Source: an uncultured Sphingopyxis sp. (GTDB lineage: Bacteria; Pseudomonadota; Alphaproteobacteria; Sphingomonadales; Sphingomonadaceae). Taken from it: a DNA stretch of 64,000 nucleotides. The notes beneath the pieces are model-generated. The model was not told where the DNA came from, did no database searches, and was given only the letters and a program-made list of their open reading frames with translations. The stretch covers positions 32,894-96,893 of the forward strand of contig CALMYE010000337.1 in the NCBI GenBank assembly GCA_937873425.1. The letters are read 5' to 3'. A program made the position numbers and the translations under genes. Every line of letters starts with the position of its first letter. Within the stretch, counting starts at the first letter, position 1. Positions 1 through 64,000 of the stretch are shown piece after piece.

Positions 1-877
<877 letters not shown>

Positions 878-886
878 CTATGTTAG

Positions 887-897
887 CATAAGTTATT
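887..897. promoter_or_regulatory. Operator-like palindrome, site 1 (CATAAGTTATT)
   Basis: CATAAGTTATT lies in the 117-bp divergent region between the sulfatase and the TonB receptor and is followed by ATTGCAAT. It matches site 3 (minus strand, 23868-23878) over 18 positions except for the central base and the last base. On the minus strand it falls between TTGCAA and TAGTAT, a possible -35/-10 pair for the sulfatase. That it is a MarR-type operator is inferred from the five copies in the window. Confidence 0.55.
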
Positions 898-973
898 ATT
901 GCAATTCTTATGATGGACGATTATTCTCTCTGCGGAACGAGGCCCGGGAAGCGGCCCGTCGATGGGAGGGGAA

Positions 974-3460
974 ATGACGATGTTCGCATATTGCTCGCGC
1001 GCTGCCGCAACTACCGCACTCGACCGGGGCGATGCGCCGAAAAGGCCGGTTCGTCCGCAATGGATTCTGGTCCTGACCACCTCGGCGATGGCACTGGCCC
1101 TGCCCGCGACCGCCCAGGCGCAAGACGGCGCGGCCGCGGATACGGCCACCCGCCCGGCCGAAGGCTTCGAGGAAATCATCGTCACCGCCCGCAAGCGCGC
1201 GGAGAATCTGCTGGACGTCCCGGTCGCCGTTTCGGCGGTCTCGGCGAGCGAGATCGAAGCCACCGGCGTCCGCAGCATCACCGAGATCGCCGACTATACC
1301 CCAGGCCTGACATCGCAGGGCCAGGGTGCGGGCGGCCTTCCCGACCGCTCGGCCAGCCGCCTGGTCTTCCGCGGTCTTTCGACCAGCTTCGGCACCATCT
1401 TCATCAATGGCGCGCCCTATACCGGCAACAATTCGCCCGACATCACCGACCTCGAACGCTTCGAGGTGCTGACGGGGCCGCAGAGCGTCTATTTCGGCCG
1501 ATCGACCTTTTCCGGCGCGATCAATTTCGTGACCAAGAAGCCGTCGAACGACTATGCGGGGCGCGTCAGCGCGGAGGCGGGGACCGACAATCTCTACGAG
1601 CTTCGCGGGACGGTCGAAGGCCCGCTCATCCGCGACATCCTCACCGCGCGGCTGAGCGTGCGGCACTATGAGTTCGGGGGACAATATCGCTCGGCGGTGA
1701 ACGGTTTGCCGCTGGGGCAGCAGCAGACCGACAATGTCTCGCTGGCGGTGTCCGCGACGCCGTCGTCGAACGTCGACATGTCGCTCTTCTATTCCTACAG
1801 CCGCGACAATGACAGCCATCCGGCGACGGCGAAGCTGCTGCGCTTCGGCACTACGCCGCTGCTCGACTGCAACCTCGGCGGAACCAGCCCCTATTTCTGC
1901 GGCCGGCTGCCCGACCTGTCCGACATCGACCCGGCGTCGATCGGCGACAATATCGTCGTCAACAACCTGATCCGCAGCGCGCTGGTCGACAACAGCCTGC
2001 TGAATCTCGGCGGCTTCGGCCTCGGGCCGTCACTGGGCCGCTTTGGCCTCAAGCGCGACATTCATCATGTGAACGGGCGGATCGACGTCGAAACCGACGG
2101 CGGCTGGCAATTTTCGGTGCTGGGTTCCTATACCCATACGTCGCTGACCAACATCCGCGCGCTGATCGGCCGCGACACGTCCGATATTCCCAATCCCTTC
2201 ATCAACCCCGCCACCGCCGCCCTGCAGCCCGAGTTCATCCAGCTCGCGGGCCTCGCCAAGCGCGAGACCAACGACCTGTTCGGCGAATTCCGCATCTCGT
2301 CGCCGCAGGACAAGCGCATCCGCGCGACCTTCGGGGCAAGCCATTTCAAGGTCTATGGCCCGGCGACCGTCGGCTATCTGATCACCAACGTCGGCCCGTT
2401 GCCATCGACCTTCGACGGCGGCACCGATTCGGGCGTCCGCACCCCGGCGGTCTTCGGCGGCCTCTATTTCGACCTGTCGGACGATGTGACGGTCAGCGCC
2501 GAAGCGCGCTATCAATGGGACAAGATTTCGCAGCAGGCGGTGTTCCCCGTTCCGGGGCCGCTCCTCGAAAACACGTTCAAGAGCTTTTCGCCGCGCGTCA
2601 CCATCGACTACAAGGTTTCGCCCGGTCATCTGCTCTACGCGACCTTCTCGCGCGGCTTCAAGCCGGGCGGTTTCAACGCGGTGCTGCCGACGCTCGATCC
2701 CGTTCTGTCGGCGCAGGTCCCCGCCGGATTCAACACATTCTTTGCCGAGGAGCAGCTCGACAATTACGAAATCGGGCATAAGGGCAGCTGGCTCGACCGC
2801 CGGCTGCGCACGACGCTGGCGCTCTATTACCTCCAGCTGACCAACGGCCAGGTCACGACGCCGGTCTTCCTGCCCGGCCCGCCGGCGACGCCCGTCAATC
2901 TGGTCAACAACGTCGGCAAGGTGAACCTGTGGGGCGCCGAGTTCAACGGCGACCTGTTCATCAACGAGACTCTGACAATTTCGGGGTCGATCGACTATAA
3001 CGACAACAAGATCAAGCGGTCGGTCTTCCCCGACGGCGTGTTCATCCAGGGGACGACCGACGTATCGGGCAACATGCTGGACCATGTGTCGAAATGGCGT
3101 TTCAGCCTGTCGCCGGTCCTGACCTTCGACGGACCGTTCGGCGGCAAGAGCAGCCTGCGGCTCGACTGGCTCTATCGCAGCAAATGGTTCATCGACAACG
3201 GCAATTCCGCCTATGTCCGCGGCCGCCATCTGGTCAACGCCCGCGCGGGCTTCGAGGTCGGCGACGGATTCAACTTCGAGATCTACGTCAAGAATCTGTT
3301 CAACGACGACAGTTTCCCCGAGGCGTTGCGGGCGCCCGACACGCTCTATTCCGACATGCCGCCGCAGCTGACGCCGGTGATCACGCCGACGCAGAACACG
3401 ATCTTCCTCGGCCTGCCGGAAAAGCGCCGGTTCGGCGCGAAGGTCAGCCTGCAATTCTGA
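974..3460 (+). CDS. TonB-dependent outer-membrane receptor
   Basis: TonB-dependent receptors import large or scarce substrates across the outer membrane using ExbBD-TonB energy. The 828-residue product has a long N-terminal signal region ending near AQAQ, then the plug domain (EEIIVTARKRAENLLDVPVAVS, a typical TonB-box/plug start, followed by a GPQSVYFGR motif), then a beta-barrel ending in the C-terminal Phe (KVSLQF) used for barrel assembly. The ATG at 974 was chosen because GGGAGGGGAA lies directly upstream; an in-frame ATG at 962 lacks a ribosome site. The plug resembles the receptors common in sphingomonad catabolic clusters. The MBL hydrolase and GMC oxidoreductase follow on the same strand, so these three genes are probably one operon. 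Confidence 0.93.
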   Translation: MTMFAYCSRAAATTALDRGDAPKRPVRPQWILVLTTSAMALALPATAQAQDGAAADTATRPAEGFEEIIVTARKRAENLLDVPVAVSAVSASEIEATGVRSITEIADYTPGLTSQGQGAGGLPDRSASRLVFRGLSTSFGTIFINGAPYTGNNSPDITDLERFEVLTGPQSVYFGRSTFSGAINFVTKKPSNDYAGRVSAEAGTDNLYELRGTVEGPLIRDILTARLSVRHYEFGGQYRSAVNGLPLGQQQTDNVSLAVSATPSSNVDMSLFYSYSRDNDSHPATAKLLRFGTTPLLDCNLGGTSPYFCGRLPDLSDIDPASIGDNIVVNNLIRSALVDNSLLNLGGFGLGPSLGRFGLKRDIHHVNGRIDVETDGGWQFSVLGSYTHTSLTNIRALIGRDTSDIPNPFINPATAALQPEFIQLAGLAKRETNDLFGEFRISSPQDKRIRATFGASHFKVYGPATVGYLITNVGPLPSTFDGGTDSGVRTPAVFGGLYFDLSDDVTVSAEARYQWDKISQQAVFPVPGPLLENTFKSFSPRVTIDYKVSPGHLLYATFSRGFKPGGFNAVLPTLDPVLSAQVPAGFNTFFAEEQLDNYEIGHKGSWLDRRLRTTLALYYLQLTNGQVTTPVFLPGPPATPVNLVNNVGKVNLWGAEFNGDLFINETLTISGSIDYNDNKIKRSVFPDGVFIQGTTDVSGNMLDHVSKWRFSLSPVLTFDGPFGGKSSLRLDWLYRSKWFIDNGNSAYVRGRHLVNARAGFEVGDGFNFEIYVKNLFNDDSFPEALRAPDTLYSDMPPQLTPVITPTQNTIFLGLPEKRRFGAKVSLQF

Positions 3461-3496
3461 ACACGCGCCGCGATCGGCATTTGTGACGGGACAGCC

Positions 3497-4423
3497 TTGT
3501 TGAAACGATTGTCGATCGCGGTCGCCCTTGCCTGGCTTGCCGGCCCCGCGCCGGCGCAAAGCCCGTCCGACGTTCCTGTTCTGCAGGCGCATGGGCTGGG
3601 GGACGGCGTCTTCCGGGTCGAGGGCGGGGTGGCCAATGCGGGCTTCGTCGTCGGCCCGGAGGGCGTGATCGTCGTCGATGCGCAGCGCACCCCGCCCGAA
3701 GGCGCGGCGCAACTGGCGCTGATCGCCCGGATTGCACAGCGCCCGGTCGCCGGCGTCATATTGACTCACGCCGACCCCGATCATGTCGGGGGCTTGCCCG
3801 CCTATCCCGCCGATGCGCTGATCATCATGCACGAAAACGCCCGCGCGCAGATTCTCGCCGCGGCGGAGGCCGCCGACGGCGGGCCTTTCTTCGGGCCGCT
3901 ATACAAGGCGATCGCGGCCAGCCGCCTGCCGCACCGGACGGTCGCCGCCGCGGAACGCATGGTGATAGCCGGCATCATGGTGGAGATGATCCGCGTCGCC
4001 CCGGCGCACAGCGGCGGCGATCTGATCGTCCATTTTCCGGATCACCGGGTCGTCTTCGCCGGCGACATCGTGCTGACCGACCAGGGACGCTTCCCCAGCA
4101 TCCGCACCGGCGGGTCGTCGCTGGGATGGATCGCGTCGATGAAGGCCATCCTGGCGCTCGACGCCGACGTGATCGTGCCCGGGCACGGACCCGTGGCGAC
4201 CCGCGAGAGGCTCGAGGCGCAATTGAAGGACGCCGAGGAACGGCGGGCCGCAATCAAGCAGATGGTCGAGGCGGGGAAATCGCTCGCGGAAATCGATGCG
4301 GCACTGCCGCCGGAAATCGCAAATCCGCGCTTCCCCAGCTTCAACCGCACGACCTATGACGAGCTGGTGAAAGGCTATCCCGAACAAGTACCGCCCTGGC
4401 ACAGCCTGGTCGAGCGGCCATGA
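3497..4423 (+). CDS. Secreted metallo-beta-lactamase-fold hydrolase
   Basis: The 308-residue protein begins with a signal peptide (LAWLAGPAPAQS), which points to the periplasm. The MBL fold is shown by THADPDHVGG (residues 90-99), AHSGGD, FAGDI and VPGHGP, in the order of the metal motifs. The usual HxHxDH reads H91-A-D93-P-D95-H96, so the second His ligand position is Asp. A TTG start at 3497 or the in-frame TTG at 3500 is used; no better-placed ATG exists. It lies 36 bp after the TonB receptor and overlaps the GMC gene by ATGA, which indicates coupled expression. The substrate is unknown; relatives include SoxH-like and quinoprotein-associated hydrolases as well as lactonases. Confidence 0.85.
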   Translation: MLKRLSIAVALAWLAGPAPAQSPSDVPVLQAHGLGDGVFRVEGGVANAGFVVGPEGVIVVDAQRTPPEGAAQLALIARIAQRPVAGVILTHADPDHVGGLPAYPADALIIMHENARAQILAAAEAADGGPFFGPLYKAIAASRLPHRTVAAAERMVIAGIMVEMIRVAPAHSGGDLIVHFPDHRVVFAGDIVLTDQGRFPSIRTGGSSLGWIASMKAILALDADVIVPGHGPVATRERLEAQLKDAEERRAAIKQMVEAGKSLAEIDAALPPEIANPRFPSFNRTTYDELVKGYPEQVPPWHSLVERP

Positions 4424-6024
4424 TGCGGGCAGGCGGCGAGGTGCATGATTATGTCGTCGTCGGCGCGGGCTCGGCGGGCAGCGTCGTCGCGAGCCGGTTG
4501 ACCGAAGATCCGGACCGGTCCGTGCTGTTGATCGAAGCGGGCGGAACCGACCGCAGCCTCTATATGGCGATGCCGCTCGCCTATCGATTGCTCCGCACCA
4601 AGGGGCTGTTCGATTGGGGCTATGAATCGGCGCCCGAGCCCTTTGCCGACAACCGCGTGGTGGCGGCGCCGCGCGGGCGGGTGCTCGGCGGCTGTTCGTC
4701 GGTCAACGGGCTGATGTATTCGCGCGGCCACCCCGGCGACTATGACCAATGGGCGCAGATGGGCGCGTCGGGCTGGAGCTTCGACGATGTCCTGCCCTAT
4801 TTCCGGAAATCGGAGCGCAACTGGCGCGGCGAGACGGAGCGGCACGGCGGGTCGGGTCCGCTGGGCGTCGCACGCGCCGACCTGTCCGATCCGCTAACGG
4901 CGGCGCTGCACGCCACCGCCCGCCGCACCGGCCACCGCGTGGTGGAGGATTTCGAGGCCGACGGCCCCGACGGCTTCGCCCTGCCCGACCTGACGATCGA
5001 CCGGGGGCGGCGGGCCAGTGCGGCGGGGGCGTTCCTGCACCCCGCCCGGCGCCGGCCCAATCTGACGATCCGGACCGGCGCGCAGGCGATGCGCATCCTG
5101 TTCAAAGGCGTGCGCGCGGTCGGTATCGAATATCGCCGCGGCGGCCGGGTCCACACGGTGCGCGCCGCGCGCGAGGTGATCCTTTGCGGCGGCGCCTTCG
5201 CCTCGCCTCATCTGCTGATGCTGTCGGGCATCGGGCCGGCGGACGAACTGCGCCGCCACGGCATCGCGGTCCAGGCGGACCTTCCGGGCGTAGGCCGGAA
5301 CCTGCAGGATCATGTCGTGACGCCGATGATGTTCGCCGCGCGCCGGCCCTTCGCCTTCGGGCGGCACCTGCGCGCCGATCGCATCGCGCTGGCGGCGCTG
5401 ACGTGGCTGCTGACGGGCCGCGGACCCGCCGCGACGCTTCCGCTGACCTCGATTGCCTATCACCGCTCGCGCCCGGACCTCGAGCGGCCCGATCTCGAAA
5501 ACATCTTCCTACCCACCGGCATGACGGCGCGGCTCTGGTTTCCCGGCTGGCGTCCGCCCGTGCCGGACATGCTGACCTCGATCAATGTCGTGCTGCGGCC
5601 GTCGAGCCGCGGCTTCGTCGCGCTCGCTTCGGCCGATCCGTTCGCACCGCCGCGCATCCAATATAATCTGCTGGCCGACGCGCAGGATATGGAGCGCCTG
5701 AAATATATCGCTGCCTGGACCCGCGATCTGATGCGCGCGGCGCCCATAAGCGATTTCGTGGGCGAGGAGGTTTTTCCCGGTCCCGGCATCACGGATGACG
5801 AGGCTTTGGCCGCCTATGCCCGCCGGACCGTGGCGACCGCGCATCATCCCGCCGGAACCTGCGCGATCGGGCCGGTCGTCGATCCCGCGCTGCGGGTTCA
5901 TGGCGTCGAAGGGCTGCGCGTCGCCGATGCCTCGGTGATGCCCGTGCTGGTCGGCGGCCATACCAATGCCGTGGCGATCATGATCGGAGAGAAGGCGGTC
6001 GACCTGTTGAAAGCGGCGGGCTGA
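4420..6024 (+). CDS. GMC-family FAD oxidoreductase (choline/alcohol dehydrogenase-like)
   Basis: GMC oxidoreductases oxidise alcohols with FAD. The 534-residue protein opens with the dinucleotide-binding motif VVGAGSAGSVVASRL (about residues 13-27) and an Ala-Gly-rich FAD loop. It has the signature GGAFASPHLLMLSGIGP in mid-protein and ends with HHPAGTCAIG and GGHTNAVAIMIGEKA, where the catalytic His and its His/Asn partner are expected. Its size matches choline dehydrogenase and polyethylene-glycol dehydrogenase relatives. Translation is coupled to the MBL gene by a 4-bp overlap. It faces the minus-strand Rieske gene with only 24 bp between stops. No signal peptide is visible, so it is likely cytoplasmic or membrane-associated. 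The substrate is unknown. Confidence 0.9.
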   Translation: MMRAGGEVHDYVVVGAGSAGSVVASRLTEDPDRSVLLIEAGGTDRSLYMAMPLAYRLLRTKGLFDWGYESAPEPFADNRVVAAPRGRVLGGCSSVNGLMYSRGHPGDYDQWAQMGASGWSFDDVLPYFRKSERNWRGETERHGGSGPLGVARADLSDPLTAALHATARRTGHRVVEDFEADGPDGFALPDLTIDRGRRASAAGAFLHPARRRPNLTIRTGAQAMRILFKGVRAVGIEYRRGGRVHTVRAAREVILCGGAFASPHLLMLSGIGPADELRRHGIAVQADLPGVGRNLQDHVVTPMMFAARRPFAFGRHLRADRIALAALTWLLTGRGPAATLPLTSIAYHRSRPDLERPDLENIFLPTGMTARLWFPGWRPPVPDMLTSINVVLRPSSRGFVALASADPFAPPRIQYNLLADAQDMERLKYIAAWTRDLMRAAPISDFVGEEVFPGPGITDDEALAAYARRTVATAHHPAGTCAIGPVVDPALRVHGVEGLRVADASVMPVLVGGHTNAVAIMIGEKAVDLLKAAG

Positions 6025-6048
6025 ACCTTGCTTCCCGCTGAAGGCGGA

Positions 6049-7089
6049 TCAGACGCGCCGTCCGTCGGCAGAATGCGCCCTTTCGCCCCGTATCAGCCGT
6101 TGCAGGACGCGACGGGCCAAGATTGCTCCGCTGTCGTTCGACAGGACGAGCGGCTCGAGATCCCAGAAATCGCGGTCGCCCATATTCCGCTGCACCTCTT
6201 CGAGCATGACGCCGTCCTCGCGCTCGAAGACATCGAGCGCCAGTGCGAGCTTCTGCCGGCGCCCGGCATCGGCATTCTCGAAGAAATAATGCGTCGTCCT
6301 CGCCGTTTCCGGGGTCATGATATGCACCCCGGCCCTTGCGGCGCCCGGCCCACCGTCGCCGACAGGTCCGATCTCGTTGCGCAGGATCATCACGCCGGCG
6401 GGATACCAGGTGACCTCGAACCGGCTGTTCACCTCGGCACCGTCGCGTAGCGGCCGTTCCATAGCCATGCCCTTGCCCGTAAAGGCCCATTCGACGGTGA
6501 CGATATCGCCGTGAAGCCGCGCCCTCGCCCCGGCTCGCGCGATTTCCCCGCCGGTTCCCAAAGTCGCGGGATGAATGAAGTCGGCGTGACTGAGATCGAG
6601 GATATTGTCCGAAAGCAGCTGGTAATTCGCCTTGGTGAGCAGATGGCCCGGCGCCCGATCGTCGGGAGAAGCCGTCTCCAGCAAGGACAGATCGGGAATG
6701 CGCGCCGGATCGGCGGCCGCGCGATCGCCGGGCCATATCCACAAGGCGCCGTGGCGCTCGACGAGCGGATAATCGGCAACGCGCGCCCGTTCGGCGATCC
6801 GGCCGTCGCCATGCGGGTTATGAACGCACCGCCCCTCCATGTCGAAACGCAGCCCATGATAGGGGCATTCGACGAGATCGTCCTCGAACCGGCCTTCACT
6901 GAGCGAGGCGAAGCGGTGCGGACAGACATTGCCGATCGCGGCGACACCGCCCTTCGCGCCGCGCATCAGAAGCACCGGCCTGTCGAGCAGCACCCGCTTC
7001 CTATGCTCGCCGGGCCGCAATTCGCTTGCCCAGGCGGCGACATACCAGCAATCGAGAAGATAGGGCGCCGCGGATACATCGTCCTTCAT
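6049..7089 (-). CDS. Rieske oxygenase, VanA-like (aryl demethylase/monooxygenase type)
   Basis: This 346-residue protein is the terminal oxygenase of a Rieske non-haem iron system, closest in layout to vanillate O-demethylase VanA and toluenesulfonate methyl-monooxygenase. The [2Fe-2S] ligands are C56-P-H58 and C75-P-Y-H78. The mononuclear iron site is D165-L-S-H168 with H173, and Asp165 would bridge electrons between subunits. It is the last gene of the esterase-ALDH-hydrolase operon, 16 bp after the hydrolase. The usual VanB-type reductase is not adjacent and not in the window, so electrons must come from elsewhere. O- or N-demethylation, or methyl-group oxidation feeding the nearby aldehyde dehydrogenase, are plausible roles. 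Confidence 0.88.
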   Translation of the reverse strand: MKDDVSAAPYLLDCWYVAAWASELRPGEHRKRVLLDRPVLLMRGAKGGVAAIGNVCPHRFASLSEGRFEDDLVECPYHGLRFDMEGRCVHNPHGDGRIAERARVADYPLVERHGALWIWPGDRAAADPARIPDLSLLETASPDDRAPGHLLTKANYQLLSDNILDLSHADFIHPATLGTGGEIARAGARARLHGDIVTVEWAFTGKGMAMERPLRDGAEVNSRFEVTWYPAGVMILRNEIGPVGDGGPGAARAGVHIMTPETARTTHYFFENADAGRRQKLALALDVFEREDGVMLEEVQRNMGDRDFWDLEPLVLSNDSGAILARRVLQRLIRGERAHSADGRRV

Positions 7090-7105
7090 CGGCTGTCGTC
7101 CTCGG

Positions 7106-7915
7106 TCATGACGGGCGGCGCAGCATTTCCAATGCGTCCGCGACGAGCGCCGCGAGCATCGCCGGGTCGGTCAGATGGGCGAAATGGCTCTGCCCATGGA
7201 CGGGCAGCAGGGTCAGGCCGGCGATGCGCCGAACGAAGCCCGCGGCATTGTCGCGCGTCCACTGGTCGGCCATCGACCCGAGCAGCAGGGCCGTCGGCGC
7301 CCTCAGCGCGGCGCAATCCTCGATCGTCGGCGCGAAGCCGTCCAGCGCCTCGCATTCGCGCAGAAAGGTCCCGAGCAGCGCGTGGTGATGGTCCCAGGTC
7401 GGCGTGCCGCGCGTTGCCTCGACGAAATCGGCCGGCATCCGCAGAACGCTGGTATAGAGCAGGGCCAAGGCGTCCGTGGTTCGTCCGTCATCGAACAGCG
7501 CCCGCACCGGCCGCAGCTTGTCCCCGCCGACCGGCGCGGCGACCGCCGTCGTCGGTTCGTAAAGGACCAGCCTGCCGTCAAAGCCCGCGCGCAGCGCATA
7601 GCCAAGCGAAAGCGCCCCGCCATAGGAGTGACCGAACAGGTCGACGTCGCCGCCCAGCGCCGACACGACCGCAGCCAGATCGTCGATTTCCCGGTCCAGG
7701 CTGTGCGCCGGCGCGTCGCCGCTGCGTCCCCTGCCTCGCCGTTCGACGATCACCACGCGGCGCCTGTCCGCGAGCGACCGGGCGGTCGCGAACCATTCGT
7801 CGGCGACGGTGAAGCCGCCGTGCGAAATCAGCAGCGGCCGTCCTGCGCCAAAGGCGACATAGGCGATCTCCACGCCGTCGGCGGAAGTGATCCGATGCTC
7901 TTCCGGGTCGATCAT
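7106..7915 (-). CDS. Alpha/beta-hydrolase
   Basis: The 269-residue protein has the alpha/beta-hydrolase fold: oxyanion region SHGGF, strand and turn VIVERRGRGRSG, nucleophile elbow GHSYGG, the acid position following LLLGS, and a C-terminal VHGQSHFAHL bearing the catalytic His. The ATG at 7915 was chosen because AGGAGG lies 5-6 bases upstream; the longer open frame lacks a ribosome site. It lies 23 bp after the aldehyde dehydrogenase in the same operon. It could be a meta-cleavage product hydrolase, an esterase or an enol-lactone hydrolase; sequence alone does not decide. With an esterase two genes upstream, a role on an ester or ring-cleavage product is likely. Confidence 0.85.
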   Translation of the reverse strand: MIDPEEHRITSADGVEIAYVAFGAGRPLLISHGGFTVADEWFATARSLADRRRVVIVERRGRGRSGDAPAHSLDREIDDLAAVVSALGGDVDLFGHSYGGALSLGYALRAGFDGRLVLYEPTTAVAAPVGGDKLRPVRALFDDGRTTDALALLYTSVLRMPADFVEATRGTPTWDHHHALLGTFLRECEALDGFAPTIEDCAALRAPTALLLGSMADQWTRDNAAGFVRRIAGLTLLPVHGQSHFAHLTDPAMLAALVADALEMLRRPS

Positions 7916-7938
7916 GCGCACCTCCTGCCGATGACGGA

Positions 7939-9396
7939 TCAATAGAGCCGGGCGATGACCGACTTGGTTTCCATGAAGGCATCGAGCCCCTGCGCGCCGC
8001 CCTCGCGCCCCCAGCCCGATTCCTTGTAGCCGCCGAAGGGCGTCCAGAAATCGGTCGGGCGGTGGGTGTTGATCCAGATGGTCCCGGCGCGAATGGCGCG
8101 TGCGACGCGATGCGCCTTCGACAGCGAATTCGTATAGACGGCGCCCGCCAGCCCGTAGCGCGAAGCGTTTGCCTGCTCGATGGCCCAATCGAGATCGTCG
8201 AACGGCATCGCCGACAGCACGGGGCCGAATATCTCCTCGCGCACGACCCGCGCGTCGGCGGGCGCGTGCGACAGGATTGTCGGCTCGATGAAGAAACCGC
8301 GGTCCCCGCGCCGCTTGCCGCCGGTTGCGACTTCCGCCCCCTCGGCCACGCCGCTTTCGATATAGGCCATGACGCGGTCGAACTGGACCTGCGAGATCAC
8401 CGGTCCCATCTGGGTCGCCTCGTCGAGTCCGTTGCCCACGACCAGCTTCGACGCGATGTCGGCAACCGCCGCCATCAGCCGGTCATAGATGCCGCGTTGC
8501 GCATAGAGCCGCGAGCCCGAATGGCAGGCCTGGCCCGAATTGCTCATGATGCCGCCGACGATTGCGGGCGCCGCCATGTCGATGTCGGCGTCATCGAGCA
8601 CGATGACGGGCGACTTGCCGCCCAGTTCGAGTGAAAGGCGCTTGAAGTTGCCGGCGGACGCCTGAACCAGCTTGCGTCCGGTCGCGGTCGAGCCGGTGAA
8701 ACTGATCTTGTCGATGTCCGGATGCTCGGCCAGCGCCTGGCCGGCGACGGCACCCAGCCCGGTGACGACATTGACCACGCCCGGGGGCACGCCCGCATCC
8801 TGCACGATGCGCGCAAGGCGGAGCGTGTTGAGCGACGTGTCCTCGGCCGGCTTCAATATGACGGCGCAGCCCGCCGCCAGCGCCGGGGCCAGCTTGTGGC
8901 AGGCGAGCATGAACGGCCCGTTCCACGGCACGATCAGCGCCGCGACGCCGACCGGTTCCTTCAGCGTGAAGCCGTGAAAGGCGTCCCCGGCGCCGATTTC
9001 GCCGGTCTGGCCGTGGATCTTGCCGATCCAGCCGCCGAAATAGCGGAACGCTTGCGCGCCATTGACGATGGTGGCGCGCGCCGTCGCGATCGGCATGCCA
9101 TTTTCGCGCACCTCGGCCACCGCCAGTTCATCCGTCGCCGCCTCGATCCGGTCGGCGATGTCGAACAATATCTTCGCGCGCCGCGGATAGGGAATGGCGA
9201 GCCAGCGCCGCTCGTCGAAGGCCGCGCGCGCCGCGCGGACGGCCGCATCGACGTCCTGCGCGTCGCCCGCGGCGACGTCGCCCAGGCTCTCGCCGGTCGC
9301 CGGATCGATGCTGGGGAAATAGGTGTCCGAACCCGCTTCCCGCCACGCACCGTCGATAAGAAGCGTCTCCGCTCCGCCGCCTGTTGCCATCTCCAT
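7939..9396 (-). CDS. Aldehyde dehydrogenase, NAD(P)-dependent
   Basis: This 485-residue protein belongs to the ALDH superfamily and oxidises an aldehyde to its acid. It shows the cofactor region IVPWNGPFMLACHKLAPAL, the FTGSTATG turn, the general-base motif LELGGKSP and the nucleophile motif NSGQACHSGSR with the catalytic Cys. The start at 9396 has GGGAGAGGAT just upstream. It lies between the carboxylesterase (46 bp) and the alpha/beta-hydrolase (23 bp). Together with the VanA-like oxygenase this suggests that a side-chain or demethylation-derived aldehyde is oxidised here. It is distinct from the second ALDH of the window (16952-18484), which is of the hydroxymuconic semialdehyde type. Confidence 0.9.
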   Translation of the reverse strand: MEMATGGGAETLLIDGAWREAGSDTYFPSIDPATGESLGDVAAGDAQDVDAAVRAARAAFDERRWLAIPYPRRAKILFDIADRIEAATDELAVAEVRENGMPIATARATIVNGAQAFRYFGGWIGKIHGQTGEIGAGDAFHGFTLKEPVGVAALIVPWNGPFMLACHKLAPALAAGCAVILKPAEDTSLNTLRLARIVQDAGVPPGVVNVVTGLGAVAGQALAEHPDIDKISFTGSTATGRKLVQASAGNFKRLSLELGGKSPVIVLDDADIDMAAPAIVGGIMSNSGQACHSGSRLYAQRGIYDRLMAAVADIASKLVVGNGLDEATQMGPVISQVQFDRVMAYIESGVAEGAEVATGGKRRGDRGFFIEPTILSHAPADARVVREEIFGPVLSAMPFDDLDWAIEQANASRYGLAGAVYTNSLSKAHRVARAIRAGTIWINTHRPTDFWTPFGGYKESGWGREGGAQGLDAFMETKSVIARLY

Positions 9397-9442
9397 ATCC
9401 TCTCCCGCCCGGCCGGTCGCCTGCTGGCGCGTCCCTGCCCGC

Positions 9443-10885
9443 TTATGATGTTGAATCGAACGCTTCCGAAAGAAAGCCCATATGTTCGGACCGCCATCGT
9501 GCGCCGTGCGCCAGCGGCAGGTCGAGCCGCAGATAATGCTCGCCTTCCGCGTCGAAAGCCGGCCAGCCGGGCATTTCCGGCGACGATGGATCGCCCTTTT
9601 CCGCAAAGGCCAGCAGATAGCGGCCGATCAGGCCGGCCATCTCGGCGTCCGCCGGCGTGACATGCGGGCGATTGTCGAGAAAGGTCTCCGCCTCCTCCGC
9701 ATGGGTCGGCGGCTGCTGCATATGTCCGTGACGATAGGTATAGACGAAACGAAAGGTGCGGGGCTGGCGCCGCGCGAAGGCGCGCGCGAGCCGGTCCACC
9801 GGATGGTTGATCGACACATCGCCATAGGCCGCGGCGACGGCGGCGGCGACGTCCGCATCGGTCGCGGCGGGGTAGAGCGCCCGCGCCTCGCCGGCGCGCC
9901 TGCCAAAACTGTCCGACAGGTAGCGCGAATAATCCGCAAGCGAGGAAATCGCCATCCGGCGCGTGAAGAAGCGCCCCTCATCCTCGTTCGTGCCGATGAT
10001 GACCGGCACGGCGGCAAAATTGCCCTCGGCATAGGCGCGGTCGGTCGTGACCAGTCGGCCGTCGACGATCGGGCGCAGCGGACGCGCCACCGACAGGTTC
10101 GACGGCGGGGCGGCAAGCGATTTCGACCGGACCAGCAATTCCTCCGCCGTCAGGGCGCGCATGTCATCCGCCGACATGGCGAGCGCGGCCGCCGATGCTT
10201 CGGCCTCGTCGAGCGGCAGCAGCGGGGAGACCGACCCCGGGGAGAGCAGGATGGCGCGGTCGAACAGGGCGCGATCGCGTGTCATCGCGAGCATCAGCAG
10301 CCCGGCCGCGGCGCCCGACGATTCGGCCATATAGGTGATGCGGTCGCCGTCGCCGCCGAAGCCCGCGATATTCGCGCGCACCCATTCGAGCGCGGCGACA
10401 TGATCCATCAGGCCGTAATTGCCCGAACTGCCCGTATCGGATTCGGCGGTCAGCGCCCGATGCGCCAGAAAACCGAAGATGCCGAGCCGGTAGTTGAACG
10501 ACACCACCACGGCGCCGCGCGCCGCGAGCCGCGACATGTCCTCGACCGCGAACGCCCCGCCGCCGGTATTGAACCCGCCACCGCCCGACCAGACGATCAC
10601 CGGCCAGCCGCCTTCACGCGCCTCTTCCGGCGCCCAGACATTGAGGAACAGACAGTCCTCCGACATGCCCGGCGCGCGCGATTCCCGTATCCCCGAAACC
10701 TGGACCGCATCGGCCCCGAACGCCTGTGCGTCCCTGACTCCGGACCAAGGATCGACAGGAGCCGGAGGCCGCCAGCGTAATGGCCCGACCGGCGCCGCGG
10801 CATAGGGAATGCCGCGGAACGCCAGCAGGCCGTCACCCAGGCGGATGCCCCGCAACTTTCCCGCGCTGGTGCTGACGATCGGCAT
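9443..10885 (-). CDS. Type-B carboxylesterase
   Basis: Type-B carboxylesterases cleave aliphatic and aromatic esters. The 480-residue protein has FRGIPYAAAPVGPLRW near the N-terminus, SEDCLFLNVWAP (about 75-86), the oxyanion region GGGGFNTG and FNYRLGIFGFL. The nucleophile elbow is A187-E-S189-S-G191, where the family consensus is GESAG, so the first Gly is Ala. A C-terminal HVTPAD or nearby His would complete the triad. The ATG at 10885 follows GGGAGAAGCC. It is the first gene of a minus-strand operon (esterase, ALDH, hydrolase, Rieske oxygenase), and its promoter region carries the CATAACTTATG palindrome (site 2). No signal peptide is evident. Confidence 0.9.
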   Translation of the reverse strand: MPIVSTSAGKLRGIRLGDGLLAFRGIPYAAAPVGPLRWRPPAPVDPWSGVRDAQAFGADAVQVSGIRESRAPGMSEDCLFLNVWAPEEAREGGWPVIVWSGGGGFNTGGGAFAVEDMSRLAARGAVVVSFNYRLGIFGFLAHRALTAESDTGSSGNYGLMDHVAALEWVRANIAGFGGDGDRITYMAESSGAAAGLLMLAMTRDRALFDRAILLSPGSVSPLLPLDEAEASAAALAMSADDMRALTAEELLVRSKSLAAPPSNLSVARPLRPIVDGRLVTTDRAYAEGNFAAVPVIIGTNEDEGRFFTRRMAISSLADYSRYLSDSFGRRAGEARALYPAATDADVAAAVAAAYGDVSINHPVDRLARAFARRQPRTFRFVYTYRHGHMQQPPTHAEEAETFLDNRPHVTPADAEMAGLIGRYLLAFAEKGDPSSPEMPGWPAFDAEGEHYLRLDLPLAHGARWRSEHMGFLSEAFDSTS

Positions 10886-10964
10886 GGCTTCTCCCTTCGT
10901 GGCCCGCCGACCGGCGTGCCGCATTCCGGCCATCGTCCGAACCATGCCGGAGCAGCCTATATAT

Positions 10965-10985
10965 GTTATGATGACATAACTTATG
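10965..10985. promoter_or_regulatory. Operator-like double palindrome, site 2
   Basis: Perfect CATAACTTATG at 10975-10985 overlaps a second inverted repeat, GTTATG (10965-10970) with CATAAC (10975-10980) four bases apart. A minus-strand TTGACA at 10992-10997 lies just outside and could be the -35 of the esterase operon. The MarR gene starting at 11530 lies upstream on the same strand, so its repressor may act here; that link is an inference. Confidence 0.6.
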
Positions 10986-11044
10986 GCAGGGTGTCAACAC
11001 GACGTGCCGGGGCGCCTCGTCCGGCGCGCGGCCGATGCTCTTTG

Positions 11045-11530
11045 CTATCCGGGCTCGTTCGCGCCATCTTCGACCGGCGCGAGCCCGAGCAGCATGCGCA
11101 GGCAATGCAGGAATATGGGGCGCATGTCCGCCGGAAGCGGGGCCAGTATCTCGTCCTGCGCCGCCATGACAAAGGGGATGCGGTCCAGCAGCATCGTGCG
11201 GCCCGCGTCGGTGACGTGCATCGTCCACGCGCGCCCGTCCTGGGGATCGCGCGACCGGGACACCCAACCGCGCGCGACCATCCGCCCGAGCATTTCGGCG
11301 ATCGTCGCCTTGTCGAAGCCCGTCAGGCCGACCAGCCTGTTCTGCGCCGCGCCGGGGTTCTGGTAGAGCGCGATCAGCAGCGCCATCTGCTGGCGCGTGA
11401 CATCGTCGCCCACCAGCGCGGAGAAAATCTCATAGGACCGCTGGTGGTTCCGCCGCAGCAGATGGCCGGGCGTGTCCAGCAGGCGCAGGCTGGCGAGCAG
11501 CTCTTCCCTTTCCTCCGGATCGTCGCGCAT
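11045..11530 (-). CDS. MarR-family transcriptional regulator
   Basis: The 161-residue protein has the MarR winged helix-turn-helix: QQMALLIALYQNPGAAQNRLVGLTGFDKATIAEMLGRMVARGWVSRSRDPQDGRAW covers helices 3-4 and the wing with its conserved D-x-R. N- and C-terminal helices would make the dimer interface. MarR proteins usually repress catabolic or efflux genes and are released by an aromatic ligand. The gene lies between the meta-cleavage operon (stop at 11588) and the esterase operon, whose promoter carries palindrome site 2. It is a leading candidate for binding the CATAANTTATG sites, together with the second MarR gene at 28044. Confidence 0.88.
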   Translation of the reverse strand: MRDDPEEREELLASLRLLDTPGHLLRRNHQRSYEIFSALVGDDVTRQQMALLIALYQNPGAAQNRLVGLTGFDKATIAEMLGRMVARGWVSRSRDPQDGRAWTMHVTDAGRTMLLDRIPFVMAAQDEILAPLPADMRPIFLHCLRMLLGLAPVEDGANEPG

Positions 11531-11587
11531 CGATGGCCCCGTCCTCGCTTTCGGTGGCGATCATCTGGCAGCGAAGCGGCCGGCCCG

Positions 11588-12352
11588 TCAACCGGACGAG
11601 ACGCGAAACTCCGCCCGGCCGAGCCGTTGCACCTCCAGCCGCACATGCTGGCCCGGCGCGAGCGCCTCCGCCGCCGTGGCGCCGCCCGCCATGACGACGT
11701 CCCCGGCCTGAAGCGGCTCGCCCGCACGCGCTGCGAGCCGCGCCGCCGCGACCAGCGACCGGATCGGATCGCCGAGAATCGCCGCGGTCGAGCCGATCTG
11801 CCGCGCTTCTCCGTCGATCTCAAGGATGAGGCCGAGGTTCGACAGGCCGGTCGCGGGATCGGCCCAGGCGCCGGTCACGAAAGCCGAGGAGGAGCTGTTG
11901 TCGGCGATCACGTCGGTCAGCGAAAATTTGAAATTCTCGTACCGGCTGTCGATGATCTCCAGCGCCGGAGCAACCCCCGCAAGCGCCGCGCGCGCCGCCA
12001 TCGGTGTCACTGCCTCGCCGAGCGGGGCACCGAGCAGGAAGGCGATTTCGGGCTCGACGCGCGGATGGACGAACGCCGGGAAATCGATGGTGCCGCCATC
12101 CTCCACCAGCATGGCGTCGGTCAGCCGGCCCCACAGCATGTCCTCTATGCCCATCTGCGCCATCTTGGCGCGGCTGGTCATGCCCATCTTGATCCCGACC
12201 CGGCGCTCGCCGCGCGCGTAGCGCAGCGCCATCGACCGGGCCTGGACGGCATAGGCGTCCTCGACGCCCAGCGGTTCGGTGAGCTGCGGCGTCGCGGTCG
12301 CGGTCCGTGCTGCATTGTCGAGCCTTTCGGCCAGCGTTTCGATCAACGACAT
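11588..12352 (-). CDS. 4-oxalocrotonate decarboxylase / 2-keto-4-pentenoate hydratase family
   Basis: This 254-residue protein belongs to the DmpE/DmpH family (FAH-like fold, Mg-dependent). Motifs are GIKMGMTS, HPRVEPEIAFLLG with the metal-binding Glu residues, ALEIIDSRYENFKFSLTDVIADN, and VVMAGGATAAEAL near the end. It is the last gene of the meta-cleavage operon and shares a TGATG junction with the aldolase upstream. In the 4-oxalocrotonate branch one family member decarboxylates 4-oxalocrotonate (DmpH) and one hydrates 2-hydroxypentadienoate (DmpE). The paralogue at 14344 lies directly before the acetaldehyde dehydrogenase as DmpE does, so this one is more likely the decarboxylase. The two roles could be swapped. 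Confidence 0.85.
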   Translation of the reverse strand: MSLIETLAERLDNAARTATATPQLTEPLGVEDAYAVQARSMALRYARGERRVGIKMGMTSRAKMAQMGIEDMLWGRLTDAMLVEDGGTIDFPAFVHPRVEPEIAFLLGAPLGEAVTPMAARAALAGVAPALEIIDSRYENFKFSLTDVIADNSSSSAFVTGAWADPATGLSNLGLILEIDGEARQIGSTAAILGDPIRSLVAAARLAARAGEPLQAGDVVMAGGATAAEALAPGQHVRLEVQRLGRAEFRVSSG

Positions 12353-13386
12353 CAGGCGGCCTCCCCCTGCTTCAGTATATCGAGAGCGACATCGACGATC
12401 ATGTCCTCCTGCCCGCCGACCATCTTGCGGCGGCCGAGTTCGACGAGGATGGTGCGGGTGTCGAGGCCATAGTCGGCCGCTGCCTTTTCGGCATGGCGCA
12501 GGAAGCTCGAATAGACCCCCGCATAGCCGAGCGCGAGCGTTTCACGATCAACGCGCACCGGGCGATCCTGAAGCGGGCGGACCAGATCCTCAGCCGCGTC
12601 CATCAGCGCCATCACGTCGCAACCATGATTCCAGCCCTTGCGGTCGGCGGCGGCGACGAACACTTCGAGCGGCGCATTGCCCGCGCCTGCGCCCATGCCG
12701 GCGAGGCTCGCGTCGATGCGCACTGCCCCCTCCTGCGCAGCGACGATCGAATTGGCGACACCGAGCGAGAGATTGTGATGCGCGTGCATGCCGCGCTGCG
12801 TCTCCGGCTTCAGCACCCGATCATAGGCCCGGAAACGCTCGCGCACGCCGTCCATGTCGAGCGCGCCGCCGCTGTCGGTGACATAGACGCACTGCGCGCC
12901 ATAGCTTTCCATCAGCAGCGCCTGCTGCGCGAGCGCTTCCGGATCGATCATGTGGCTCATCATCAGGAAGCCCGACACGTCCATGCCGAGATCGCGGGCG
13001 ATGCCGATATGCTGTTTCGAGACGTCGGCCTCGGTGCAATGCGTCGCGACGCGCACCGAGCGCACGCCGAGGTCATAGGCGCGCCGCAGTTCCTCGACCG
13101 TGCCGACGCCGGGCAGGATCAGCGTGGTGAGGATGCTGCGGTCGAGCACCTCGGCGACCGCGCCGATCCATTCCCAGTCGGTGTGCGCGCCGAAGCCGTA
13201 GTTGAAACTGGCGCCGCTGAGGCCGTCGCCGTGCGCGACCTCGATCGCGTCGATCCCCGCTTCGTCGAGCGCCTTCGCGATCGCCCGCACATGATCGATG
13301 CCGTACATGTGGCGGATCGCGTGCATGCCGTCGCGCAGGGTGACGTCCTGAATATAGAGTTCGTCCCTGGTTGCATCGAAGCTCAT
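12352..13386 (-). CDS. dmpG: 4-hydroxy-2-oxovalerate aldolase
   Basis: This Mn-dependent TIM-barrel aldolase splits 4-hydroxy-2-oxovalerate into pyruvate and acetaldehyde. The 344-residue length is standard. The N-terminal signature is [14 protein letters not shown], with the catalytic Arg-Asp pair and His, and the metal motif is [14 protein letters not shown]. The C-terminal helical domain ([15 protein letters not shown]) contacts the partner dehydrogenase. The start at 13386 overlaps the acetaldehyde dehydrogenase stop by ATGA; in this family the two proteins form a complex that channels the acetaldehyde. An upstream extension of the open frame is the out-of-frame image of that dehydrogenase and is not coding. 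Confidence 0.95.
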
Positions 13387-14324
13387 GCTGCGGCCTTTCT
13401 CGACATGATCTTTTCGGCCAGCAGTTCGCCGGTGGCCTTGGCGGCGGCGGTCATGATGTCGAGGTTGCCCGAATAGGGGGGCAGATAATCGCCCGCGCCC
13501 TCGACCTCGAGGAAGATGGAGGTTTTGAGGCCCGTGAATTCGCCGCGGCCGGGAATCTTCAGCTTGTTGTTGTCGCCGAAGCGTTCGAACTGCACCGCCT
13601 GCTTCAGGCGATAGCCCGGAACATAGGCTTGCACCTTTGCTACCATGACCTCGACCGAGGCGCGGATCGCCTCCTCGTCGGCGCCTTCGGACAGGGTGAA
13701 CACCGTGTCGCGCATGATCATCGGCGGCTCGGCGGGGTTGAGGATGATGATCGCCTTGCCCTGCGCCGCGCCGCCGACCGCCTCGATCGCGCGCGCCGTC
13801 GTCCGCGTGAACTCGTCGATATTGGCGCGCGTGCCGGGGCCGGCCGAGCGCGACGAGACCGATGCGACGATCTCGGCATAATGGACGGTCGCCACCTGGC
13901 TGACCGCCGCGACCATCGGGATCGTCGCCTGGCCGCCGCACGTCACCATGTTGACGTTGGGCTGGTCGAGATGCGCGTGCATGTTGACCGGCGGGATGGT
14001 GAAGGGACCGATCGCCGCCGGGGTCAGGTCCACCACCTGCTTGCCGTCGGCGCGCAGCGCGGCGTCGTGCAGCTTGTGCGCATAGGCGCTGGTCGCGTCG
14101 AAGACGATGCCGATCCCGGGATAGACGTCGAGTTTCCTCAGCCCCTCGATCCCTTCGTGCGTCGTCGCGATGCCCCGCTCGCGCGCCATCGCCAGCCCTT
14201 CGGACGCCGGGTCGATGCCGACGACGGCGACCAGTTCCATATTCTGCGGATATTCGATCATCTTGATCATCAAATCGGTGCCGATATTGCCCGAACCGAT
14301 GATCGCCGCCTTCACTCTGTCCAT
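13383..14324 (-). CDS. dmpF: Acetaldehyde dehydrogenase (acylating)
   Basis: This enzyme converts acetaldehyde, NAD+ and CoA to acetyl-CoA, the last step of meta-cleavage catabolism. The 313-residue product has the Rossmann motif [14 protein letters not shown] at its start, the active-site Cys in [17 protein letters not shown], and RDTVFTL and the dimer region near the C-terminus, all at family positions. The ATG at 14324 was chosen over a longer frame because it places the Rossmann strand at residue 5, as in DmpF and BphJ. It is translationally coupled to the aldolase by a 4-bp overlap. The order hydratase-dehydrogenase-aldolase matches dmpEFG. Confidence 0.95.
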
Positions 14325-14343
14325 CTTGCCAACCCCATATGTT

Positions 14344-15141
14344 TCATTGCCCGAAGCGGACGCGCGCCGAACCCAGCCCTTCGATCCGCGTCTCGAAAAC
14401 ATCGCCCGGCCGGGCATCCGTCATCGGCCCGAGCGCACCCGACAGGACAATGCTTCCCGCCTCCAGCGGGCGGCCGACCTTCGCGAGCGTGCGCGCGAGC
14501 CAGCCGAGCGCATGCAGCGGATGGCCGAGGCAGGCGGCGCCCGCCCCGAAACTCACCGGCTCGCCATTTTTTTCGAGCACCATGCCGCACAGCCGAAGGT
14601 CGAGTCCGGCGAGCGGCACCGGCGTCGTCCCGAGCACGAAAAGGCCGGACGAGGCATTGTCGGCGATCGTATCGACGATGCCGATGTCCCATCCCGCGAT
14701 CCGGCTGTCGACGATCTCGAGCGCCGGCAGCGCATAATCGACCGACGACAGCAGCTCGGCGGTCGTCAGCCGGTCGATATCGGGCGCCCGCCGCATGACG
14801 AAGGCCACCTCGGCCTCGACCTTGGGCTGGAGCAGGCGGCCGGGCGCGATGGTTGTGCTATCCTCGACTGCCATGTCGGCGAACAATATGCCGAAATCCG
14901 GCTGATCGACGCCGAGTTGCGCCTGCACCGCCCTGGAGGTCAGTCCGATCTTCGCGCCGACGACGATGCGGCCGTCGTCCAGCCAGCGATCGGTATTGAC
15001 CGCCTGGATGGCATAGGCCCGGTCGATCGTGGCCGGATCGAGCGCGTTGCGGATCGGCGGGATCGCGCCGCCGCGATAGGCGCCGGCCAGATCGTCGGCG
15101 TGACGCCCTATGTCCGGTGCCGCTGCTGTTCGGGTCGTCAC
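14344..15141 (-). CDS. 2-oxopent-4-enoate hydratase (DmpE family)
   Basis: The 265-residue protein is a paralogue of the gene at 11588. It has [26 protein letters not shown] with family metal-binding Glu residues, [23 protein letters not shown], and [10 protein letters not shown]. It probably adds water to 2-hydroxypenta-2,4-dienoate to give 4-hydroxy-2-oxovalerate, the substrate of the aldolase two genes downstream. A GTG start at 15141 is preferred: it overlaps the preceding stop as GTGA and has GGAAGGAAG six bases upstream. An in-frame ATG at 15156 is the alternative. The role split with the 11588 gene is inferred from gene order. Confidence 0.85.
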
Positions 15142-15824
15142 GCCGCTTCCTTCCATTCCACGTCTCCAAAGCAGAGAAAATCCCACATGCGTTCATAGAT
15201 GCCGCCGGCGGCGGTCGCGCGCGCGACCGCCTCTTCGGCGCTGAATTCGAGCATATCCGTCCCCGCTGCGCGCGCGGGCAGCAGCGCCAGTTCGACGCGC
15301 GCCGCATCCTCGAGGAAAAAGGCGTTGGCGCAGGCCTCCTCCAGCCCCGCGCCGGTAACGACGGCGCCGTTGCCGCGCAGCACGACGGCAATCGCGCCGC
15401 CCAGCAGCTCGGCCACCTGCGCAGCGGCGGCATCCTCGCGGATCAGCGCGGTGCCGCGCCAGAGCGGCGGCGATGGCGCGAAATAGGCGCCCAGACCGTG
15501 CAGCACGCGCGGCGTCATCCCCAAAGCGGACAGCGCCGTCACCGCCGGCGGCTGCACGCGGCAGATCCCGCCGACATCGGCACGGCGCCGATAGATTTCG
15601 CGATGCAGCCGCACCTCGCCGAGGACGCCATCGGGCAGCGGCCCCGCCAGAGGGACCAGCGTTCCCCGGTCGGTCGCCGAAACCGTAGGCAGAGGCCGGG
15701 GCGGGCCGACGAGAAAATGATCCGCATCGACGCGCCGGCTGACATGGCCATAGGCATGGACCAGCCCGTGCCGCCCCATCGCCCGCGCCGCGAGCCGCAG
15801 GATGCGGTGCGCCTCAGCCGGCAT
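15138..15824 (-). CDS. Class II aldolase/adducin-fold protein, probable ring-cleavage-product decarboxylase
   Basis: This 228-residue protein has the class II aldolase/adducin fold: [13 protein letters not shown] (about 20-32), the [15 protein letters not shown] helix and strand (H74), and a C-terminal [13 protein letters not shown] helix. Where aldolases usually carry an H-x-H-P pair of zinc ligands this one reads R89-V-Q91-P92, so two metal-binding His are missing. Relatives with this fold (CmtD of p-cumate and PhtC-type 3,4-dihydroxyphthalate decarboxylases) remove a carboxyl group from an aromatic acid or a ring-cleavage product. Its place directly after the extradiol dioxygenase fits that role. 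It overlaps the dioxygenase by 11 bp and the hydratase by 4 bp, so it is a full operon member. Exact chemistry is inferred. Confidence 0.75.
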
Positions 15825-16716
15825 GGGCGATGCTGCTTTCCGCGCCGCCCGCGTCGGAGCGGAATTCGGCGATGTCGGGCTTCGACCCCCAGGTGCAATA
15901 GCTGCTCGGCTCGCGCCGGAACTGCCGCGGGACATGGGCGCGCTCCTCTTCCTCCGAAAAGACGCGCACGCCGCAGCTATATTCATAGATCATGCCGTCG
16001 GGGCCGTAGAAATAGAGGAAGCGCGCGCCCGATGTCGCGTGGCGTCCCGGGCCGAAGGCGATCCGCACCCCCTGTTCCTGCAGAAAATACCAGGAGCGCA
16101 TGATGTCATCGACCTCGCCCACCTGGAAATTGATGTGATGCACCCCGGCATAGGCCGAATTGAACAGTGCGACCTTGTGGTGCACGCCGTCGATACGGAG
16201 CAGCGCCGCATCCTCGATCCAGTCGCTGACCTTCGCGCCCAGCCGTCCGGTCCAGAAGGCCTCGTCGTTCCGCGCGTCGGTCGTGCGCAGGCCGACATGG
16301 CTGAAGGAGGTGATGCCCGCGTCGCGCGACGGGAAATAGCGCCGGCCGCTCGCCGCGGGCCGCGCGACCAGTTCGATGGCGTTGCCCGTCGGATCGGCGA
16401 AGCGGATCATGTCGCGGACGCGGCGGCGCTCGCATTCCTCCGCCGTCCCGCGGCGGACCGCGACACCGGCCGCCTCCAGCTCGGCGGCGGCGCGATCGAG
16501 CCGGTCGCCGGTCGCCATTTCAAAGCCGACCGTGTGGCCGGCGGCCGCCCCCTTCACATAGCAGATATTATGGTCGCGATCGTCGCCGCGCAGATAGGCG
16601 GCATCGGCATCGCGATGCACGAGTTCGAGACCCAATATCCGGATCGCGAACTCGACATTCTCGTCGAGCCGGTCGGTCCCGACGCGGACGTAGCGAATAT
16701 CGTGCAGATCGGCCAT
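15814..16716 (-). CDS. Type I extradiol ring-cleavage dioxygenase (VOC superfamily)
   Basis: The 300-residue, two-domain protein is of the catechol 2,3-dioxygenase/CmtC type and cleaves a catechol next to one hydroxyl using Fe(II). The N-terminal VOC domain lacks metal ligands as usual. In the C-terminal domain H140 (SFSHVGL), H193 or H194 (GVHHINFQV) and E245 (MIYEYSCG) form the 2-His-1-carboxylate site. Y244 and the FYGPDG loop are also at family positions. It is followed within the operon by the putative decarboxylase (11-bp overlap), so the catechol substrate probably carries a carboxyl group. Start ATG at 16716. Confidence 0.9.
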   Translation of the reverse strand: MADLHDIRYVRVGTDRLDENVEFAIRILGLELVHRDADAAYLRGDDRDHNICYVKGAAAGHTVGFEMATGDRLDRAAAELEAAGVAVRRGTAEECERRRVRDMIRFADPTGNAIELVARPAASGRRYFPSRDAGITSFSHVGLRTTDARNDEAFWTGRLGAKVSDWIEDAALLRIDGVHHKVALFNSAYAGVHHINFQVGEVDDIMRSWYFLQEQGVRIAFGPGRHATSGARFLYFYGPDGMIYEYSCGVRVFSEEEERAHVPRQFRREPSSYCTWGSKPDIAEFRSDAGGAESSIAHAG

Positions 16717-16752
16717 GCTTCCTCCGTTCCGGGCGCCCGCGGCAAAGGGGCG

Positions 16753-16947
16753 TCAGCCCTTCGCCCGCTCCGCCATCGACTGGCCGGCGACGAACCATTT
16801 TTCGGCGGGGATTTCGGTCACGACCACGCGAATCCGGTCGCGCGGTGCCGACAGCGTTTCGGAAATGGCAGCGGTCACGGCCTCGGCCATCTCGGCGATC
16901 ATTTCGGGACTGCGGCCTTCGAGAATGGAGATCTGGGCAAGCGGCAT
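16753..16947 (-). CDS. 4-oxalocrotonate tautomerase family protein
   Basis: This 64-residue protein is the standard size of 4-oxalocrotonate tautomerase, which ketonises 2-hydroxymuconate. After Met removal Pro1 is N-terminal, and Arg11 and Arg39 fall exactly at the catalytic positions (ILEGR and DRIR). Position 50 is Trp where Phe50 is found in the Pseudomonas enzyme. It starts four bases after the dehydrogenase stop and lies 36 bp before the extradiol dioxygenase, inside the meta-cleavage operon. The retained catalytic residues and context make the tautomerase role likely. Confidence 0.9.
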   Translation of the reverse strand: MPLAQISILEGRSPEMIAEMAEAVTAAISETLSAPRDRIRVVVTEIPAEKWFVAGQSMAERAKG

Positions 16948-16951
16948 CGGA

Positions 16952-18484
16952 TCAGACCTTTATGCAGATGTTGGTGATTTCGGAGTAGAAGGCGATCGAA
17001 TGGGCGCCGCCCTCGCGGCCGAAGCCCGATTGCTTGGCACCGCCGAAGGCGGTCCTGAGGTCGCGCAGGAACCAACTGTTCACCCAGCTGATGCCGACGT
17101 TCATCGCGCGCCCGACACGGTGCGCGCGCGACAGGTCGCGCGTCCAGACCGACGAGGCGAGGCCATAATCGGTGTCGTTCGCAAGGCCGATCACCTCCTC
17201 TTCGCTGTCGAAGGGCGCGATGTGGCAGCAGGGGCCGAATATCTCTTCGCGCGCGACGCGGGCCTGCTGCGGCAAGCCGGTCCAGATCGTCGGTTCGACG
17301 AAATAGCCGCCCGCCGCTTCGCCGCTCAGTTGCGGAATGCCGCCGCCGGTGACGAGGTGAGCGCCTTCCTCGATCGCGAGGCGGTAATAATCGAGAACCT
17401 TCCGGCGATGCTCCTCGGAAATCAGCGGGCCGAGATCGGTTCCCTCGGCGTTGGGCAGACCCGGCCGCAGCGCCTCGGCCTTTTCCTTCATCGCCGCGAC
17501 GAACCGGTCGAAGATCGGCCGTTCGACATAGATGCGCTCCGGCGCCAGACAGACCTGCCCGGTGTTCAGGAACGCCGCGCGCGCCAGCCCCGCGACCGCC
17601 GCGTCGAAATCGGCATCGGCGAAGACGATGGCCGGATTCTTGCCGCCAAGCTCGAACGACAGCGCCTTGGTCGTCGCGGCCGCCGAGCGCATGATCGCGG
17701 CGCCGGTCCGCGTTTCGCCGGTGAAGGTGATCGCGCGGATGCCGGGATGCGCAGTCAGCAGTTCGCCGGCCGAGCCGGGGCCGAAGCCGTGCACGACGTT
17801 GAACGCGCCCGCCGGGATGCCGACCTCGTTCATCACCTCGGCGAGCAGGGTCGTGGTCGACGGCGTCTCCTCCGACGGCTTGACGACGACGGCGTTGCCG
17901 CAGGCCATGGCGGGCGCGACCTTCCAGGTCATCAGCAGCAGCGGCAGGTTCCACGGGCTGATGACTCCGACGACGCCGAGCGGCTTGCGCACCGAATAGT
18001 TGATCGCGCGGCCGCCGTCGGGCGTGTCCATCTCGAACGCCTCGTCGGGAAGGCTGGCGATGAAATCGGCGAACACGCGGAAATTGGCGGCGCCGCGCGG
18101 AATGTCGAGATGCGCCGCCATCGACCGCGGCTTGCCCGTATCGGCGATCTCGGCCTCGAGAAATTCGTCGAAGCGCTCCTCGATGCGCTCGGCCACCTTG
18201 GCGAGCAGCGCCCGCCGCCGGGCGAGCGGCATCCGGCCCCATTCGCCCTCGACGCAGCGGCGCCCCGCCGCCACCGCCGCGTCGATCATCGCCGCGTCCG
18301 CCTCGTGCGCGACGGCATGCACCGCGCCGGTGGCCGGGTTGCGGATTTCGAACGGGCTGCCGCCGTCGATGAAGCAGCCATCGATGAAGTTGCGCAGCAA
18401 GCGCGGCTGGACAGCCGATTCCACATCCGGCCCGGCGGGCGTCACGGTCAAAGTCTGCACGGCATTTTTCCTGTCTTCACCCAT
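16952..18484 (-). CDS. dmpC: 2-hydroxymuconic semialdehyde dehydrogenase
   Basis: The enzyme oxidises 2-hydroxymuconic semialdehyde to 2-hydroxymuconate, the entry to the 4-oxalocrotonate branch. The 510-residue ALDH has LRNFIDGCFIDGG at the start, ISPWNLPLLLMTWKVAPA, FTGETRTG, the general base in FELGGKNPAIVF, the nucleophile in NTGQVCLAPERIYVE, and ends EITNICIKV, a tail typical of DmpC/XylG proteins. The N-terminus carries ~25 extra residues before the conserved start. It is the first gene of the minus-strand meta-cleavage operon. The 79-bp gap upstream holds a near-palindrome overlapping a possible -10 element. Confidence 0.92.
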   Translation of the reverse strand: MGEDRKNAVQTLTVTPAGPDVESAVQPRLLRNFIDGCFIDGGSPFEIRNPATGAVHAVAHEADAAMIDAAVAAGRRCVEGEWGRMPLARRRALLAKVAERIEERFDEFLEAEIADTGKPRSMAAHLDIPRGAANFRVFADFIASLPDEAFEMDTPDGGRAINYSVRKPLGVVGVISPWNLPLLLMTWKVAPAMACGNAVVVKPSEETPSTTTLLAEVMNEVGIPAGAFNVVHGFGPGSAGELLTAHPGIRAITFTGETRTGAAIMRSAAATTKALSFELGGKNPAIVFADADFDAAVAGLARAAFLNTGQVCLAPERIYVERPIFDRFVAAMKEKAEALRPGLPNAEGTDLGPLISEEHRRKVLDYYRLAIEEGAHLVTGGGIPQLSGEAAGGYFVEPTIWTGLPQQARVAREEIFGPCCHIAPFDSEEEVIGLANDTDYGLASSVWTRDLSRAHRVGRAMNVGISWVNSWFLRDLRTAFGGAKQSGFGREGGAHSIAFYSEITNICIKV

Positions 18485-18498
18485 AAATCATGAAATAA

Positions 18499-18527
18499 GA
18501 TGTATACGTCCTATATTCCCGCGTCAA
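18499..18527 (-). promoter_or_regulatory. Candidate promoter and near-palindromic operator of the meta-cleavage operon
   Basis: GATGTATACGTC (18499-18510) is a near-palindrome with a single mismatched pair. On the minus strand TTGACG (18522-18527) and TATACA (18501-18506) are 15 bases apart, a short but possible -35/-10 pair, so a protein bound to the palindrome would cover the -10. The GTATAC core recalls GntR-type operators. It differs from the CATAANTTATG sites, so the meta-cleavage operon may have its own regulator; none of GntR type is in the window. Confidence 0.4.
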
Positions 18528-18563
18528 TGCCGCGCCGGCCTGCTCGTCGTCCTTCGCCCACAT

Positions 18564-19937
18564 TCATGCAGGCACGGACACGCGCTGCCGCAGCACCAGA
18601 CGCACCCCCAGCAGCGCCAGTCCCGTCATCACCCCCAGCATCGCGGCGCCGACGAAGATGAGCGCGGGACTCCAGCCGAGGCCCAGCATCATGCCCGCCA
18701 GAACCGGAGCGGCCGCCGCGCCGATCCGACCGATGCCGAACGCCCAGCCGAAAGCGGTGCTCTTGATCGCTTCCGGAAAGGCTTCGAGGATCAGGTTGAT
18801 CAGGCCCGCATGATAGGCGCAGATGGTGGCGGCGATGACGAAGACGAGCGCCGGCGCCATCCGCGGGTCGCCGAGCACCGCCGGCAGCATCAGCATCGCC
18901 GCGATGAAAAGCAGGATTTCGACATACATGACCTTGTAGATGCCGAAACGCGTCGTCAGCCAGCCTTGCGCGATCGTCCCGAGCGCACCGCCCAGTCCGA
19001 ACATCGCCGCCGCATCCATTCCCGCGGTCGAGGACATTCCCGAGCGGAGCAGCAGCGCCGGGGTCCAGTTCATCACGAAATAGAGGATCGCCTGGTCCAT
19101 CAGAAAGGCGATCCAGAAGAGGATCGTCAGCTTCCACAGCCCCGCCTCGAACAGCCGCGCCACCGGCTGCCGGTCGGCCTTCGCCCGTTCGGCGGGGTCT
19201 TCGTGGACCATGACCGCTTTGGCAATCACTGCCGGGAACAGCTGGCGGACGGCGGCGACCGCGCGCCGCTGATCGCCTTTCCGGCTCACCAGAAAATGCA
19301 CCGATTCGGGGACGACAAGCGCCGCGCCCGCGGTCAACGCCAGGGTGGTGATTCCCGCGACATGCAGCAGCATAGGCCAATCGGACTGGGACATGACGGC
19401 TCGCGCCATGACACTCCCCAGCAGGGAGCCGAGCGGCACGAACGCGATCATCAGCGACACGACGAGCCGCGAATGGCGCTGCGGCGAGAATTCCGAGGCC
19501 AGCGAGATCAGCGTCGGGAGCGCGGCGCCCAGGCCGATGCCGGTGACGAAGCGCACCAGGATCAGTTGGGCCAATGTCCCAGCATAGGCGGTCACCACGG
19601 TGCCGAGCCCCGCCAGCACCATGCCGATGATCACGACGCGCTTGCGCCCGAGCCATTGGTCGGCGGCGGCGCTCATCAGCAGCGCGCCCGCGATGGCGCC
19701 GACCAGCGCGGCGGAAAAGACGAGGCCGAAAGCGGAGATCGGAATGTCGAGGTCGCGGCTCATGTCGTGCGCGATCAGCCCGAGCAGTTGATTGTCCATG
19801 CCGTCGAACAGGACGAGCAGGCCGATCATCAGCAGGACGAGCGCCTGCCGGCCGCCGAGGCCACCCTCGCGAATCCGGCGCGAATAGTCGAAGGCGGCGG
19901 CAGCGACCGCATCGCCGCCGGAGGAAGGCTGGATCAT
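18564..19937 (-). CDS. MFS transporter, aromatic acid:H+ symporter type
   Basis: The 457-residue protein has 12 predicted membrane segments. The first helix carries LFDGMDNQLLG, matching the D-G-x-D signature of the AAHS group (PcaK, MhpT, BenK). The loop 2-3 motif is ADQWLGRKRVVIIG. Such carriers import aromatic acids with protons and are also chemoreceptors in some cases. It overlaps the preceding MFS gene by ATGA and sits 79 bp before the meta-cleavage operon on the same strand, so it probably supplies that pathway with its aromatic acid. Confidence 0.88.
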   Translation of the reverse strand: MIQPSSGGDAVAAAAFDYSRRIREGGLGGRQALVLLMIGLLVLFDGMDNQLLGLIAHDMSRDLDIPISAFGLVFSAALVGAIAGALLMSAAADQWLGRKRVVIIGMVLAGLGTVVTAYAGTLAQLILVRFVTGIGLGAALPTLISLASEFSPQRHSRLVVSLMIAFVPLGSLLGSVMARAVMSQSDWPMLLHVAGITTLALTAGAALVVPESVHFLVSRKGDQRRAVAAVRQLFPAVIAKAVMVHEDPAERAKADRQPVARLFEAGLWKLTILFWIAFLMDQAILYFVMNWTPALLLRSGMSSTAGMDAAAMFGLGGALGTIAQGWLTTRFGIYKVMYVEILLFIAAMLMLPAVLGDPRMAPALVFVIAATICAYHAGLINLILEAFPEAIKSTAFGWAFGIGRIGAAAAPVLAGMMLGLGWSPALIFVGAAMLGVMTGLALLGVRLVLRQRVSVPA

Positions 19938-21265
19938 CCGGCCCGGCCCTCCGCGACGATCGCCGCTGGATCTTCGCCCGGCCGTTCGGCTTCCCTGCGC
20001 CGGATGCTGCGGGCCGCCGCCAGGAACAGGCCGCCGGCGACCGCGAAGAAGGAGGCGGTTACCACAAGCGCCCAGCGCAGCGGATCGGCCACGCCGGCCG
20101 CGGCGAACAGGTCGCTCGCGGTTCCGGCGAGCGTCGGCCCGGTGCTGTAGCCGATCATCGTCAGCGCCACTGCGAGAATGCCGGCCAGCACGCCGCGCAT
20201 ATGCACCGGCGCCAGCGTCATATAGGTGGCGAAGGTCGCCCCGTAATAGATGTAGTTGAAGAAATTATAGGCCGCGAAAAGGACGATCGCGACCTGCCAG
20301 CTGCTGGCGAACAGCGCCGCGATCGCAAAGGGTGCCGCGAGCGTAACGAGGAAGCCGACCATGCGCGGTCCCGCCCAGGTCGATCGCCGCGCCAGCCAGT
20401 CTGCCAATATGCCGCCCGCGATGATACCCGCGATGCCGGTCGGCCCCTTGGCGAGCGCGATGGCGAAGCCGGCCTCGTCGATCGAAAGCTGATGGATGCG
20501 GATCAGGAAGGGCGACAGGAAGGCCGCCAGCCCCGCCTGCGCGATCACGACGCACACCGCGGCGAGAAGGAGGAGCAGGAGCGGACGGACGCGCAGCAGC
20601 GTGCCGAGCGCCTCGCGCAGCCTGTAGCCGCCCCGGCTTTCGGTCGCGGCCGCATCGTCATAATTGCCGCGCCGCGGCTCGCGCACCGTCGAGAGCAGCA
20701 GGATGGCCAGCAGGATTCCGGGAATGCCGAAGATCAGGAACACCGCCCGCCATCCATAAGCCGCCGCCAGCACCCCGCCGATCGCGAAGCTGAGCATCAT
20801 GCCGAGCGGCGTGCTCGCAAAGAAGACGGACAGGGCGAACCCCCGCCTTTCCTTCGGGAAATAGTCGGTGATGAGCGACATGGACGCGGGATTGGCGCCG
20901 GATTCGGCGGCGCCCACGCCCATGCGGGCCAGCGCAAGGGTGATCCACGATCCGGCAAGGCCGCTCGCTGCGGTGAGGCAGCTCCAAACGGCCAGCATGC
21001 CGGCCAGCATCCGCGTCCGCCGGTATCGATCGATCATCATTCCCAGCGGGATGCCGGCCAGCGAATAGGAAACCGCGAAGATCAGCCCGGCGAGCAGGCC
21101 GAGCTGCGTATCGCTCAGCGCGAATTCCTGTTTGATCGGTTCCGCAAGGACCATGATGAGCGCGCGGTCGACCGTGTTGAAAGTGCTGACCAGGGCGAGG
21201 ACGAAAACCACATAATATTTATAGGATGTGGAATAGTCCTCATGCGGGCGGGGATATGCGTTCAC
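19934..21265 (-). CDS. MFS transporter, spinster-like
   Basis: The 443-residue protein has about 12 membrane segments. It begins STFNTVDRALIMVLAEPIKQEFALSDTQLGLLAGLIFAVSY; the D-R-x-x-x-x-x-L-x-E-P-I and S-D-T-Q-x-G-L elements are typical of the spinster-like MFS carriers abundant in sphingomonads. The loop motif is DRYRRTRMLA. GTG at 21265 is the start, with GAGGAAA upstream. It is coupled to the AAHS-type carrier by a 4-bp overlap, so two carriers of different subfamilies are co-expressed. Substrate and direction are unknown. Confidence 0.88.
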   Translation of the reverse strand: MNAYPRPHEDYSTSYKYYVVFVLALVSTFNTVDRALIMVLAEPIKQEFALSDTQLGLLAGLIFAVSYSLAGIPLGMMIDRYRRTRMLAGMLAVWSCLTAASGLAGSWITLALARMGVGAAESGANPASMSLITDYFPKERRGFALSVFFASTPLGMMLSFAIGGVLAAAYGWRAVFLIFGIPGILLAILLLSTVREPRRGNYDDAAATESRGGYRLREALGTLLRVRPLLLLLLAAVCVVIAQAGLAAFLSPFLIRIHQLSIDEAGFAIALAKGPTGIAGIIAGGILADWLARRSTWAGPRMVGFLVTLAAPFAIAALFASSWQVAIVLFAAYNFFNYIYYGATFATYMTLAPVHMRGVLAGILAVALTMIGYSTGPTLAGTASDLFAAAGVADPLRWALVVTASFFAVAGGLFLAAARSIRRREAERPGEDPAAIVAEGRAG

Positions 21266-21346
21266 CGATTTTCCTCATCGCCCCTTGACGCTGTCCCGAC
21301 AAGCCTCGGAACCGATCGCTCGACATGATCGCCCGCCATAGCGGAC

Positions 21347-21373
21347 CCCGGCGCCCTTTGTCAGGGCGCCGGG
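21347..21373 (-). terminator. Strong hairpin after the second TonB receptor
   Basis: CCCGGCGCCCT and AGGGCGCCGGG form a perfect 11-bp stem with a 5-base loop, starting 9 bases beyond the receptor stop at 21382. No T-run follows on the minus strand, so it may act as a terminator helped by other factors or as an mRNA 3' stabiliser. Confidence 0.6.
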
Positions 21374-21381
21374 ACGGATCG

Positions 21382-23781
21382 TCAGAATTTGGTCGACAAC
21401 TGAACGGCGAAGGATCGCGCCCTGTCGACCCTGGTCGCGACCGCGGTCGATCCGGTCATCGCCGCGCGGTAGTTGCCCGTGGCCTGGTTCGTCACATTCT
21501 TGGCGATGACGGCCAGTTCCCAGCGGTCGTCGACGGCGCCGAGCGAGGCCCGAAGATCGAGCTTCGCATAGGCCGGCTGCGACGTCAGCGGATCGACGTT
21601 GGCCTGCTGGAAAAAGCGCGACGAGAAATAGAGCCAGCTCCCCAGCTTGAGCTTCACGTCCGATGAAAGATCGGCGGAATAGTTGGCGCTGACGCTGCCG
21701 CTCCATTTGGGGGCATAGGCCTTTCGCCCCCCGCGGAGATTGGGCACCGGGCAAACCGGCGCGATCTGGGCGATCAGAGCCGGGTCGGTGGGCCGAATCG
21801 GGCACGGCGCATTCACATAGTCGAGATATTTGGCATCGAGATAGCCGACATTGGCGGACAGGCTGAAATCGGAGAACGGACGGATGCCGACTTCCAGCTC
21901 GACGCCCCGCGCGCGCGCCTTTCCGACGTTGGCGATCACCGACTGATTGATGCCGTTGGCATCGATGATCGTCGTCGATTCCTGCAGATCGTCATAGTCG
22001 CTGTTGAAAACCGTGATGTTGGTCGTCAAACGCCGGTCGAGCCAGGTCGCCTTGATGCCGGCCTCGTAGGACTTCACGGTTTCCGGGTCGAACTCGTCGA
22101 GGTTCTGGCCGATCGACCAGCCGCCGGCCTTGAAGCCGGTGGCAAAGGACACATAGGCCATGACATCGGGCGTGATGTCATACTGGAGGTTGACCGAAGG
22201 CATGAACTTGTCGTCGGTGCGCTTCGTGTTCACATAGTCGCCCCCGACGCGTCCGACCCTGGTCCAGGTGGCGAACTGCGCCGGCGTCAATTCCTCGACG
22301 ACCTGGCCGATCGCGTTGCCGCGGCCCGCGCGGGTGGTGCGGTGCGCCCTTTTCTTGATCGAGCTGTAGCGCGCGCCGAGATTGATGCGGAAGGCGTCCG
22401 ACAGATTGATGGTCGCCGCGCCGAACACCGACCTGTTGGACTGATCCTGGTCGCCGGTGACTTCCTGCGCGATCGGTGTCCCGGAAGGGATGACCGCGGC
22501 CCCGGTCGCCCCGGCGCTCGTATTGGCGGTGGCAGCGAAATTGGCGAAGTAGAAGCCCGTGTTGATCGCGCCCTTCATGTTGGAATCGTCGTAATAGAGC
22601 CCCAGCATATATTCGACCGGGCCGCCCTTGTCGGATTCGAGGCGCAGTTCCTGGCTGAACGAACGGAATTTCTCCGGCTGCGAAAGCGGCAATCCGTTGG
22701 GCAGGTTGGCGCCCGGAAAGGCGAAGGAGGCACCGCTCAAGGTCGTCCGGAACAGATCGTGATAATAATATCCGGTCGTCGAGGTGAAGGTCAGCCCGCC
22801 GACCGGCACGGCGATGTCCAGCGCCCCGCTGACCGATTCCAGCTCGAAACTGGCATCGCCCGAGGCGGTGACGAAATTGAGCCTGTTGTCCTGATCGCCC
22901 GGAACGAGAATTCCGGCGCAGGTTCCGGCAGGCTGGTCGAAATTGGGGCCCGCGCCGTAACCCGGCGCCGGCGGGCAGTTCACGATCTCCTGAAGCTCCG
23001 TATGCTTGTCGTCATATTTGGCGTAATCGACCCGCAGGTTCACGTCGATGTCGCCGGGCGTTTCGTAGCGCAATGCGAGGCGGGCCTGCATATCGGAATT
23101 GTTCGGCCCTTTGTTGTCGAGCCGCAGATTCTTGATATAGCCGCCCATTCCGAACAGTCGGAACGCGCCGCGCATCGACAGCCCCTCCGCCAGCGGACCA
23201 CCGACCGCTGCCTGGACGTCATATTCGTCGTCGGACGGCGAATAGAGGGCCGATGCATAGCCCTCGAGATTCTGGCCCGGCTTCTTGGTGACGATGCTCA
23301 GCGCGCCCGCGATGGTATTGCTGCCGAAATAGGTCGATTGCGGCCCCTTCAATATCTCGATCCGTTCGAGATCGAGAAAACCGCCGCGAATGACCTGCGA
23401 CCGCGCCACATAGACGCCGTCCACGAAGATGCCCACGGCCTGCTCGAAGCCCATGTTGAAGCCCGAGCCGATACCGCGAATGTTGAGCGAGTCCGAAGCC
23501 CCGCCGGTGTTGATCTTGACCCCGCTGACGCGGTTGCCGAGATCGCCCAAGGTGCTGATCTGGGATGTCCGCAAAGTGTCGCCGCTCGCAACGGCGATGG
23601 AAATCGGCACATCCTGCAGGCTCTGCTCGCGCCGCTGCGCCGTAACAATGATATCGCCGTCCCCGGCTACGGAATCGCCCTGATCGCTCGTCTGGGCGAA
23701 GGCCGCCTGCGGCGCCGCGACGCCCCCTACGGCCAGTCCCACGCAGGCGGCCGCGCTCAAATAGCACCATTTCCCAGGCAT
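21382..23781 (-). CDS. TonB-dependent outer-membrane receptor
   Basis: The 799-residue receptor has a signal peptide (LAVGGVAAPQAAFAQ), the TonB-box/plug start GDIIVTAQRREQSLQDVPIS, the plug motif ILKGPQSTYFGSNTIAG, and a barrel ending in the Phe of QLSTKF. The ATG at 23781 follows GGGAGAC; upstream in-frame Met codons would ruin the signal peptide. The promoter region carries palindrome site 3 and the two LigB-fold genes lie upstream on the same strand. A strong hairpin follows the stop. This is the second receptor tied to the shared palindrome; it is similar in size to the first but clearly different in sequence. Substrate unknown. Confidence 0.93.
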   Translation of the reverse strand: MPGKWCYLSAAACVGLAVGGVAAPQAAFAQTSDQGDSVAGDGDIIVTAQRREQSLQDVPISIAVASGDTLRTSQISTLGDLGNRVSGVKINTGGASDSLNIRGIGSGFNMGFEQAVGIFVDGVYVARSQVIRGGFLDLERIEILKGPQSTYFGSNTIAGALSIVTKKPGQNLEGYASALYSPSDDEYDVQAAVGGPLAEGLSMRGAFRLFGMGGYIKNLRLDNKGPNNSDMQARLALRYETPGDIDVNLRVDYAKYDDKHTELQEIVNCPPAPGYGAGPNFDQPAGTCAGILVPGDQDNRLNFVTASGDASFELESVSGALDIAVPVGGLTFTSTTGYYYHDLFRTTLSGASFAFPGANLPNGLPLSQPEKFRSFSQELRLESDKGGPVEYMLGLYYDDSNMKGAINTGFYFANFAATANTSAGATGAAVIPSGTPIAQEVTGDQDQSNRSVFGAATINLSDAFRINLGARYSSIKKRAHRTTRAGRGNAIGQVVEELTPAQFATWTRVGRVGGDYVNTKRTDDKFMPSVNLQYDITPDVMAYVSFATGFKAGGWSIGQNLDEFDPETVKSYEAGIKATWLDRRLTTNITVFNSDYDDLQESTTIIDANGINQSVIANVGKARARGVELEVGIRPFSDFSLSANVGYLDAKYLDYVNAPCPIRPTDPALIAQIAPVCPVPNLRGGRKAYAPKWSGSVSANYSADLSSDVKLKLGSWLYFSSRFFQQANVDPLTSQPAYAKLDLRASLGAVDDRWELAVIAKNVTNQATGNYRAAMTGSTAVATRVDRARSFAVQLSTKF

Positions 23782-23867
23782 ATGCTGTCTCCCTCTCCCG
23801 GCCTGTGCGCAGGCTCGAATCGCTTTGGTTTCGGCGCCATCATAGCGCCCCGATTTTGTCATGCAAT

Positions 23868-23878
23868 AATAAGTTATG
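23868..23878. promoter_or_regulatory. Operator-like palindrome, site 3
   Basis: AATAAGTTATG on the plus strand; on the minus strand CATAACTTATT is followed by ATTGCAT. It lies in the 165-bp gap before the TonB receptor at 23781. Its extended match to site 1 includes the ATTGCA box. Operator function is inferred. Confidence 0.55.
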
Positions 23879-23946
23879 ATCTAATAGTATTTTTGGGCTT
23901 GCCGGGCGCATTTCCGGCGCGGATGCGGCAACGGAAAGGCGGCCGT

Positions 23947-24945
23947 CTATCCCGGACTTGCAGGGCCCTTGTCCGCAGCGTCCCACAGCACCCAGCCGCA
24001 GCCCGCGGTCGCGATATGGGCGGGAAAATAATCGACCACCTCGCAGCGATAGGCGCCCTGGGCCGCGTGCATCGCGCCCGCGGCGACCAGCCAGGTCCGA
24101 AGCTCCCCGGTGCCCGAATCGGTCGCGGCGGACTGAAAGGAGAAAAGCGCCTTCAGCGCTTCGACGTCGCCGCGTTCGAGGCAGTCGAGCACCCAGCGGT
24201 CGAGCGGCTCGTCGACCCATCCCGACAGGGGGCCGGAAGGATCGTGCGACATCCCGCCGCTGCCATAGATGGCGACGGGGTCGGGCAGCGCGGCGCAGAT
24301 GTCGGCGATCGCCCGGCCCAGCGCCAGGCAGCGCTCGCCGGTGAGCACCGCCTTCGACCGCTCGATCGTCTTGACGATCACCGGGACCACCGGGATGTCG
24401 AGCGCCGGCATGATCAGCGGCAGCGGCCGCGTCAGCGCGTGCGGCGCCTTGCGCTCGGGACGGCCCTGCGGATGGATCTTCCGGCTGATCGCAACGTCGA
24501 AATCGCGGCGCACCAATTCGGTCTGCAGATGGGCGGCCAGGTCCGCCGCCGAGCGGAGCGTGACGCCGAAGCGATCGGGATTCTCCCAGAAACGGAGCGG
24601 GGGGTCGGCGTCGAAATCGCCATAATTATGGAATCCCTCAATATCCCCCTCGCCCGAATAGATCATTACATTGGGCAGGTTGGCGGCGGAGAACCATTCG
24701 TCCTGGTCGCCGGCGACGACGATCAGCGCGGCGGGCTTCACCGCGGCGAGCGCGCTGGCGAGCCGGGCAAAGGCCCCGTCCCTTCGCGCGACCCAGTCGG
24801 CGACGCAGACCGCGTCCTGCCGTTCGGCCTCGGGCGGCTGCGGCACGCCGTCGCTGATCAGTTTCCAATAGCGCTGCCAGCCGGCGTGCGTGTCCTGGAA
24901 CAGGCTCGGAAAATGGGACGAGGCCATCCCCAAAATTATCGGCAT
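23947..24945 (-). CDS. LigB-fold (class III extradiol dioxygenase) protein with changed metal residues
   Basis: This 332-residue protein matches the LigB layout of protocatechuate 4,5-dioxygenase: ASSHFPSLF (H11), AGDQDEWF (79-85), the KAPHALTRPL segment (H169), GSGGMSHDPSGP (H234) and ELRTWLVAAGAM. Aligned by eye to LigB, H12, H127 and H195 are retained as H11, H169 and H234. The iron ligand His61 (of YNDH) falls on Gln81, and Glu242 falls on Gly278 with a Glu three residues later. It overlaps the upstream paralogue by 10 bp and they are probably co-translated. It could be an extradiol dioxygenase with another ligand arrangement or a non-oxidative relative. Confidence 0.75.
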   Translation of the reverse strand: MPIILGMASSHFPSLFQDTHAGWQRYWKLISDGVPQPPEAERQDAVCVADWVARRDGAFARLASALAAVKPAALIVVAGDQDEWFSAANLPNVMIYSGEGDIEGFHNYGDFDADPPLRFWENPDRFGVTLRSAADLAAHLQTELVRRDFDVAISRKIHPQGRPERKAPHALTRPLPLIMPALDIPVVPVIVKTIERSKAVLTGERCLALGRAIADICAALPDPVAIYGSGGMSHDPSGPLSGWVDEPLDRWVLDCLERGDVEALKALFSFQSAATDSGTGELRTWLVAAGAMHAAQGAYRCEVVDYFPAHIATAGCGWVLWDAADKGPASPG

Positions 24946-25868
24946 GACGGCTGCTCCCATGCGATGAAACCCACGCCGGCCGCACCATGATGCACCGGCA
25001 TATAATCGATCAGCCGGGCGCGGCAGCCGGCCTCCTCCAGCGCGGCGCCGGCCACCGTCCAAAGCCGGATCTCGGCCGAGCTGCCCTGCAGGGTCCGCGA
25101 CCGCGCGTCCCAGATGCCCGCGATATCGCCCGACCGGCCCCGGACCAGGCGCGTCAGCACCCACCGGTCGAGCACGTCGTCGACCCAACCCGCCATCGGC
25201 CCGTGCGGATCGCCCGACAGCCCGCCGCTGACGAGAAGTCCGATCCGCTTTTCGGTCAGCCCCGCCGCCTGCGCGAGAGCGCGGCCGAAGCGATGGAGGC
25301 GCGGGCCCGGCAGGACGGGTTCGACATGGCAATTGACGTGCAGGGGAATGACGGGGAGGCGCCCCCCCAGACGCCTCCCCGCCTCCGCCGCAGCCGGGGT
25401 CACGCCCCGTCCGGCGTCACCCAGCGGCCGGAACAGGCCGCGTCCTTCCGAAATATCGAAGCCGGCCCGCACCAGTTCCTCGACCAGCACCTCGGCGAGC
25501 GCATCGTCGCAGGCCAGACGCACCTCGTCCGCTTCCTCGCCGAGGTCGGCGATGGCGGGATCACCCCAGATCTCGCCGCCGACCTGGACGTGCAGCTGGG
25601 GGACGTTCGACAGGTCGAACACATCGCCGCGGTCGGCATGGAGCAGGATCAGCGCATCGAGCTCCGCCGCGTCGATCAGGCCCGCGAGCGTGCCGAACGC
25701 GGCGCCGATCCGCCGCTCATAGTCCGCCAGCCGCTCCTCCGTCTCCTCCTCGCGGCTCCGCGGCTGAACGATGTCTCCGACCAGAAATTCCGAAATGTCC
25801 CGCCACCGGCTTCGCGGCCGATACATCAGCGGCGAATGGCTCAGGCCGACTCCAAGCACGATTGGCAT
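24936..25868 (-). CDS. LigB-fold paralogue, strongly degenerate active site
   Basis: The 310-residue protein shares the layout of its downstream neighbour: GLSHSPLMY (H11), LHADRGDVFDLSNVP, GGLSGDPHGPMAGWVDDVLDRWVL, EIRLWTVAGAAL and the DYMPVHHGAAGVGF tail. Compared with LigB, His61 falls on Arg80, the second His on Arg154, the catalytic His195 on Gly219, and Glu242 on Ser; only His12 is kept. The ATG at 25868 follows GGGAGAG. Its coupled translation with the less degenerate paralogue suggests a heteromer in which this subunit is structural. It is divergent from the Rieske dioxygenase, with palindrome site 4 between. Confidence 0.72.
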   Translation of the reverse strand: MPIVLGVGLSHSPLMYRPRSRWRDISEFLVGDIVQPRSREEETEERLADYERRIGAAFGTLAGLIDAAELDALILLHADRGDVFDLSNVPQLHVQVGGEIWGDPAIADLGEEADEVRLACDDALAEVLVEELVRAGFDISEGRGLFRPLGDAGRGVTPAAAEAGRRLGGRLPVIPLHVNCHVEPVLPGPRLHRFGRALAQAAGLTEKRIGLLVSGGLSGDPHGPMAGWVDDVLDRWVLTRLVRGRSGDIAGIWDARSRTLQGSSAEIRLWTVAGAALEEAGCRARLIDYMPVHHGAAGVGFIAWEQPSCR

Positions 25869-25936
25869 TCCACTCTCCCGCGGCCGCGATCCGGCCACCT
25901 TGTCCCTGCTGCTGCGTCCGCCGGGGTCAACCGGGC

Positions 25937-25970
25937 TTGACAGCATTTTACTTTGCTAGCATAACTTATG
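25937..25970 (+). promoter_or_regulatory. Promoter with overlapping palindrome, site 4 (CATAACTTATG)
   Basis: TTGACA at 25937-25942 is followed after 17 bases by CATAAC (25960-25965), a reasonable -35/-10 pair for the Rieske dioxygenase. The perfect palindrome CATAACTTATG (25960-25970) covers the -10, as expected for a repressor site. The gap is shared with the divergent LigB-fold genes. Confidence 0.6.
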
Positions 25971-26016
25971 TGGTAGTTGCAATAGGCCGGCTGGCAAAGC
26001 CGCCGGAGAGCCCAGA

Positions 26017-27381
26017 ATGGTGAGAGGGGTGCAAATGGACGGCGATACGATTGACGGTCGGCTGGTGGACGCCGAGGCGGGCCTGATCGACCGGCGGATT
26101 TTTTCCGACCAGGATATTTTCGAACAGGAAGCGAAGCAGGTGTTCGGCAAGTCCTGGCTGTTCGTCGGCCATGAAAGCCAGATTCCGAACAACGGCGATT
26201 ATTTCACCTCGCAGGCTGGTCGCGACGCGGTCGTCGTGACCCGCGATTCGGACGGCGAGGTGCGGGTCATGCTGAACATGTGCACCCATCGCGGCATGCC
26301 GGTATGCCGCTATGACAAGGGCAATGCGAAGCGGTTCACCTGCCCCTATCATGGCTGGACCTTTTCCAACAACGGCGACCTCAGCGGCCTGCCGCTGTCG
26401 ACCGACGGCTATGGCGGCCAACTCGACCGCAAGAAATGGGGCCTGATCCAGGCGCGCGTGACGCTCTACCACGGCTCGATCTGGGCCACCTTCGACGCGG
26501 CGGTGCCGCCGTTCGAGGAAACGCTCGGCGACATGGCGGTGATGCTCCGCGACTTCATGCAGGGTCCGGACGGCGAGGACGACGGGCTGGAGGTCATCGA
26601 CGGCATCCTGAAGTTCGAAATCCACAGCAACTGGAAGTTCGGCGCCGAAAACAACGCCGGCGACCTGTATCACGACGTCAGCCACAATTCGGTCCAGCGC
26701 GTCGGGCTCGCCCTCTCCGGCCTGCGCGGCCGCCATGTCTGGAACGCCGACAAGCACAGTTTCAAGATATTGAACGTCGCCTATCCCGCGGGCGGACACG
26801 CGGCGCGCGTCAACCTCTACGACGACGAGCAGCGCGAATATCATCCGCAATGGGCGGTCGTTCCGGAAGTCGACGAATATTTCCGCGCGGCCCATTATGC
26901 GCGTCAGGACCGGCTGGGCGAAAAGGCCCGGCTGCTCAATCGCGGCGGCATCGTCTTTCCCAACATTGCCTATAATTCGGCGGGACGCTGGCAGATCACC
27001 ATGTGGGTTCCGAGGGCGCCCAACCGCACCGAGGTGTGGAAATGGTATTTCGTGCCGAAGAAGGCGCCGCAGAAGGTCAAGGACACGCTGCGCCACTATC
27101 TGCTCCGCTATGGCGGCCCGTCGGGGATGGTCGAGCAGGACGATATCGAGAATTGGGCCTCGGCGCAGGTCGGCGCGGAGTGCGCGGCCGCCAACCGGCT
27201 GCCCATGAACTACACGCTCCACATGGGGCAGGCGCAATGGGCCTGGCCCGTCCCCTGGTTCGGCGAGGGCGCCTATGTCGACGAAGGCGTATCCGAGCAT
27301 GCGCAGCGCGTTTTCTATGCGCGCTGGGCCGAGATGATGGGCCACCCGGCCATCGAACAGGGGCAGGAGGCCGGCCGGTGA
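26017..27381 (+). CDS. Aromatic-ring-hydroxylating dioxygenase, large (Rieske) subunit
   Basis: The 454-residue alpha subunit has the Rieske ligands C89-T-H91 and C109-P-Y-H112 and the mononuclear iron motif ENNAGD216-LYH219-DVSH223. Spacing between the two His is three residues, shorter than the four of naphthalene or benzoate dioxygenases. It would add O2 across an aromatic ring, or hydroxylate it, in a complex with the beta subunit encoded next. ATG at 26017 has GGAGAG upstream; an in-frame ATG at 26035 with GAGAGGGG is equally possible. No ferredoxin or reductase gene is nearby. Promoter site 4 suggests control by a MarR repressor. Confidence 0.92.
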   Translation: MVRGVQMDGDTIDGRLVDAEAGLIDRRIFSDQDIFEQEAKQVFGKSWLFVGHESQIPNNGDYFTSQAGRDAVVVTRDSDGEVRVMLNMCTHRGMPVCRYDKGNAKRFTCPYHGWTFSNNGDLSGLPLSTDGYGGQLDRKKWGLIQARVTLYHGSIWATFDAAVPPFEETLGDMAVMLRDFMQGPDGEDDGLEVIDGILKFEIHSNWKFGAENNAGDLYHDVSHNSVQRVGLALSGLRGRHVWNADKHSFKILNVAYPAGGHAARVNLYDDEQREYHPQWAVVPEVDEYFRAAHYARQDRLGEKARLLNRGGIVFPNIAYNSAGRWQITMWVPRAPNRTEVWKWYFVPKKAPQKVKDTLRHYLLRYGGPSGMVEQDDIENWASAQVGAECAAANRLPMNYTLHMGQAQWAWPVPWFGEGAYVDEGVSEHAQRVFYARWAEMMGHPAIEQGQEAGR

Positions 27382-27938
27382 AGGACGAGAGCATGATCGC
27401 AACCGGCGACCGCAGCCATCAGACCACCCTGCCCGCTCCGTCGCTCAAGGAGCGGGTCGAAGATTTCCTCGCCCTCGAAGGCGAGTTGCTCGACGAGCGG
27501 CGATTCGACGAGTGGCTGGAGCTGTTCGCCGACGATGCCCGTTACTGGATGCCGCTCGCGCGGAACATCGAGCATGATAATCTGGCCGCGGAATATACCC
27601 GCGAACAGCAGGACGCGGCATGGTTCGACGAGGACAAGAAAACCCTGTTGCAGCGCGTGATGCAGTTGAAGGGCGGAGACCATTGGGCCGAAGAGCCCTT
27701 TTCGCGAACCACCCACATCACGGCCAATATCCGCATCGAAAGCGCGTCGGAAACCGAACTGACCGTCAAGAGCCGCTTCATCGTCTATGTGAACCGGCGC
27801 GAGGGCGAAGTCCGCCTGTTCGTCGGCAAGCGGATCGACGTGCTGCGCCCCGACGGCGAGGGCTTCCTGATCGCCAAGCGGTCGATCTTTCTCGATCAGA
27901 GCAAGCTGCTCTTCAAGAATCTGACGACATTCTTCTGA
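27378..27938 (+). CDS. Aromatic-ring-hydroxylating dioxygenase, small subunit
   Basis: The 186-residue protein has the NTF2-like fold of dioxygenase beta subunits: VEDFLALEGELLDERRFDEWLELFADDARYWMP, then THITANIRIE and SRFIVYVNRREGE, and a C-terminal RSIFLDQSKLLFKNLTTFF. It builds the alpha3beta3 hexamer and has no cofactor. GTG at 27378 overlaps the alpha stop as GTGA with AGGAGG eight bases upstream and is preferred to the ATG at 27393. A strong hairpin lies 19 bases after the stop, so the operon probably ends here. Confidence 0.9.
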   Translation: MKDESMIATGDRSHQTTLPAPSLKERVEDFLALEGELLDERRFDEWLELFADDARYWMPLARNIEHDNLAAEYTREQQDAAWFDEDKKTLLQRVMQLKGGDHWAEEPFSRTTHITANIRIESASETELTVKSRFIVYVNRREGEVRLFVGKRIDVLRPDGEGFLIAKRSIFLDQSKLLFKNLTTFF

Positions 27939-27956
27939 TCGCTACGATCCGATGGC

Positions 27957-27987
27957 GCCGGGGCGTGACAAGGGTCACGCCACCGGC
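27957..27987 (+). terminator. Terminator-like hairpin after the dioxygenase subunits
   Basis: GGCGTGAC and GTCACGCC form a perfect 8-bp stem with loop AAGG, extended by GCCGG with CCGGC across one bulged A. Only a short T-run (GTTTC) follows. It lies between the convergent dioxygenase and MarR genes and could serve both. Confidence 0.6.
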
Positions 27988-28043
27988 GTTTCAGGATGCG
28001 CGCGTCATATCGTTCGTGCCGGAATCACGCCGCCGGACCGGAA

Positions 28044-28577
28044 CTACTTGCCCTGCTCTTCGACAAAGCCGTCGATATTGGCATAGCAGCGCTCGAGAAG
28101 GCTGGTGAACTGCACCACCTCCTGCTCCGAAAAGCCATCGACCAGCGCGTCCAGAAATTTCTGCCTTCTCGCCGCGACCTTCTTCGCCAGCGATTTCCCG
28201 GACCTGGTCAGATACACCAGCGCCTTGCGCCGGTCGGTGCTGTCGGCGCGCCGTTCCAGCACCCCCGCCCTTTCCATCGCGTCGATCGCCTTGCCGATCG
28301 CCGCATCCTTCAGGTCCAGCCGGTGACCCAGTTCGCGTTGCGACATGCCGTCCTGCGCGCGAAGGACGGCGAGGGGATACCAGGCGCTGACCGCAAGATC
28401 GAGCGGAGCGAGCATGATCTCGATCGCCCTGACCTCGCGGATGCGGATGGTCCGGACGAGATAATCGATATCGCCCTTGAACAAGGGCTCCAGGGCTGAA
28501 TGCGTGGCCTGAAACTTGTGAGGGCCAGAAACCGATGTGCGGATATTGGCATTTGGTTGCATGATTTTCTGGGTCAT
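28044..28577 (-). CDS. MarR-family transcriptional regulator
   Basis: The 177-residue protein has the MarR winged helix: SAWYPLAVLRAQDGMSQRELGHRLDLKDAAIGKAIDAMERAGVLERRADSTDRRKALVYLT, with the D-x-R-K wing. The N-terminal ~30 residues are extended and polar. ATG at 28577 has GGAAAG very close; an in-frame ATG at 28559 is possible. It is convergent with the ring-hydroxylating dioxygenase. It is the second candidate, with the MarR protein at 11045, for the CATAANTTATG sites. A weak inverted repeat just upstream of its start may be its own operator. Confidence 0.88.
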   Translation of the reverse strand: MTQKIMQPNANIRTSVSGPHKFQATHSALEPLFKGDIDYLVRTIRIREVRAIEIMLAPLDLAVSAWYPLAVLRAQDGMSQRELGHRLDLKDAAIGKAIDAMERAGVLERRADSTDRRKALVYLTRSGKSLAKKVAARRQKFLDALVDGFSEQEVVQFTSLLERCYANIDGFVEEQGK

Positions 28578-28599
28578 GACTTTCCGATGCTAAATATTG

Positions 28600-28616
28600 A
28601 TCAAGAAATCTTTGAT
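28600..28616. promoter_or_regulatory. Inverted repeat upstream of the second marR gene
   Basis: ATCAA (28600-28604) and TTGAT (28612-28616) are separated by 7 bases, 22 bases upstream of the start codon. MarR genes are often autoregulated through such repeats, but the arms are short and chance is possible. Confidence 0.3.
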
Positions 28617-28786
28617 TCATTCGGGCAGGACGAGTAGCGCCATATGGTCGCCTCACAGGCGCAAATCAAAAAGCCAACCAAAGTCCGCGGACATTTTTCC
28701 TCGGCCCCCAGCCATGCCGCTTCCCGTCGCCATAAGCCCGTCGGCGCAATCGCAAGACAAGTCCAAAGCAGATGCTGTTTTGCTAT

Positions 28787-28797
28787 CATAATTTATG
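28787..28797 (+). promoter_or_regulatory. Operator-like palindrome, site 5, without a gene behind it
   Basis: CATAATTTATG is a perfect palindrome around its central base. The 32-base segment 28780-28811 differs from that at site 4 by only about six bases, including the flanking TTTGCTA and the downstream GCAAT. The TTGACA of site 4 is not conserved. No credible gene follows on the plus strand until 29717. Confidence 0.5.
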
Positions 28798-29716
28798 TGG
28801 CGGGCGCAATATCTCCAAAGCGCATAGCTTTTCACGGTGCGGGCAGATCCGGGGTATCCGCGCCCGTGCCTTCGCCACTCGCGGCAGCTTGCCCAGCACG
28901 GCCGTATGGGCCAGCCTCTCCATGCCAGCGCCAAGACGATGCACGCCGTTCGATATCTCTTGCTTTCGCGGCTTCGTCCCGGCCCCCGGAATTCGCAGCC
29001 CCGGATGCGATGCCGGGCGACCGCCCATTCCACGCCATGGAATAGGCTTTGCGCCATTTCGGCGCCTTGGATATGCGTGGAAGGAGCCCCGAACCCGAGC
29101 GTCGCCATACTGCGCCTCGGGGATAGCCGGCGCGGGCAACAGGCGGCGAACAAACGCAAGCATGTTGCCTCGGTTTGCAGCATGAGGTGCGAACCATGTC
29201 CAGGGTTTGGTACCAAGTGCTTGAAAACTGGTAGCGGAGGAGGGACTCACACGTTGAAAATACAGCGTTGATTTATCTTCATATTATTAGATTCCCGCGC
29301 GCAAAAGCCGCCTAATCCACCCCCTCCCCTACCCCCATTGAGACGAGACGTGCGCAATATTCGGTAGGCTGATTCCGGCCGTTGGAGTAAACTGGAGTGT
29401 CAGAGTGACGTCAGGACAGGCGCATGATGTGCAGGGCTCCGGCCTGCCGTTCCGCATGATCGCCGACCAGGTCCGATCGCATTCCATCGTCGCGGCATGA
29501 TGAAGTCGCGCTTGCATATGTGTGCCGCCCTCGATCAACTCCAAAGATCACAGGAGGCTAGCTTTTGCGAGGATGGAACACGGCAGATTGCTCCCCGGTT
29601 CCGACAAAGAGATCGGAACATATTTACCATATCCGCGAGAGGTTCACGCTTTTGCTTGAGAACGCTGGGTTCTAACAAGCTTGTTTCGTGCAACAGACAG
29701 AAGAAGCAAGTTTCCT

Positions 29717-31294
29717 GTGAGTCCACATTTCACCCCTGAGTCAGATCATCCCTTTTCGGACAATCGCTGGGATCGGATACCACTCTATCGCTGGTGGCGT
29801 CTTTCCGTGGTCGGAACGATCGATCACGAAAAGGTCGTCGCGAAGGTCGTCGAAGATAGCGGTTGGTCCCCTCGCTACGCCTTTATGACCATGATGTCGG
29901 CAGGCATCGCAGTGCTGGGGCTGTTGCTGTCCTCACCGGCTGTCGTCATCGGAGCCATGTTGATCTCACCGTTGATGAGTCCGATTCTGGGGTTGGGGTT
30001 CAGTCTGGCCCTGTTCGATTTCGCCGAAATGCGACGCTCTCTTATCGCGCTTGCTATAGGTGCAGGCGCGGCGGTCCTGTTTACCACCCTGATCGTCCTT
30101 GCGTCGCCCCTTAAGGCGCCTACTGCGGAAATCCTCGCCCGAACACGGCCGAACCTATTCGATTTGCTGGTGGCTCTGTTCTCGGCGCTGGCGGGCACTT
30201 TCGCGATCATTCGCGGACGGGGCGAGACGATCGTAGGCGTGGCCATCGCTACCGCCTTGATGCCGCCGTTGGCCGTTGTCGGCTATGGTCTGGCGACTTG
30301 GAACATGGCGGTTCTTGGTGGCGCACTGGCGCTATTCATCACCAACTTCGTTACCATCGCGCTCGCCGCGACGATTATGGCTCGCCTGTATGGCTTTGGT
30401 CATTTTCTTTCGAGCCAGCAAAGCTGGATGCAGACCTGGCTATTGCTACTCGCCTTCCTCGCGATGGCAATGCCGCTCGGTTTATCGCTGAGCCACATCG
30501 CCCGAGAAGCCGTGACAACCAACCAGATTCGTTCCTTCCTTTCCGATCGATTCGGCGCGAATGCGCGGGTGACGCAGCTCGATATCGATTTCGACCGGAA
30601 ACCGATCATGATCCGATCCGTCGTCATCGCACCCCGGTCCATGGCCAAGAACAATGGCGCCCTGGAGGCTGCTCTGGCCGAGCGGTTGCAACAGCCGGTC
30701 AAACTTCAAGTTGACCAGGTTCTGCTCGACCCAGGAGCGGGCGCTCTCGATGTGCAGCGCGCAGAATTGCGTCAGGCCAACGAAGCGGCTGCTGCTGCTA
30801 CCCGAACAGAAACTGCGATCGGCCGCATGGTGGCGCTTGCAGCAGGCGTTTCTCCCGAGGAGATCACGCTAGATCGGGAACATCAGCGCGCGACCGCTAC
30901 GGCAGCAGTGCTGCCCGGCGCCACTCTGGCAACCTACTATGCGCTGGAGTGCCGTATCTCCAGTGAAGCAGAGGGGTGGCAAATCGCCATTCTGCCGCCG
31001 CTTTTGCCGCTGCCTGAGATAAGGTTTGCCAATGGCGTCGACAGCCTCGATGGCTCTGCCCGTCAAGCCGTCATCCTATCGGCCTGGGCGGCAAAGCGAT
31101 GGAATATTCCTGCGCTTGCTGTTCCTGGACTACCCATGGAGGATGTCGCCTATGGCAATCCGCCGCTCGCGGCTCGCCGTGCGCATAACATAGCGGAAAT
31201 GCTGAGGCAGCAAGGCGTGCGTCCTATATCTGCACCAGCAGCGGGACAAAGTTTCAGCCTCCTGACGGCGCCGGCGGAAGCTCCATCTCTCTAG
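29717..31294 (+). CDS. DUF389-domain membrane protein
   Basis: DUF389 proteins are polytopic membrane proteins of unknown function. This ~525-residue protein shows the domain core: SPRYAFMTMMSAGIAVLGLLLSSPAVVIGAMLISPLMSPILGLGFSLALFD, RTRPNLFDLLVALFSALAGTFAIIRGRGETIVGVAIATALMPPLAVVGYGLA, and two more membrane helices near residue 230. A soluble C-terminal part of ~270 residues follows, ending with an OmpA-like-sounding stretch (LDGSARQAVILSAWAAKRW). GTG at 29717 is the likely start; TTG at 29681 is an alternative, and neither has a strong ribosome site. Codon use is visibly less GC-rich than in neighbouring genes, which suggests a separate origin. It precedes nhaA by 209 bp. Confidence 0.82.
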   Translation: MSPHFTPESDHPFSDNRWDRIPLYRWWRLSVVGTIDHEKVVAKVVEDSGWSPRYAFMTMMSAGIAVLGLLLSSPAVVIGAMLISPLMSPILGLGFSLALFDFAEMRRSLIALAIGAGAAVLFTTLIVLASPLKAPTAEILARTRPNLFDLLVALFSALAGTFAIIRGRGETIVGVAIATALMPPLAVVGYGLATWNMAVLGGALALFITNFVTIALAATIMARLYGFGHFLSSQQSWMQTWLLLLAFLAMAMPLGLSLSHIAREAVTTNQIRSFLSDRFGANARVTQLDIDFDRKPIMIRSVVIAPRSMAKNNGALEAALAERLQQPVKLQVDQVLLDPGAGALDVQRAELRQANEAAAAATRTETAIGRMVALAAGVSPEEITLDREHQRATATAAVLPGATLATYYALECRISSEAEGWQIAILPPLLPLPEIRFANGVDSLDGSARQAVILSAWAAKRWNIPALAVPGLPMEDVAYGNPPLAARRAHNIAEMLRQQGVRPISAPAAGQSFSLLTAPAEAPSL

Positions 31295-31503
31295 CGGAAA
31301 CTGAACCGCAATGACCGACAACCCGCAACCAAGGCTCGACATCCAAACTGAATAGCGGAAACCCGTCATTTCTGTGCCAGCGGCGTTGATGTTCGACAGG
31401 AAAGCACTTATGGGCGGACCAGCTTGGCGTGTGCTGCGTGCGCCCGGGCATGGCGCCCGAATACGGAGAATGGTTGAACCCTTTTTCCGGGAGTGCGCCC
31501 TTC

Positions 31504-32769
31504 ATGGCATCCTTGCGTTCCGAATCCACGACCCTTGGCCTGATTTCGGTCCTGCGCCGCTTTCTTGCGAGCGCGGCGGCAGGCGGCATCATTCTGATGA
31601 TTGCAGCCGTGCTGGCGATGCTGATCGCCAACAGCGCGCTGGCGCCCGCCTACTTCGGCACGCTCCACAGCTATATCGGTGGCCTGTCGATCCTCCACTG
31701 GATCAATGATGGGCTGATGGCGGTCTTCTTCCTGTTCGTCGGGCTCGAGATCAAGCGCGAACTGGTCGACGGACGTCTGGCGACATGGGACCAGCGGCGC
31801 CTGCCCGTTCTTGCCGCGATCGCCGGCATGGCGGTTCCGGCGCTCGTCTATCTGCTCGTCGTCGGCGACGATCCGGCGCTCACCAATGGCTGGGCGATTC
31901 CGGCCGCGACCGATATCGCCTTTGCCATCGGAGTGCTGGCGCTGCTCGGGCCGCGGGCGCCAACATCGCTCAAACTGTTTCTGGTGACCGTGGCGATTGT
32001 CGATGACATGGGCGCGGTCGCGATCATCGCGCTCTTCTATACTTCGGGGCTCGTCATTCCGGCGCTGCTCGCCGCAGCCGCCATCCTCGGCGCGATGTTC
32101 GCGCTCAACCGGTTCGGCGTTCGCTCGCTCCCCATCTATCTGATCGGCTTCGCGCTGCTCTGGTTCGCGGTGCTGCTATCGGGTGTCCATGCGACGATCG
32201 CCGGTGTGCTCGCCGCCTTCACCATCCCGATCGTCAAGACGCCGGGTGCGCCCGATGCGCCGCATTCGCCGCTGCACCGGCTGGAACATGCGCTGGCGAC
32301 GCCCGTATCCTTCCTGATCGTTCCGGTGTTCGGTTTTGCCAATGCCGGCGTGGCGCTGGGCGGCCTCACCATGGACGATATATTGTCGCCCATGCCGATC
32401 GGCATCGCGGCGGGCCTCTTCCTTGGCAAGCAGTTCGGCATCTTCGCGGCGGTATGGCTCGCGGTCAAATCGGGCTTCGCCGCCAAGCCGCGCGGCGCGA
32501 CCTGGCTGCAAATCTACGCGGTCGCCATGATCTGCGGTATCGGCTTTACGATGAGCCTGTTCATCGGCGGCCTCGCCTTCAGCGACCCCTTGCTGATCGA
32601 AGAAGCGAAGATCGGAACGCTCGGCGGTTCGCTGCTGGCCGCATTCATCGGCTATGCGCTGCTCCGTTTTGCGCCGCTGCACAGCGATCATGTGCAGGAA
32701 GAGATCGAGCAGGCGATGGAAATCGCGCAGGACGGCGATGTCGAAAGCCTAAGCGACGACGCCCGCTGA
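31504..32769 (+). CDS. nhaA: Na+/H+ antiporter NhaA
   Basis: NhaA expels Na+ in exchange for two H+ in the inner membrane. The 421-residue product has the helix II and IV regions (INDGLMAVFFLFVGLEIKREL; WAIPAATDIAFAIGVLALLG) and the ion-binding Asp pair in VAIVDDMGAVAIIALFY, as well as GKQFGIF and GIGFTMSLFIGGLAF near the C-terminus. A 26-residue upstream extension of the frame is possible, but ATG at 31504 follows CGGGAG and gives the normal NhaA N-terminus. It lies before uppP with 29 bp between and begins a run of ion-transport genes. Confidence 0.95.
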   Translation: MASLRSESTTLGLISVLRRFLASAAAGGIILMIAAVLAMLIANSALAPAYFGTLHSYIGGLSILHWINDGLMAVFFLFVGLEIKRELVDGRLATWDQRRLPVLAAIAGMAVPALVYLLVVGDDPALTNGWAIPAATDIAFAIGVLALLGPRAPTSLKLFLVTVAIVDDMGAVAIIALFYTSGLVIPALLAAAAILGAMFALNRFGVRSLPIYLIGFALLWFAVLLSGVHATIAGVLAAFTIPIVKTPGAPDAPHSPLHRLEHALATPVSFLIVPVFGFANAGVALGGLTMDDILSPMPIGIAAGLFLGKQFGIFAAVWLAVKSGFAAKPRGATWLQIYAVAMICGIGFTMSLFIGGLAFSDPLLIEEAKIGTLGGSLLAAFIGYALLRFAPLHSDHVQEEIEQAMEIAQDGDVESLSDDAR

Positions 32770-32798
32770 TATCCAAAGAGATCGGCCGGAGCCCGAAC

Positions 32799-33638
32799 GT
32801 GACGGAATATCTGCAATGGCTGGAAGCTGCGCTATTGGGCGTGCTCCAGGGGCTGACGGAATTTCTTCCGGTGTCATCGAGCGCACACCTGCGCCTTACC
32901 GGTGAACTTCTCCCATCCGCAACCGACCCGGGCGCGGCATTCACCGCGATTACCCAGCTTGGCACCGAGGCCGCCGTGCTTCTCTATTTTCGCAAGGACA
33001 TCCTGCGGATCGCTGCGGCCTGGCTGCGATCTCCGGCAGGCCGGCACGGCGAAGACGCCGCCGATGTGCGCCTCGGCTGGCTCGTGCTCATCGGCACGCT
33101 GCCGATCGCAATCCTCGGCCTGGCGTTCAAGGAGGCGATCGAAGGATCGCTGCGCAATCTCTACATCACCGCGTCGATGCTGATCGGTTTTGGCATCATC
33201 CTCGGCCTTGCCGATCGCTTCGGCCGCCAGTCGCGCCAGCTGGAGGGGATGCGCTGGCGCGACGGCATCCTGCTCGGCTTTGCTCAGGCCATGGCCCTCA
33301 TCCCCGGCGTATCGCGCTCGGGCGGCACGATCAGCGCCGGACTGCTCCTCGGCTATTCGCGCGAGGCGGCGGCGCGCTATTCCTTCCTGCTTGCCATTCC
33401 CGCTGTCCTCGCCTCCGGCTTCTATCAGCTCGTTCGCCACTGGGGCGATTTCGGGCCGTTCGGCTTCGGACAGACCGCCCTCGCGACGCTGATCTCCTTC
33501 GCGGTCGGCTATGGGGTGATCGTCTTGTTCCTCAAGATCATATCGACACGCAGCTTCATGCCTTTTGTCTGGTACCGTGTCCTGCTGGGGAGCTTGATGC
33601 TCAGCCTGCTCGCCTTCGGCCTAATCGATCCCGTCTGA
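32799..33638 (+). CDS. uppP: Undecaprenyl-diphosphatase UppP
   Basis: UppP (BacA) removes phosphate from undecaprenyl diphosphate, recycling the lipid carrier for peptidoglycan. The 279-residue membrane protein has the two active-site regions: GLTEFLPVSSSAHL near the start and PGVSRSGGTISAGLLLGYSREAAARYSFLLAIP in the middle. GTG at 32799 has CGGAG eight bases upstream; the longer open frame runs through nhaA in another frame. It follows nhaA closely and may be co-transcribed. Overproduction of UppP is known to confer bacitracin resistance; here it is probably an extra copy, which cannot be checked from the window. Confidence 0.93.
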   Translation: MTEYLQWLEAALLGVLQGLTEFLPVSSSAHLRLTGELLPSATDPGAAFTAITQLGTEAAVLLYFRKDILRIAAAWLRSPAGRHGEDAADVRLGWLVLIGTLPIAILGLAFKEAIEGSLRNLYITASMLIGFGIILGLADRFGRQSRQLEGMRWRDGILLGFAQAMALIPGVSRSGGTISAGLLLGYSREAAARYSFLLAIPAVLASGFYQLVRHWGDFGPFGFGQTALATLISFAVGYGVIVLFLKIISTRSFMPFVWYRVLLGSLMLSLLAFGLIDPV

Positions 33639-33652
33639 CGATGGAGAATTTC

Positions 33653-33895
33653 CTACTCCGATCCGGTCCATTTCGCGACGACGTCGGCGGCGGGTGCGTC
33701 CTCGCCATCCGCGGCGCCATCGACCAAAACCGGGCGATGATGCGCGCACAGTACGGTCAGATAATGCGCTTCGCCCTCACGCCGGACCATGACGCGGTCG
33801 CCCGGGGACGGGAGCGCGAGAAAAGCGTGAACGCCCCAATCCTGCGAAGCATCGCGTATCGAACCGCGTTCGACCAGCAACCGGGCTTCGACCAT
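33653..33895 (-). CDS. Small protein of unknown function
   Basis: An 80-residue frame starting at ATG 33895 with AGGAG eight bases upstream; a 96-residue version starts at 33943 without one. It contains a small beta-rich core (PSPGDRVMVRREGEAHYLTVLCAHHRPVLVDG) that looks like a short SH3-like or KOW-type fold, and a polar acidic tail. It sits convergent to uppP and divergent from trkA. I do not recognise a family. The ribosome site and sensible composition support a real gene. Confidence 0.55.
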   Translation of the reverse strand: MVEARLLVERGSIRDASQDWGVHAFLALPSPGDRVMVRREGEAHYLTVLCAHHRPVLVDGAADGEDAPAADVVAKWTGSE

Positions 33896-34049
33896 GGCAA
33901 GACTCCTGCAAATGGGAAGATGGCGTGATGCTTCTTGTTTCATGGACAGGCGTTTGTCGCAAGCTGTCCGGCGGAGCCGCGCTATGCTGGGCCTCTCCTA
34001 TCTGTCGCGCTAAGGTCTGGCGCATGACGATGTCAGCTGGAGTAGCCTT

Positions 34050-35432
34050 ATGCGAGTCGTGATCTGCGGTGCCGGTCAGGTCGGCACGACGATTGCCCGG
34101 CACCTTGCAACCGAAGGCATCGACGTCACCGTCATCGATATCGACCAGGAGCAGGTCCGCCGGGTTGATGAGAGCTATGACGTGCGCGGCCTCGCGGGGC
34201 ATGCCTCGCATCCGACGACGCTGCAACAGGCGGGGGCCCGCGATGCCGACATGCTGATCGCGGTCACCCAGTCGGACGAAGTGAATATGGTGGCCTGCCA
34301 GGTCGCCTATTCGTTGTTCAAGGTGAAGCGGCGGATCGCGCGGCTCCGTCATGCCGGCTATATCGAGCAGGACAAATATGGCCTCTATGCAGCCGAGCAT
34401 CTGCCGATCGACATCATCATATCGCCCGAGATCGAGATCGCGGAAGGGATAGCCCACCGGCTTCAGACCCCCGGCGCTTTCGACCGGGTGCCGATGGCCG
34501 GCGGGCTCGTCGAGCTGCTGGGAATCCACAGCGGCACCGACTGCACCGTCATCGGCCGCCGGTTCGATGAGATTGCGCAGGGGCAGGACGGAGCGCGCAT
34601 GGCGATCCTCGCGGTCGTTCGCGAGGGGCGCTGTTTCGTGCCGGAAGCGGCCGACCGGCTGGTGGCGGGTGATGACGTCTATGTCCTGACGAAGAGCGAA
34701 CGGGTCGATGCCGTCGTGCATGCCTTCGGTCAGATCAAACACGCCGCGCGCAAGGTGGTGATCGTCGGCGGCGGCAATGTCGGCCTTCATCTCGCCCGCA
34801 AGATCCTGCGCGAATTTTCCGCGATCGACATCAAGCTGATCGAGAAGGATCGCGACCGTGCTGCCGCGGCGGCAAGCGAGTTCGGCGATGCCGCGATTGT
34901 GCTGCAGGGCGACGCGCTCGACCGCGACCTGCTCGCCGAAGCTCAGACGGGTTCGGCCGACACGATCGTTGCGGTCACCAACGATGATGAAGCCAATATG
35001 TTCGTGTCGGTGCTCGCCAAGCAGGCAGGCTGCAAACGCGCGATCACGCTGGTCAACAAACCCAATTATGAAAGCCTGATCCCGACGCTCGGGATCGACG
35101 CCGTCGTCAGTCCGAGCGCCGTCACCATATCGACAGTGCTGCGCCATGTGCGGCACGGGACTATCTTCGCGCTTTACACGCTGCGCGAGGATTTCGGGGA
35201 GGTGGTGGAAGCGGAAATCACTGCGGGATCGCGCCTGCTGCGCCGCCCGGTCGGGCAGCTCGGCTTGCCGGCGGGGATGAAAATCGGCGCGGTCGTACGC
35301 GCTGGCACCGCCATCCTGCCCGACGACGAGACAATGCTCGAGGTCGGCGATCATGTGATCGCGCTCGTCACCTACAGCTATCTGCGCCTTGCGGAAGCCT
35401 TGCTGGGAACGCGCCGGAGGTCATTCGGATGA
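34050..35432 (+). CDS. trkA: Trk system potassium uptake regulatory subunit TrkA
   Basis: TrkA is the cytosolic NAD(H)/ATP-binding gating ring of the Trk K+ transporter. The 460-residue protein contains two RCK-N Rossmann domains (VVICGAGQVGTTIARHL at residue 3; VVIVGGGNVGLHLARKI at ~235), each followed by an RCK-C domain, the usual duplicated TrkA layout. GGAG lies eight bases before ATG 34050. It overlaps trkH by ATGA, so the two subunits are translationally coupled. In an osmotic-stress region this pair would give the first response, K+ uptake, ahead of ectoine synthesis. Confidence 0.95.
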   Translation: MRVVICGAGQVGTTIARHLATEGIDVTVIDIDQEQVRRVDESYDVRGLAGHASHPTTLQQAGARDADMLIAVTQSDEVNMVACQVAYSLFKVKRRIARLRHAGYIEQDKYGLYAAEHLPIDIIISPEIEIAEGIAHRLQTPGAFDRVPMAGGLVELLGIHSGTDCTVIGRRFDEIAQGQDGARMAILAVVREGRCFVPEAADRLVAGDDVYVLTKSERVDAVVHAFGQIKHAARKVVIVGGGNVGLHLARKILREFSAIDIKLIEKDRDRAAAAASEFGDAAIVLQGDALDRDLLAEAQTGSADTIVAVTNDDEANMFVSVLAKQAGCKRAITLVNKPNYESLIPTLGIDAVVSPSAVTISTVLRHVRHGTIFALYTLREDFGEVVEAEITAGSRLLRRPVGQLGLPAGMKIGAVVRAGTAILPDDETMLEVGDHVIALVTYSYLRLAEALLGTRRRSFG

Positions 35433-36931
35433 ACCTGCAGGCGACCGGCAAGCTCGCGCGCGGTCCGCTGCTCGCCAACGGAATGAAGCCGGTTCTGTAT
35501 CTGATCGGTCTCGTACTGCTCTCGACATCGGCGATGATGCTGATCCCGATGGCGGCCGACCTCTATTTCGAAAATGAGGATTGGCGCTCCTTCGCGAGTT
35601 CGGCAGCACTGGCAGCCGCGACGGGCCTGATCCTGGTGCGGGCCGGACGCCGGTCGGTCAACGCCGGGCTGACGCTCCGCCAGGCCTTTCTGCTGACCCC
35701 GTTGTGCTGGCTCAGCGTCAGCCTGGTGAGCGCACTGCCCTTCTTCTTTGCGGATTACGGGATTGTCAGCGGCAGTATGGTCGATGCCTTTTTCGAGGCG
35801 GTCTCTGGCATCACCACCACCGGCGCCACGGTGATTTCCGGACTGGAAGAGGCGCCGCCCGGCATGTTGCTGTGGCGCGCCCTGCTGCAATGGATGGGCG
35901 GCATAGGCATCATCGCGACGGCGATTGCCATTCTTCCGGCGCTCGGGATCGGCGGCATGCAGCTGTTCCGGACCGAATCCTCCGACCGCTCAGAAAAGGT
36001 GATGCCGCGCGTGCGGCAGATGGCGATGGCGATCGGCACAGTCTATCTGGGCCTGACCCTGATCGCGACCGCTGTCTACTGGCTGGCAGGCATGCGCGCC
36101 TTCGATGCGCTCGCCCATGCACTGACTTCGATCGCGACTGGTGGCTATTCCACGTCCGACGCCTCCTTCGGTAATTGGGAAGAGAATGGCATTCAGTGGT
36201 TCGCGGCGCTGTTCATGCTCTGCGGCAGCATACCCTTCGTTCTCTATGTCCGCATGCTCTCGGGCGACCTCAAGGCGATCTGGGACCGGCAGGTAAGGAC
36301 CATGCTCGGCTTTCTCGCCGCTGTCATTCTCGTCGTCGGCTCCTGGCTTGCCCTCTCGAGCCAATATGCGGTCGAACCCGCCTTTCGTCATGCGACCTTC
36401 AACATCGTCTCGGTGGTGACCACGACCGGCTATGCGAGCGCCGATTATTCGCTGTGGGGGAACGCCATCGTCGGGATTTTCTTCGCGCTGATGTTCGTGG
36501 GGGGCTGTACGGGATCAACATCGGGCGGGATCAAGATTTTCCGCTTCGAGGTCATGGCGATCATGCTCAAGGCGCATTTCCGGCGCCTGCTGTTTCCGCG
36601 CGGCGTGTTTCCGCGCTCTTATGGCGACAAGCCGGTAAGCGACGAAGTGGTCGGCTCGGTCGTCGCCTTCTTCGCGGTCTATTTCCTCTGCTATGGGGCG
36701 CTGACCATCGCGCTGATGGCCGTGGGTCTCGACTTTCTGACCGGCGCGAGCGGCGCGGTCACGGCGCTGTCAAATGTCGGCCCCGGGCTTGGCGATATCA
36801 TCGGACCTGCCGGCAATTTCGGATCGCTCCCCGACAGCGCCAAATGGCTTTTGTCGGCGGGCATGCTCCTCGGGCGCCTGGAAATGTTCACGATCCTGAT
36901 CCTGTTCGTCCCGAGGTTCTGGCGCGGATGA
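35429..36931 (+). CDS. trkH: Trk system potassium channel subunit TrkH
   Basis: The 500-residue inner-membrane protein carries the four pore-loop repeats of TrkH/TrkG channels: SGITTTGATV, TSIATGGYST, SVVTTTGYAS and TALSNVGPGLGD, each with the filter Gly. It also has GGCTGSTSGGIKIFRFEV, the conserved loop before helix D. Length and helix pattern match family members. It follows trkA with a 4-bp overlap. An SLC13-type permease starts 86 bp downstream. Confidence 0.95.
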   Translation: MNLQATGKLARGPLLANGMKPVLYLIGLVLLSTSAMMLIPMAADLYFENEDWRSFASSAALAAATGLILVRAGRRSVNAGLTLRQAFLLTPLCWLSVSLVSALPFFFADYGIVSGSMVDAFFEAVSGITTTGATVISGLEEAPPGMLLWRALLQWMGGIGIIATAIAILPALGIGGMQLFRTESSDRSEKVMPRVRQMAMAIGTVYLGLTLIATAVYWLAGMRAFDALAHALTSIATGGYSTSDASFGNWEENGIQWFAALFMLCGSIPFVLYVRMLSGDLKAIWDRQVRTMLGFLAAVILVVGSWLALSSQYAVEPAFRHATFNIVSVVTTTGYASADYSLWGNAIVGIFFALMFVGGCTGSTSGGIKIFRFEVMAIMLKAHFRRLLFPRGVFPRSYGDKPVSDEVVGSVVAFFAVYFLCYGALTIALMAVGLDFLTGASGAVTALSNVGPGLGDIIGPAGNFGSLPDSAKWLLSAGMLLGRLEMFTILILFVPRFWRG

Positions 36932-37016
36932 TGGCTGATCCGAAAATGCCCTCGCCACCAATACGCGCCCGATGCTCCACCTTGGCCATCGACAACGCTG
37001 CACAATCGAGACGTCC

Positions 37017-38822
37017 ATGGATGGCCTGATGTCAATGATTGCCGAGCATCGGGCCTTTCTAGGCCTCCTGTTCATCATCGGCCTGTTCGCGCTGTTCGCC
37101 AGCGAGCGGCTTCCGCCGGTGACGGTCGCGATCGCTGCCGCGACGGCGATGATCGCCTTCGGCTGGCTGACCCCGGCGCTGGTCACCGCGGCCTTCGCCA
37201 ATTCCGCGCCCATCACCATCGCGGCCTTTTTCGTTCTGTCGGGGGCACTGGTCCGGACCGGCGCCATCGAAGGGCTCGCGAGCGCGATCGTTCGGCGCGC
37301 CGAGAAGGCACCACGCCGAACGACCACCGCCGTCCTTGGCGGCGCCGGCATCATTCCCGCCTTCATCAACAATACGCCGGTGGTAATGGTGCTGATCCCG
37401 CTGGTCCGCCGCCTTGCGCGGGCCGTCGGCATTCCGGCCACCCGTCTGCTGATACCCCTGTCCTATCTCTCGATCCTGGGAGGCACTTTGACGCTGATCG
37501 GCACTTCGACCAATTTGCTGGTCGACGGCGTCGCAAGGGCCAATGGCCAGCCGGGTTTCGGCATCTTCGACATCACGGCCGTCGGGCTGGTGACGATGGC
37601 GACGGGCGTCGCGATCATGCTGTTGCTCGGTCCAGCGCTCCTGCCGTCACGCGCCGATCATGACATAGCGGACCGCCATCATCTGGAGTATCTGACCGAA
37701 CTCGGCCTGACCGAAAGGCTGCTCGATCGAGAGCGCACGATCGCGGATCTCTCCTTCCTGAAACCCGACTCCGTTCGCCTCGTCGCGATCCGGCGCGGCG
37801 CCGCGCTGCTGCGCGACCTGCCGCCCGATACGGCTATCGAAGAGGGCGACCGACTGGTTGTTGCCGCATCGGCCGACGAACTGGACGCCCTTGCGCGCAG
37901 CCATCTGGTCGTCGTCGGCCTCCAGAATGTCGGGCAACCAATCCGGCTGGCGGAGGATGAAAGAGCCGATGATGTGCGGCTTGTCGGCGTGACCATCTCG
38001 CCGTCGCATCCGACGATCGGCCGCCAACTGGCGCATATTCCCTTTCTGTCGAACCTGAGGGCCCGCATATTGGGGATCGGGCGGGCACGCCACCTGCCGG
38101 GCCCAGAGCTTGCCAGCGTGCGGCTGCGCGCGGCGGACAGTCTGCTTGTCGCCGCGGATGCAAGCGCGATTGCGGCGCTTCACACCAACACCAACTTGAT
38201 CGCGGAAGATACAAGTCATGTCCGGCGCTTCCGCCGGCACCGCGCGCCCCTTGCTATCGCCACCCTGGCGGGGGTCGTCGCGCTCGCCGCGACCTCGGTC
38301 GCGCCGATCATGTCGCTGGCCCTTATCGGCGTTGCTGTCGTTCTGGTAACGGGCTGCCTCGATCCCGCCGAAGCGTGGGAATCGATCGACGGCAATGTCC
38401 TCGTCCTGATCTTCGCCATGCTGGCGATCGGGAGCGGACTGGAAGCGATCGGCACGATAAGCCTGATCGTCGATGCCGTTTCTCCCTGGCTCTCGAGCCT
38501 TTCTCCGCTCGCAATGATCGTGACGCTCTATCTGCTGACCTCGCTATTGACCGAAACCGTCACCAACAATGCGGTCGCGGTGATCATGACGCCGATCGCC
38601 ATCGCGCTGGCGCAAGCGACGGGCCATGATCCGCGCGCGATGATCGTCGCCGTCATGTTCGCGGCATCGGCGAGCTTTGCGACGCCGATCGGATATCAGA
38701 CCAACACGATGGTCTATGCTGCTGCCGACTATCGGTTTGCCGACTTTTTGAAGATCGGCATCCCGATGAATATCGGCGTCGGCCTCGCCACCTGCCTCGC
38801 CATCCATGCGCTGATGCTCTGA
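37017..38822 (+). CDS. SLC13-family (DASS-like) permease with TrkA-C domains
   Basis: The 601-residue protein has the SLC13/ArsB-like transporter fold. Two halves each contain a hairpin motif: AFINNTPVVMVLIPLV with ILGGTLTLIGTSTNLLV, and LLTETVTNNAVAVIMTPIAIALA with FATPIGYQTNTMVY. Between them lie ~200 hydrophilic residues with two RCK-C (TrkA-C) type domains (LPPDTAIEEGDRLVVAASADEL; LRAADSLLVAADASAI). Such proteins carry sulfate, dicarboxylates or other anions with Na+. ATG 37017 is preferred (GAGACG upstream). Following trkAH, it may use the same nucleotide-responsive gating logic. The substrate is not determinable. Confidence 0.87.
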   Translation: MDGLMSMIAEHRAFLGLLFIIGLFALFASERLPPVTVAIAAATAMIAFGWLTPALVTAAFANSAPITIAAFFVLSGALVRTGAIEGLASAIVRRAEKAPRRTTTAVLGGAGIIPAFINNTPVVMVLIPLVRRLARAVGIPATRLLIPLSYLSILGGTLTLIGTSTNLLVDGVARANGQPGFGIFDITAVGLVTMATGVAIMLLLGPALLPSRADHDIADRHHLEYLTELGLTERLLDRERTIADLSFLKPDSVRLVAIRRGAALLRDLPPDTAIEEGDRLVVAASADELDALARSHLVVVGLQNVGQPIRLAEDERADDVRLVGVTISPSHPTIGRQLAHIPFLSNLRARILGIGRARHLPGPELASVRLRAADSLLVAADASAIAALHTNTNLIAEDTSHVRRFRRHRAPLAIATLAGVVALAATSVAPIMSLALIGVAVVLVTGCLDPAEAWESIDGNVLVLIFAMLAIGSGLEAIGTISLIVDAVSPWLSSLSPLAMIVTLYLLTSLLTETVTNNAVAVIMTPIAIALAQATGHDPRAMIVAVMFAASASFATPIGYQTNTMVYAAADYRFADFLKIGIPMNIGVGLATCLAIHALML

Positions 38823-38874
38823 GCGGCCGCCAAACGCAGCTATGATCGCGGAGTTACGTTGTGGCGGCGCGAGC

Positions 38875-39396
38875 TCAACCCGCCTTCCGGCGGCCCCGCC
38901 AGCGCCAGAACAGCGTCAGACGCCAGACAAGATGCACCAGCGTGAAGGCGATGAGACTGGACAGGGTGGCGAACAGGAGCAGTCCGAGGAAGGTCGCGAG
39001 CGATGCACTGCCCATCGACGACCATAGGCTTGTCGTGACCGCAACGCCCTCCTGCGCACCGCTGCCCTGCAAACCGAATTTCGCGAGCAGCCAGGACCCG
39101 GTACGATAGGCCGCATAATAGACCGGCGGAAAGGTCAGCGGGTTGGTGACCAGCGTCGCGGCGCTGGCGATCAGCACATTGGCCCGCACGGAGGCCGCGA
39201 GCAGCGCGGCGATGACTATCTGGCCGATCGGCACCAGAAATCCCGCAAACAGCCCCAAGGCGATGCCACGCGCAATGCTGCGCCGATTGAACTGCCAGAT
39301 GAAGGACGGCGCAAGGCGGGACGCAATCGGAGCAAGCCAGCGATTGTGGAGAAGGGCATCGCGATCAGGGGCCAGGTTGATAAACCAATTTCGCAT
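38875..39396 (-). CDS. DUF2062-domain membrane protein
   Basis: The 173-residue protein has the DUF2062 pattern: RSIARGIALGLFAGFLVPIGQIVIAALLAASVRANVLIASAATLVTNPLTFPPVYYAAYRTGSWLL, with the T-N-P-x-T motif between two membrane helices, and a third helix near the C-terminus. The function of the family is unknown. It is convergent with the SLC13-type gene (52 bp between stops) and follows the MarR gene on the same strand by 117 bp. The ATG at 39396 lacks a strong ribosome site. Confidence 0.8.
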   Translation of the reverse strand: MRNWFINLAPDRDALLHNRWLAPIASRLAPSFIWQFNRRSIARGIALGLFAGFLVPIGQIVIAALLAASVRANVLIASAATLVTNPLTFPPVYYAAYRTGSWLLAKFGLQGSGAQEGVAVTTSLWSSMGSASLATFLGLLLFATLSSLIAFTLVHLVWRLTLFWRWRGRRKAG

Positions 39397-39513
39397 GGCG
39401 GAATGCCCATATGGTTTCCCCGAAACGATAGGCAAGCCCTCGCTTAGGAATGTCTGTCTCCTGCCACAACGCAGTTTGCCATGCACACGGGCCGCCAAAT
39501 GGCACAGTTGCGC

Positions 39514-39993
39514 CTACAGACGATCGATCGCCCCGGCATCGAGCAACGGCGCCGCATCAACATCGGCAGCTCCCAGAAGGTCGGCCAAGCGTTCGACGCT
39601 GGCCAATATCATAGCCTGCTCCCAACCCGGAAGCGCAGCAAAGCCGGTTTCAAATTGCTCTTGAAGCAGGTCGGGCGCTTCGAGGAGACGGCGACGGCCC
39701 GGATCGGTAACTGCCAGCAGAACACGGCGCTTGTCTTGGTCGCTGCGCGTCCGGCTTGCCAGATCGAGCGCGACGAGGCGGTCGACTATCGCTGTGATGG
39801 TTGCATGGCTGAACTGCAGTCGCTGTGCGACCAGGCCCGGCGTGACCTCCTCGTCCGAGTCAATCTCGCGCAAAACCAAAAGCTGCGAAGGCGTGAGACC
39901 TGTGGTCGCGGCGAGCATTCGCGTCCCCCCTTCCGCGGCGCGTAGCACGCGCCGCAAGGCCTTTAGCGTAGCGTTGGCAATCTCGGATTCCAT
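39514..39993 (-). CDS. ectR: MarR-family regulator, EctR-like
   Basis: The 159-residue protein has the MarR wing-helix core: TPSQLLVLREIDSDEEVTPGLVAQRLQFSHATITAIVDRLVALDLASRTRSDQDKRRVLLAVT. It is divergent from ectA with a 219-bp gap, the same arrangement as EctR, the MarR-type repressor of ectoine genes in methylotrophs and marine bacteria. The recognition helix region and D-x-R wing are intact. The gap contains a promoter-like pair and a perfect 8-bp inverted repeat that could be its operator. Assignment as EctR rests on position and family, not on a confirmed target. Confidence 0.8.
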   Translation of the reverse strand: MESEIANATLKALRRVLRAAEGGTRMLAATTGLTPSQLLVLREIDSDEEVTPGLVAQRLQFSHATITAIVDRLVALDLASRTRSDQDKRRVLLAVTDPGRRRLLEAPDLLQEQFETGFAALPGWEQAMILASVERLADLLGAADVDAAPLLDAGAIDRL

Positions 39994-40092
39994 GACCCTC
40001 TGTTAGCCGGATGCGACGCAAGAGCAACGGCTTTGGCCTCCTCACAGGCGCGCAATTTATTTCATAGAGCGAAAGATATTTTGGAACCGGGG

Positions 40093-40155
40093 TTGTTCAA
40101 TGTTCAGAATATCCTATATTTAGGCCGACTCACGCTAGGAAGATGGTCTAGCGTG
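40093..40155 (+). promoter_or_regulatory. Candidate ectoine-operon promoter and inverted repeat
   Basis: TTGTTC (40093-40098) and TATATT (40115-40120) are 16 bases apart. Eleven bases further CACGCTAG (40131-40138) and CTAGCGTG (40148-40155) form a perfect 8-bp inverted repeat with a 9-base spacer, placed at or just after the expected transcript start. An 11-base direct repeat AATTTATTTCA occurs at 40054-40064 and 40161-40171. The repeat could be a repressor operator or a leader hairpin. Confidence 0.5.
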
Positions 40156-40212
40156 GCCGTAATTTATTTCAGGAGATGAAAAATATTAGATCGTCCAAAA
40201 GACGAAGAGTCC

Positions 40213-40752
40213 TTGCCTCCAGGGAAAATTTACGGCGAAAATCCTGCCACATCGACCGAGATCATTTTTCGCATGCCGAACGCGGCCGATGGCCCTGCCG
40301 TCACCGCGCTGATCGAAGCCTGCCCGCCGCTCGATCGCAACTCCCGTTACTGCAATCTGCTTCAATGCGAACATTTCGCGGACCACTGCGTCATCGCCGA
40401 AAAGGCGGGCCGGATTGTCGGCTGGGTATCGGGATATCGTCCGCCATCCGACCCGGGCGCCTTCTTCGTGTGGCAGGTCGCGGTAGCGACCGAGGGACGC
40501 GGCCGAAAATTGGCGAGCCGGATGATTGCCACATTGCTTGCGCGGCCGGCGCAGGGCGATGCAACGCATCTCATAACCACCGTGACGGGCGACAATGAGG
40601 CTTCCTGGGCGCTGTTTCGCGGCCTTGCTCGCGACTGGGATGCATCGTTCGAACGCAGCGCGCTGTTTGAACGCGATACTCATTTCATCGGCGCGCACGC
40701 CACCGAATATCTGGTCCGCATCGGGCCGATCGATCACGCGAAGATTCACTGA
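40213..40752 (+). CDS. ectA: L-2,4-diaminobutyrate N-acetyltransferase EctA
   Basis: EctA transfers acetyl from acetyl-CoA to diaminobutyrate in ectoine synthesis. The 179-residue GNAT protein has the EctA start EIIFRMPNAADGPAVTALIEACPPLDRNSRYCNLLQCEHF, then FVWQVAVATEGRGRKLASRM, the acetyl-CoA loop, and THLITTVTGDNEASWALFRGLAR. No in-frame ATG precedes the conserved start, so the TTG at 40213 with GAAGAG upstream is the probable start, which may lower its translation. It is first in the ectABCD-ask operon; ectB follows after 13 bp. Confidence 0.95.
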   Translation: MPPGKIYGENPATSTEIIFRMPNAADGPAVTALIEACPPLDRNSRYCNLLQCEHFADHCVIAEKAGRIVGWVSGYRPPSDPGAFFVWQVAVATEGRGRKLASRMIATLLARPAQGDATHLITTVTGDNEASWALFRGLARDWDASFERSALFERDTHFIGAHATEYLVRIGPIDHAKIH

Positions 40753-40765
40753 AACGGGGATAATC

Positions 40766-42070
40766 ATGACTATGACACCGCAGCCGTCCGGGTCGATTCC
40801 GGACAGGAAAATCTATGAGCGCCGCGAATCCGCCGTTCGCAGCTATGCCCGGTCGATGCCGCGCCAGTTCGGCCGTGCCGAGGGCGTGTGGATGCACGAC
40901 GATCAGGGCGGGCGCTATCTGGACTTTCTGTCGGGCTGTTCGACGCTGAACTATGGTCACAATCATCCGATATTGAAGCAGGCTCTGCTCGATTATATCG
41001 ACAGTGACGGCATTGCCCACGGACTTGATCTGCACACCGAAGCGAAAAGGGATTTCCTCGCGACGTTCGAGGAGCTGATCCTGAAGCCGCGATCGCTCGA
41101 CCATCGTGTGATGTTCACTGGACCCACCGGGACCAACGCGGTCGAAGCCGCGATCAAGCTGGCCCGGAAGGTCACGGGACGCGAACTGGTGATCGCCTTT
41201 ACCAACGGCTTTCACGGCATGACGCTGGGGGCGCTCGCCTGCACCGGCAATGCCGCGAAGCGCGGCGGCGCGGGCGTGCCGCTCAGCCATGTCGCGCATG
41301 AACCCTATGACGGCTATTACGGCCCCGACGTCGATACCGCAGACCTGCTCGAACAGCGCCTGTCCGACCCATCGAGCGGCCTCGACGCTCCCGCCGCCAT
41401 CCTTGTCGAAACCGTCCAGGGCGAAGGCGGCCTCAATGCTGCATCGCCCGAATGGCTGCGCCGCATCGCGGATATCGCCAAAGCCCATGGCGCCTTGCTG
41501 ATCGTCGACGACATTCAGGCCGGATGCGGACGTGCCGGGGGCTTTTTCAGCTTTGATGAGATGGGCTTTACCCCTGACATCGTGACGCTCGCGAAATCGC
41601 TTTCGGGCATGGGCCTGCCCTTTGCCCTGACCTTGCTGCGCCCCGAATATGATCAATGGTCGCCCGGTGAGCATAATGGCACGTTCCGCGGGAACAACCA
41701 CGCCTTCGTCACCGCGACCGCCGCGCTCAGGCATTTCTGGAGCCGCGATGATTTCCAGCGCGATGTGCGCCGTCGCAGCATTTTGCTGGAAGCGCGTCTG
41801 GCCCAAATTGCCGAGGAACATGGCTTTGAGACGCGCGGGCGGGGCATGATGCGCGGGGTGAATGTCGGATCGGGTGAACTTGCCGCTATCGTAACCGCCG
41901 CCTGCTTCGACGCCGGCCTGATTATCGAAACCAGCGGCGCACATGACGAGGTCATCAAGATCCTTGCGCCGCTCATCATCGATGACGCCGTCCTCGATGC
42001 CGGCCTCGACATCCTCGAAACGCAAATCCGCGAAGCGATGGCGAATGATTACGCCGTCGCCGCCGAATAG
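40766..42070 (+). CDS. ectB: Diaminobutyrate-2-oxoglutarate transaminase EctB
   Basis: EctB makes L-2,4-diaminobutyrate from aspartate semialdehyde with glutamate as amino donor. The 434-residue PLP enzyme has [49 protein letters not shown], the cofactor Asp in [15 protein letters not shown] and the PLP Lys in [15 protein letters not shown] 40766 follows GGGGA. It sits between ectA and ectC with short gaps. All catalytic regions are intact. Confidence 0.96.
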
Positions 42071-42084
42071 ACAGGAGAAACACA

Positions 42085-42498
42085 ATGATCGTCAGGAACC
42101 TCGGCGACACCCGCAAGACCGACCGCAATGTCCGCTCGGATGGCTGGGCCAGCGCCCGGCTGCTGCTCAAGGACGATGGCATGGGATTTTCCTTTCATGT
42201 CACCACCCTCTTTGCGGGCAGCGAGCTCAAGATGCATTATCAGAACCACCTGGAGGCGGTGCTCGTCCTGAAGGGCAAGGGCACGATCGAGGACCTTGCC
42301 ACCGGCGAAATCCACAAATTGCAGCCTGGCGTCATGTACGCCCTCAACGACCACGACCGGCACATCGTCCGTCCCGAGACCGACATATTGACCGCCTGCG
42401 TCTTCAATCCGCCCGTGACCGGCAAGGAGGTCCATGACGAGACCGGCGCCTATCCCGCAGATCCCGCGCTGGTGCGCGAGCCCGCGCCGGCCGACTGA
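42085..42498 (+). CDS. ectC: L-ectoine synthase EctC
   Basis: EctC closes the ring of N-acetyl-diaminobutyrate to form ectoine. The 137-residue cupin protein starts [16 protein letters not shown], the usual EctC start, and has [31 protein letters not shown] with the metal-binding Glu and Tyr/His region, then [16 protein letters not shown] lies upstream of ATG 42085. Length equals family members. The gene order ectABC is the standard one. Confidence 0.97.
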
Positions 42499-42529
42499 CC
42501 CCCACTTGAATCAGAAAAGGGAGACCGTC

Positions 42530-43450
42530 ATGCAAGACCTCTACCCCTCACGCCAGGCCCCAGCAGCAGAGATGCTGCCGCGGCAGGACCCCGTCGTCCA
42601 TCGTGAATGGAGCAAAGATGCGCCGATCAGCGCGCAGCAGGCCGTCGCCTTCGACCGCGACGGGTATATCGTCCTCGAAGACATCTTCTCGCCCAAAGAG
42701 GTTTCCTTCCTTCAGCGTGCCGCGGGGGAACTGCTTGCCGATCCTGCCGCGCTCGACGGCGACACCATCGTAACCGAGCCGCAAAGCCGCGAGATCCGGT
42801 CGATCTTCGAAATCCATCGGCAAAGTCCGGTGATGGCACGGTTGGCGGCGGACGCGCGGCTCGCCGATGTCGCGCGCTTTCTGCTGGGCGACGAGGTCTA
42901 CATCCACCAGTCGCGGCTCAATTACAAACCCGGCTTCAAGGGCCGCGAATTCTATTGGCACAGCGATTTCGAAACCTGGCATGTCGAGGATGGTATGCCG
43001 CGCATGCGCGCGCTGTCCGCGTCGGTGCTGCTGGCCGACAACACGCCGCACAACGGCCCGCTGATGGTCATTCCGGGTTCGCACCGTACCTATCTGACCT
43101 GCGTCGGCGAGACTCCCGACGATCATTATCTCAGCTCGCTCAAGAAGCAGGAATATGGTGTCCCCGACGAGGACAGCCTAGCCGAACTGGCGCATCGCCA
43201 CGGCATCGTTGCGCCGACCGGCAAGCCCGGTACCGTCATCCTGTTCGACTGCAACCTGATGCACGGGTCGAACGGCAACATCACGCCGTTCCCCCGCGCC
43301 AACGCCTTCCTCGTCTATAATGCGGTAAGCAACCGGCTGGAAAAGCCGTTCGGCGTCGAAAAGCCGCGCCCCTGGTTCCTCGCCCATCGCGGCGCCCCTG
43401 TGCCGCTAGCGGTGGAGTATGGCGCGCTTGTCGAAGCGGTGCCGGCATGA
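42530..43450 (+). CDS. ectD: Ectoine 5-hydroxylase EctD
   Basis: EctD hydroxylates ectoine to 5-hydroxyectoine using Fe(II), O2 and 2-oxoglutarate. The 306-residue protein has the family hallmark RLNYKPGFKGREFYWHSDFETWHVEDGMPRMR, with iron ligands H144 and D146, and the third ligand H245 in DCNLMHGSNGN. ATG 42530 follows AAAGGGAG. It overlaps the aspartokinase gene by ATGA. The strain should therefore make hydroxyectoine as well as ectoine. Confidence 0.96.
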   Translation: MQDLYPSRQAPAAEMLPRQDPVVHREWSKDAPISAQQAVAFDRDGYIVLEDIFSPKEVSFLQRAAGELLADPAALDGDTIVTEPQSREIRSIFEIHRQSPVMARLAADARLADVARFLLGDEVYIHQSRLNYKPGFKGREFYWHSDFETWHVEDGMPRMRALSASVLLADNTPHNGPLMVIPGSHRTYLTCVGETPDDHYLSSLKKQEYGVPDEDSLAELAHRHGIVAPTGKPGTVILFDCNLMHGSNGNITPFPRANAFLVYNAVSNRLEKPFGVEKPRPWFLAHRGAPVPLAVEYGALVEAVPA

Positions 43451-44901
43451 CGGCCAAGACGACGGGTGAGCATAGCGTGGAAAAGGTCGGCGGCACGTCG
43501 ATGGCGGCCACCGCGACCCTGTTCGACAATGTGCTCATCGCGGGCCGATCGGGAGCCGACCTCTACAACCGCATTTTCGTCGTATCGGCCTATGGCGGGA
43601 TGACCGACCTGTTGCTGGAAAACAAGAAGACAGGGGCCCCCGGGGTCTACGGCCGCTTTGTCGCCAACGAGGACGGCGAAGGATGGCGCGTGGCGATAGA
43701 ACAGGTCCGTCGCGCGATGCACGAGCGCAACGCGGCGATGTTCGCACGCCCCGAAAGCCGCAAGGAAGCAGATGCCTTCGTCGATCTGCGGATCGCGGCA
43801 GTCGCCGCCTGCCTCGACGATCTGGCGCGCCTGCGCAGTCACGGTCGCTTCTGCGTCAAGGAACAGCTGGGGACGATCCGTGAACTTCTCGCCGGACTGG
43901 GCGAGGCGCACAGCGCCCACAGCACCAGCCTTCTGCTATGCGATCGCGACGTCAATGCCCGGTTTGTCGATCTGACCCTGTGGGACCAGGACGATCTGCG
44001 CAGTCTCGACGCGCGGATCGGCGATGCCTTTGCCGCGATCGACCTTCGAGCCACCCTGCCCGTCGTCACCGGCTATGCCGGATGCGAAGGCGGCATGGTC
44101 CGGCGCTATGCGCGCGGCTATACCGAAATGACCTTTTCGCGCCTTGCAGTCCTGACCGGCGCGCGCGAGGCGATCATCCACAAGGAATTTCACCTGTCGA
44201 GCGCCGACCCCCGGCTGGTCGGCGAGGACAAGGCCCGCAAGATCGGCCGCACCAATTACGATGTCGCCGACCAGCTCGCCAATCTGGGAATGGAGGCGAT
44301 CCACCCCGGCGCGGGACGCGGCCTGCGGCAGACCGGCATTCCGCTGCGTGTCCGCAACACGTTCGACCGCGAGGATGAAGGCACGCTGGTGACCGGCGAC
44401 TATGTATCCGACATTCCACGCGTGGAAATCGTCACCGGCATCCGTCAGTTGCAGGCGCTGATCTTCTTCGAGCAGGATATGGTCGGTGTAAAGGGCTATG
44501 ACAGCACTATCCTCGACACGTTGACGCGGCATGGCTTGTGGATCGTCAGCAAATCGTCGAACGCCAACACGATCACCCATTATCTCTCGGCAAGCGCGGA
44601 GGCGGTGACAAAGGCGATCATCGACCTGCAGCATGCATACCCCGACGCCGCCATTTCGGCGCAGCCAGTGGCGATGGTGTCGGCGATCGGCAGCGACATC
44701 GCCCGTCCCGCCCTGGTCCCGGATGCACTGAAGGCGCTGGGCGACGCCGGAATCGCGATCATCGCCATGCAGCAGCAAATCCGCAACGTCGACGTCCAGT
44801 TCATCGTCCCCTGCCGCGATTTCGATGCGGCGGTGCGGGCGTTGCATCATGCGCTGGTCGAGTGCGATGACAAACAGGCGGAGGGGCGGCGCGCCGCATG
44901 A
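43447..44901 (+). CDS. Aspartate kinase, ectoine-cluster type (Ask_Ect)
   Basis: This kinase phosphorylates aspartate, the first step toward the aspartate semialdehyde used by EctB. The 484-residue protein has the N-terminal KVGGTSM nucleotide motif, a long insertion (RIFVVSAYGGMTDLLLENK), TGYAGCEGGMVRRYARGYTEMTFSRLAVLTGAREAIIHKEFH in the substrate region, and C-terminal ACT domains (VSAIGSDIA near the end). Ectoine-cluster kinases form a separate branch thought to resist feedback inhibition by lysine or threonine. It is coupled to ectD by a 4-bp overlap. Confidence 0.92.
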   Translation: MTAKTTGEHSVEKVGGTSMAATATLFDNVLIAGRSGADLYNRIFVVSAYGGMTDLLLENKKTGAPGVYGRFVANEDGEGWRVAIEQVRRAMHERNAAMFARPESRKEADAFVDLRIAAVAACLDDLARLRSHGRFCVKEQLGTIRELLAGLGEAHSAHSTSLLLCDRDVNARFVDLTLWDQDDLRSLDARIGDAFAAIDLRATLPVVTGYAGCEGGMVRRYARGYTEMTFSRLAVLTGAREAIIHKEFHLSSADPRLVGEDKARKIGRTNYDVADQLANLGMEAIHPGAGRGLRQTGIPLRVRNTFDREDEGTLVTGDYVSDIPRVEIVTGIRQLQALIFFEQDMVGVKGYDSTILDTLTRHGLWIVSKSSNANTITHYLSASAEAVTKAIIDLQHAYPDAAISAQPVAMVSAIGSDIARPALVPDALKALGDAGIAIIAMQQQIRNVDVQFIVPCRDFDAAVRALHHALVECDDKQAEGRRAA

Positions 44902-44913
44902 CGCGGCGGCGCA

Positions 44914-46176
44914 GTGCGGCCAATGTTCGCCACCATTCTGCCTGTCCGAAGCCTGCTGATCGCCATTTTTGTGATGATGGCGGGCAGCGGCTTCCTGTCG
45001 ACGCTCATCGGGCTGCGGCTCGAACGCGCGGGAAGCGGCACGATGGTGATCGGCTTGGTCGCCACCGCCTATTTCGGCGGGCTGGTGATGGGCGCCCTCA
45101 GGGCCGGCGACATCGTCCGACGTGTCGGTCATATCCGTGCCTTTGCCGCCTTCGTCGCGCTGCTATCGGCCAGCACCCTCACCTATGCGCTGTTTCAGCA
45201 GCCCCTGCTGTGGGGAACGCTGAGACTGATCGACGGACTGTGTGTCGCAGGCGTTTTCATCTGCGTCGAAAGCTGGCTGAACGACCGTTCCGAAAGCGAG
45301 ACGCGCGGGACCGTGCTCGCTTCCTATATGGTCGCGCTTTATTTGGGACAGGCGTTCGGACAATTGCTGCTGCACACGGACAATACCGCGCCGCAAATCC
45401 CGTTCGAGCTTGCCTCGATCCTGATCTCGCTCGCGATCATTCCCGTGTGCCTGACGCGCAGCGCGGCGCCGGTGCTGGGGGATGTGGCTGCATTGCCGCT
45501 GCGCCGACTGTTCGCGGCTTCTCCGCTGGCCGTGGCTGGCGCAGGCATCACCGGGCTGCTGCTGGGGGCCTTTTATGGGCTGGCGGCCATCTATGCCCGC
45601 CGTATCGGCCTCGGCTTGGGCGATACCGCGGCCTTCATGACGACGGTCATCCTTGGCGGCGTGGCGCTGCAATGGCCGCTGGGGCGGCTGTCGGACCGCT
45701 ACGACCGGCGCCGGGTCATCGTCGCCTGTTTCGCGGCCACGCTGGCAGTCAGCATGGCGCTGGCCATGCAGCCCGGCGGTGTCATCCTGTTCACCCTCGG
45801 AGCGGCATTCGGCGGCCTCGCCTTTGCGCTCTATCCGATCTGCGTCGCTTATGCGAACGACCGCCTCTCCTCAGCCGAGCGGATCTCCGCCAGTGGCCAG
45901 CTTGTCCTTCTCTATTCGGCGGGGGCCGCGATCGGGCCGCTCGGGGCGGCCGCTTCGATGACGCTGGCGGACGCGAGCGGGCTTTTCCTCTTCATCGCGC
46001 TGGCGGCGGCGGCGATGCTCGGCTTCGGCCTGTGGCGCCTCGCCACCAGCGAAGCGGTACCGAACGATGCCCAGCAGGATTTCCAGATCCTGCCGCGAAC
46101 CACGCCGGTCGCGGCGCTGCTCGACCCGGCGGGAACCGATCTGGCCGCTCCTTCAACGCAACACAGCAGCAGGTGA
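44914..46176 (+). CDS. MFS transporter (YcaD-like) in the ectoine operon
   Basis: The 420-residue protein has about 12 membrane helices. It contains GALRAGDIVRRVGHIRAFA, the loop 2-3 motif, and VCVESWLNDRSESETRG in the cytoplasmic loop, a pattern seen in YcaD-like MFS proteins. GTG at 44914 or ATG at 44923 is the start; both give a complete first helix. It follows the aspartokinase by 12 bp and precedes a second MFS carrier by 3 bp, so it belongs to the operon. Substrate unknown; export or import of ectoine is possible. Confidence 0.82.
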   Translation: MRPMFATILPVRSLLIAIFVMMAGSGFLSTLIGLRLERAGSGTMVIGLVATAYFGGLVMGALRAGDIVRRVGHIRAFAAFVALLSASTLTYALFQQPLLWGTLRLIDGLCVAGVFICVESWLNDRSESETRGTVLASYMVALYLGQAFGQLLLHTDNTAPQIPFELASILISLAIIPVCLTRSAAPVLGDVAALPLRRLFAASPLAVAGAGITGLLLGAFYGLAAIYARRIGLGLGDTAAFMTTVILGGVALQWPLGRLSDRYDRRRVIVACFAATLAVSMALAMQPGGVILFTLGAAFGGLAFALYPICVAYANDRLSSAERISASGQLVLLYSAGAAIGPLGAAASMTLADASGLFLFIALAAAAMLGFGLWRLATSEAVPNDAQQDFQILPRTTPVAALLDPAGTDLAAPSTQHSSR

Positions 46177-46179
46177 CAA

Positions 46180-47535
46180 ATGGAAAAACCTGACACCCTC
46201 CACGCCCCGGGGCATCCGCCGCCTTTCGAGGAACCATCGGCGCTGCATCGCGCGGTCGGCGCGTCGGCCTTGGGCAACGCGGTCGAATGGTTCGACTATG
46301 GGATTTACGCCTATGGCGTGACCTATATTTCAGCGGCGCTCTTTCCCGGCGACATGGAAAATGCCGTGCTGTTCGCACTCGCGACCTTTGCCATCTCCTT
46401 CCTCGTCCGCCCGCTCGGCGGCCTTTTCTGGGGACCTCTCGGCGACCGCATCGGACGCAAGTCGGTGCTGGCGATGACGATTCTGCTGATGGCGGGCGCG
46501 ACCTTCGCGGTCGGGCTGATCCCGTCCTATGACAGCATCGGCTTCTGGGCACCGACCATTCTGATCATCCTGCGCATGCTTCAGGGCTTTTCGACCGGCG
46601 GTGAATATGGCGGCGCGGCAACCTTCATGGCCGAATATGCGCCCGACGATCGTCGCGGCTTCTACGGCAGTTTCCTTGAGTTCGGGACACTGGCCGGATT
46701 TGCCTCCGGTGCCGCGCTGATGCTCGCCTATTCGCTTCACCTGGGCGAGGCGGCGATGCAGGAATGGGGTTGGCGCATTCCGTTTCTGATCGCGGGACCG
46801 ATCGGCCTCGTGGGCATGTATCTGCGTTCGAAGCTGGAGGACACGCCCGTTTTCCGCGAAGAAATGGCTTCGGCGGAACGACGCACCCCGCCGGGCCTCG
46901 CCGCCATGACGCGCGAATATTGGCGTCCGATGCTCGTCGTCGGCGGGCTCGTCGTGTCCCTCAACGTCGTCAATTACACGCTGCTCAGCTATATGCCGAC
47001 CTATCTGCAAAGGCGGATTGGCCTGTCGAACCAGGAAGCGCTGCTGGTTCCGATCATCGGAATGCTACTGATGATGATCGTCGTGCCTTTCGCCGGCGCA
47101 CTGTCGGACCGCATCGGCCGCCGGCCGATGTGGCGCTGGTCGCTGATCGGCCTGCTGCTGCTCGTCGTGCCGCTCTATATGCTGATCGGGACCGGCTTTA
47201 CCGGTGCGATCGTCGGCTTCACCCTGCTCGGCCTGCTCTATGCACCGCAGCTCGCCACGATATCGGCGACCTTTCCAGCAATGTTCCCGACCGCCGTGCG
47301 CTTCGCCGGCTTTGCGATCGCCTATAATATATCCACGTCAATCTTCGGCGGCACCGCACCGATGATCGGCAGCGGGCTGATCAGCTTGACCGGCGACCCG
47401 CTGATGCCGGCCTATTACATGATGCTCGCCTGCATCGTCGGCCTGATCGCGTTGCATTTCATGCCGGAAACGGCGGGGCGTTCGCTGCGCGAAGATCCCT
47501 TTGCGCGAACGGACGAGCCTGCGCCCGTCCCATGA
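46180..47535 (+). CDS. MFS transporter, ProP-like (metabolite:H+ symporter)
   Basis: The 451-residue carrier matches the metabolite:H+ symporter group that includes ProP: GNAVEWFDYGIYAYGVTYI in helix 1, GDRIGRKSVLAMTILLMAG in loop 2-3, RMLQGFSTGGEYGGAATFMAEYAP and RRGFYGSFLEFGTLAGF. ProP-type carriers take up proline, betaine and ectoine under osmotic stress. It lacks the long C-terminal coiled-coil of E. coli ProP; the tail ends ~15 residues after the last helix. Position in the ectoine operon makes compatible-solute uptake the likely role. Confidence 0.88.
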   Translation: MEKPDTLHAPGHPPPFEEPSALHRAVGASALGNAVEWFDYGIYAYGVTYISAALFPGDMENAVLFALATFAISFLVRPLGGLFWGPLGDRIGRKSVLAMTILLMAGATFAVGLIPSYDSIGFWAPTILIILRMLQGFSTGGEYGGAATFMAEYAPDDRRGFYGSFLEFGTLAGFASGAALMLAYSLHLGEAAMQEWGWRIPFLIAGPIGLVGMYLRSKLEDTPVFREEMASAERRTPPGLAAMTREYWRPMLVVGGLVVSLNVVNYTLLSYMPTYLQRRIGLSNQEALLVPIIGMLLMMIVVPFAGALSDRIGRRPMWRWSLIGLLLLVVPLYMLIGTGFTGAIVGFTLLGLLYAPQLATISATFPAMFPTAVRFAGFAIAYNISTSIFGGTAPMIGSGLISLTGDPLMPAYYMMLACIVGLIALHFMPETAGRSLREDPFARTDEPAPVP

Positions 47536-47599
47536 CGGACGATCGCCCGCTTTCTTCCACCTTCAGGAGATCATTTCCGCATCCAGCGGGTATCATGCC

Positions 47600-48844
47600 A
47601 TGACTACGACCAGATCAGACACGCTTTCGCCCTTCGTCGACATACCGCTGCTCGCGGGGCTCCCGCCCTGGGCTGAAACGCTCATCGCGCTCGGCATCCT
47701 GGTTTCGATCGCATGGGTCGCCAATTTCGTCGTCAAGCATATCGTCCTGCGCTTTGCCATGCGCTGGCTGCCCCATGACGGGCCGACCCCGGCGCCGATC
47801 GCCGCGCGCCTCGCCAATATCGTTCCCGCCCTGATCATCTCGTCGGGCATCGGCGCGGTCCCGCATCTGCTCCCGGCGGTCGCGACTGTCATCAGCAACG
47901 TCGTCGCCGCATCGATCATCCTGTTCATCGCAATGGCGATCAGCAAGACGCTCAGTCTCGCAAACCAGATATATGATCGCCGCGCAGATGCCGTGAACCG
48001 GCCGATCAAGGGCTATGTTCAGGTTCTCAAGATCATCCTCTATGCCGGAGCCGCGATCCTGATCGTCGCTGCTCTTATGGAGCAATCCCCGCTGCTGCTG
48101 CTGTCCGGTCTTGGCGCGATGGCGGCGGTGCTGATGCTGGTGTTCAAGGACACGATCCTGTCCCTCGTCGCATCCGTGCAGCTTACATCGAACGACATGC
48201 TGCGCGTCGGCGACTGGATCGAAATGCCGGCCCTCGATGCCGACGGCGATGTCATCGACATCGCGCTGCATACGATCAAGGTGCAGAATTGGGACAAGAC
48301 GATCACCACCATCCCGACGCACCGGATGATCGAGCAGAGCTTCAAAAATTGGCGCGGCATGTCGGAGTCGGGCGGGCGAAGGATCAAGCGCTCGCTGCTG
48401 CTCGATCAGAATTGCATCCGCTTCCTGTCCCCCGAAGAACAACAGAACCTTGGCCGCATCGCGCTGATCAACGATTATCTCGATCGCAAACAGGATGAAC
48501 TGGGCGAATGGAACGCCAAACTGGGCGAGGCGGCCAGCGAACTCGCCAATGCGCGGCGCATCACGAATATCGGGACCTTCCGCGCCTACATCGTCGCCTA
48601 TCTTCGCGACCATGCGAAGATTTCGAAAGATATGACGCTGATCGTCCGCCAGCTTGCCCCGACGTCGCAAGGTCTACCGATCGAAATCTATTGCTTCACC
48701 ACCACGACCGCGTGGAGCGCCTATGAAGATATCCAGGCCGATATTTTCGACCATCTGCTGGCGATCCTGCCCGAATTTCACCTGCGGCCCTTTCAGGAGC
48801 CGAGCGGTATGGATTTTCGTGCTTTTCCAGCGGCGGCTGAGTAG
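47600..48844 (+). CDS. Mechanosensitive ion channel, MscS family (YbdG-like)
   Basis: The 414-residue protein has four or five membrane segments. The pore helix and beta domain of MscS lie at GLGAMAAVLMLVFKDTILSLVASVQLTSNDMLRVGDWIEMP and TIPTHRMIEQSFKNWRGMSESGGRRIKRSLLLD. The long C-terminal cytosolic domain ends with PIEIYCFTTTTAWSAYEDIQADIFDHLLAILPEFHLR. This size and arrangement match E. coli YbdG. Such channels release solutes on hypo-osmotic shock. It follows the ProP-like carrier by 64 bp, completing a set of synthesis, uptake and release for compatible solutes. Confidence 0.88.
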   Translation: MTTTRSDTLSPFVDIPLLAGLPPWAETLIALGILVSIAWVANFVVKHIVLRFAMRWLPHDGPTPAPIAARLANIVPALIISSGIGAVPHLLPAVATVISNVVAASIILFIAMAISKTLSLANQIYDRRADAVNRPIKGYVQVLKIILYAGAAILIVAALMEQSPLLLLSGLGAMAAVLMLVFKDTILSLVASVQLTSNDMLRVGDWIEMPALDADGDVIDIALHTIKVQNWDKTITTIPTHRMIEQSFKNWRGMSESGGRRIKRSLLLDQNCIRFLSPEEQQNLGRIALINDYLDRKQDELGEWNAKLGEAASELANARRITNIGTFRAYIVAYLRDHAKISKDMTLIVRQLAPTSQGLPIEIYCFTTTTAWSAYEDIQADIFDHLLAILPEFHLRPFQEPSGMDFRAFPAAAE

Positions 48845-48872
48845 AGAGTCACAGGTTCGAACCTCCCTTGGA

Positions 48873-48894
48873 GTGGCGGCACAAGAGACGCCAC
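48873..48894. terminator. Hairpin after the mechanosensitive channel gene
   Basis: GTGGCG (48873-48878) and CGCCAC (48889-48894) form a perfect 6-bp stem with a 10-base loop, 28 bases after the stop. No T-run follows. A 12-bp perfect palindrome AGGTTCGAACCT lies just before it at 48853-48864. Confidence 0.4.
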
Positions 48895-48947
48895 GACCCA
48901 AGCTATCCCGTTCGCAAAATCTCGGATGAACGGTCCAAGGAAGCGGG

Positions 48948-49319
48948 TCAACGTCGCGCGTTGGTCCTGTCTAGTATCTCTATTTCAAGGTGCTTGACGG
49001 CACGTAGCAGCCGGTTGGTCTGCACAACCGGCCAGAGCGCCAGCTTTATCATCAGCGACATGATCAGGAGGACGGCAGACGGCAACCCCCAACGCAGGGC
49101 CTCCATCACGTTCTCAGTCCCAAAAAAATGCCAGGCAGCATAGCTTCCTGCCGCGAACAGCAGCAGCTGGGACACCATCATGACCAGATTGACCCAGGCT
49201 GCCTCACCGCTGAACAACAAGCCAAGCTGATGAAAATAGCCCGGTTCCGCAGGGATGCGGTCCAGAAGTGCGCGCTCCTCGGCGAGAAGTGCCGCATCGA
49301 TTTCAGAATCTCTGTCCAT
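48948..49319 (-). CDS. DUF6768-like membrane protein paired with an ECF sigma factor
   Basis: The 123-residue protein has an acidic N-terminus (MDRDSEIDAALLAEERALLDRIPAEPGYFHQ) and two membrane segments (LVMMVSQLLLFAAGSYAAW and AVLLIMSLMIKLALWPV). This layout and its position directly after an ECF sigma gene match the small DUF6768-type proteins. The start codon follows the sigma stop without a gap (TAGATG), so translation is coupled. A role as a sigma-factor partner or membrane-bound anti-sigma factor is plausible but not shown. Confidence 0.7.
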   Translation of the reverse strand: MDRDSEIDAALLAEERALLDRIPAEPGYFHQLGLLFSGEAAWVNLVMMVSQLLLFAAGSYAAWHFFGTENVMEALRWGLPSAVLLIMSLMIKLALWPVVQTNRLLRAVKHLEIEILDRTNARR

Positions 49320-49880
49320 CTATTCTGCTCCTTCAAAATTGCGCCGCAATTGAAGTCTTGCGTGCATAAGTCTGGTCTTGATGGTTCCAACAGGCGCATC
49401 GAGCGCGACCGCGATCTCCGCGATGCTCAGTTCCTCAAAATAGTGGAGCGCCAGTGCAGCGCGGTGTGCGGGCGACAAAGCGGCGATAGCGCGGCGAAGA
49501 TCCTGTCTATCGACGACAAGCTCCCCGGAATTGTCGCCAGCGATGCTCACGGCCCGAACAACTTCCTCATGCTCGCACGGAAATGCGATAGAATCCTTTT
49601 TTCGCGCGGCAATGGCCTTCAAGGCGCGCCGCGTGACGATCCGGAACGCCCACGCTGGGAAGACGCGTTCGTCGCGAAGCGCCGGAAGCGCGCGAACGAT
49701 ATCGACCCACCCAGCCTGCACCGCATCTTCGGCCGCTTCGCGCGTTCCAGTGAGCCGCCAGGCATGCGCGACAAGGCGCTTGTGCCAGCGCCGAACAAGA
49801 GCGGCGAACGCGCTTCCATCGCCAGACTGGGCGGCACCGACGAGATACTCATCATCCCGTCGGCGCCGGTCGCCTGTCAT
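49320..49880 (-). CDS. RNA polymerase sigma factor, ECF (sigma-70) family
   Basis: The 186-residue protein contains sigma region 2 (FAALVRRWHKRLVAHAWRLTGTREAAEDAVQAGWVDIVRALPALRDERVFPAWAFRIVTRRALK) and region 4 (AIAALSPAHRAALALHYFEELSIAEIAVALDAPVGTIKTRLMHARLQLRR). ATG 49880 follows AAGGAT at good distance; TTG 49907 and ATG 49898 are alternatives. It is coupled to the DUF6768-like gene. No own-type promoter was identified. It lies between the ectoine region and the conjugation genes and could belong to either. Confidence 0.9.
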   Translation of the reverse strand: MTGDRRRRDDEYLVGAAQSGDGSAFAALVRRWHKRLVAHAWRLTGTREAAEDAVQAGWVDIVRALPALRDERVFPAWAFRIVTRRALKAIAARKKDSIAFPCEHEEVVRAVSIAGDNSGELVVDRQDLRRAIAALSPAHRAALALHYFEELSIAEIAVALDAPVGTIKTRLMHARLQLRRNFEGAE

Positions 49881-50102
49881 GTCGGTTATCCTTGTCATCT
49901 GTTCCAAAGAGCCTGCGCGCGCGCATTGGGTTCAAATGGCGGAAATTGGCATCTCCACGACGGATCGAGCGCAAAGGTGCAGGAGCACACTCGCTCTGTG
50001 AAGCAATACTTGGTCGGCTTGCGGTGCTTTATCCTGCTATTAATGGCGGTAGCGATCATGCCCAGCGTTAGAGTCTGCGACCGGAATAAGAAGCTTCGTT
50101 GG

Positions 50103-50342
50103 TCACAGCCCTGGCGTGACGCTAGAGCGCGGTTGCGTGCGCTGGGTTTGCAAGAAAGCTCTCAAACTCGCTACAAAGACGACGGTGGCGCGACCGACCT
50201 TGGCCGCTTCGATGTCACCCGACGCGATCAACTGGTAGATCTTCGACTTGCTAAGACCCGTCATTCTAACTGCCTCGGAGATGCGGACACAGATTGGATC
50301 GGTCTGCAACTCGGCTGCTCTATTCGATTGTCGCGCTTGCAT
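50103..50342 (-). CDS. AlpA-like helix-turn-helix regulator
   Basis: The 79-residue protein has one helix-turn-helix with wing of the AlpA/excisionase type: RISEAVRMTGLSKSKIYQLIASGDIEAAKVGRATVVFVASLRAFLQ. Such proteins bind DNA near attachment sites or mobile-element promoters and direct excision or transcription. The ATG at 50342 was chosen by AAGAG upstream; the longer open frame is an image of the trb genes. It is the last gene on the minus strand after DUF2274, so it probably belongs to the conjugative element. Confidence 0.75.
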   Translation of the reverse strand: MQARQSNRAAELQTDPICVRISEAVRMTGLSKSKIYQLIASGDIEAAKVGRATVVFVASLRAFLQTQRTQPRSSVTPGL

Positions 50343-50346
50343 CTCA

Positions 50347-50559
50347 CTATCTCTTACGTGTCCTGCTGAACGATCGGTCACTCGCCAGAAATCTATCAAG
50401 CATGAACGGAATAAGGTCCGGCACGGACTCCCGCCGACCATATGCCGCCTCGTAGGCATCGGCATAGGCGTTGAGCGCCTCGAACAAATCCGGCATGGCG
50501 CTGAACGTGATCTTGACCGGCGTGCGGTCGGGCAGCTTCGGCAATCTGAGGTCAGCCAC
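50347..50559 (-). CDS. DUF2274-domain protein downstream of trbI
   Basis: The 70-residue protein (LRLPKLPDRTPVKITFSAMPDLFEALNAYADAYEAAYG, then VPDLIPFMLDRFLASD) matches the small DUF2274 proteins that follow trbI in Trb-type conjugation operons. It resembles a ribbon-helix-helix DNA-binding fold. GTG at 50559 has GGGGAGG upstream and overlaps the trbI stop by 8 bases. Its function is unknown; a regulatory role in the operon is likely. Confidence 0.82.
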   Translation of the reverse strand: MADLRLPKLPDRTPVKITFSAMPDLFEALNAYADAYEAAYGRRESVPDLIPFMLDRFLASDRSFSRTRKR

Positions 50560-51775
50560 GTCCGCCTCCCCAAGCGCGCCCGACGATAATATCCTTGTGG
50601 ACGACGACGCGAAGCGGCCAACCAGGCCGGACGCGCAAGGTCGGCTGGATGATGAGGTTGCGGGTGACAAGCTGGTCGCCGGCCCGCGCGCCGCTTTGCT
50701 GCGCGGCCTCGCGGATGGCGCGCACAAGGTCGCTCTCGCTGCTGCCGAAGCTCAATTCGGTGCCGACGCCGAGCAGCGTCGAAAGCGCGACACCCTTCAA
50801 AAGCTGCCAGGTGTGGCGGTCGATCTTGTCGGACAGGCCCGCATAACCCTGCGTGTCGGTCGCCGGCACATTGTCGATGCGGATGGACGATCCATCGGGC
50901 AGGATGATGCGTTGCCACACGACCAACGCACGGCTCTGGCCGAACGCGACCACGCTGTCATAGCTGCCGACCAGCCGCGAGCCTTGCGGAATCAGCAAGC
51001 TGCGCCCTGTCACGCTATCATAGACATTTTCCGTGATCTGCGCCGTCACCAATCCCGGCAAGTCGGAGTTGAGGCCGGTTATCAGGCTCGCCGCGATGAC
51101 GCTGCCGGCCTGCAAGGTCCAGGGCGAGGCCGGCGCGGTCAGCGTGTGTGGGTTCACGTCGGCGCCCTCGTTGGCGCGGCCGACCATCGCGTTCTTGCGC
51201 TGCTGACCGTTCGGGTCGGGCGCCTCCGCTGCCTGCATCGGTGACGGCAATTCAGAGGCGACGGCTGCCGGAACGACAGCGGCGCGAGCGCCCGCCGCAT
51301 TGCCGGCCACTTGCAGCATGACGCCGGACTCCCGCGCCGCGCGCTGTTCGGCGGCAAGGCGCTGGCGTTCGGCTTCCGCCTCCTGTGCCGCGCGGCGCGC
51401 CGCTTCGTCGGCGGACTCGATCGGCGCCATCCCGATTTCGCGCTGATGATCGAGGATCGGCTTGCCAAGGTCGCCGGGAAGCGGCGGGCCGAGCTGCGGC
51501 ACGTCGCCATAGCTGACTGGCGCACCGGCCAGCGCGTCGGGCGGCGCTTTCGCACCAAACGGCCGGTCATCGCCCGATGCGACCAGGTTTAAACTTGCGG
51601 GCTTGAGCGCCAGCCACGCAACGCCGACAATGGCGGTCGAGCCTATGGCAGCAATCGCGACGATCGCGCCGCGCCGAAAGCGCGTCACGCGGCCCGGCGC
51701 CGCGCGCAGCACCAATGTTTCGGGGTCGGCCTTGGCGGGCGCGCTACCTGCGGGCGGAATGGCGGGGTCGGTCAC
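50552..51775 (-). CDS. trbI: Conjugal transfer protein TrbI (VirB10-like)
   Basis: TrbI spans the envelope of the type IV secretion channel. The 407-residue protein has a cytoplasmic N-terminus, one membrane helix (AIVAIAAIGSTAIVGVAWLAL, ~35-55), a Pro/Ala/Gln-rich periplasmic stretch with a coiled-coil (AAQEAEAERQRLAAEQRAARE), and the VirB10 C-terminal domain (LQAGSVIAASLITGLNSDLPGLVTAQITENVYDSVTGRSLLIPQGSRLVGSYDS). GTG at 51775 overlaps the trbG stop as GTGA. Confidence 0.93.
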   Translation of the reverse strand: MTDPAIPPAGSAPAKADPETLVLRAAPGRVTRFRRGAIVAIAAIGSTAIVGVAWLALKPASLNLVASGDDRPFGAKAPPDALAGAPVSYGDVPQLGPPLPGDLGKPILDHQREIGMAPIESADEAARRAAQEAEAERQRLAAEQRAARESGVMLQVAGNAAGARAAVVPAAVASELPSPMQAAEAPDPNGQQRKNAMVGRANEGADVNPHTLTAPASPWTLQAGSVIAASLITGLNSDLPGLVTAQITENVYDSVTGRSLLIPQGSRLVGSYDSVVAFGQSRALVVWQRIILPDGSSIRIDNVPATDTQGYAGLSDKIDRHTWQLLKGVALSTLLGVGTELSFGSSESDLVRAIREAAQQSGARAGDQLVTRNLIIQPTLRVRPGWPLRVVVHKDIIVGRAWGGGRG

Positions 51776-52590
51776 TTGCCCTTCCTCCGCTTCGGCTGCG
51801 CGCTCGAAACCCGCACGACCTGCTGTTTCTTGCCGCCAAGACGCAGTTCGGCGGCGCCGAACAGGCGATCGACGACATAGTAACGCCCCGCGACGCGATA
51901 ATTGACAAGCTGGGCCTCGCCGTCCTCGCCGATGACGAACAGTGGCGGCGCATCGCCGACCGCGATCGACGGCGAAAACTCGATATAGGTCTGCCGCCCG
52001 TCGTCGAACGCGCGCAACGGCCGCCATGCCGGCTTGTCGCCGCTGATAGCGTAATGGAAATTGAGGCTTTCGACCGCGAGGCCCGACGCGATCGGCGCGG
52101 CGGCCGCCGCGGCGTCCTGCTGGCGGCGCAGCGCAATCAGCGCGTCCTGCGGATAGCTCCATGACAGCGCGGCCATTGCGCCACTCGCCCTGCTTTCCAG
52201 TTCGAGGTGATAGACGCGCCGGTCGGTCGTGATGACAAGGTTGGTGCGAAGCCCTGCCGAAAAGGGTTTCACGAGGATATGGGTGCGCTGGTTCGCACCG
52301 CTGCCGCTCGTCGTGTCGCCGACCGTCCATCGCACGGTATCGCCTGCGGCAACCGATGTGATCGTCTCGCCCGGCTGCAAGGCAATATCGGTGATGCGTT
52401 CCGGCGCCGCATAGAGGCGATAGAGCGTCCCGTCGCTATAGGGATAGACCTGCACCGCGCCGAGAAAGCCGGCGTTCGACGGTTCGCGCAGCGCGGCCTT
52501 GTTGGCGGCGGCGACCTTGGCGGTGGACTGCGCGGCTGCGGGAACGGCGAGCGCGGCAAGGCTCGCCGACAGGATGACGGCACGGATCAT
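51772..52590 (-). CDS. trbG: Conjugal transfer protein TrbG (VirB9-like)
   Basis: TrbG forms the outer-membrane core of the secretion channel with TrbI. The 272-residue protein has a signal peptide (VILSASLAALAVPAAAQS), the VirB9 N-domain (YSDGTLYRLYAAPERITDIALQPGETI; RTHILVKP), and the C-domain (YIEFSPSIAVGDAPPLFVIGEDGEAQLVNYRVAGRYYVVDRLF). A Lys/Arg-rich tail ends it. It overlaps trbF by ATGA and trbI by GTGA. Confidence 0.93.
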   Translation of the reverse strand: MIRAVILSASLAALAVPAAAQSTAKVAAANKAALREPSNAGFLGAVQVYPYSDGTLYRLYAAPERITDIALQPGETITSVAAGDTVRWTVGDTTSGSGANQRTHILVKPFSAGLRTNLVITTDRRVYHLELESRASGAMAALSWSYPQDALIALRRQQDAAAAAAPIASGLAVESLNFHYAISGDKPAWRPLRAFDDGRQTYIEFSPSIAVGDAPPLFVIGEDGEAQLVNYRVAGRYYVVDRLFGAAELRLGGKKQQVVRVSSAQPKRRKGK

Positions 52591-53393
52591 TGGTCGTTCC
52601 TTTCGGGGGTCTGCGAAGGTTCGGGCTGGGCAAGGCCGGGATCGGGCGGCATTTCCAGCGGCGGGGCTGGGGCTGGTTCGACCGCAACCGGCGCAGCCCG
52701 ATCGGCGGGCGTTTCCAGTTCGCGGCTCCAGTCGATCGCATCGACATAGATGCCGAGCGGATTCTTTCGCAGCATGTCCGCCGAGCGTGGCGGCTGCATC
52801 TTTACCGTCAATATGGCCGTCCAGCGCGATGTGCTGGCGAGACTGCCGCGCTCATATGCCTGCTCGATCCATTTGACCTGAAAGCTGTTGTCCGAAGCGC
52901 GGACCACGCTCGTCACCTGAACGGACACGGTGCGGCGGCCGACCTCCGCGAACGGGTTGGAGGCGCGGGCATATTCGCCGAGAAACAGCGACGCGCGTTC
53001 GGTCGCGAAGTCATAGGCCGCCAGCCAGCTTTCCCGCATCAACACGGGATCGAGAGAACGCGAGCGAACGTTCGATATGAAGCGCCCCAGGTGCCACGCA
53101 ATCTGCGGGTCGGTCGGCCGATAGTCGGTGGTCGCAGGTGCGACGCTGCGCGCCTCGCCGAGCCGGTCGACCTCGACGACATAGGGCATGACGCGGCTTT
53201 GCATCGACTGCCATATCAGCCCCGCCGACAGGCCGGTGGTGAGCAGCAAGCCGCCAAAGGCCATGAGCCGCCAGTTCTTTGCCTGCACCCTCGCCGAGCC
53301 TATGCGCTCATCCCATAGCTGCCCGGTGCGCTGATAGGGCGTTTCGGGTTCGGGTGTTTGCCCATAGCGTTCGACGGCACGTTTGAATCGCAT
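52587..53393 (-). CDS. trbF: Conjugal transfer protein TrbF (VirB8-like)
   Basis: TrbF is a bitopic inner-membrane assembly protein. The 268-residue product has a short cytoplasmic start, one helix (LMAFGGLLLTTGLSAGLIW), and the VirB8 NTF2-like periplasmic domain (YVVEVDRLGEARSVAPATTDYRPTDPQIAWHLGRFISNVRS, VQVTSVVRASDNSFQVKWIEQAYERG). The C-terminal ~40 residues are Pro-rich. It is between trbL (3-bp gap) and trbG (4-bp overlap). Confidence 0.93.
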   Translation of the reverse strand: MRFKRAVERYGQTPEPETPYQRTGQLWDERIGSARVQAKNWRLMAFGGLLLTTGLSAGLIWQSMQSRVMPYVVEVDRLGEARSVAPATTDYRPTDPQIAWHLGRFISNVRSRSLDPVLMRESWLAAYDFATERASLFLGEYARASNPFAEVGRRTVSVQVTSVVRASDNSFQVKWIEQAYERGSLASTSRWTAILTVKMQPPRSADMLRKNPLGIYVDAIDWSRELETPADRAAPVAVEPAPAPPLEMPPDPGLAQPEPSQTPERNDQ

Positions 53394-53396
53394 AAA

Positions 53397-54713
53397 TCAG
53401 TCCCTTTCCTTGATGTCGGGGTTTGCTCCCGCACCGCCCTTGTCGCCGTCGCGGATGGCGTGGATCGCCATTTGACGGCGATGACGACCGGCTTGCGAGG
53501 CATGGAGATTCTGCGCCCATGCGGGCGGGGACGCACCGCCACCGCTCGCTGCTCCGCCGGCTGCGCTGCCGGCGGCGGGTGTGCTGGTGGTTCCTGCATC
53601 CCAAGCGGCTTTCTGGCCGCGTTCGGCGGCGGCTTTGAAGCCGCTGGTGCTTGCTCTCAATTTCTGTGCGGCGGCGCCCTTGGCGGCCGTCGCCATGCCG
53701 CCAATGCCGGCGCCGACGGTGCTGGAACCCGATGTTTCCTGCCCGAGCTTATAGGCGGTCGATGCCGCGCTCGTCATTGTCGTGCCGGCGCGGAGTGCGC
53801 CAATGCCGGCGCCGCCTACGCCGCGCGCAGCCGCGACCGCACCGGCACCGCCCATCGCGAGGCCGCCCGCCGCGAGCGCGGTCGTCGCGACCACCGAACC
53901 TGCCCCAAGCTGGGGGGCGCCCGCGACCAGCCCGGACGCGATGCCGGGACCGAAGATCGCGAGGCCGAACAGGGCGAGGCTCGCGAGCATCAACGATACC
54001 GCCTGCTCGATGGAAACCTCGTCGCCGGCAATCGCGCTGGTGAAGTCGGCGAAGTAATTGGAGCCGATACCGACGATGACGGCGAGGACCATCACCTTGA
54101 TGCCGGACGACACGACATTGCCCAGCACCCGTTCGGCGAGGAACGATGTGCGGTTCCACAAGGCGAACGGCACCAGCACGAACCCGGCAAGCGACGTCAG
54201 CTTGAACTCCAATATCGTGATGAAAAGCTGGATCGCGAGGATGAAGAAGGCCGCGATGACGATGATCCAGGCGATCACCAGCACCGCGATTTCGACGAAG
54301 TTGTTGAAGAAGTCGATCGGGCCGACCAGCTCCTTGGCCTGTTCGAGCAAGGGCCAGGCCGCCTCGAAGCCGGTTCCCGCGAGCCGCCCCGGCAAAAGCA
54401 AATCCTGCGCGGTGATCGCGCCGCCGCCGGCTGTCAGGCCAAGACCGGCGAAGCTGCGAAAGATGATGTCGGTCAGCGTCGGGAAGCTGTTGATGATAAG
54501 CGCGAACACGCCGACGTAGAGAATCTTCTTCAGGAACTTGCCGATAACGTCGTCCTCGCCGCCGAGCGCCCAGAACAGGCCGGCCAGCGTAATGTCGATG
54601 CCGATCAATATGGTCGTCAGGAATCCAACGTCACCGCCGAGCAGCCCGAAACCGCTGTCGATATAGGCGATGAACGCCTGCATGAATTGGTCGATGACAT
54701 TGAGGTCGTCCAT
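53397..54713 (-). CDS. trbL: Conjugal transfer protein TrbL (VirB6-like)
   Basis: TrbL is the polytopic inner-membrane part of the channel. The 438-residue protein has at least six membrane segments in its N-terminal two thirds (e.g. GFLTTILIGIDITLAGLFWALG, FVEIAVLVIAWIIVIAAFFILAIQLFITILEF). Its C-terminal third is Gly/Ala/Ser/Thr-rich and unstructured. ATG 54713 is preferred, since the extension to 54809 is the out-of-frame 131-bp gap after trbJ. That gap holds a long inverted repeat and no trbK gene. Confidence 0.9.
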   Translation of the reverse strand: MDDLNVIDQFMQAFIAYIDSGFGLLGGDVGFLTTILIGIDITLAGLFWALGGEDDVIGKFLKKILYVGVFALIINSFPTLTDIIFRSFAGLGLTAGGGAITAQDLLLPGRLAGTGFEAAWPLLEQAKELVGPIDFFNNFVEIAVLVIAWIIVIAAFFILAIQLFITILEFKLTSLAGFVLVPFALWNRTSFLAERVLGNVVSSGIKVMVLAVIVGIGSNYFADFTSAIAGDEVSIEQAVSLMLASLALFGLAIFGPGIASGLVAGAPQLGAGSVVATTALAAGGLAMGGAGAVAAARGVGGAGIGALRAGTTMTSAASTAYKLGQETSGSSTVGAGIGGMATAAKGAAAQKLRASTSGFKAAAERGQKAAWDAGTTSTPAAGSAAGGAASGGGASPPAWAQNLHASQAGRHRRQMAIHAIRDGDKGGAGANPDIKERD

Positions 54714-54746
54714 CTTGGCCGGACTCCTGTATGATGATGGAATGGT

Positions 54747-54799
54747 GTCGCGGGGGACCGCTGGCCGGGAGGGGGAGGAAGCCAAACGGCCCCCGCGAC
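54747..54799. repeat. Inverted repeat between trbJ and trbL
   Basis: GTCGCGGGGG (54747-54756) and CCCCCGCGAC (54790-54799) are a perfect 10-bp inverted pair separated by 33 bases, in the only sizeable gap of the trb operon. It could fold in the transcript and reduce or protect mRNA between trbJ and trbL. trbK, which often sits here, is absent. Confidence 0.5.
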
Positions 54800-54844
54800 G
54801 GAACGGCACTCGCCGGGGAGCTGGGGCGCAGCGCCGCCCCTAGC

Positions 54845-55582
54845 TCATTGCCGCGGCGTGTAGGCTTTGCCGTCGCCGAGGAAGCGGGCCGTCCGCTCGC
54901 GCGCCTCGCGCGCGCTCTGTCCGCGCGCCGCGGCTTCGAGCGATTGGCTGCGGAACTGCGCCGCCATCAGGTTTTGAAGCTGGAACTGCTGCTTGGTCGC
55001 GAGCGCGAGAAGCTGGTTCGTCGCCTGCTGTGCCTGCAACGATCCTTCGGCCCCCTGGCTCTTGGCGACGATCGCCGCGAGCGCCTGAGCATCGTCGCGG
55101 ACATTTTCGACGATGCCGCTCTGGATGGTCATCGTGTGCCGGAACGCCGCCATCTCGTTGTCGAGCCGCTGCTTCGCCGCCGCAATGCGCTGATCGCGCC
55201 CGAGCAGCTTGTCGAAGCTGTCGGGGAAAAGCTGGCGATAGCGTTCGTCGAGCTGATCGACGCGAAAGTCGATGCCCTGCGCCTGCCCCATCAGCTTGTC
55301 GATCTCGCCGAGTTTCTGGCGAAGCAGGTCGAGCTGCGGGAAGTCGATGCGGCTGAGGTTCTTGGCCTGCCCCGCGAGCATCTGTGCTTCGTTCTGCAAA
55401 GACTGGATCTGATTGTTGATCTGCTGGAGGGTCCGCGCGGCGGTGAGCAGATTTTGCGTATAGTTGGTGGTGTCGAACACACTGAGCTGCGCCGATGCCG
55501 GCGTGCTGGGGACGCTGACGCCCATCACGAACGCGCCGGTCGCGCCGAGGCCGAGCGCGGATGCCATCACATATTTCTTCAT
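54845..55582 (-). CDS. trbJ: Conjugal transfer protein TrbJ (VirB5-like)
   Basis: TrbJ is a periplasmic/pilus-associated protein. The 245-residue product has a signal peptide (MKKYVMASALGLGATGAFVMGVSVPSTPASAQ), then the long helical VirB5-type region (YTQNLLTAARTLQQINNQIQSLQNEAQMLAGQAKNL and later coiled-coil Gln-rich helices). Three ATGs occur in a row (55588, 55585, 55582); AGGAG is seven bases before the third, which is taken as the start. It begins 2 bp after the trbE stop. Confidence 0.9.
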   Translation of the reverse strand: MKKYVMASALGLGATGAFVMGVSVPSTPASAQLSVFDTTNYTQNLLTAARTLQQINNQIQSLQNEAQMLAGQAKNLSRIDFPQLDLLRQKLGEIDKLMGQAQGIDFRVDQLDERYRQLFPDSFDKLLGRDQRIAAAKQRLDNEMAAFRHTMTIQSGIVENVRDDAQALAAIVAKSQGAEGSLQAQQATNQLLALATKQQFQLQNLMAAQFRSQSLEAAARGQSAREARERTARFLGDGKAYTPRQ

Positions 55583-55584
55583 CA

Positions 55585-58038
55585 TCATTCTCCTTCGGGG
55601 GAACGGGCGGCGGGAAAGGCGGCAAGCAGGTCGGCCGCCCATGCGAGGCCGGCTTGTGTCAGGAAGAGTTCGGCAAAATCACGAGGTCCATGTTCGGCCA
55701 GGATCGCGTCGATGCGCTTCTGCGTGTTGGGATCGGAGGCGCCGCAAAGAGCGAGCGCGAGCGGACCTAGCCCAAGCTCGAACAGCCGGTTGCCGCGCGC
55801 CGATTGCAGATAATATTGCCGCTTCGGGACCGCGCGGCTGACCAGCTCGATTTGCCGCGCGTTGAGGCCGAAGCGGACATAGGCCGCTTGGCTCTGCGGT
55901 TCGATCGCCCGGTCATTGGGAAGCAATATGCGCTGCGGGCAGCTCTCGATGATGGCGGGCGCGATTGTCGAATCTGCAATGTCCGCGAGGCTCTGCGTCG
56001 CGAACACGACGCTCACATTCTTCTTGCGGAGAACCTTCAACCATTCGCGGATGCGCGCCGCAAATAAAGGATGGTCGAGGAACACCCAGGCTTCGTCGAG
56101 AATGAGCAGCGTCGGCCGCCCGGTGAAGCGTTCTTCGAGACGGTGAAACAGGTATGTCAGCACGGGCGCGACGACGCCCGCCTGTCCCATCAATGCTTCC
56201 GTCTCGAAGCATTGCACATCGGAAATCGCAAGGTCATCCTCGGCGGCGTCGAGCAGCCGCCCGAACGGACCTTCCAGCGTGTAAGGCGCCAGCGCCGATC
56301 GCAGCGGTGCCGATTGAAGCAACAGCGACAGGCCGGTGAGCGTCCGTTCCTCGACAGGTGCGGTCGCCAGATTTGTCAGTGCCGACCAGACGGTTTCCTT
56401 GACCTCCGGCGTCACCAATATCTTTTCGTGCGCGAGCAGCGCGCCGATCCATTCGGCCGCCCAGGCGCGTTCGTCCGCACGGTCGATATGGCGAAGCGGC
56501 TGGAAGGCGATAGCGCGGCCGCCCTCGTCATCCTCGCCGCCAAGGCCGAGCGCATGATGCGCGCCGCCCATTGCCAGCACCGCGGCGCGAGCGGAAAAGC
56601 CCTTGTCGAAGATATAGACTTGGGAATCCGCGTAGCGCCGGAATTGCAGCGCGAGCAAAGCCAGCAGGACCGATTTGCCGGCTCCCGTCGGGCCGACGAT
56701 CAGCATGTGGCCGACGTCGCCGACATGGGTGGACAGGCGGAACGGCGTCGATCCGCTCGTTTCCGCATAGAGCAAGGGCGGTCCGTCCAGATGCGCGTTG
56801 CGCGCCGGTCCCGCCCATACCGATGACAGCGGCATAAGATGCGCCAGATTCAGTGTGTGAACGATTGGCTGGCGCACGTTCGCATAGACGTGACCGGGTA
56901 GGCTCGACAGCCATGCCTCCACCGCGTTGATGCTCTCGCGGATGCAGGTGAAGCCAAGCCCGTTGACGATCCGTTCGACCGCCCTGACTTTTTCCTCGAC
57001 GTGCGCGCGGCTCTCATCGGCGACGGTGATCGTCGTGGTGAGATAGCCGAACGCCACATGATCGCCGCCGAGCGCCTGCAAGGCGAGATCGGCATCGACC
57101 ACCTTGTTGTCGGCATCGCTATCGAGAAGCTGGGCGGGCTGGTTATAAATTACCTCGCGCAACATCGTCGTCACCGACTTGCGCTTGTTGAACCATTGGC
57201 GGCGCAGCTTGGTGAGCGCCTTCGTTGCTTCGGTCTTGTCGAGAGCTATAAATCTCGTGACCCAACGATATGAAAAGTCTTCGTGATTGAGCGCATCGAG
57301 GATGCCGGGTCGCGACAGGTTCGGGAAACCCAGGATGGTGAGCGTCCGGATATGCGACAAGCCCAGCATCGGTTCGAGGCCGCCGGTCAGCGGCGTGTCG
57401 GCCAGCAGACTGTCGAGATACATCGGCGTGTCCGGCACGGCGACCGCATGGCGGCGCGTCGATATGGTGCCGTGGAGGAAGGTCAGCGTCTCGCCATCGT
57501 CGAGCGCGCGGACCTCCGGCATGAATCCCGAAAATAGGTCGAGCGCCCTATCCGTCTCCGCGATGAAGCCGGCAAGCGCCTGCCGCCAATCGCGGCCCTT
57601 CACATCGTCGCTGCGTTCGACCAGCGCGCGGCCCGCCGTGTCGGCCTGATCGGGCGGCGGAAGGAAAGTCAGCGTCGCATAGTAAAGGGTCTCGAAATGC
57701 GCGCCCGCGCTCTCGAACGCCGCGCGCCGTTCCTGATCGACTAGCCATGACGCGGCATCGGGAAAGTCGCTGTCGGGATAGCCCAGCGCCTCGCGGCGCT
57801 CGGCCTCGAAGTGCAGCGCCCAGCCCGATCCGAAGCGTTTGAGGACGTTGTTCGCCCGCGCGCAGGCCGCGACCAATTCGGCTTCGGTCGCGCTTTCGAG
57901 GTCGGGACCACGAAAGCGCAAGGTGCGCTGAAAGCTGCCGTCCTTGTTCAGCACCACGCCGGGAGCGATCAACGCCGCCCACGGCAGATGGTCGGCGAGC
58001 CGGTCGGCGACGTTCCGATACTCGCGCAGCATCAGCAT
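55585..58038 (-). CDS. trbE: Conjugal transfer ATPase TrbE (VirB4-like)
   Basis: TrbE is the large cytosolic ATPase of the mating-pair apparatus. The 817-residue protein has the CagE/VirB4 N-domain, Walker A at about residues 447-456 (VGPTGAGKSVLL), Walker B in PTLLILDEAWVFLDHP, and ATQSLADIADS, which follows it in VirB4 proteins. It overlaps trbD by 7 bp. Length matches the family. Confidence 0.96.
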   Translation of the reverse strand: MLMLREYRNVADRLADHLPWAALIAPGVVLNKDGSFQRTLRFRGPDLESATEAELVAACARANNVLKRFGSGWALHFEAERREALGYPDSDFPDAASWLVDQERRAAFESAGAHFETLYYATLTFLPPPDQADTAGRALVERSDDVKGRDWRQALAGFIAETDRALDLFSGFMPEVRALDDGETLTFLHGTISTRRHAVAVPDTPMYLDSLLADTPLTGGLEPMLGLSHIRTLTILGFPNLSRPGILDALNHEDFSYRWVTRFIALDKTEATKALTKLRRQWFNKRKSVTTMLREVIYNQPAQLLDSDADNKVVDADLALQALGGDHVAFGYLTTTITVADESRAHVEEKVRAVERIVNGLGFTCIRESINAVEAWLSSLPGHVYANVRQPIVHTLNLAHLMPLSSVWAGPARNAHLDGPPLLYAETSGSTPFRLSTHVGDVGHMLIVGPTGAGKSVLLALLALQFRRYADSQVYIFDKGFSARAAVLAMGGAHHALGLGGEDDEGGRAIAFQPLRHIDRADERAWAAEWIGALLAHEKILVTPEVKETVWSALTNLATAPVEERTLTGLSLLLQSAPLRSALAPYTLEGPFGRLLDAAEDDLAISDVQCFETEALMGQAGVVAPVLTYLFHRLEERFTGRPTLLILDEAWVFLDHPLFAARIREWLKVLRKKNVSVVFATQSLADIADSTIAPAIIESCPQRILLPNDRAIEPQSQAAYVRFGLNARQIELVSRAVPKRQYYLQSARGNRLFELGLGPLALALCGASDPNTQKRIDAILAEHGPRDFAELFLTQAGLAWAADLLAAFPAARSPEGE

Positions 58039-58304
58039 GACAGGAATCCCCGCTGGCGAAGGTGACGGGCGAGGACGGGCGCGAAATCGGGGTCACGCTT
58101 CGCCGCGAATACCGCGAGCGTGTGACCCACCGCCCACATCACCAGCCCGGCAATCCATTGCTGCAAGCCCAGGCCGAGCGCCGCCGCGACCGTGCCGTTG
58201 ACGATCGCGATGGCACGCGGCGCGCCGCCGAGCAGGATCGGTTCGGCCAGCGCGCGGTGCATGGGCGCCTCGAAGCCCTCGATATGGTTGCCGGCCCCGA
58301 TCAT
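58032..58304 (-). CDS. trbD: Conjugal transfer protein TrbD (VirB3-like)
   Basis: The 90-residue inner-membrane protein has the VirB3 start (FEAPMHRALAEPILLGGAPRAIAIVNGTVAAALGLGLQQWIAGLVMWAVGHTLAVFAAKRDPDFAPVLARHLR) with two adjacent membrane helices. ATG 58304 overlaps the trbC stop. It works with TrbE in pilus assembly. Confidence 0.92.
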   Translation of the reverse strand: MIGAGNHIEGFEAPMHRALAEPILLGGAPRAIAIVNGTVAAALGLGLQQWIAGLVMWAVGHTLAVFAAKRDPDFAPVLARHLRQRGFLSC

Positions 58305-58870
58305 GCGATCAGCGCCCCGCCGCCGAATGAAAAGAAGGACAGGAAGAAGCTCGACGCAGCGAAGGCGATCGACAGGCCGAAGATGATCTGGATGAGGCGG
58401 CGGAAGCCGCCCGCGGTCTCGCCGAACGCAAGTGTCAGCCCGGTCACGATGATGATGATGACGGCGATGATCTTGGCGACCGGGCCTTGCACGGACTCCA
58501 GCACCTGCTGGAGCGGCTCTTCCCACGGCATTCCCGAACCCGCGGCATGGGCGGCGCCGATGTGAGCAGCGACCAGCGCGATCAGCATGCCGATCACGAC
58601 CGGATGCGCGTAGGTGAAGCGCGCTCCGGCTATGCGCGGCTTCTTCCAGAAGAAGGTCAGCAGGATCAGGAACAGGATTGCGCCGGCTGCGCCGCGCGTG
58701 AACGGGCCGACCAGCATGTCGACCGCAGGATTTCCGGTGCTGGCCGGTCCCGACCCGAAAGCGAGGCTGGCAGCAAGCAGTGCGAACAGCGCATCATAGA
58801 CGCGCGGGCGAATGCGGTCCCAGCGCGCCAGGGCTGCGTCGATGCGCGTGATCGTGTCGTCGATGGTCAC
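58301..58870 (-). CDS. trbC: Conjugal transfer protein TrbC (VirB2-like pilin)
   Basis: TrbC is the pilin precursor. The 189-residue protein is longer than typical IncP TrbC (~145): it has an N-terminal region with two helices (VYDALFALLAASLAFG; AAGAILFLILLTFFW), then the pilin-like segment (HAAGSGMPWEEPLQQVLESVQGPVAKIIAVIIIIVTGLTLAFGETAGGFRRLIQIIFGLSIAFAASSFF). GTG 58870 has AAGGAG upstream and overlaps trbB as GTGA. The cleavage site is probably after AHAAG. Confidence 0.85.
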   Translation of the reverse strand: MTIDDTITRIDAALARWDRIRPRVYDALFALLAASLAFGSGPASTGNPAVDMLVGPFTRGAAGAILFLILLTFFWKKPRIAGARFTYAHPVVIGMLIALVAAHIGAAHAAGSGMPWEEPLQQVLESVQGPVAKIIAVIIIIVTGLTLAFGETAGGFRRLIQIIFGLSIAFAASSFFLSFFSFGGGALIA

Positions 58871-59868
58871 GAAGTTTCTCCTTGGTTTTCGGGGGTGAGG
58901 TCGAGGACGGCGTAATTCCCGTCCGGATCGAGGCCGGCGACGCGCGCTACGCGCTCGACGCGGCGCGCAAGGCCGCGCCCGGCGATGAACACGATCATGT
59001 CGATGGCCTCGGCGATCAGCCGCCGCGGCACGGTGACGACGCTCTCCTGAACAAGCTGTTCGAGCCGGTAGAGCGCGGACGTCGCGCTGTTCGCGTGGAC
59101 CGTGGCGATGCCGCCGGGGTGCCCGGTGTTCCAGGCCTTGAGCATGTCCAGCGCCTCGCGCCCGCGAACCTCTCCGACGATGATACGATCCGGGCGCAGG
59201 CGCAGCGTCGAGCGGACAAGATCGGCCATCGTGACGCTGCCGGTCCCGGTCGCGCCGATCGAGCGGGTGCGGAGCGCGACCACATCGCTCGCCGCGCATT
59301 GCAACTCGCGCGTGTCCTCGATGATGATGACTCGCTCGTCGAGATGAGCCATCTCGGCGAGCAGCGCATTGGCGAGCGTCGTCTTGCCCGAACTGGTGCC
59401 GCCGGCGACGAGGATATTCTTGCGCTCGACAACCGCCATCGACAGCAGCCGCGCCGTTTCGGCGGGCATGATGCCGTCTCTCACATAGTCGAGCAGCGTG
59501 TAGATACGCGCCGCGGGCTTTCGGATTGAGAAGCAGGGTGCGAGGCTTACGGGCGGAAGCACACCCTCGAACCGCTCGCCCGCGCCCTCACCGTGCGGGG
59601 GCAGCTCGGCCGATATGATCGGCGCTGCCGCATGGGCTTCGGTGCGCGCGTGGCTCGCGACCAGGCGAATGATGCGTTCGACCTGCGCGGGGTCGTAGCG
59701 TGTGCCGGTTTCGATCCGGCCTTCGCCAAGCCGGTCCAGCCACAACATGCCGTTGGGGTTCACCATGATCTCGATGACTTGCGCGTCGGACAGCGCAGCG
59801 GCGATGCCCGATCCCATCGCCGTGCGAAGCATCGCGCGGCGGCGCTCGGCGGAAAGCGCGTCGCTCAT
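58867..59868 (-). CDS. trbB: Conjugal transfer ATPase TrbB (VirB11-like)
   Basis: TrbB is the hexameric traffic ATPase that powers pilus biogenesis and transfer. The 333-residue protein has Walker A LVAGGTSSGKTTLANALL, the Asp box IIIEDTRELQC, the Walker B region LRPDRIIVGEVRGREALDML and the His box GHPGGIATVHANSATSAL. ATG 59868 follows GGAGG. It overlaps the CopG gene by 4 bp and trbC by 4 bp. All motifs intact. Confidence 0.95.
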   Translation of the reverse strand: MSDALSAERRRAMLRTAMGSGIAAALSDAQVIEIMVNPNGMLWLDRLGEGRIETGTRYDPAQVERIIRLVASHARTEAHAAAPIISAELPPHGEGAGERFEGVLPPVSLAPCFSIRKPAARIYTLLDYVRDGIMPAETARLLSMAVVERKNILVAGGTSSGKTTLANALLAEMAHLDERVIIIEDTRELQCAASDVVALRTRSIGATGTGSVTMADLVRSTLRLRPDRIIVGEVRGREALDMLKAWNTGHPGGIATVHANSATSALYRLEQLVQESVVTVPRRLIAEAIDMIVFIAGRGLARRVERVARVAGLDPDGNYAVLDLTPENQGETS

Positions 59869-60293
59869 CGGCCGCCTCCATTGTCTTTCACGGGTGCTGC
59901 AAGGGTGCGCTGACCGCTCGCCAGAGCCTCGCCGACGCGGGTGATGAACGCCTCGAAGCGATCGCGGCCGACCGCGCGCGCGGCATCGTCCGCTTCCGGC
60001 AAGGGCGCCTGCACCATCAATTCGTAGCGGACGAACAGTGCGAGGCTTTCGAGCAGGACATGCCCGTCGCGCTCGATGCGGCCGAGCGCCATCGACAAGC
60101 GGTCGAGGCGCTGGCTGAACCTGTTTTCCAACTCGCTCGCGGCCTGCCGGTTGAGCCAGGCGGTCAGCGCATCGGTCAGGATCGCCGACTTGGACGCGCC
60201 GGGCGCGGACGCCAGCGCCTCGAAGCGATGGCTCAAGTCTTCCGGCAGGAAGAGCTGATAGCGAACGCGCCTCTCTTTCATTGCCGCCGCCAT
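59865..60293 (-). CDS. CopG-family ribbon-helix-helix regulator
   Basis: The 142-residue protein has a ribbon-helix-helix N-terminus (RRVRYQLFLPEDLSHRFEALASAPGASKSAILTDALTAWL) of CopG type and a helical C-terminus. Such genes stand between traG and trbB in Trb-type elements and are thought to control transfer gene expression. It overlaps traG (TGATG) and trbB (4 bp). An in-frame ATG at 60281 is an alternative start. Confidence 0.85.
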   Translation of the reverse strand: MAAAMKERRVRYQLFLPEDLSHRFEALASAPGASKSAILTDALTAWLNRQAASELENRFSQRLDRLSMALGRIERDGHVLLESLALFVRYELMVQAPLPEADDAARAVGRDRFEAFITRVGEALASGQRTLAAPVKDNGGGR

Positions 60294-62320
60294 CAGAAGT
60301 TCGGCAGCGCGTCATTGTCGCGCGACTCATTGATGGTGTGGGCGCGGATGACGGCATCGACGGTGCGGATGCGCTCCATTGCGCGCTTGTCGGTCGCGGG
60401 ATCGGCATCGTCCGCTTCGAGTCCGAGAAGGTCTAGCTGTTTCGGCGGTTCATGCCTTTTCGCCGGTTCTTCGCCGAGACCGGGGTGACGCTGCTGCTGC
60501 AAGCCGCCGTCCTCGTCGGGTTTCGCATCATCATCCGCCTTGCCAAGCCGGCTGTCGGGCGCGCGCACCAGCCCGCTCCAGTCGTCGGACTGCGGCTTGG
60601 GACGGTCGGCATAATCGGCCTCGGCCAACGCGGGTGGCAGCGCGAGGCGATCGCGGAAGTTGCGATCCTCATAGTAGCGCAGCTTCTTGGCGCGGATCGG
60701 CGCCATCCCCGACACCAGCACCAGCTCATCGGCGGGCGGGAGCTGCATTACCTCGCCCTGAGTTAACAGCGGGCGCGCCGTCTCCTGCCGGCTGACCATG
60801 ACATGCGCCAGCCAAGGTGCGAGCCGATGCCCCGCATAGTTCCGCATGGCGCGCTGTTCGGTGGCGACGCCGAGCGCATCGGAAATGCGTCGCGCCGTGC
60901 GTTCGTCGTTGGTCGCGAAGGCGACTCGGACATGGCAGTTGTCGAGGATCGAATTGTGCTCGCCGTATGCCTTTTCGATCTGGTTGAGCGATTGCGCGAT
61001 CAGGAAGGCACGGACGCCGTAGCCGGCCATGAAGGCGAGGCTCGTCTCGAAGAAATCCAGACGGCCGAGCGCCGGAAACTCGTCGAGCATCATCAGGAGC
61101 TGGTGCTTGCGGCCCTGCGTGCGGTCGGCGTCGAGCTTCTCGGTCAGCCTGCGCCCGATCTGGTTGAGCACCAGGCGCACCAGCGGCTTTGTCCGCGAAA
61201 TGTCCGACGGCGGAATGACGAGGTAGAGCGAGACGGGATGGTCGGCTTCGACAAGATCGGAAATCCGCCAGTCGCAGCGCGACGTGACCTCCGCCACGGT
61301 CGGATCGCGGTAGAGACCGAGGAACGACATGGCGGTGGAGAGAACGCCGCTGCGTTCGTTCTCGCTCTTGTTCAGCACCTCACGCGCGGCCGACGCAACG
61401 ACGGGATGGACCATAGGCGCTTCCTTCGTGCCGAGGTGATTGGTCGTCATCATCCGGCGCAGCGTGGTGACGAACGGACGCTGCGGGTCGGACAGGAAGG
61501 TCGCGACGCGGGCGAGCGTTTTTTCCTGCTCGGCATAGAGAATGTGGAGGATCGCGCCGACCAGCAGCGAATGCGACGTTTTCTCCCAGTGGGACCGACG
61601 CTCTAGCGCCCCTTCGGGGTCGACCAAGATGTCGGCGATATTCTGAACGTCGCGGACCTCATGGGTGCCACGGCGCACCTCCAGCAGCGGATTATATTTG
61701 GCCGATCGAATGTCGGTGGGATTGAACAGCAGCGCATGGGAGAAGCCCGAGCGCCAGCCCGCGGTAAGCTGCCAATTCTCGCCCTTTATGTCGTGAACGA
61801 CGGTGCTGCCGGTCCAGCTCAGCAGCGTCGGAACGACCAGGCCGACGCCTTTGCCCGAACGGGTCGGCGCAAACGCCATGACATGCTCGGGGCCGTCATG
61901 GCGCAGATAGCGGCCCCGCTTGCGGCCGAGGAACACGCCGGAATCGTTGAACAGGCCGGCGCTGTCGATCTCATGGGTCTTCGCCCAGCGCGCCGACCCA
62001 TAGGTAGTGACAAAACGCGATTGCCGCGCACGCCACAGCGACCCGGCTATGGCGGCAGCGCACCCCAGGAAGCCGCTCGCGCCTGCAAGCATCCCCGCCT
62101 TGTTGAAAACCTCCGGCGCATAGGCTTCGTAGTGGAACCACCAACCGAAGATCGCCCACGGCCGATAGACGGGTGTGTCGGCGAATAGGAACCAGGCCGG
62201 GCCGAGCTGCGGCTGATAGCCGAGTTGCGCCGCGCACCATTGCGTTGCGACCCAAACACCGGCGATCACGATCGCGAACACGATGAATATCTGGCCGACA
62301 AGAAGCTTGGTGGGGGTCAC
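60293..62320 (-). CDS. traG: Type IV coupling protein TraG (VirD4-like)
   Basis: TraG links the relaxosome to the secretion channel. The 675-residue protein has two N-terminal membrane segments (LVGQIFIVFAIVIAGVWVATQW; AGASGFLGCAAAIAG), Walker A at about 148-160 (APTRSGKGVGLVVPTLL), the VHDIKGENW motif, and Walker B LLMMLDEFPALGRLDFF followed by AQSLNQIEKAYG. The C-terminal ~110 residues are polar and variable. GTG 62320 follows CGGAG. It is the first gene of the trb operon in this window; relaxase genes are not visible. Confidence 0.95.
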   Translation of the reverse strand: MTPTKLLVGQIFIVFAIVIAGVWVATQWCAAQLGYQPQLGPAWFLFADTPVYRPWAIFGWWFHYEAYAPEVFNKAGMLAGASGFLGCAAAIAGSLWRARQSRFVTTYGSARWAKTHEIDSAGLFNDSGVFLGRKRGRYLRHDGPEHVMAFAPTRSGKGVGLVVPTLLSWTGSTVVHDIKGENWQLTAGWRSGFSHALLFNPTDIRSAKYNPLLEVRRGTHEVRDVQNIADILVDPEGALERRSHWEKTSHSLLVGAILHILYAEQEKTLARVATFLSDPQRPFVTTLRRMMTTNHLGTKEAPMVHPVVASAAREVLNKSENERSGVLSTAMSFLGLYRDPTVAEVTSRCDWRISDLVEADHPVSLYLVIPPSDISRTKPLVRLVLNQIGRRLTEKLDADRTQGRKHQLLMMLDEFPALGRLDFFETSLAFMAGYGVRAFLIAQSLNQIEKAYGEHNSILDNCHVRVAFATNDERTARRISDALGVATEQRAMRNYAGHRLAPWLAHVMVSRQETARPLLTQGEVMQLPPADELVLVSGMAPIRAKKLRYYEDRNFRDRLALPPALAEADYADRPKPQSDDWSGLVRAPDSRLGKADDDAKPDEDGGLQQQRHPGLGEEPAKRHEPPKQLDLLGLEADDADPATDKRAMERIRTVDAVIRAHTINESRDNDALPNF

Positions 62321-62489
62321 GAGTTCGCTCCGGGGCGGACGGGCTGTCCTGACCCAGGAAAAATCGCACCGTTCGGCCCGCGCGAGACAGTGCCGCTAGG
62401 CTGCTTCGTTCCTGTCTTGCCGCTGTTCCACCCGGTCGGCGGGGCCGGAGATTGACCTGTTGTTCTTAATTTGTTCTCTTAGCGCAGCT

Positions 62490-62765
62490 ATGACCCGAGT
62501 CGATGAAGAAACCCTGTCCCTCCACCTTGAGGTCACCATTGCGGGAACCGCACAACCGCTGCTCGATGATCTTGGAAGCCCAGACTGGCGGCGGCGCCAT
62601 GCCGCCGTCGGGAAAATCGCACAGCAATTGACGAAACGGCTGCGCTGTTTCGACATCCTCAGCGACGAAGGCAATCCACGCCCGTTGCGGCAACCTTCCC
62701 TATCCCACAGGACATGGGACCGATTGGTTAGACTCGCTGTCAGCGTCCTATGTTGGGCCAGCTAA
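62490..62765 (+). CDS. Hypothetical small protein
   Basis: A 91-residue frame beginning MTRVDEETLSLHLEVTIAGTAQPLLDDLG. It has mixed charge, a helix-prone middle (DWRRRHAAVGKIAQQLTKRL) and no family I recognise. It is divergent from traG and its last 26 bp overlap the 3' end of the RES gene on the other strand. A frame on the opposite strand (62466-62693) is less convincing. Reality uncertain. Confidence 0.35.
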   Translation: MTRVDEETLSLHLEVTIAGTAQPLLDDLGSPDWRRRHAAVGKIAQQLTKRLRCFDILSDEGNPRPLRQPSLSHRTWDRLVRLAVSVLCWAS

Positions 62766-63270
62766 GCTGGTTTTCGGGAAGACGGCCACTCGGATCGTAA
62801 ACGATAACTCGGTGCGGCAGCTCTGGCCCCCATCGCCAAAGGACAAGGTTATGATGGTCCGCCGCCGCGCCCGGCACGAAGCTCGGCACCAAGATACCGT
62901 TATGGCCTTCGGAACAAAGCCGGTCGGCGACTAGCCATGATGGGGCATCGCGCCGCTTCTGCATATAGCTTAGCCAGCCACACGCCAGTTCGTCCAACGT
63001 AACGCCGTGTTTGATACGCGCCGTTTCATCGCGAAGATCGGCGACAGGGTCGCAATCGACGTCATATTCGCACATGAGCAAGGGTTGCAGCCGGTGGCTG
63101 AATCCCTGTGTGCATTCGCCCACCGCCGTCATAATATCGAGCGACAGGTAAAGCGCCCGCTCGCCCTTGCGGTTAAAGCGCCCGCCTGTGATCGCCGCAC
63201 CTTCGCCGGACAAGGGCGTGAAGGACCATGCGGGATCATGGCCGCGATAGCAGCGTCCTTGAAACCTCAA
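62740..63270 (-). CDS. RES-domain toxin
   Basis: RES toxins degrade NAD+ (or ADP-ribosylate) when freed from their Xre-type antitoxin. The 176-residue protein has the family signature GGRFNRKGERALYLSLDIMTAVGECTQGF, with the Arg, Tyr and Glu positions, then a Ser/Thr-rich middle and PHRVIVYDPSGRLPE. It overlaps the antitoxin gene by 4 bp (ATGA), the usual operon arrangement with antitoxin first. Its tail overlaps a questionable opposite-strand frame. It probably stabilises the mobile element. Confidence 0.9.
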   Translation of the reverse strand: MRFQGRCYRGHDPAWSFTPLSGEGAAITGGRFNRKGERALYLSLDIMTAVGECTQGFSHRLQPLLMCEYDVDCDPVADLRDETARIKHGVTLDELACGWLSYMQKRRDAPSWLVADRLCSEGHNGILVPSFVPGAAADHHNLVLWRWGPELPHRVIVYDPSGRLPENQLSWPNIGR

Positions 63271-63674
63271 GCAAAGCCGCCGAGCGCCAGATGATCGAGA
63301 TAGTCGCGCACATCACCTGCCTTGCCCGACTTGACCAGCGCCTCGGGCGTCCGACCGTCGAGCGCCGGGATCGGCTGCGAGCGATACCAAGCCATCGCCT
63401 GCGCCTCTCCGCCCGCCCAGTCGTGGACGCGGCTGATGATTTCCAGCATCTCGGTCACGCGGGTCTGCGTTCGCGGCGCCGTTCGGCGATCAGCTTTCGA
63501 GATGGTGGCTGCGCCAAGGCCAGCCGTCTCGGCAAGTTGGCCCTTGGTCATGCGGAAGGCATCGGCAACGCGATCGACATCGACAAGACCGCGCTTATCG
63601 ATAAAACGGGAAACAAAGGCGCCCTTGCCGCCGCAGTCATCCCGCGAAGCCGTTTTGGGCTGTGGTCGCACCAT
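63267..63674 (-). CDS. Xre/MbcA/ParS-type antitoxin
   Basis: The 135-residue protein has a helix-turn-helix (RVADAFRMTKGQLAETAGLGAATISKADRRTAPRTQTRVTEMLEIISRV) and the C-terminal MbcA/ParS toxin-binding domain (GGEAQAMAWYRSQPIPALDGRTPEALVKSGKAGDVRDYLDHLALGGFA). ATG 63674 with AAAGGA upstream is chosen over the frame start at 63809. It would bind the RES toxin and repress the operon. Confidence 0.9.
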   Translation of the reverse strand: MVRPQPKTASRDDCGGKGAFVSRFIDKRGLVDVDRVADAFRMTKGQLAETAGLGAATISKADRRTAPRTQTRVTEMLEIISRVHDWAGGEAQAMAWYRSQPIPALDGRTPEALVKSGKAGDVRDYLDHLALGGFA

Positions 63675-63701
63675 GTCTATTCCTTTGTCCTCAATGCGAT
63701 C

Positions 63702-63731
63702 ATAATATGGGACACTTCTCATAATTGACAA
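63702..63731 (-). promoter_or_regulatory. Candidate promoter of the antitoxin-toxin operon
   Basis: On the minus strand TTGTCA (63726-63731) and TATTAT (63702-63707) are separated by 18 bases and lie 28 bases upstream of the antitoxin start. An A+T-rich patch surrounds them. Nothing else is recognised between 63732 and 63946. Confidence 0.5.
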
Positions 63732-63950
63732 GCCCTGCATTGCTGCTGGCATAATTTCCTTCCGAACATTGGTCAGACGGCTGCTTTGCGCCCGATGTCG
63801 GTCGTTCATTAAGCGCTGGGACTGTCCTCGAAGCCGACATTCGTTGACCGTCGAGAGGTGATCCGGCTTTGCTTCAGCGGCTACCTTTGTCGGGCGTCGC
63901 GAGCGAATACGATCGTGATCCGACTACAAATCCCACAAAAGTACCTCTAG

Positions 63951-64000
63951 GGTTGGGACTCAATTAGCCCACCAGATGATGGCGGCGACGATGAAGATAG
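63951..64000 (-). mobile_element. End of an IS5-family insertion sequence, cut by the window
   Basis: A transposase 3' end reads leftward into the window. Just outside the presumed terminus is CTAG (63947-63950), a common target of the IS427 group of IS5. GGTTGGGACTC starts the element and would be its terminal inverted repeat. The other end is outside the window, so the call rests on the transposase tail and the target. Confidence 0.5.
63960..64000 (-). CDS. IS5-family transposase, last 12 residues only
   Basis: The minus strand reads IFIVAAIIWWAN and a TGA stop at 63960-63962. This hydrophobic C-terminus (alternating Ile/Ala before Trp and Asn) is typical of IS5-family transposases, which end in ...FAAIIIWLN-like tails. 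The rest lies beyond base 64000. With so few residues, family assignment is tentative. Confidence 0.45.
   Translation of the reverse strand, partial: IFIVAAIIWWAN

Follow-up and report, generated by a model that had tools for sequence, protein, structure and literature searches.

Two MarR-type regulators and two predicted palindromic operators in an aromatic catabolic cluster of an uncultured Sphingopyxis sp.

MarR control of TonB-dependent uptake together with aromatic catabolism is already known. In the portion of the report available, DdvR of Sphingobium sp. SYK-6, a MarR-type regulator, represses the TonB receptor gene ddvT and ligXa (PMC6874591). In the same strain the MarR-type DesR, as described in the available part of its paper, binds similar inverted repeats ahead of several catabolic genes and of its own gene; these are GTTTGTGTCACATAC and relatives rather than CATAANTTATG, and the word TonB is absent from the text (PMC6888825). 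CouR of Rhodococcus jostii RHA1, according to the excerpt available, is a MarR-family repressor of catabolism that a compound of its pathway releases (PMC4737184), and PheR of Sphingobium sp. SHPJ-2, in the accessible part of its description, is a single repressor governing both the uptake and the catabolism of one aromatic, but of the IclR family and with the core GCAACG (PMC13273656).

Here, we describe a cluster in a 64-kb window (the whole stretch of DNA analysed) that would resemble the DdvR system as a sphingomonad case of a MarR-type repressor coupling TonB-dependent uptake to aromatic catabolism. In the part of the report available, DdvR concerns the substrate DDVA and other genes, and the present cluster joins more units (a sulfatase, an esterase, and several TonB receptors) (PMC6874591). 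The core here is CATAANTTATG, not a GTTTGTGTnACATAC-like repeat of the type given in the available DesR text (PMC6888825). Among open-licence PubMed Central papers, screened by title and the start of the abstract, no CATAANTTATG operator was found, and the literature search found no paper naming a substrate for the cluster.

Gene content and distribution of the motif

The features of the cluster are collected in Table 1. The product of 23947-24927 has LigB and MhpB-type relatives in the PDB, and the Rieske dioxygenase has biphenyl dioxygenase; the nearest NCBIfam models for its alpha and beta subunits are HcaE and HcaF, with alpha below the cut-off.

Table 1 Coordinates of cluster features and candidate regulatory sites in the window.
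Feature	Coordinates	Strand	Remarks
Sulfatase, 5' part	1-826	-	continues left of window; Pfam Sulfatase; TTG start with AAGGAGG
Weaker copy CATATACTATG	872-882		2 mismatches; 15 bp left of operator 1
Candidate operator 1, CATAAGTTATT	887-897		between sulfatase (-) and TonB receptor (+)
TonB-dependent receptor	974-3460	+	Pfam over 1088-3460
Metallo-beta-lactamase-fold protein, GMC oxidoreductase	3509-6024	+	Pfam
VanA-like Rieske oxygenase, alpha/beta hydrolase, aldehyde dehydrogenase, carboxylesterase	6049-10945	-	Pfam
Weaker copy TATATGTTATG	10960-10970		2 mismatches; 15 bp left of operator 2
Candidate operator 2, CATAACTTATG	10975-10985		between MarR-1 stop and carboxylesterase operon (-)
MarR-1	11045-11530	-	last gene of meta-cleavage operon; Pfam MarR_2; predicted reader of TAGGACGTATAC palindrome
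Meta-cleavage operon	11588-18484	-	Pfam; two FAA-hydrolase-fold proteins, HMGL/DmpG aldolase, acetaldehyde dehydrogenase, class II aldolase, extradiol dioxygenase, ALDH
Imperfect palindrome TAGGACGTATACATCT	18498-18513	-	ahead of meta-cleavage operon; predicted MarR-1 operator
Two MFS transporters	18564-21265	-	Pfam
TonB-dependent receptor	21382-23781	-	Pfam over 21382-23742
Candidate operator 3, AATAAGTTATG	23868-23878		ahead of TonB receptor (-)
Two LigB-like extradiol dioxygenase subunits	23947-25868	-	Pfam
-35-like TTGACA, Rieske alpha/beta promoter	25937-25942	+	17 bp before operator 4
Candidate operator 4, CATAACTTATG	25960-25970		between LigB pair (-) and Rieske alpha (+)
Rieske dioxygenase alpha and beta	26035-27938	+	Pfam
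MarR-2	28044-28577	-	predicted reader of CATAANTTATG
Candidate operator 5, CATAATTTATG	28787-28797		about 210 bp ahead of MarR-2 start

The preliminary description had listed five copies of the palindrome, and all five were recovered, three exact (10975, 25960, and 28787) and two with one mismatch (887 and 23868), together with the ATTGCA beside the sites at 887 and 23868, which lies on opposite strands at the two sites. The window holds six matches to CATAANTTATG at up to one mismatch against 0.28 expected, and none of 100 shuffles of the window reached six or more. The sixth match, at 18482 (CATAAATCATG), was rejected as an operator and judged a chance occurrence because it spans the ALDH start codon, its flanks differ, and the corresponding operon region of genome G094 has no match at up to two mismatches.

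The cluster extends beyond the window, its start lying about 7 kb further left, and contains nine intergenic copies of CATAANTTATG, exact or one-mismatch. Four further matches lie left of the window at contig positions 25696, 27174, 29794, and 29809, the last two being neighbours 15 bp apart; the site at 25696 faces no gene of the cluster. Predicted operators precede both TonB receptor and catabolic genes (operators 1, 3, and 4; contig 27174 and 29809), and the suggested placement of the motif before genes of uptake, ester and sulfate removal, and ring oxidation was found to hold.

A genome-wide count did not show the motif dispersed through genes. All four exact copies in the 4.34-Mb genome lie on the cluster contig within 36 kb, inside one 37.5-kb block that makes up 0.86% of the genome; of 16 one-mismatch copies, 6 fall inside this block and 10 are scattered, and a reversed control pattern gave 8 matches at up to one mismatch in the whole genome. 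Although contig 24.5-62.0 kb is 91% coding by our own gene calls, in which two starts were placed manually, 9 of its 10 motif matches are wholly intergenic, as had been described for the first five, and 300 shuffles of its intergenic DNA gave a mean of 0.077 matches and a maximum of 1, against the 9 observed.

Conservation of MarR-2 with the motif

MarR-2 matched Pfam PF01047 (36.7 bits, cut-off 24.6) and PF12802 (35.4, cut-off 27). Its predicted fold is a winged helix (H80-86, H91-103, E107-111, and E119-123), and the top-ranked PDB matches of the model, which has moderate confidence (mean pLDDT 69), are MarR proteins; CouR is among the fold matches (5cyv), although the similarity is distant (26% in the fold match) and, in the available part of the CouR paper, the pathway is another. 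When MarR-2 was compared with the named MarR equivalogs of NCBIfam (HpaR, SlyA, OhrR, Saro_0803, and others), the best score was 53.8 bits against a cut-off of 240.

Orthologs of MarR-2 were found in six other genomes from three alphaproteobacterial orders (Sphingomonadales, Rhodospirillales, and Parvularculales), and its recognition helix LKDAAIGKA is unchanged in all seven. CATAANTTATG at up to one mismatch is present in every one of the seven clusters, with 27 sites in total. Searching these clusters with CATAA-N-TTATG gave 12 exact matches and 27 at up to one mismatch, while 69 control half-sites of like composition averaged 0.06 and 1.46, respectively (maxima 1 and 6). The exact motif occurred in 4/4 previously unseen ortholog loci (L061-L064) versus 0/4 paralog loci (L066-L069), which hold four one-mismatch matches altogether; a fifth ortholog locus, L065, is genome G174 again and has one-mismatch sites only. 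In the complete genome G094, both exact copies lie within 18 kb of MarR-2.

Individual sites are retained as well. At a Marinicaulis locus, an exact copy occupies the same sulfatase/TonB divergence as operator 1 (L062:9588). The TonB gene orthologous to the operator 3 target is preceded by a site with at most one mismatch in 5/6 relatives; for Niveispirillum this gene was not found in the DNA fetched. Such a site also lies in the LigB/Rieske gap of 4/6 relatives, and in the remaining two the TTGACA scaffold is kept with the right half worn to 2-3 mismatches. Operator 5 is kept in Sphingopyxis panaciterrulae (L061:9842); since a site at this threshold stands directly ahead of MarR-2 in only 3/7 genomes, autoregulation would not be general. 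Strain DSM 27163 of S. panaciterrulae retains the operators and has a MarR-2 that is 89% identical. Genes of the relatives' loci were compared at >33% identity and MarR-1 operon regions at >45%, and Pfam scans of the relatives' loci covered part of the genes (4 in L064).

An extended form, TAGCATAANTTATK, was present in 4/298 family genomes: 3/3 with MarR-2 (at least 56% identity) and 1/295 without (Fisher 9e-7, an optimistic value because G094 and G174 were already known when the extended form was defined). The exception, G203, has one extended match and no MarR-2 ortholog, and G174 and G122 each carry one isolated exact motif match. A class-wide MarR-2 search at E 1e-30 returned its own genome alone (1/385), plasmid relatives of MarR-2 and Rieske alpha were all <60% identical, and a scan of viral_contigs for the extended motif gave two matches, with no cluster gene found at either.

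We assign the motif to MarR-2 because no other regulator of its own cluster has a relative in every one of the seven clusters. LigB at 64% identity or more occurs only in the same 3/298 genomes, and as MarR-2 was never seen without the LigB/Rieske genes, co-occurrence cannot separate it from the cluster, which leaves room for a regulator encoded elsewhere that reads the motif while MarR-2 has another role. We consider this improbable, since such an unlinked regulator would need to accompany the cluster in all three orders (Sphingomonadales, Rhodospirillales, and Parvularculales) as the motif does, and it is at odds with the invariant recognition helix and with the Marinicaulis locus, where the recognised genes are cluster genes and MarR-2 is the only regulator among them.

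MarR-1 and the meta-cleavage operon

The preliminary description had pointed to either MarR protein as the possible reader of the motif. By comparison MarR-2 is the likely one, whereas MarR-1 is dissociated from the motif. Some 60 bp separate the end of MarR-1 from operator 2, and on its own this MarR protein does correlate with the extended motif (3/7 versus 1/291, Fisher 3e-5), as each of the three MarR-2 genomes also has MarR-1. MarR-1 at 58% identity or more occurs in 7/298 family genomes, and the four without MarR-2 also lack the extended motif and have no copy of CATAANTTATG at up to one mismatch in the operon regions fetched; split by MarR-2, the MarR-1 genomes carry the extended motif in 3/3 versus 0/4 cases (Fisher 0.029). 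In Rhizorhabdus histidinilytica (G174), MarR-1 is on contig C58 and the motif cluster on C24, and in L061-L064 the motif is present while MarR-1 was not found in the DNA fetched. Binding of CATAANTTATG by MarR-1, rejected on the MarR-1-only genomes without the motif, is thus very unlikely, and its operon has a conserved palindrome of its own.

What the genomes with the MarR-1 module but without CATAANTTATG share is TAGGACGTATAC, a half of the TAGGACGTATACATCT-type palindrome. The earlier proposal that the meta-cleavage operon is controlled separately is supported by this palindrome being common to other genomes carrying MarR-1, and this second palindrome and MarR-1 probably govern the final ring-cleavage operon. 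Against the named MarR equivalogs of NCBIfam, MarR-1 scored at best 44.4 bits (cut-off 200).

Operator architecture and proposed circuit

The motif overlaps promoters at a subset of sites. TTGACA lies 16-17 bp ahead of the core in 8/27 sites from five genomes, placing the core over the -10, as had been noted for the site at 25960; 18-19/27 sites are without TTGACA at the -35 distance. Across the sites of the seven clusters, second copies peak at an offset of 15, and TG stands at -6/-5 in 20/24 sites, a count made without choosing the orientation. This analysis used 24/27 sites, omitting 51375, L064:4777, and 29794 (the partner of 29809); the per-column flank counts came from 26/27 sites, each oriented for the closest fit, a choice that favours the flanks. 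From its sequence, the operator looks compound, pairing a main dyad with a weaker copy at a distance of exactly 15 bp, and this weaker copy suggests that a second dimer binds or that the contact is wider. A promoter element instead of a repressor site (a -10 variant read by a special sigma factor) would explain why, at the Rieske/LigB promoter and those related to it, the motif follows TTGACA at the spacing of a -10, but is hardly credible given the exact two-fold symmetry, the majority of copies without a -35-like match at promoter distance, the copy about 210 bp ahead of MarR-2, the second copies at exactly 15 bp, and the finding of no sigma factor among 30 cluster proteins scanned with Pfam.

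It is highly probable, on these comparisons, that MarR-2 reads CATAANTTATG and represses the uptake and degradation genes, and probable that MarR-1 represses the meta-cleavage operon through the TAGGACGTATAC palindrome. The motif placement and the MarR-2 comparison support the earlier idea of one repressor joining uptake, ester and sulfate removal, and ring oxidation, and we infer binding and repression, inducer release, and occupancy by two dimers. Without an aromatic inducer, a MarR-2 dimer would sit on the palindrome, over or just ahead of each -10, excluding RNA polymerase from the TonB receptors, the sulfatase, and the carboxylesterase operon, and likewise blocking the VanA-like Rieske oxygenase, the LigB pair, and Rieske alpha/beta. 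Inducer binding would free all these targets simultaneously, in its own species probably including the MarR-2 gene, while the meta-cleavage operon would answer to MarR-1 via the TAGGACGTATAC palindrome.

There is perhaps an even chance that this amounts to a modular two-repressor circuit, in which MarR-2 with the compound CATAANTTATG operator serves uptake, de-conjugation, and first ring attack and MarR-1 with TAGGACGTATAC serves ring fission; the modules, separate elsewhere and joined here, would give upper and lower pathways different inducers, with stepwise release at two-dyad promoters. The cluster offers, from an environmental degrader, a pair of uncharacterised repressors, each with its predicted operators and a list of targets, useful as biosensor parts. 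The findings suggest that a catabolic cluster moved from one order to another without losing its operators, and that a separate switch controls the lower pathway.

Core motif and layout of the cluster

The five sites of the 11-bp palindrome CATAA-N-TTATG (core motif) that a preliminary description had placed in the window were recovered at exactly those positions (operators 1 to 5, table). Across the organism's own genome (4.34 Mb, 337 contigs), exact copies numbered four, all on contig C337, of which the window covers 32894-96893 (contig 25696, 43868, 58853, and 61680), and one-mismatch copies numbered 16, six of them within the same C337 block. The cluster accordingly starts approximately 7 kb to the left of the window. 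Nine of the ten block matches were wholly intergenic, although the block DNA is 91% coding, and shuffled intergenic DNA gave a mean of 0.077 matches versus the nine observed; the genome-wide count bore out the proposal that the motif lies before catabolic genes and not within them.

Core-motif sites and neighboring features, left to right on the contig
Feature	Position	Context	Remark
Site	contig 25696	before 290-aa protein without Pfam match	probably cluster edge
Site	contig 27174	upstream of VanA-like Rieske oxygenase and ferredoxin	
Site pair	contig 29794/29809	gap between alpha/beta hydrolase and TonB receptor	
Operator 1	window 887	gap between sulfatase and TonB receptor	
Operator 2	window 10975	upstream of carboxylesterase-ALDH-hydrolase-Rieske operon	
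Meta-cleavage operon	window 18484 down to MarR-1 at 11045		core motif only as chance match over start codon
Operator 3	window 23868	upstream of third TonB receptor, then two MFS transporters	
Operator 4	window 25960	gap between LigB pair and Rieske alpha/beta	
Operator 5	window 28787	upstream of MarR-2	
Lower-GC DNA (~880 bp)	window 28800-29680	right of operator 5; no convincing gene	possibly a decayed gene
Ion-transport genes (DUF389, NhaA-type antiporter, BacA, TrkA, TrkH)	window 29681-36931	directly right of cluster	outside the system

The leftmost site, 7.2 kb from the window, carries an exact CATAAATTATG in a 544-bp gap (47% GC) whose other flank is a NifU-like gene; it has no obvious target and lacks TG at -6/-5. 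The nearest models of the Rieske alpha/beta pair were HcaEF, and the LigB-pair protein tested resembled LigB and an MhpB-type enzyme.

Promoter geometry

Eight of 27 sites, distributed over five genomes, have TTGACA 16-17 bp upstream of the core, and in each of these genomes the LigB/Rieske gap is one such site; at the esterase promoter the core starts a few bases past a minus-strand TTGACA. The core is accompanied by a weaker copy at a distance of exactly 15 bp, with a mean score of 5.67 of 10 at this offset versus 2.4-4.3 at offsets 11-14 and 16-40. Of 24 sites, 20 retain TG at -6/-5; the pair ranking second in conservation (19/24 in an identical two-sided test) lies in a more distant TGCAAT element. 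This element recurs after the core at window 25978-25983 (7 bp off, operator 4) and 900-905 (2 bp off, operator 1), and 7 bp from the core in several relatives.

MarR-2 clusters in relatives

MarR-2 orthologs occurred in three of the 298 family genomes (own, G094 at 59%, and G174, taken as Rhizorhabdus histidinilytica, at 56%), while matches in 11 others reached only 26-43% identity. A search of named genomes brought in four more, Sphingopyxis panaciterrulae (89%), whose cluster was the closest named one identified, and Marinicaulis (61%), Niveispirillum (57%), and Sphingomonadales (59%) MAGs; together the clusters span Sphingomonadales, Parvularculales, and Rhodospirillales. The core motif was present at no more than one mismatch in all seven clusters and exactly in six, giving 12 exact and 27 near-or-exact matches; 69 control palindromes averaged 0.06 and 1.46, respectively. 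The recognition helix LKDAAIGKA was invariant in all seven orthologs, and four distant paralog loci had no exact core motif.

The sites take up equivalent places among the genes: at no more than one mismatch, a site lies in the LigB/Rieske gap of four of six relatives, and sites also precede the third TonB receptor in five of six and, in Marinicaulis, occupy the sulfatase/TonB divergence, matching window 887. In the other two relatives the LigB/Rieske gap shares the TTGACA scaffold, and its site has decayed to 2-3 mismatches. In these gaps (L062:3975, Marinicaulis; L064:6110, Sphingomonadales MAG) the left half CATAA is kept and CATCTK replaces the right half, suggesting erosion of one half-site or a difference in binding. 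The latter MAG also has, between Rieske beta and MarR-2 (L064:8117-9786), two extra genes not at the corresponding place in the window, one an HpcH/HpaI aldolase, which hint at the pathway, with an IS66 transposase farther on, at L064:11790.

Association of MarR-2 with the extended motif (core plus flanks) gave a Fisher value of 9e-7, for a pattern sharpened after two genomes had been seen. Because MarR-2 and the core motif co-occur with the LigB/Rieske genes, the motif was assigned to MarR-2 by ruling out other regulators; a site lies directly upstream of MarR-2 in three of seven genomes. MarR-1 was rejected as reader of the core motif, the extended motif being absent from all four MarR-1 genomes without MarR-2. 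A lone extended-motif match in G203 and two lone exact matches (G174 contig C36, G122) had no cluster within the 3 kb examined around each.

The MarR-1 module and a proposed model of repression

The meta-cleavage operon, as previously proposed, is probably under separate control, with its own palindrome. MarR-1 occurred at at least 58% in seven of the 298 genomes, and its module is marked by TAGGACGTATAC upstream of the meta operon, which comprises one arm and the centre of TAGGACGTATACGTCCTA, an idealised palindrome without a perfect instance among the copies seen. TAGGACGTATAC occurred once each in the own genome, G174, G225, G245, and G257 (five of the ten genomes searched; reversing the pattern as a control gave one match, in G174). 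G094 has a one-letter variant upstream of its meta operon, the G254 contig begins inside that operon, and three same-genus genomes without MarR-1 had no TAGGACGTATAC. Further near copies of the palindrome lie nearby in G174 and G225 (L072:2950, L072:12185, L073:4205, L073:9585), GGACGTATAGGTCC and the like, each followed by TATCTTGAC; this suggests a wider MarR-1 regulon in both genomes.

The regulatory principle is already known; MarR-1 and MarR-2, the core-motif operator, its 15-bp compound form, and the two-MarR split were not found in searches of open-licence PubMed Central papers. A protein bound at the core near TTGACA would block RNA polymerase. By analogy with DesR (PMC6888825) and DdvR (PMC6874591), MarR-2 would repress these promoters, perhaps as two dimers per promoter, and an aromatic inducer would release it.
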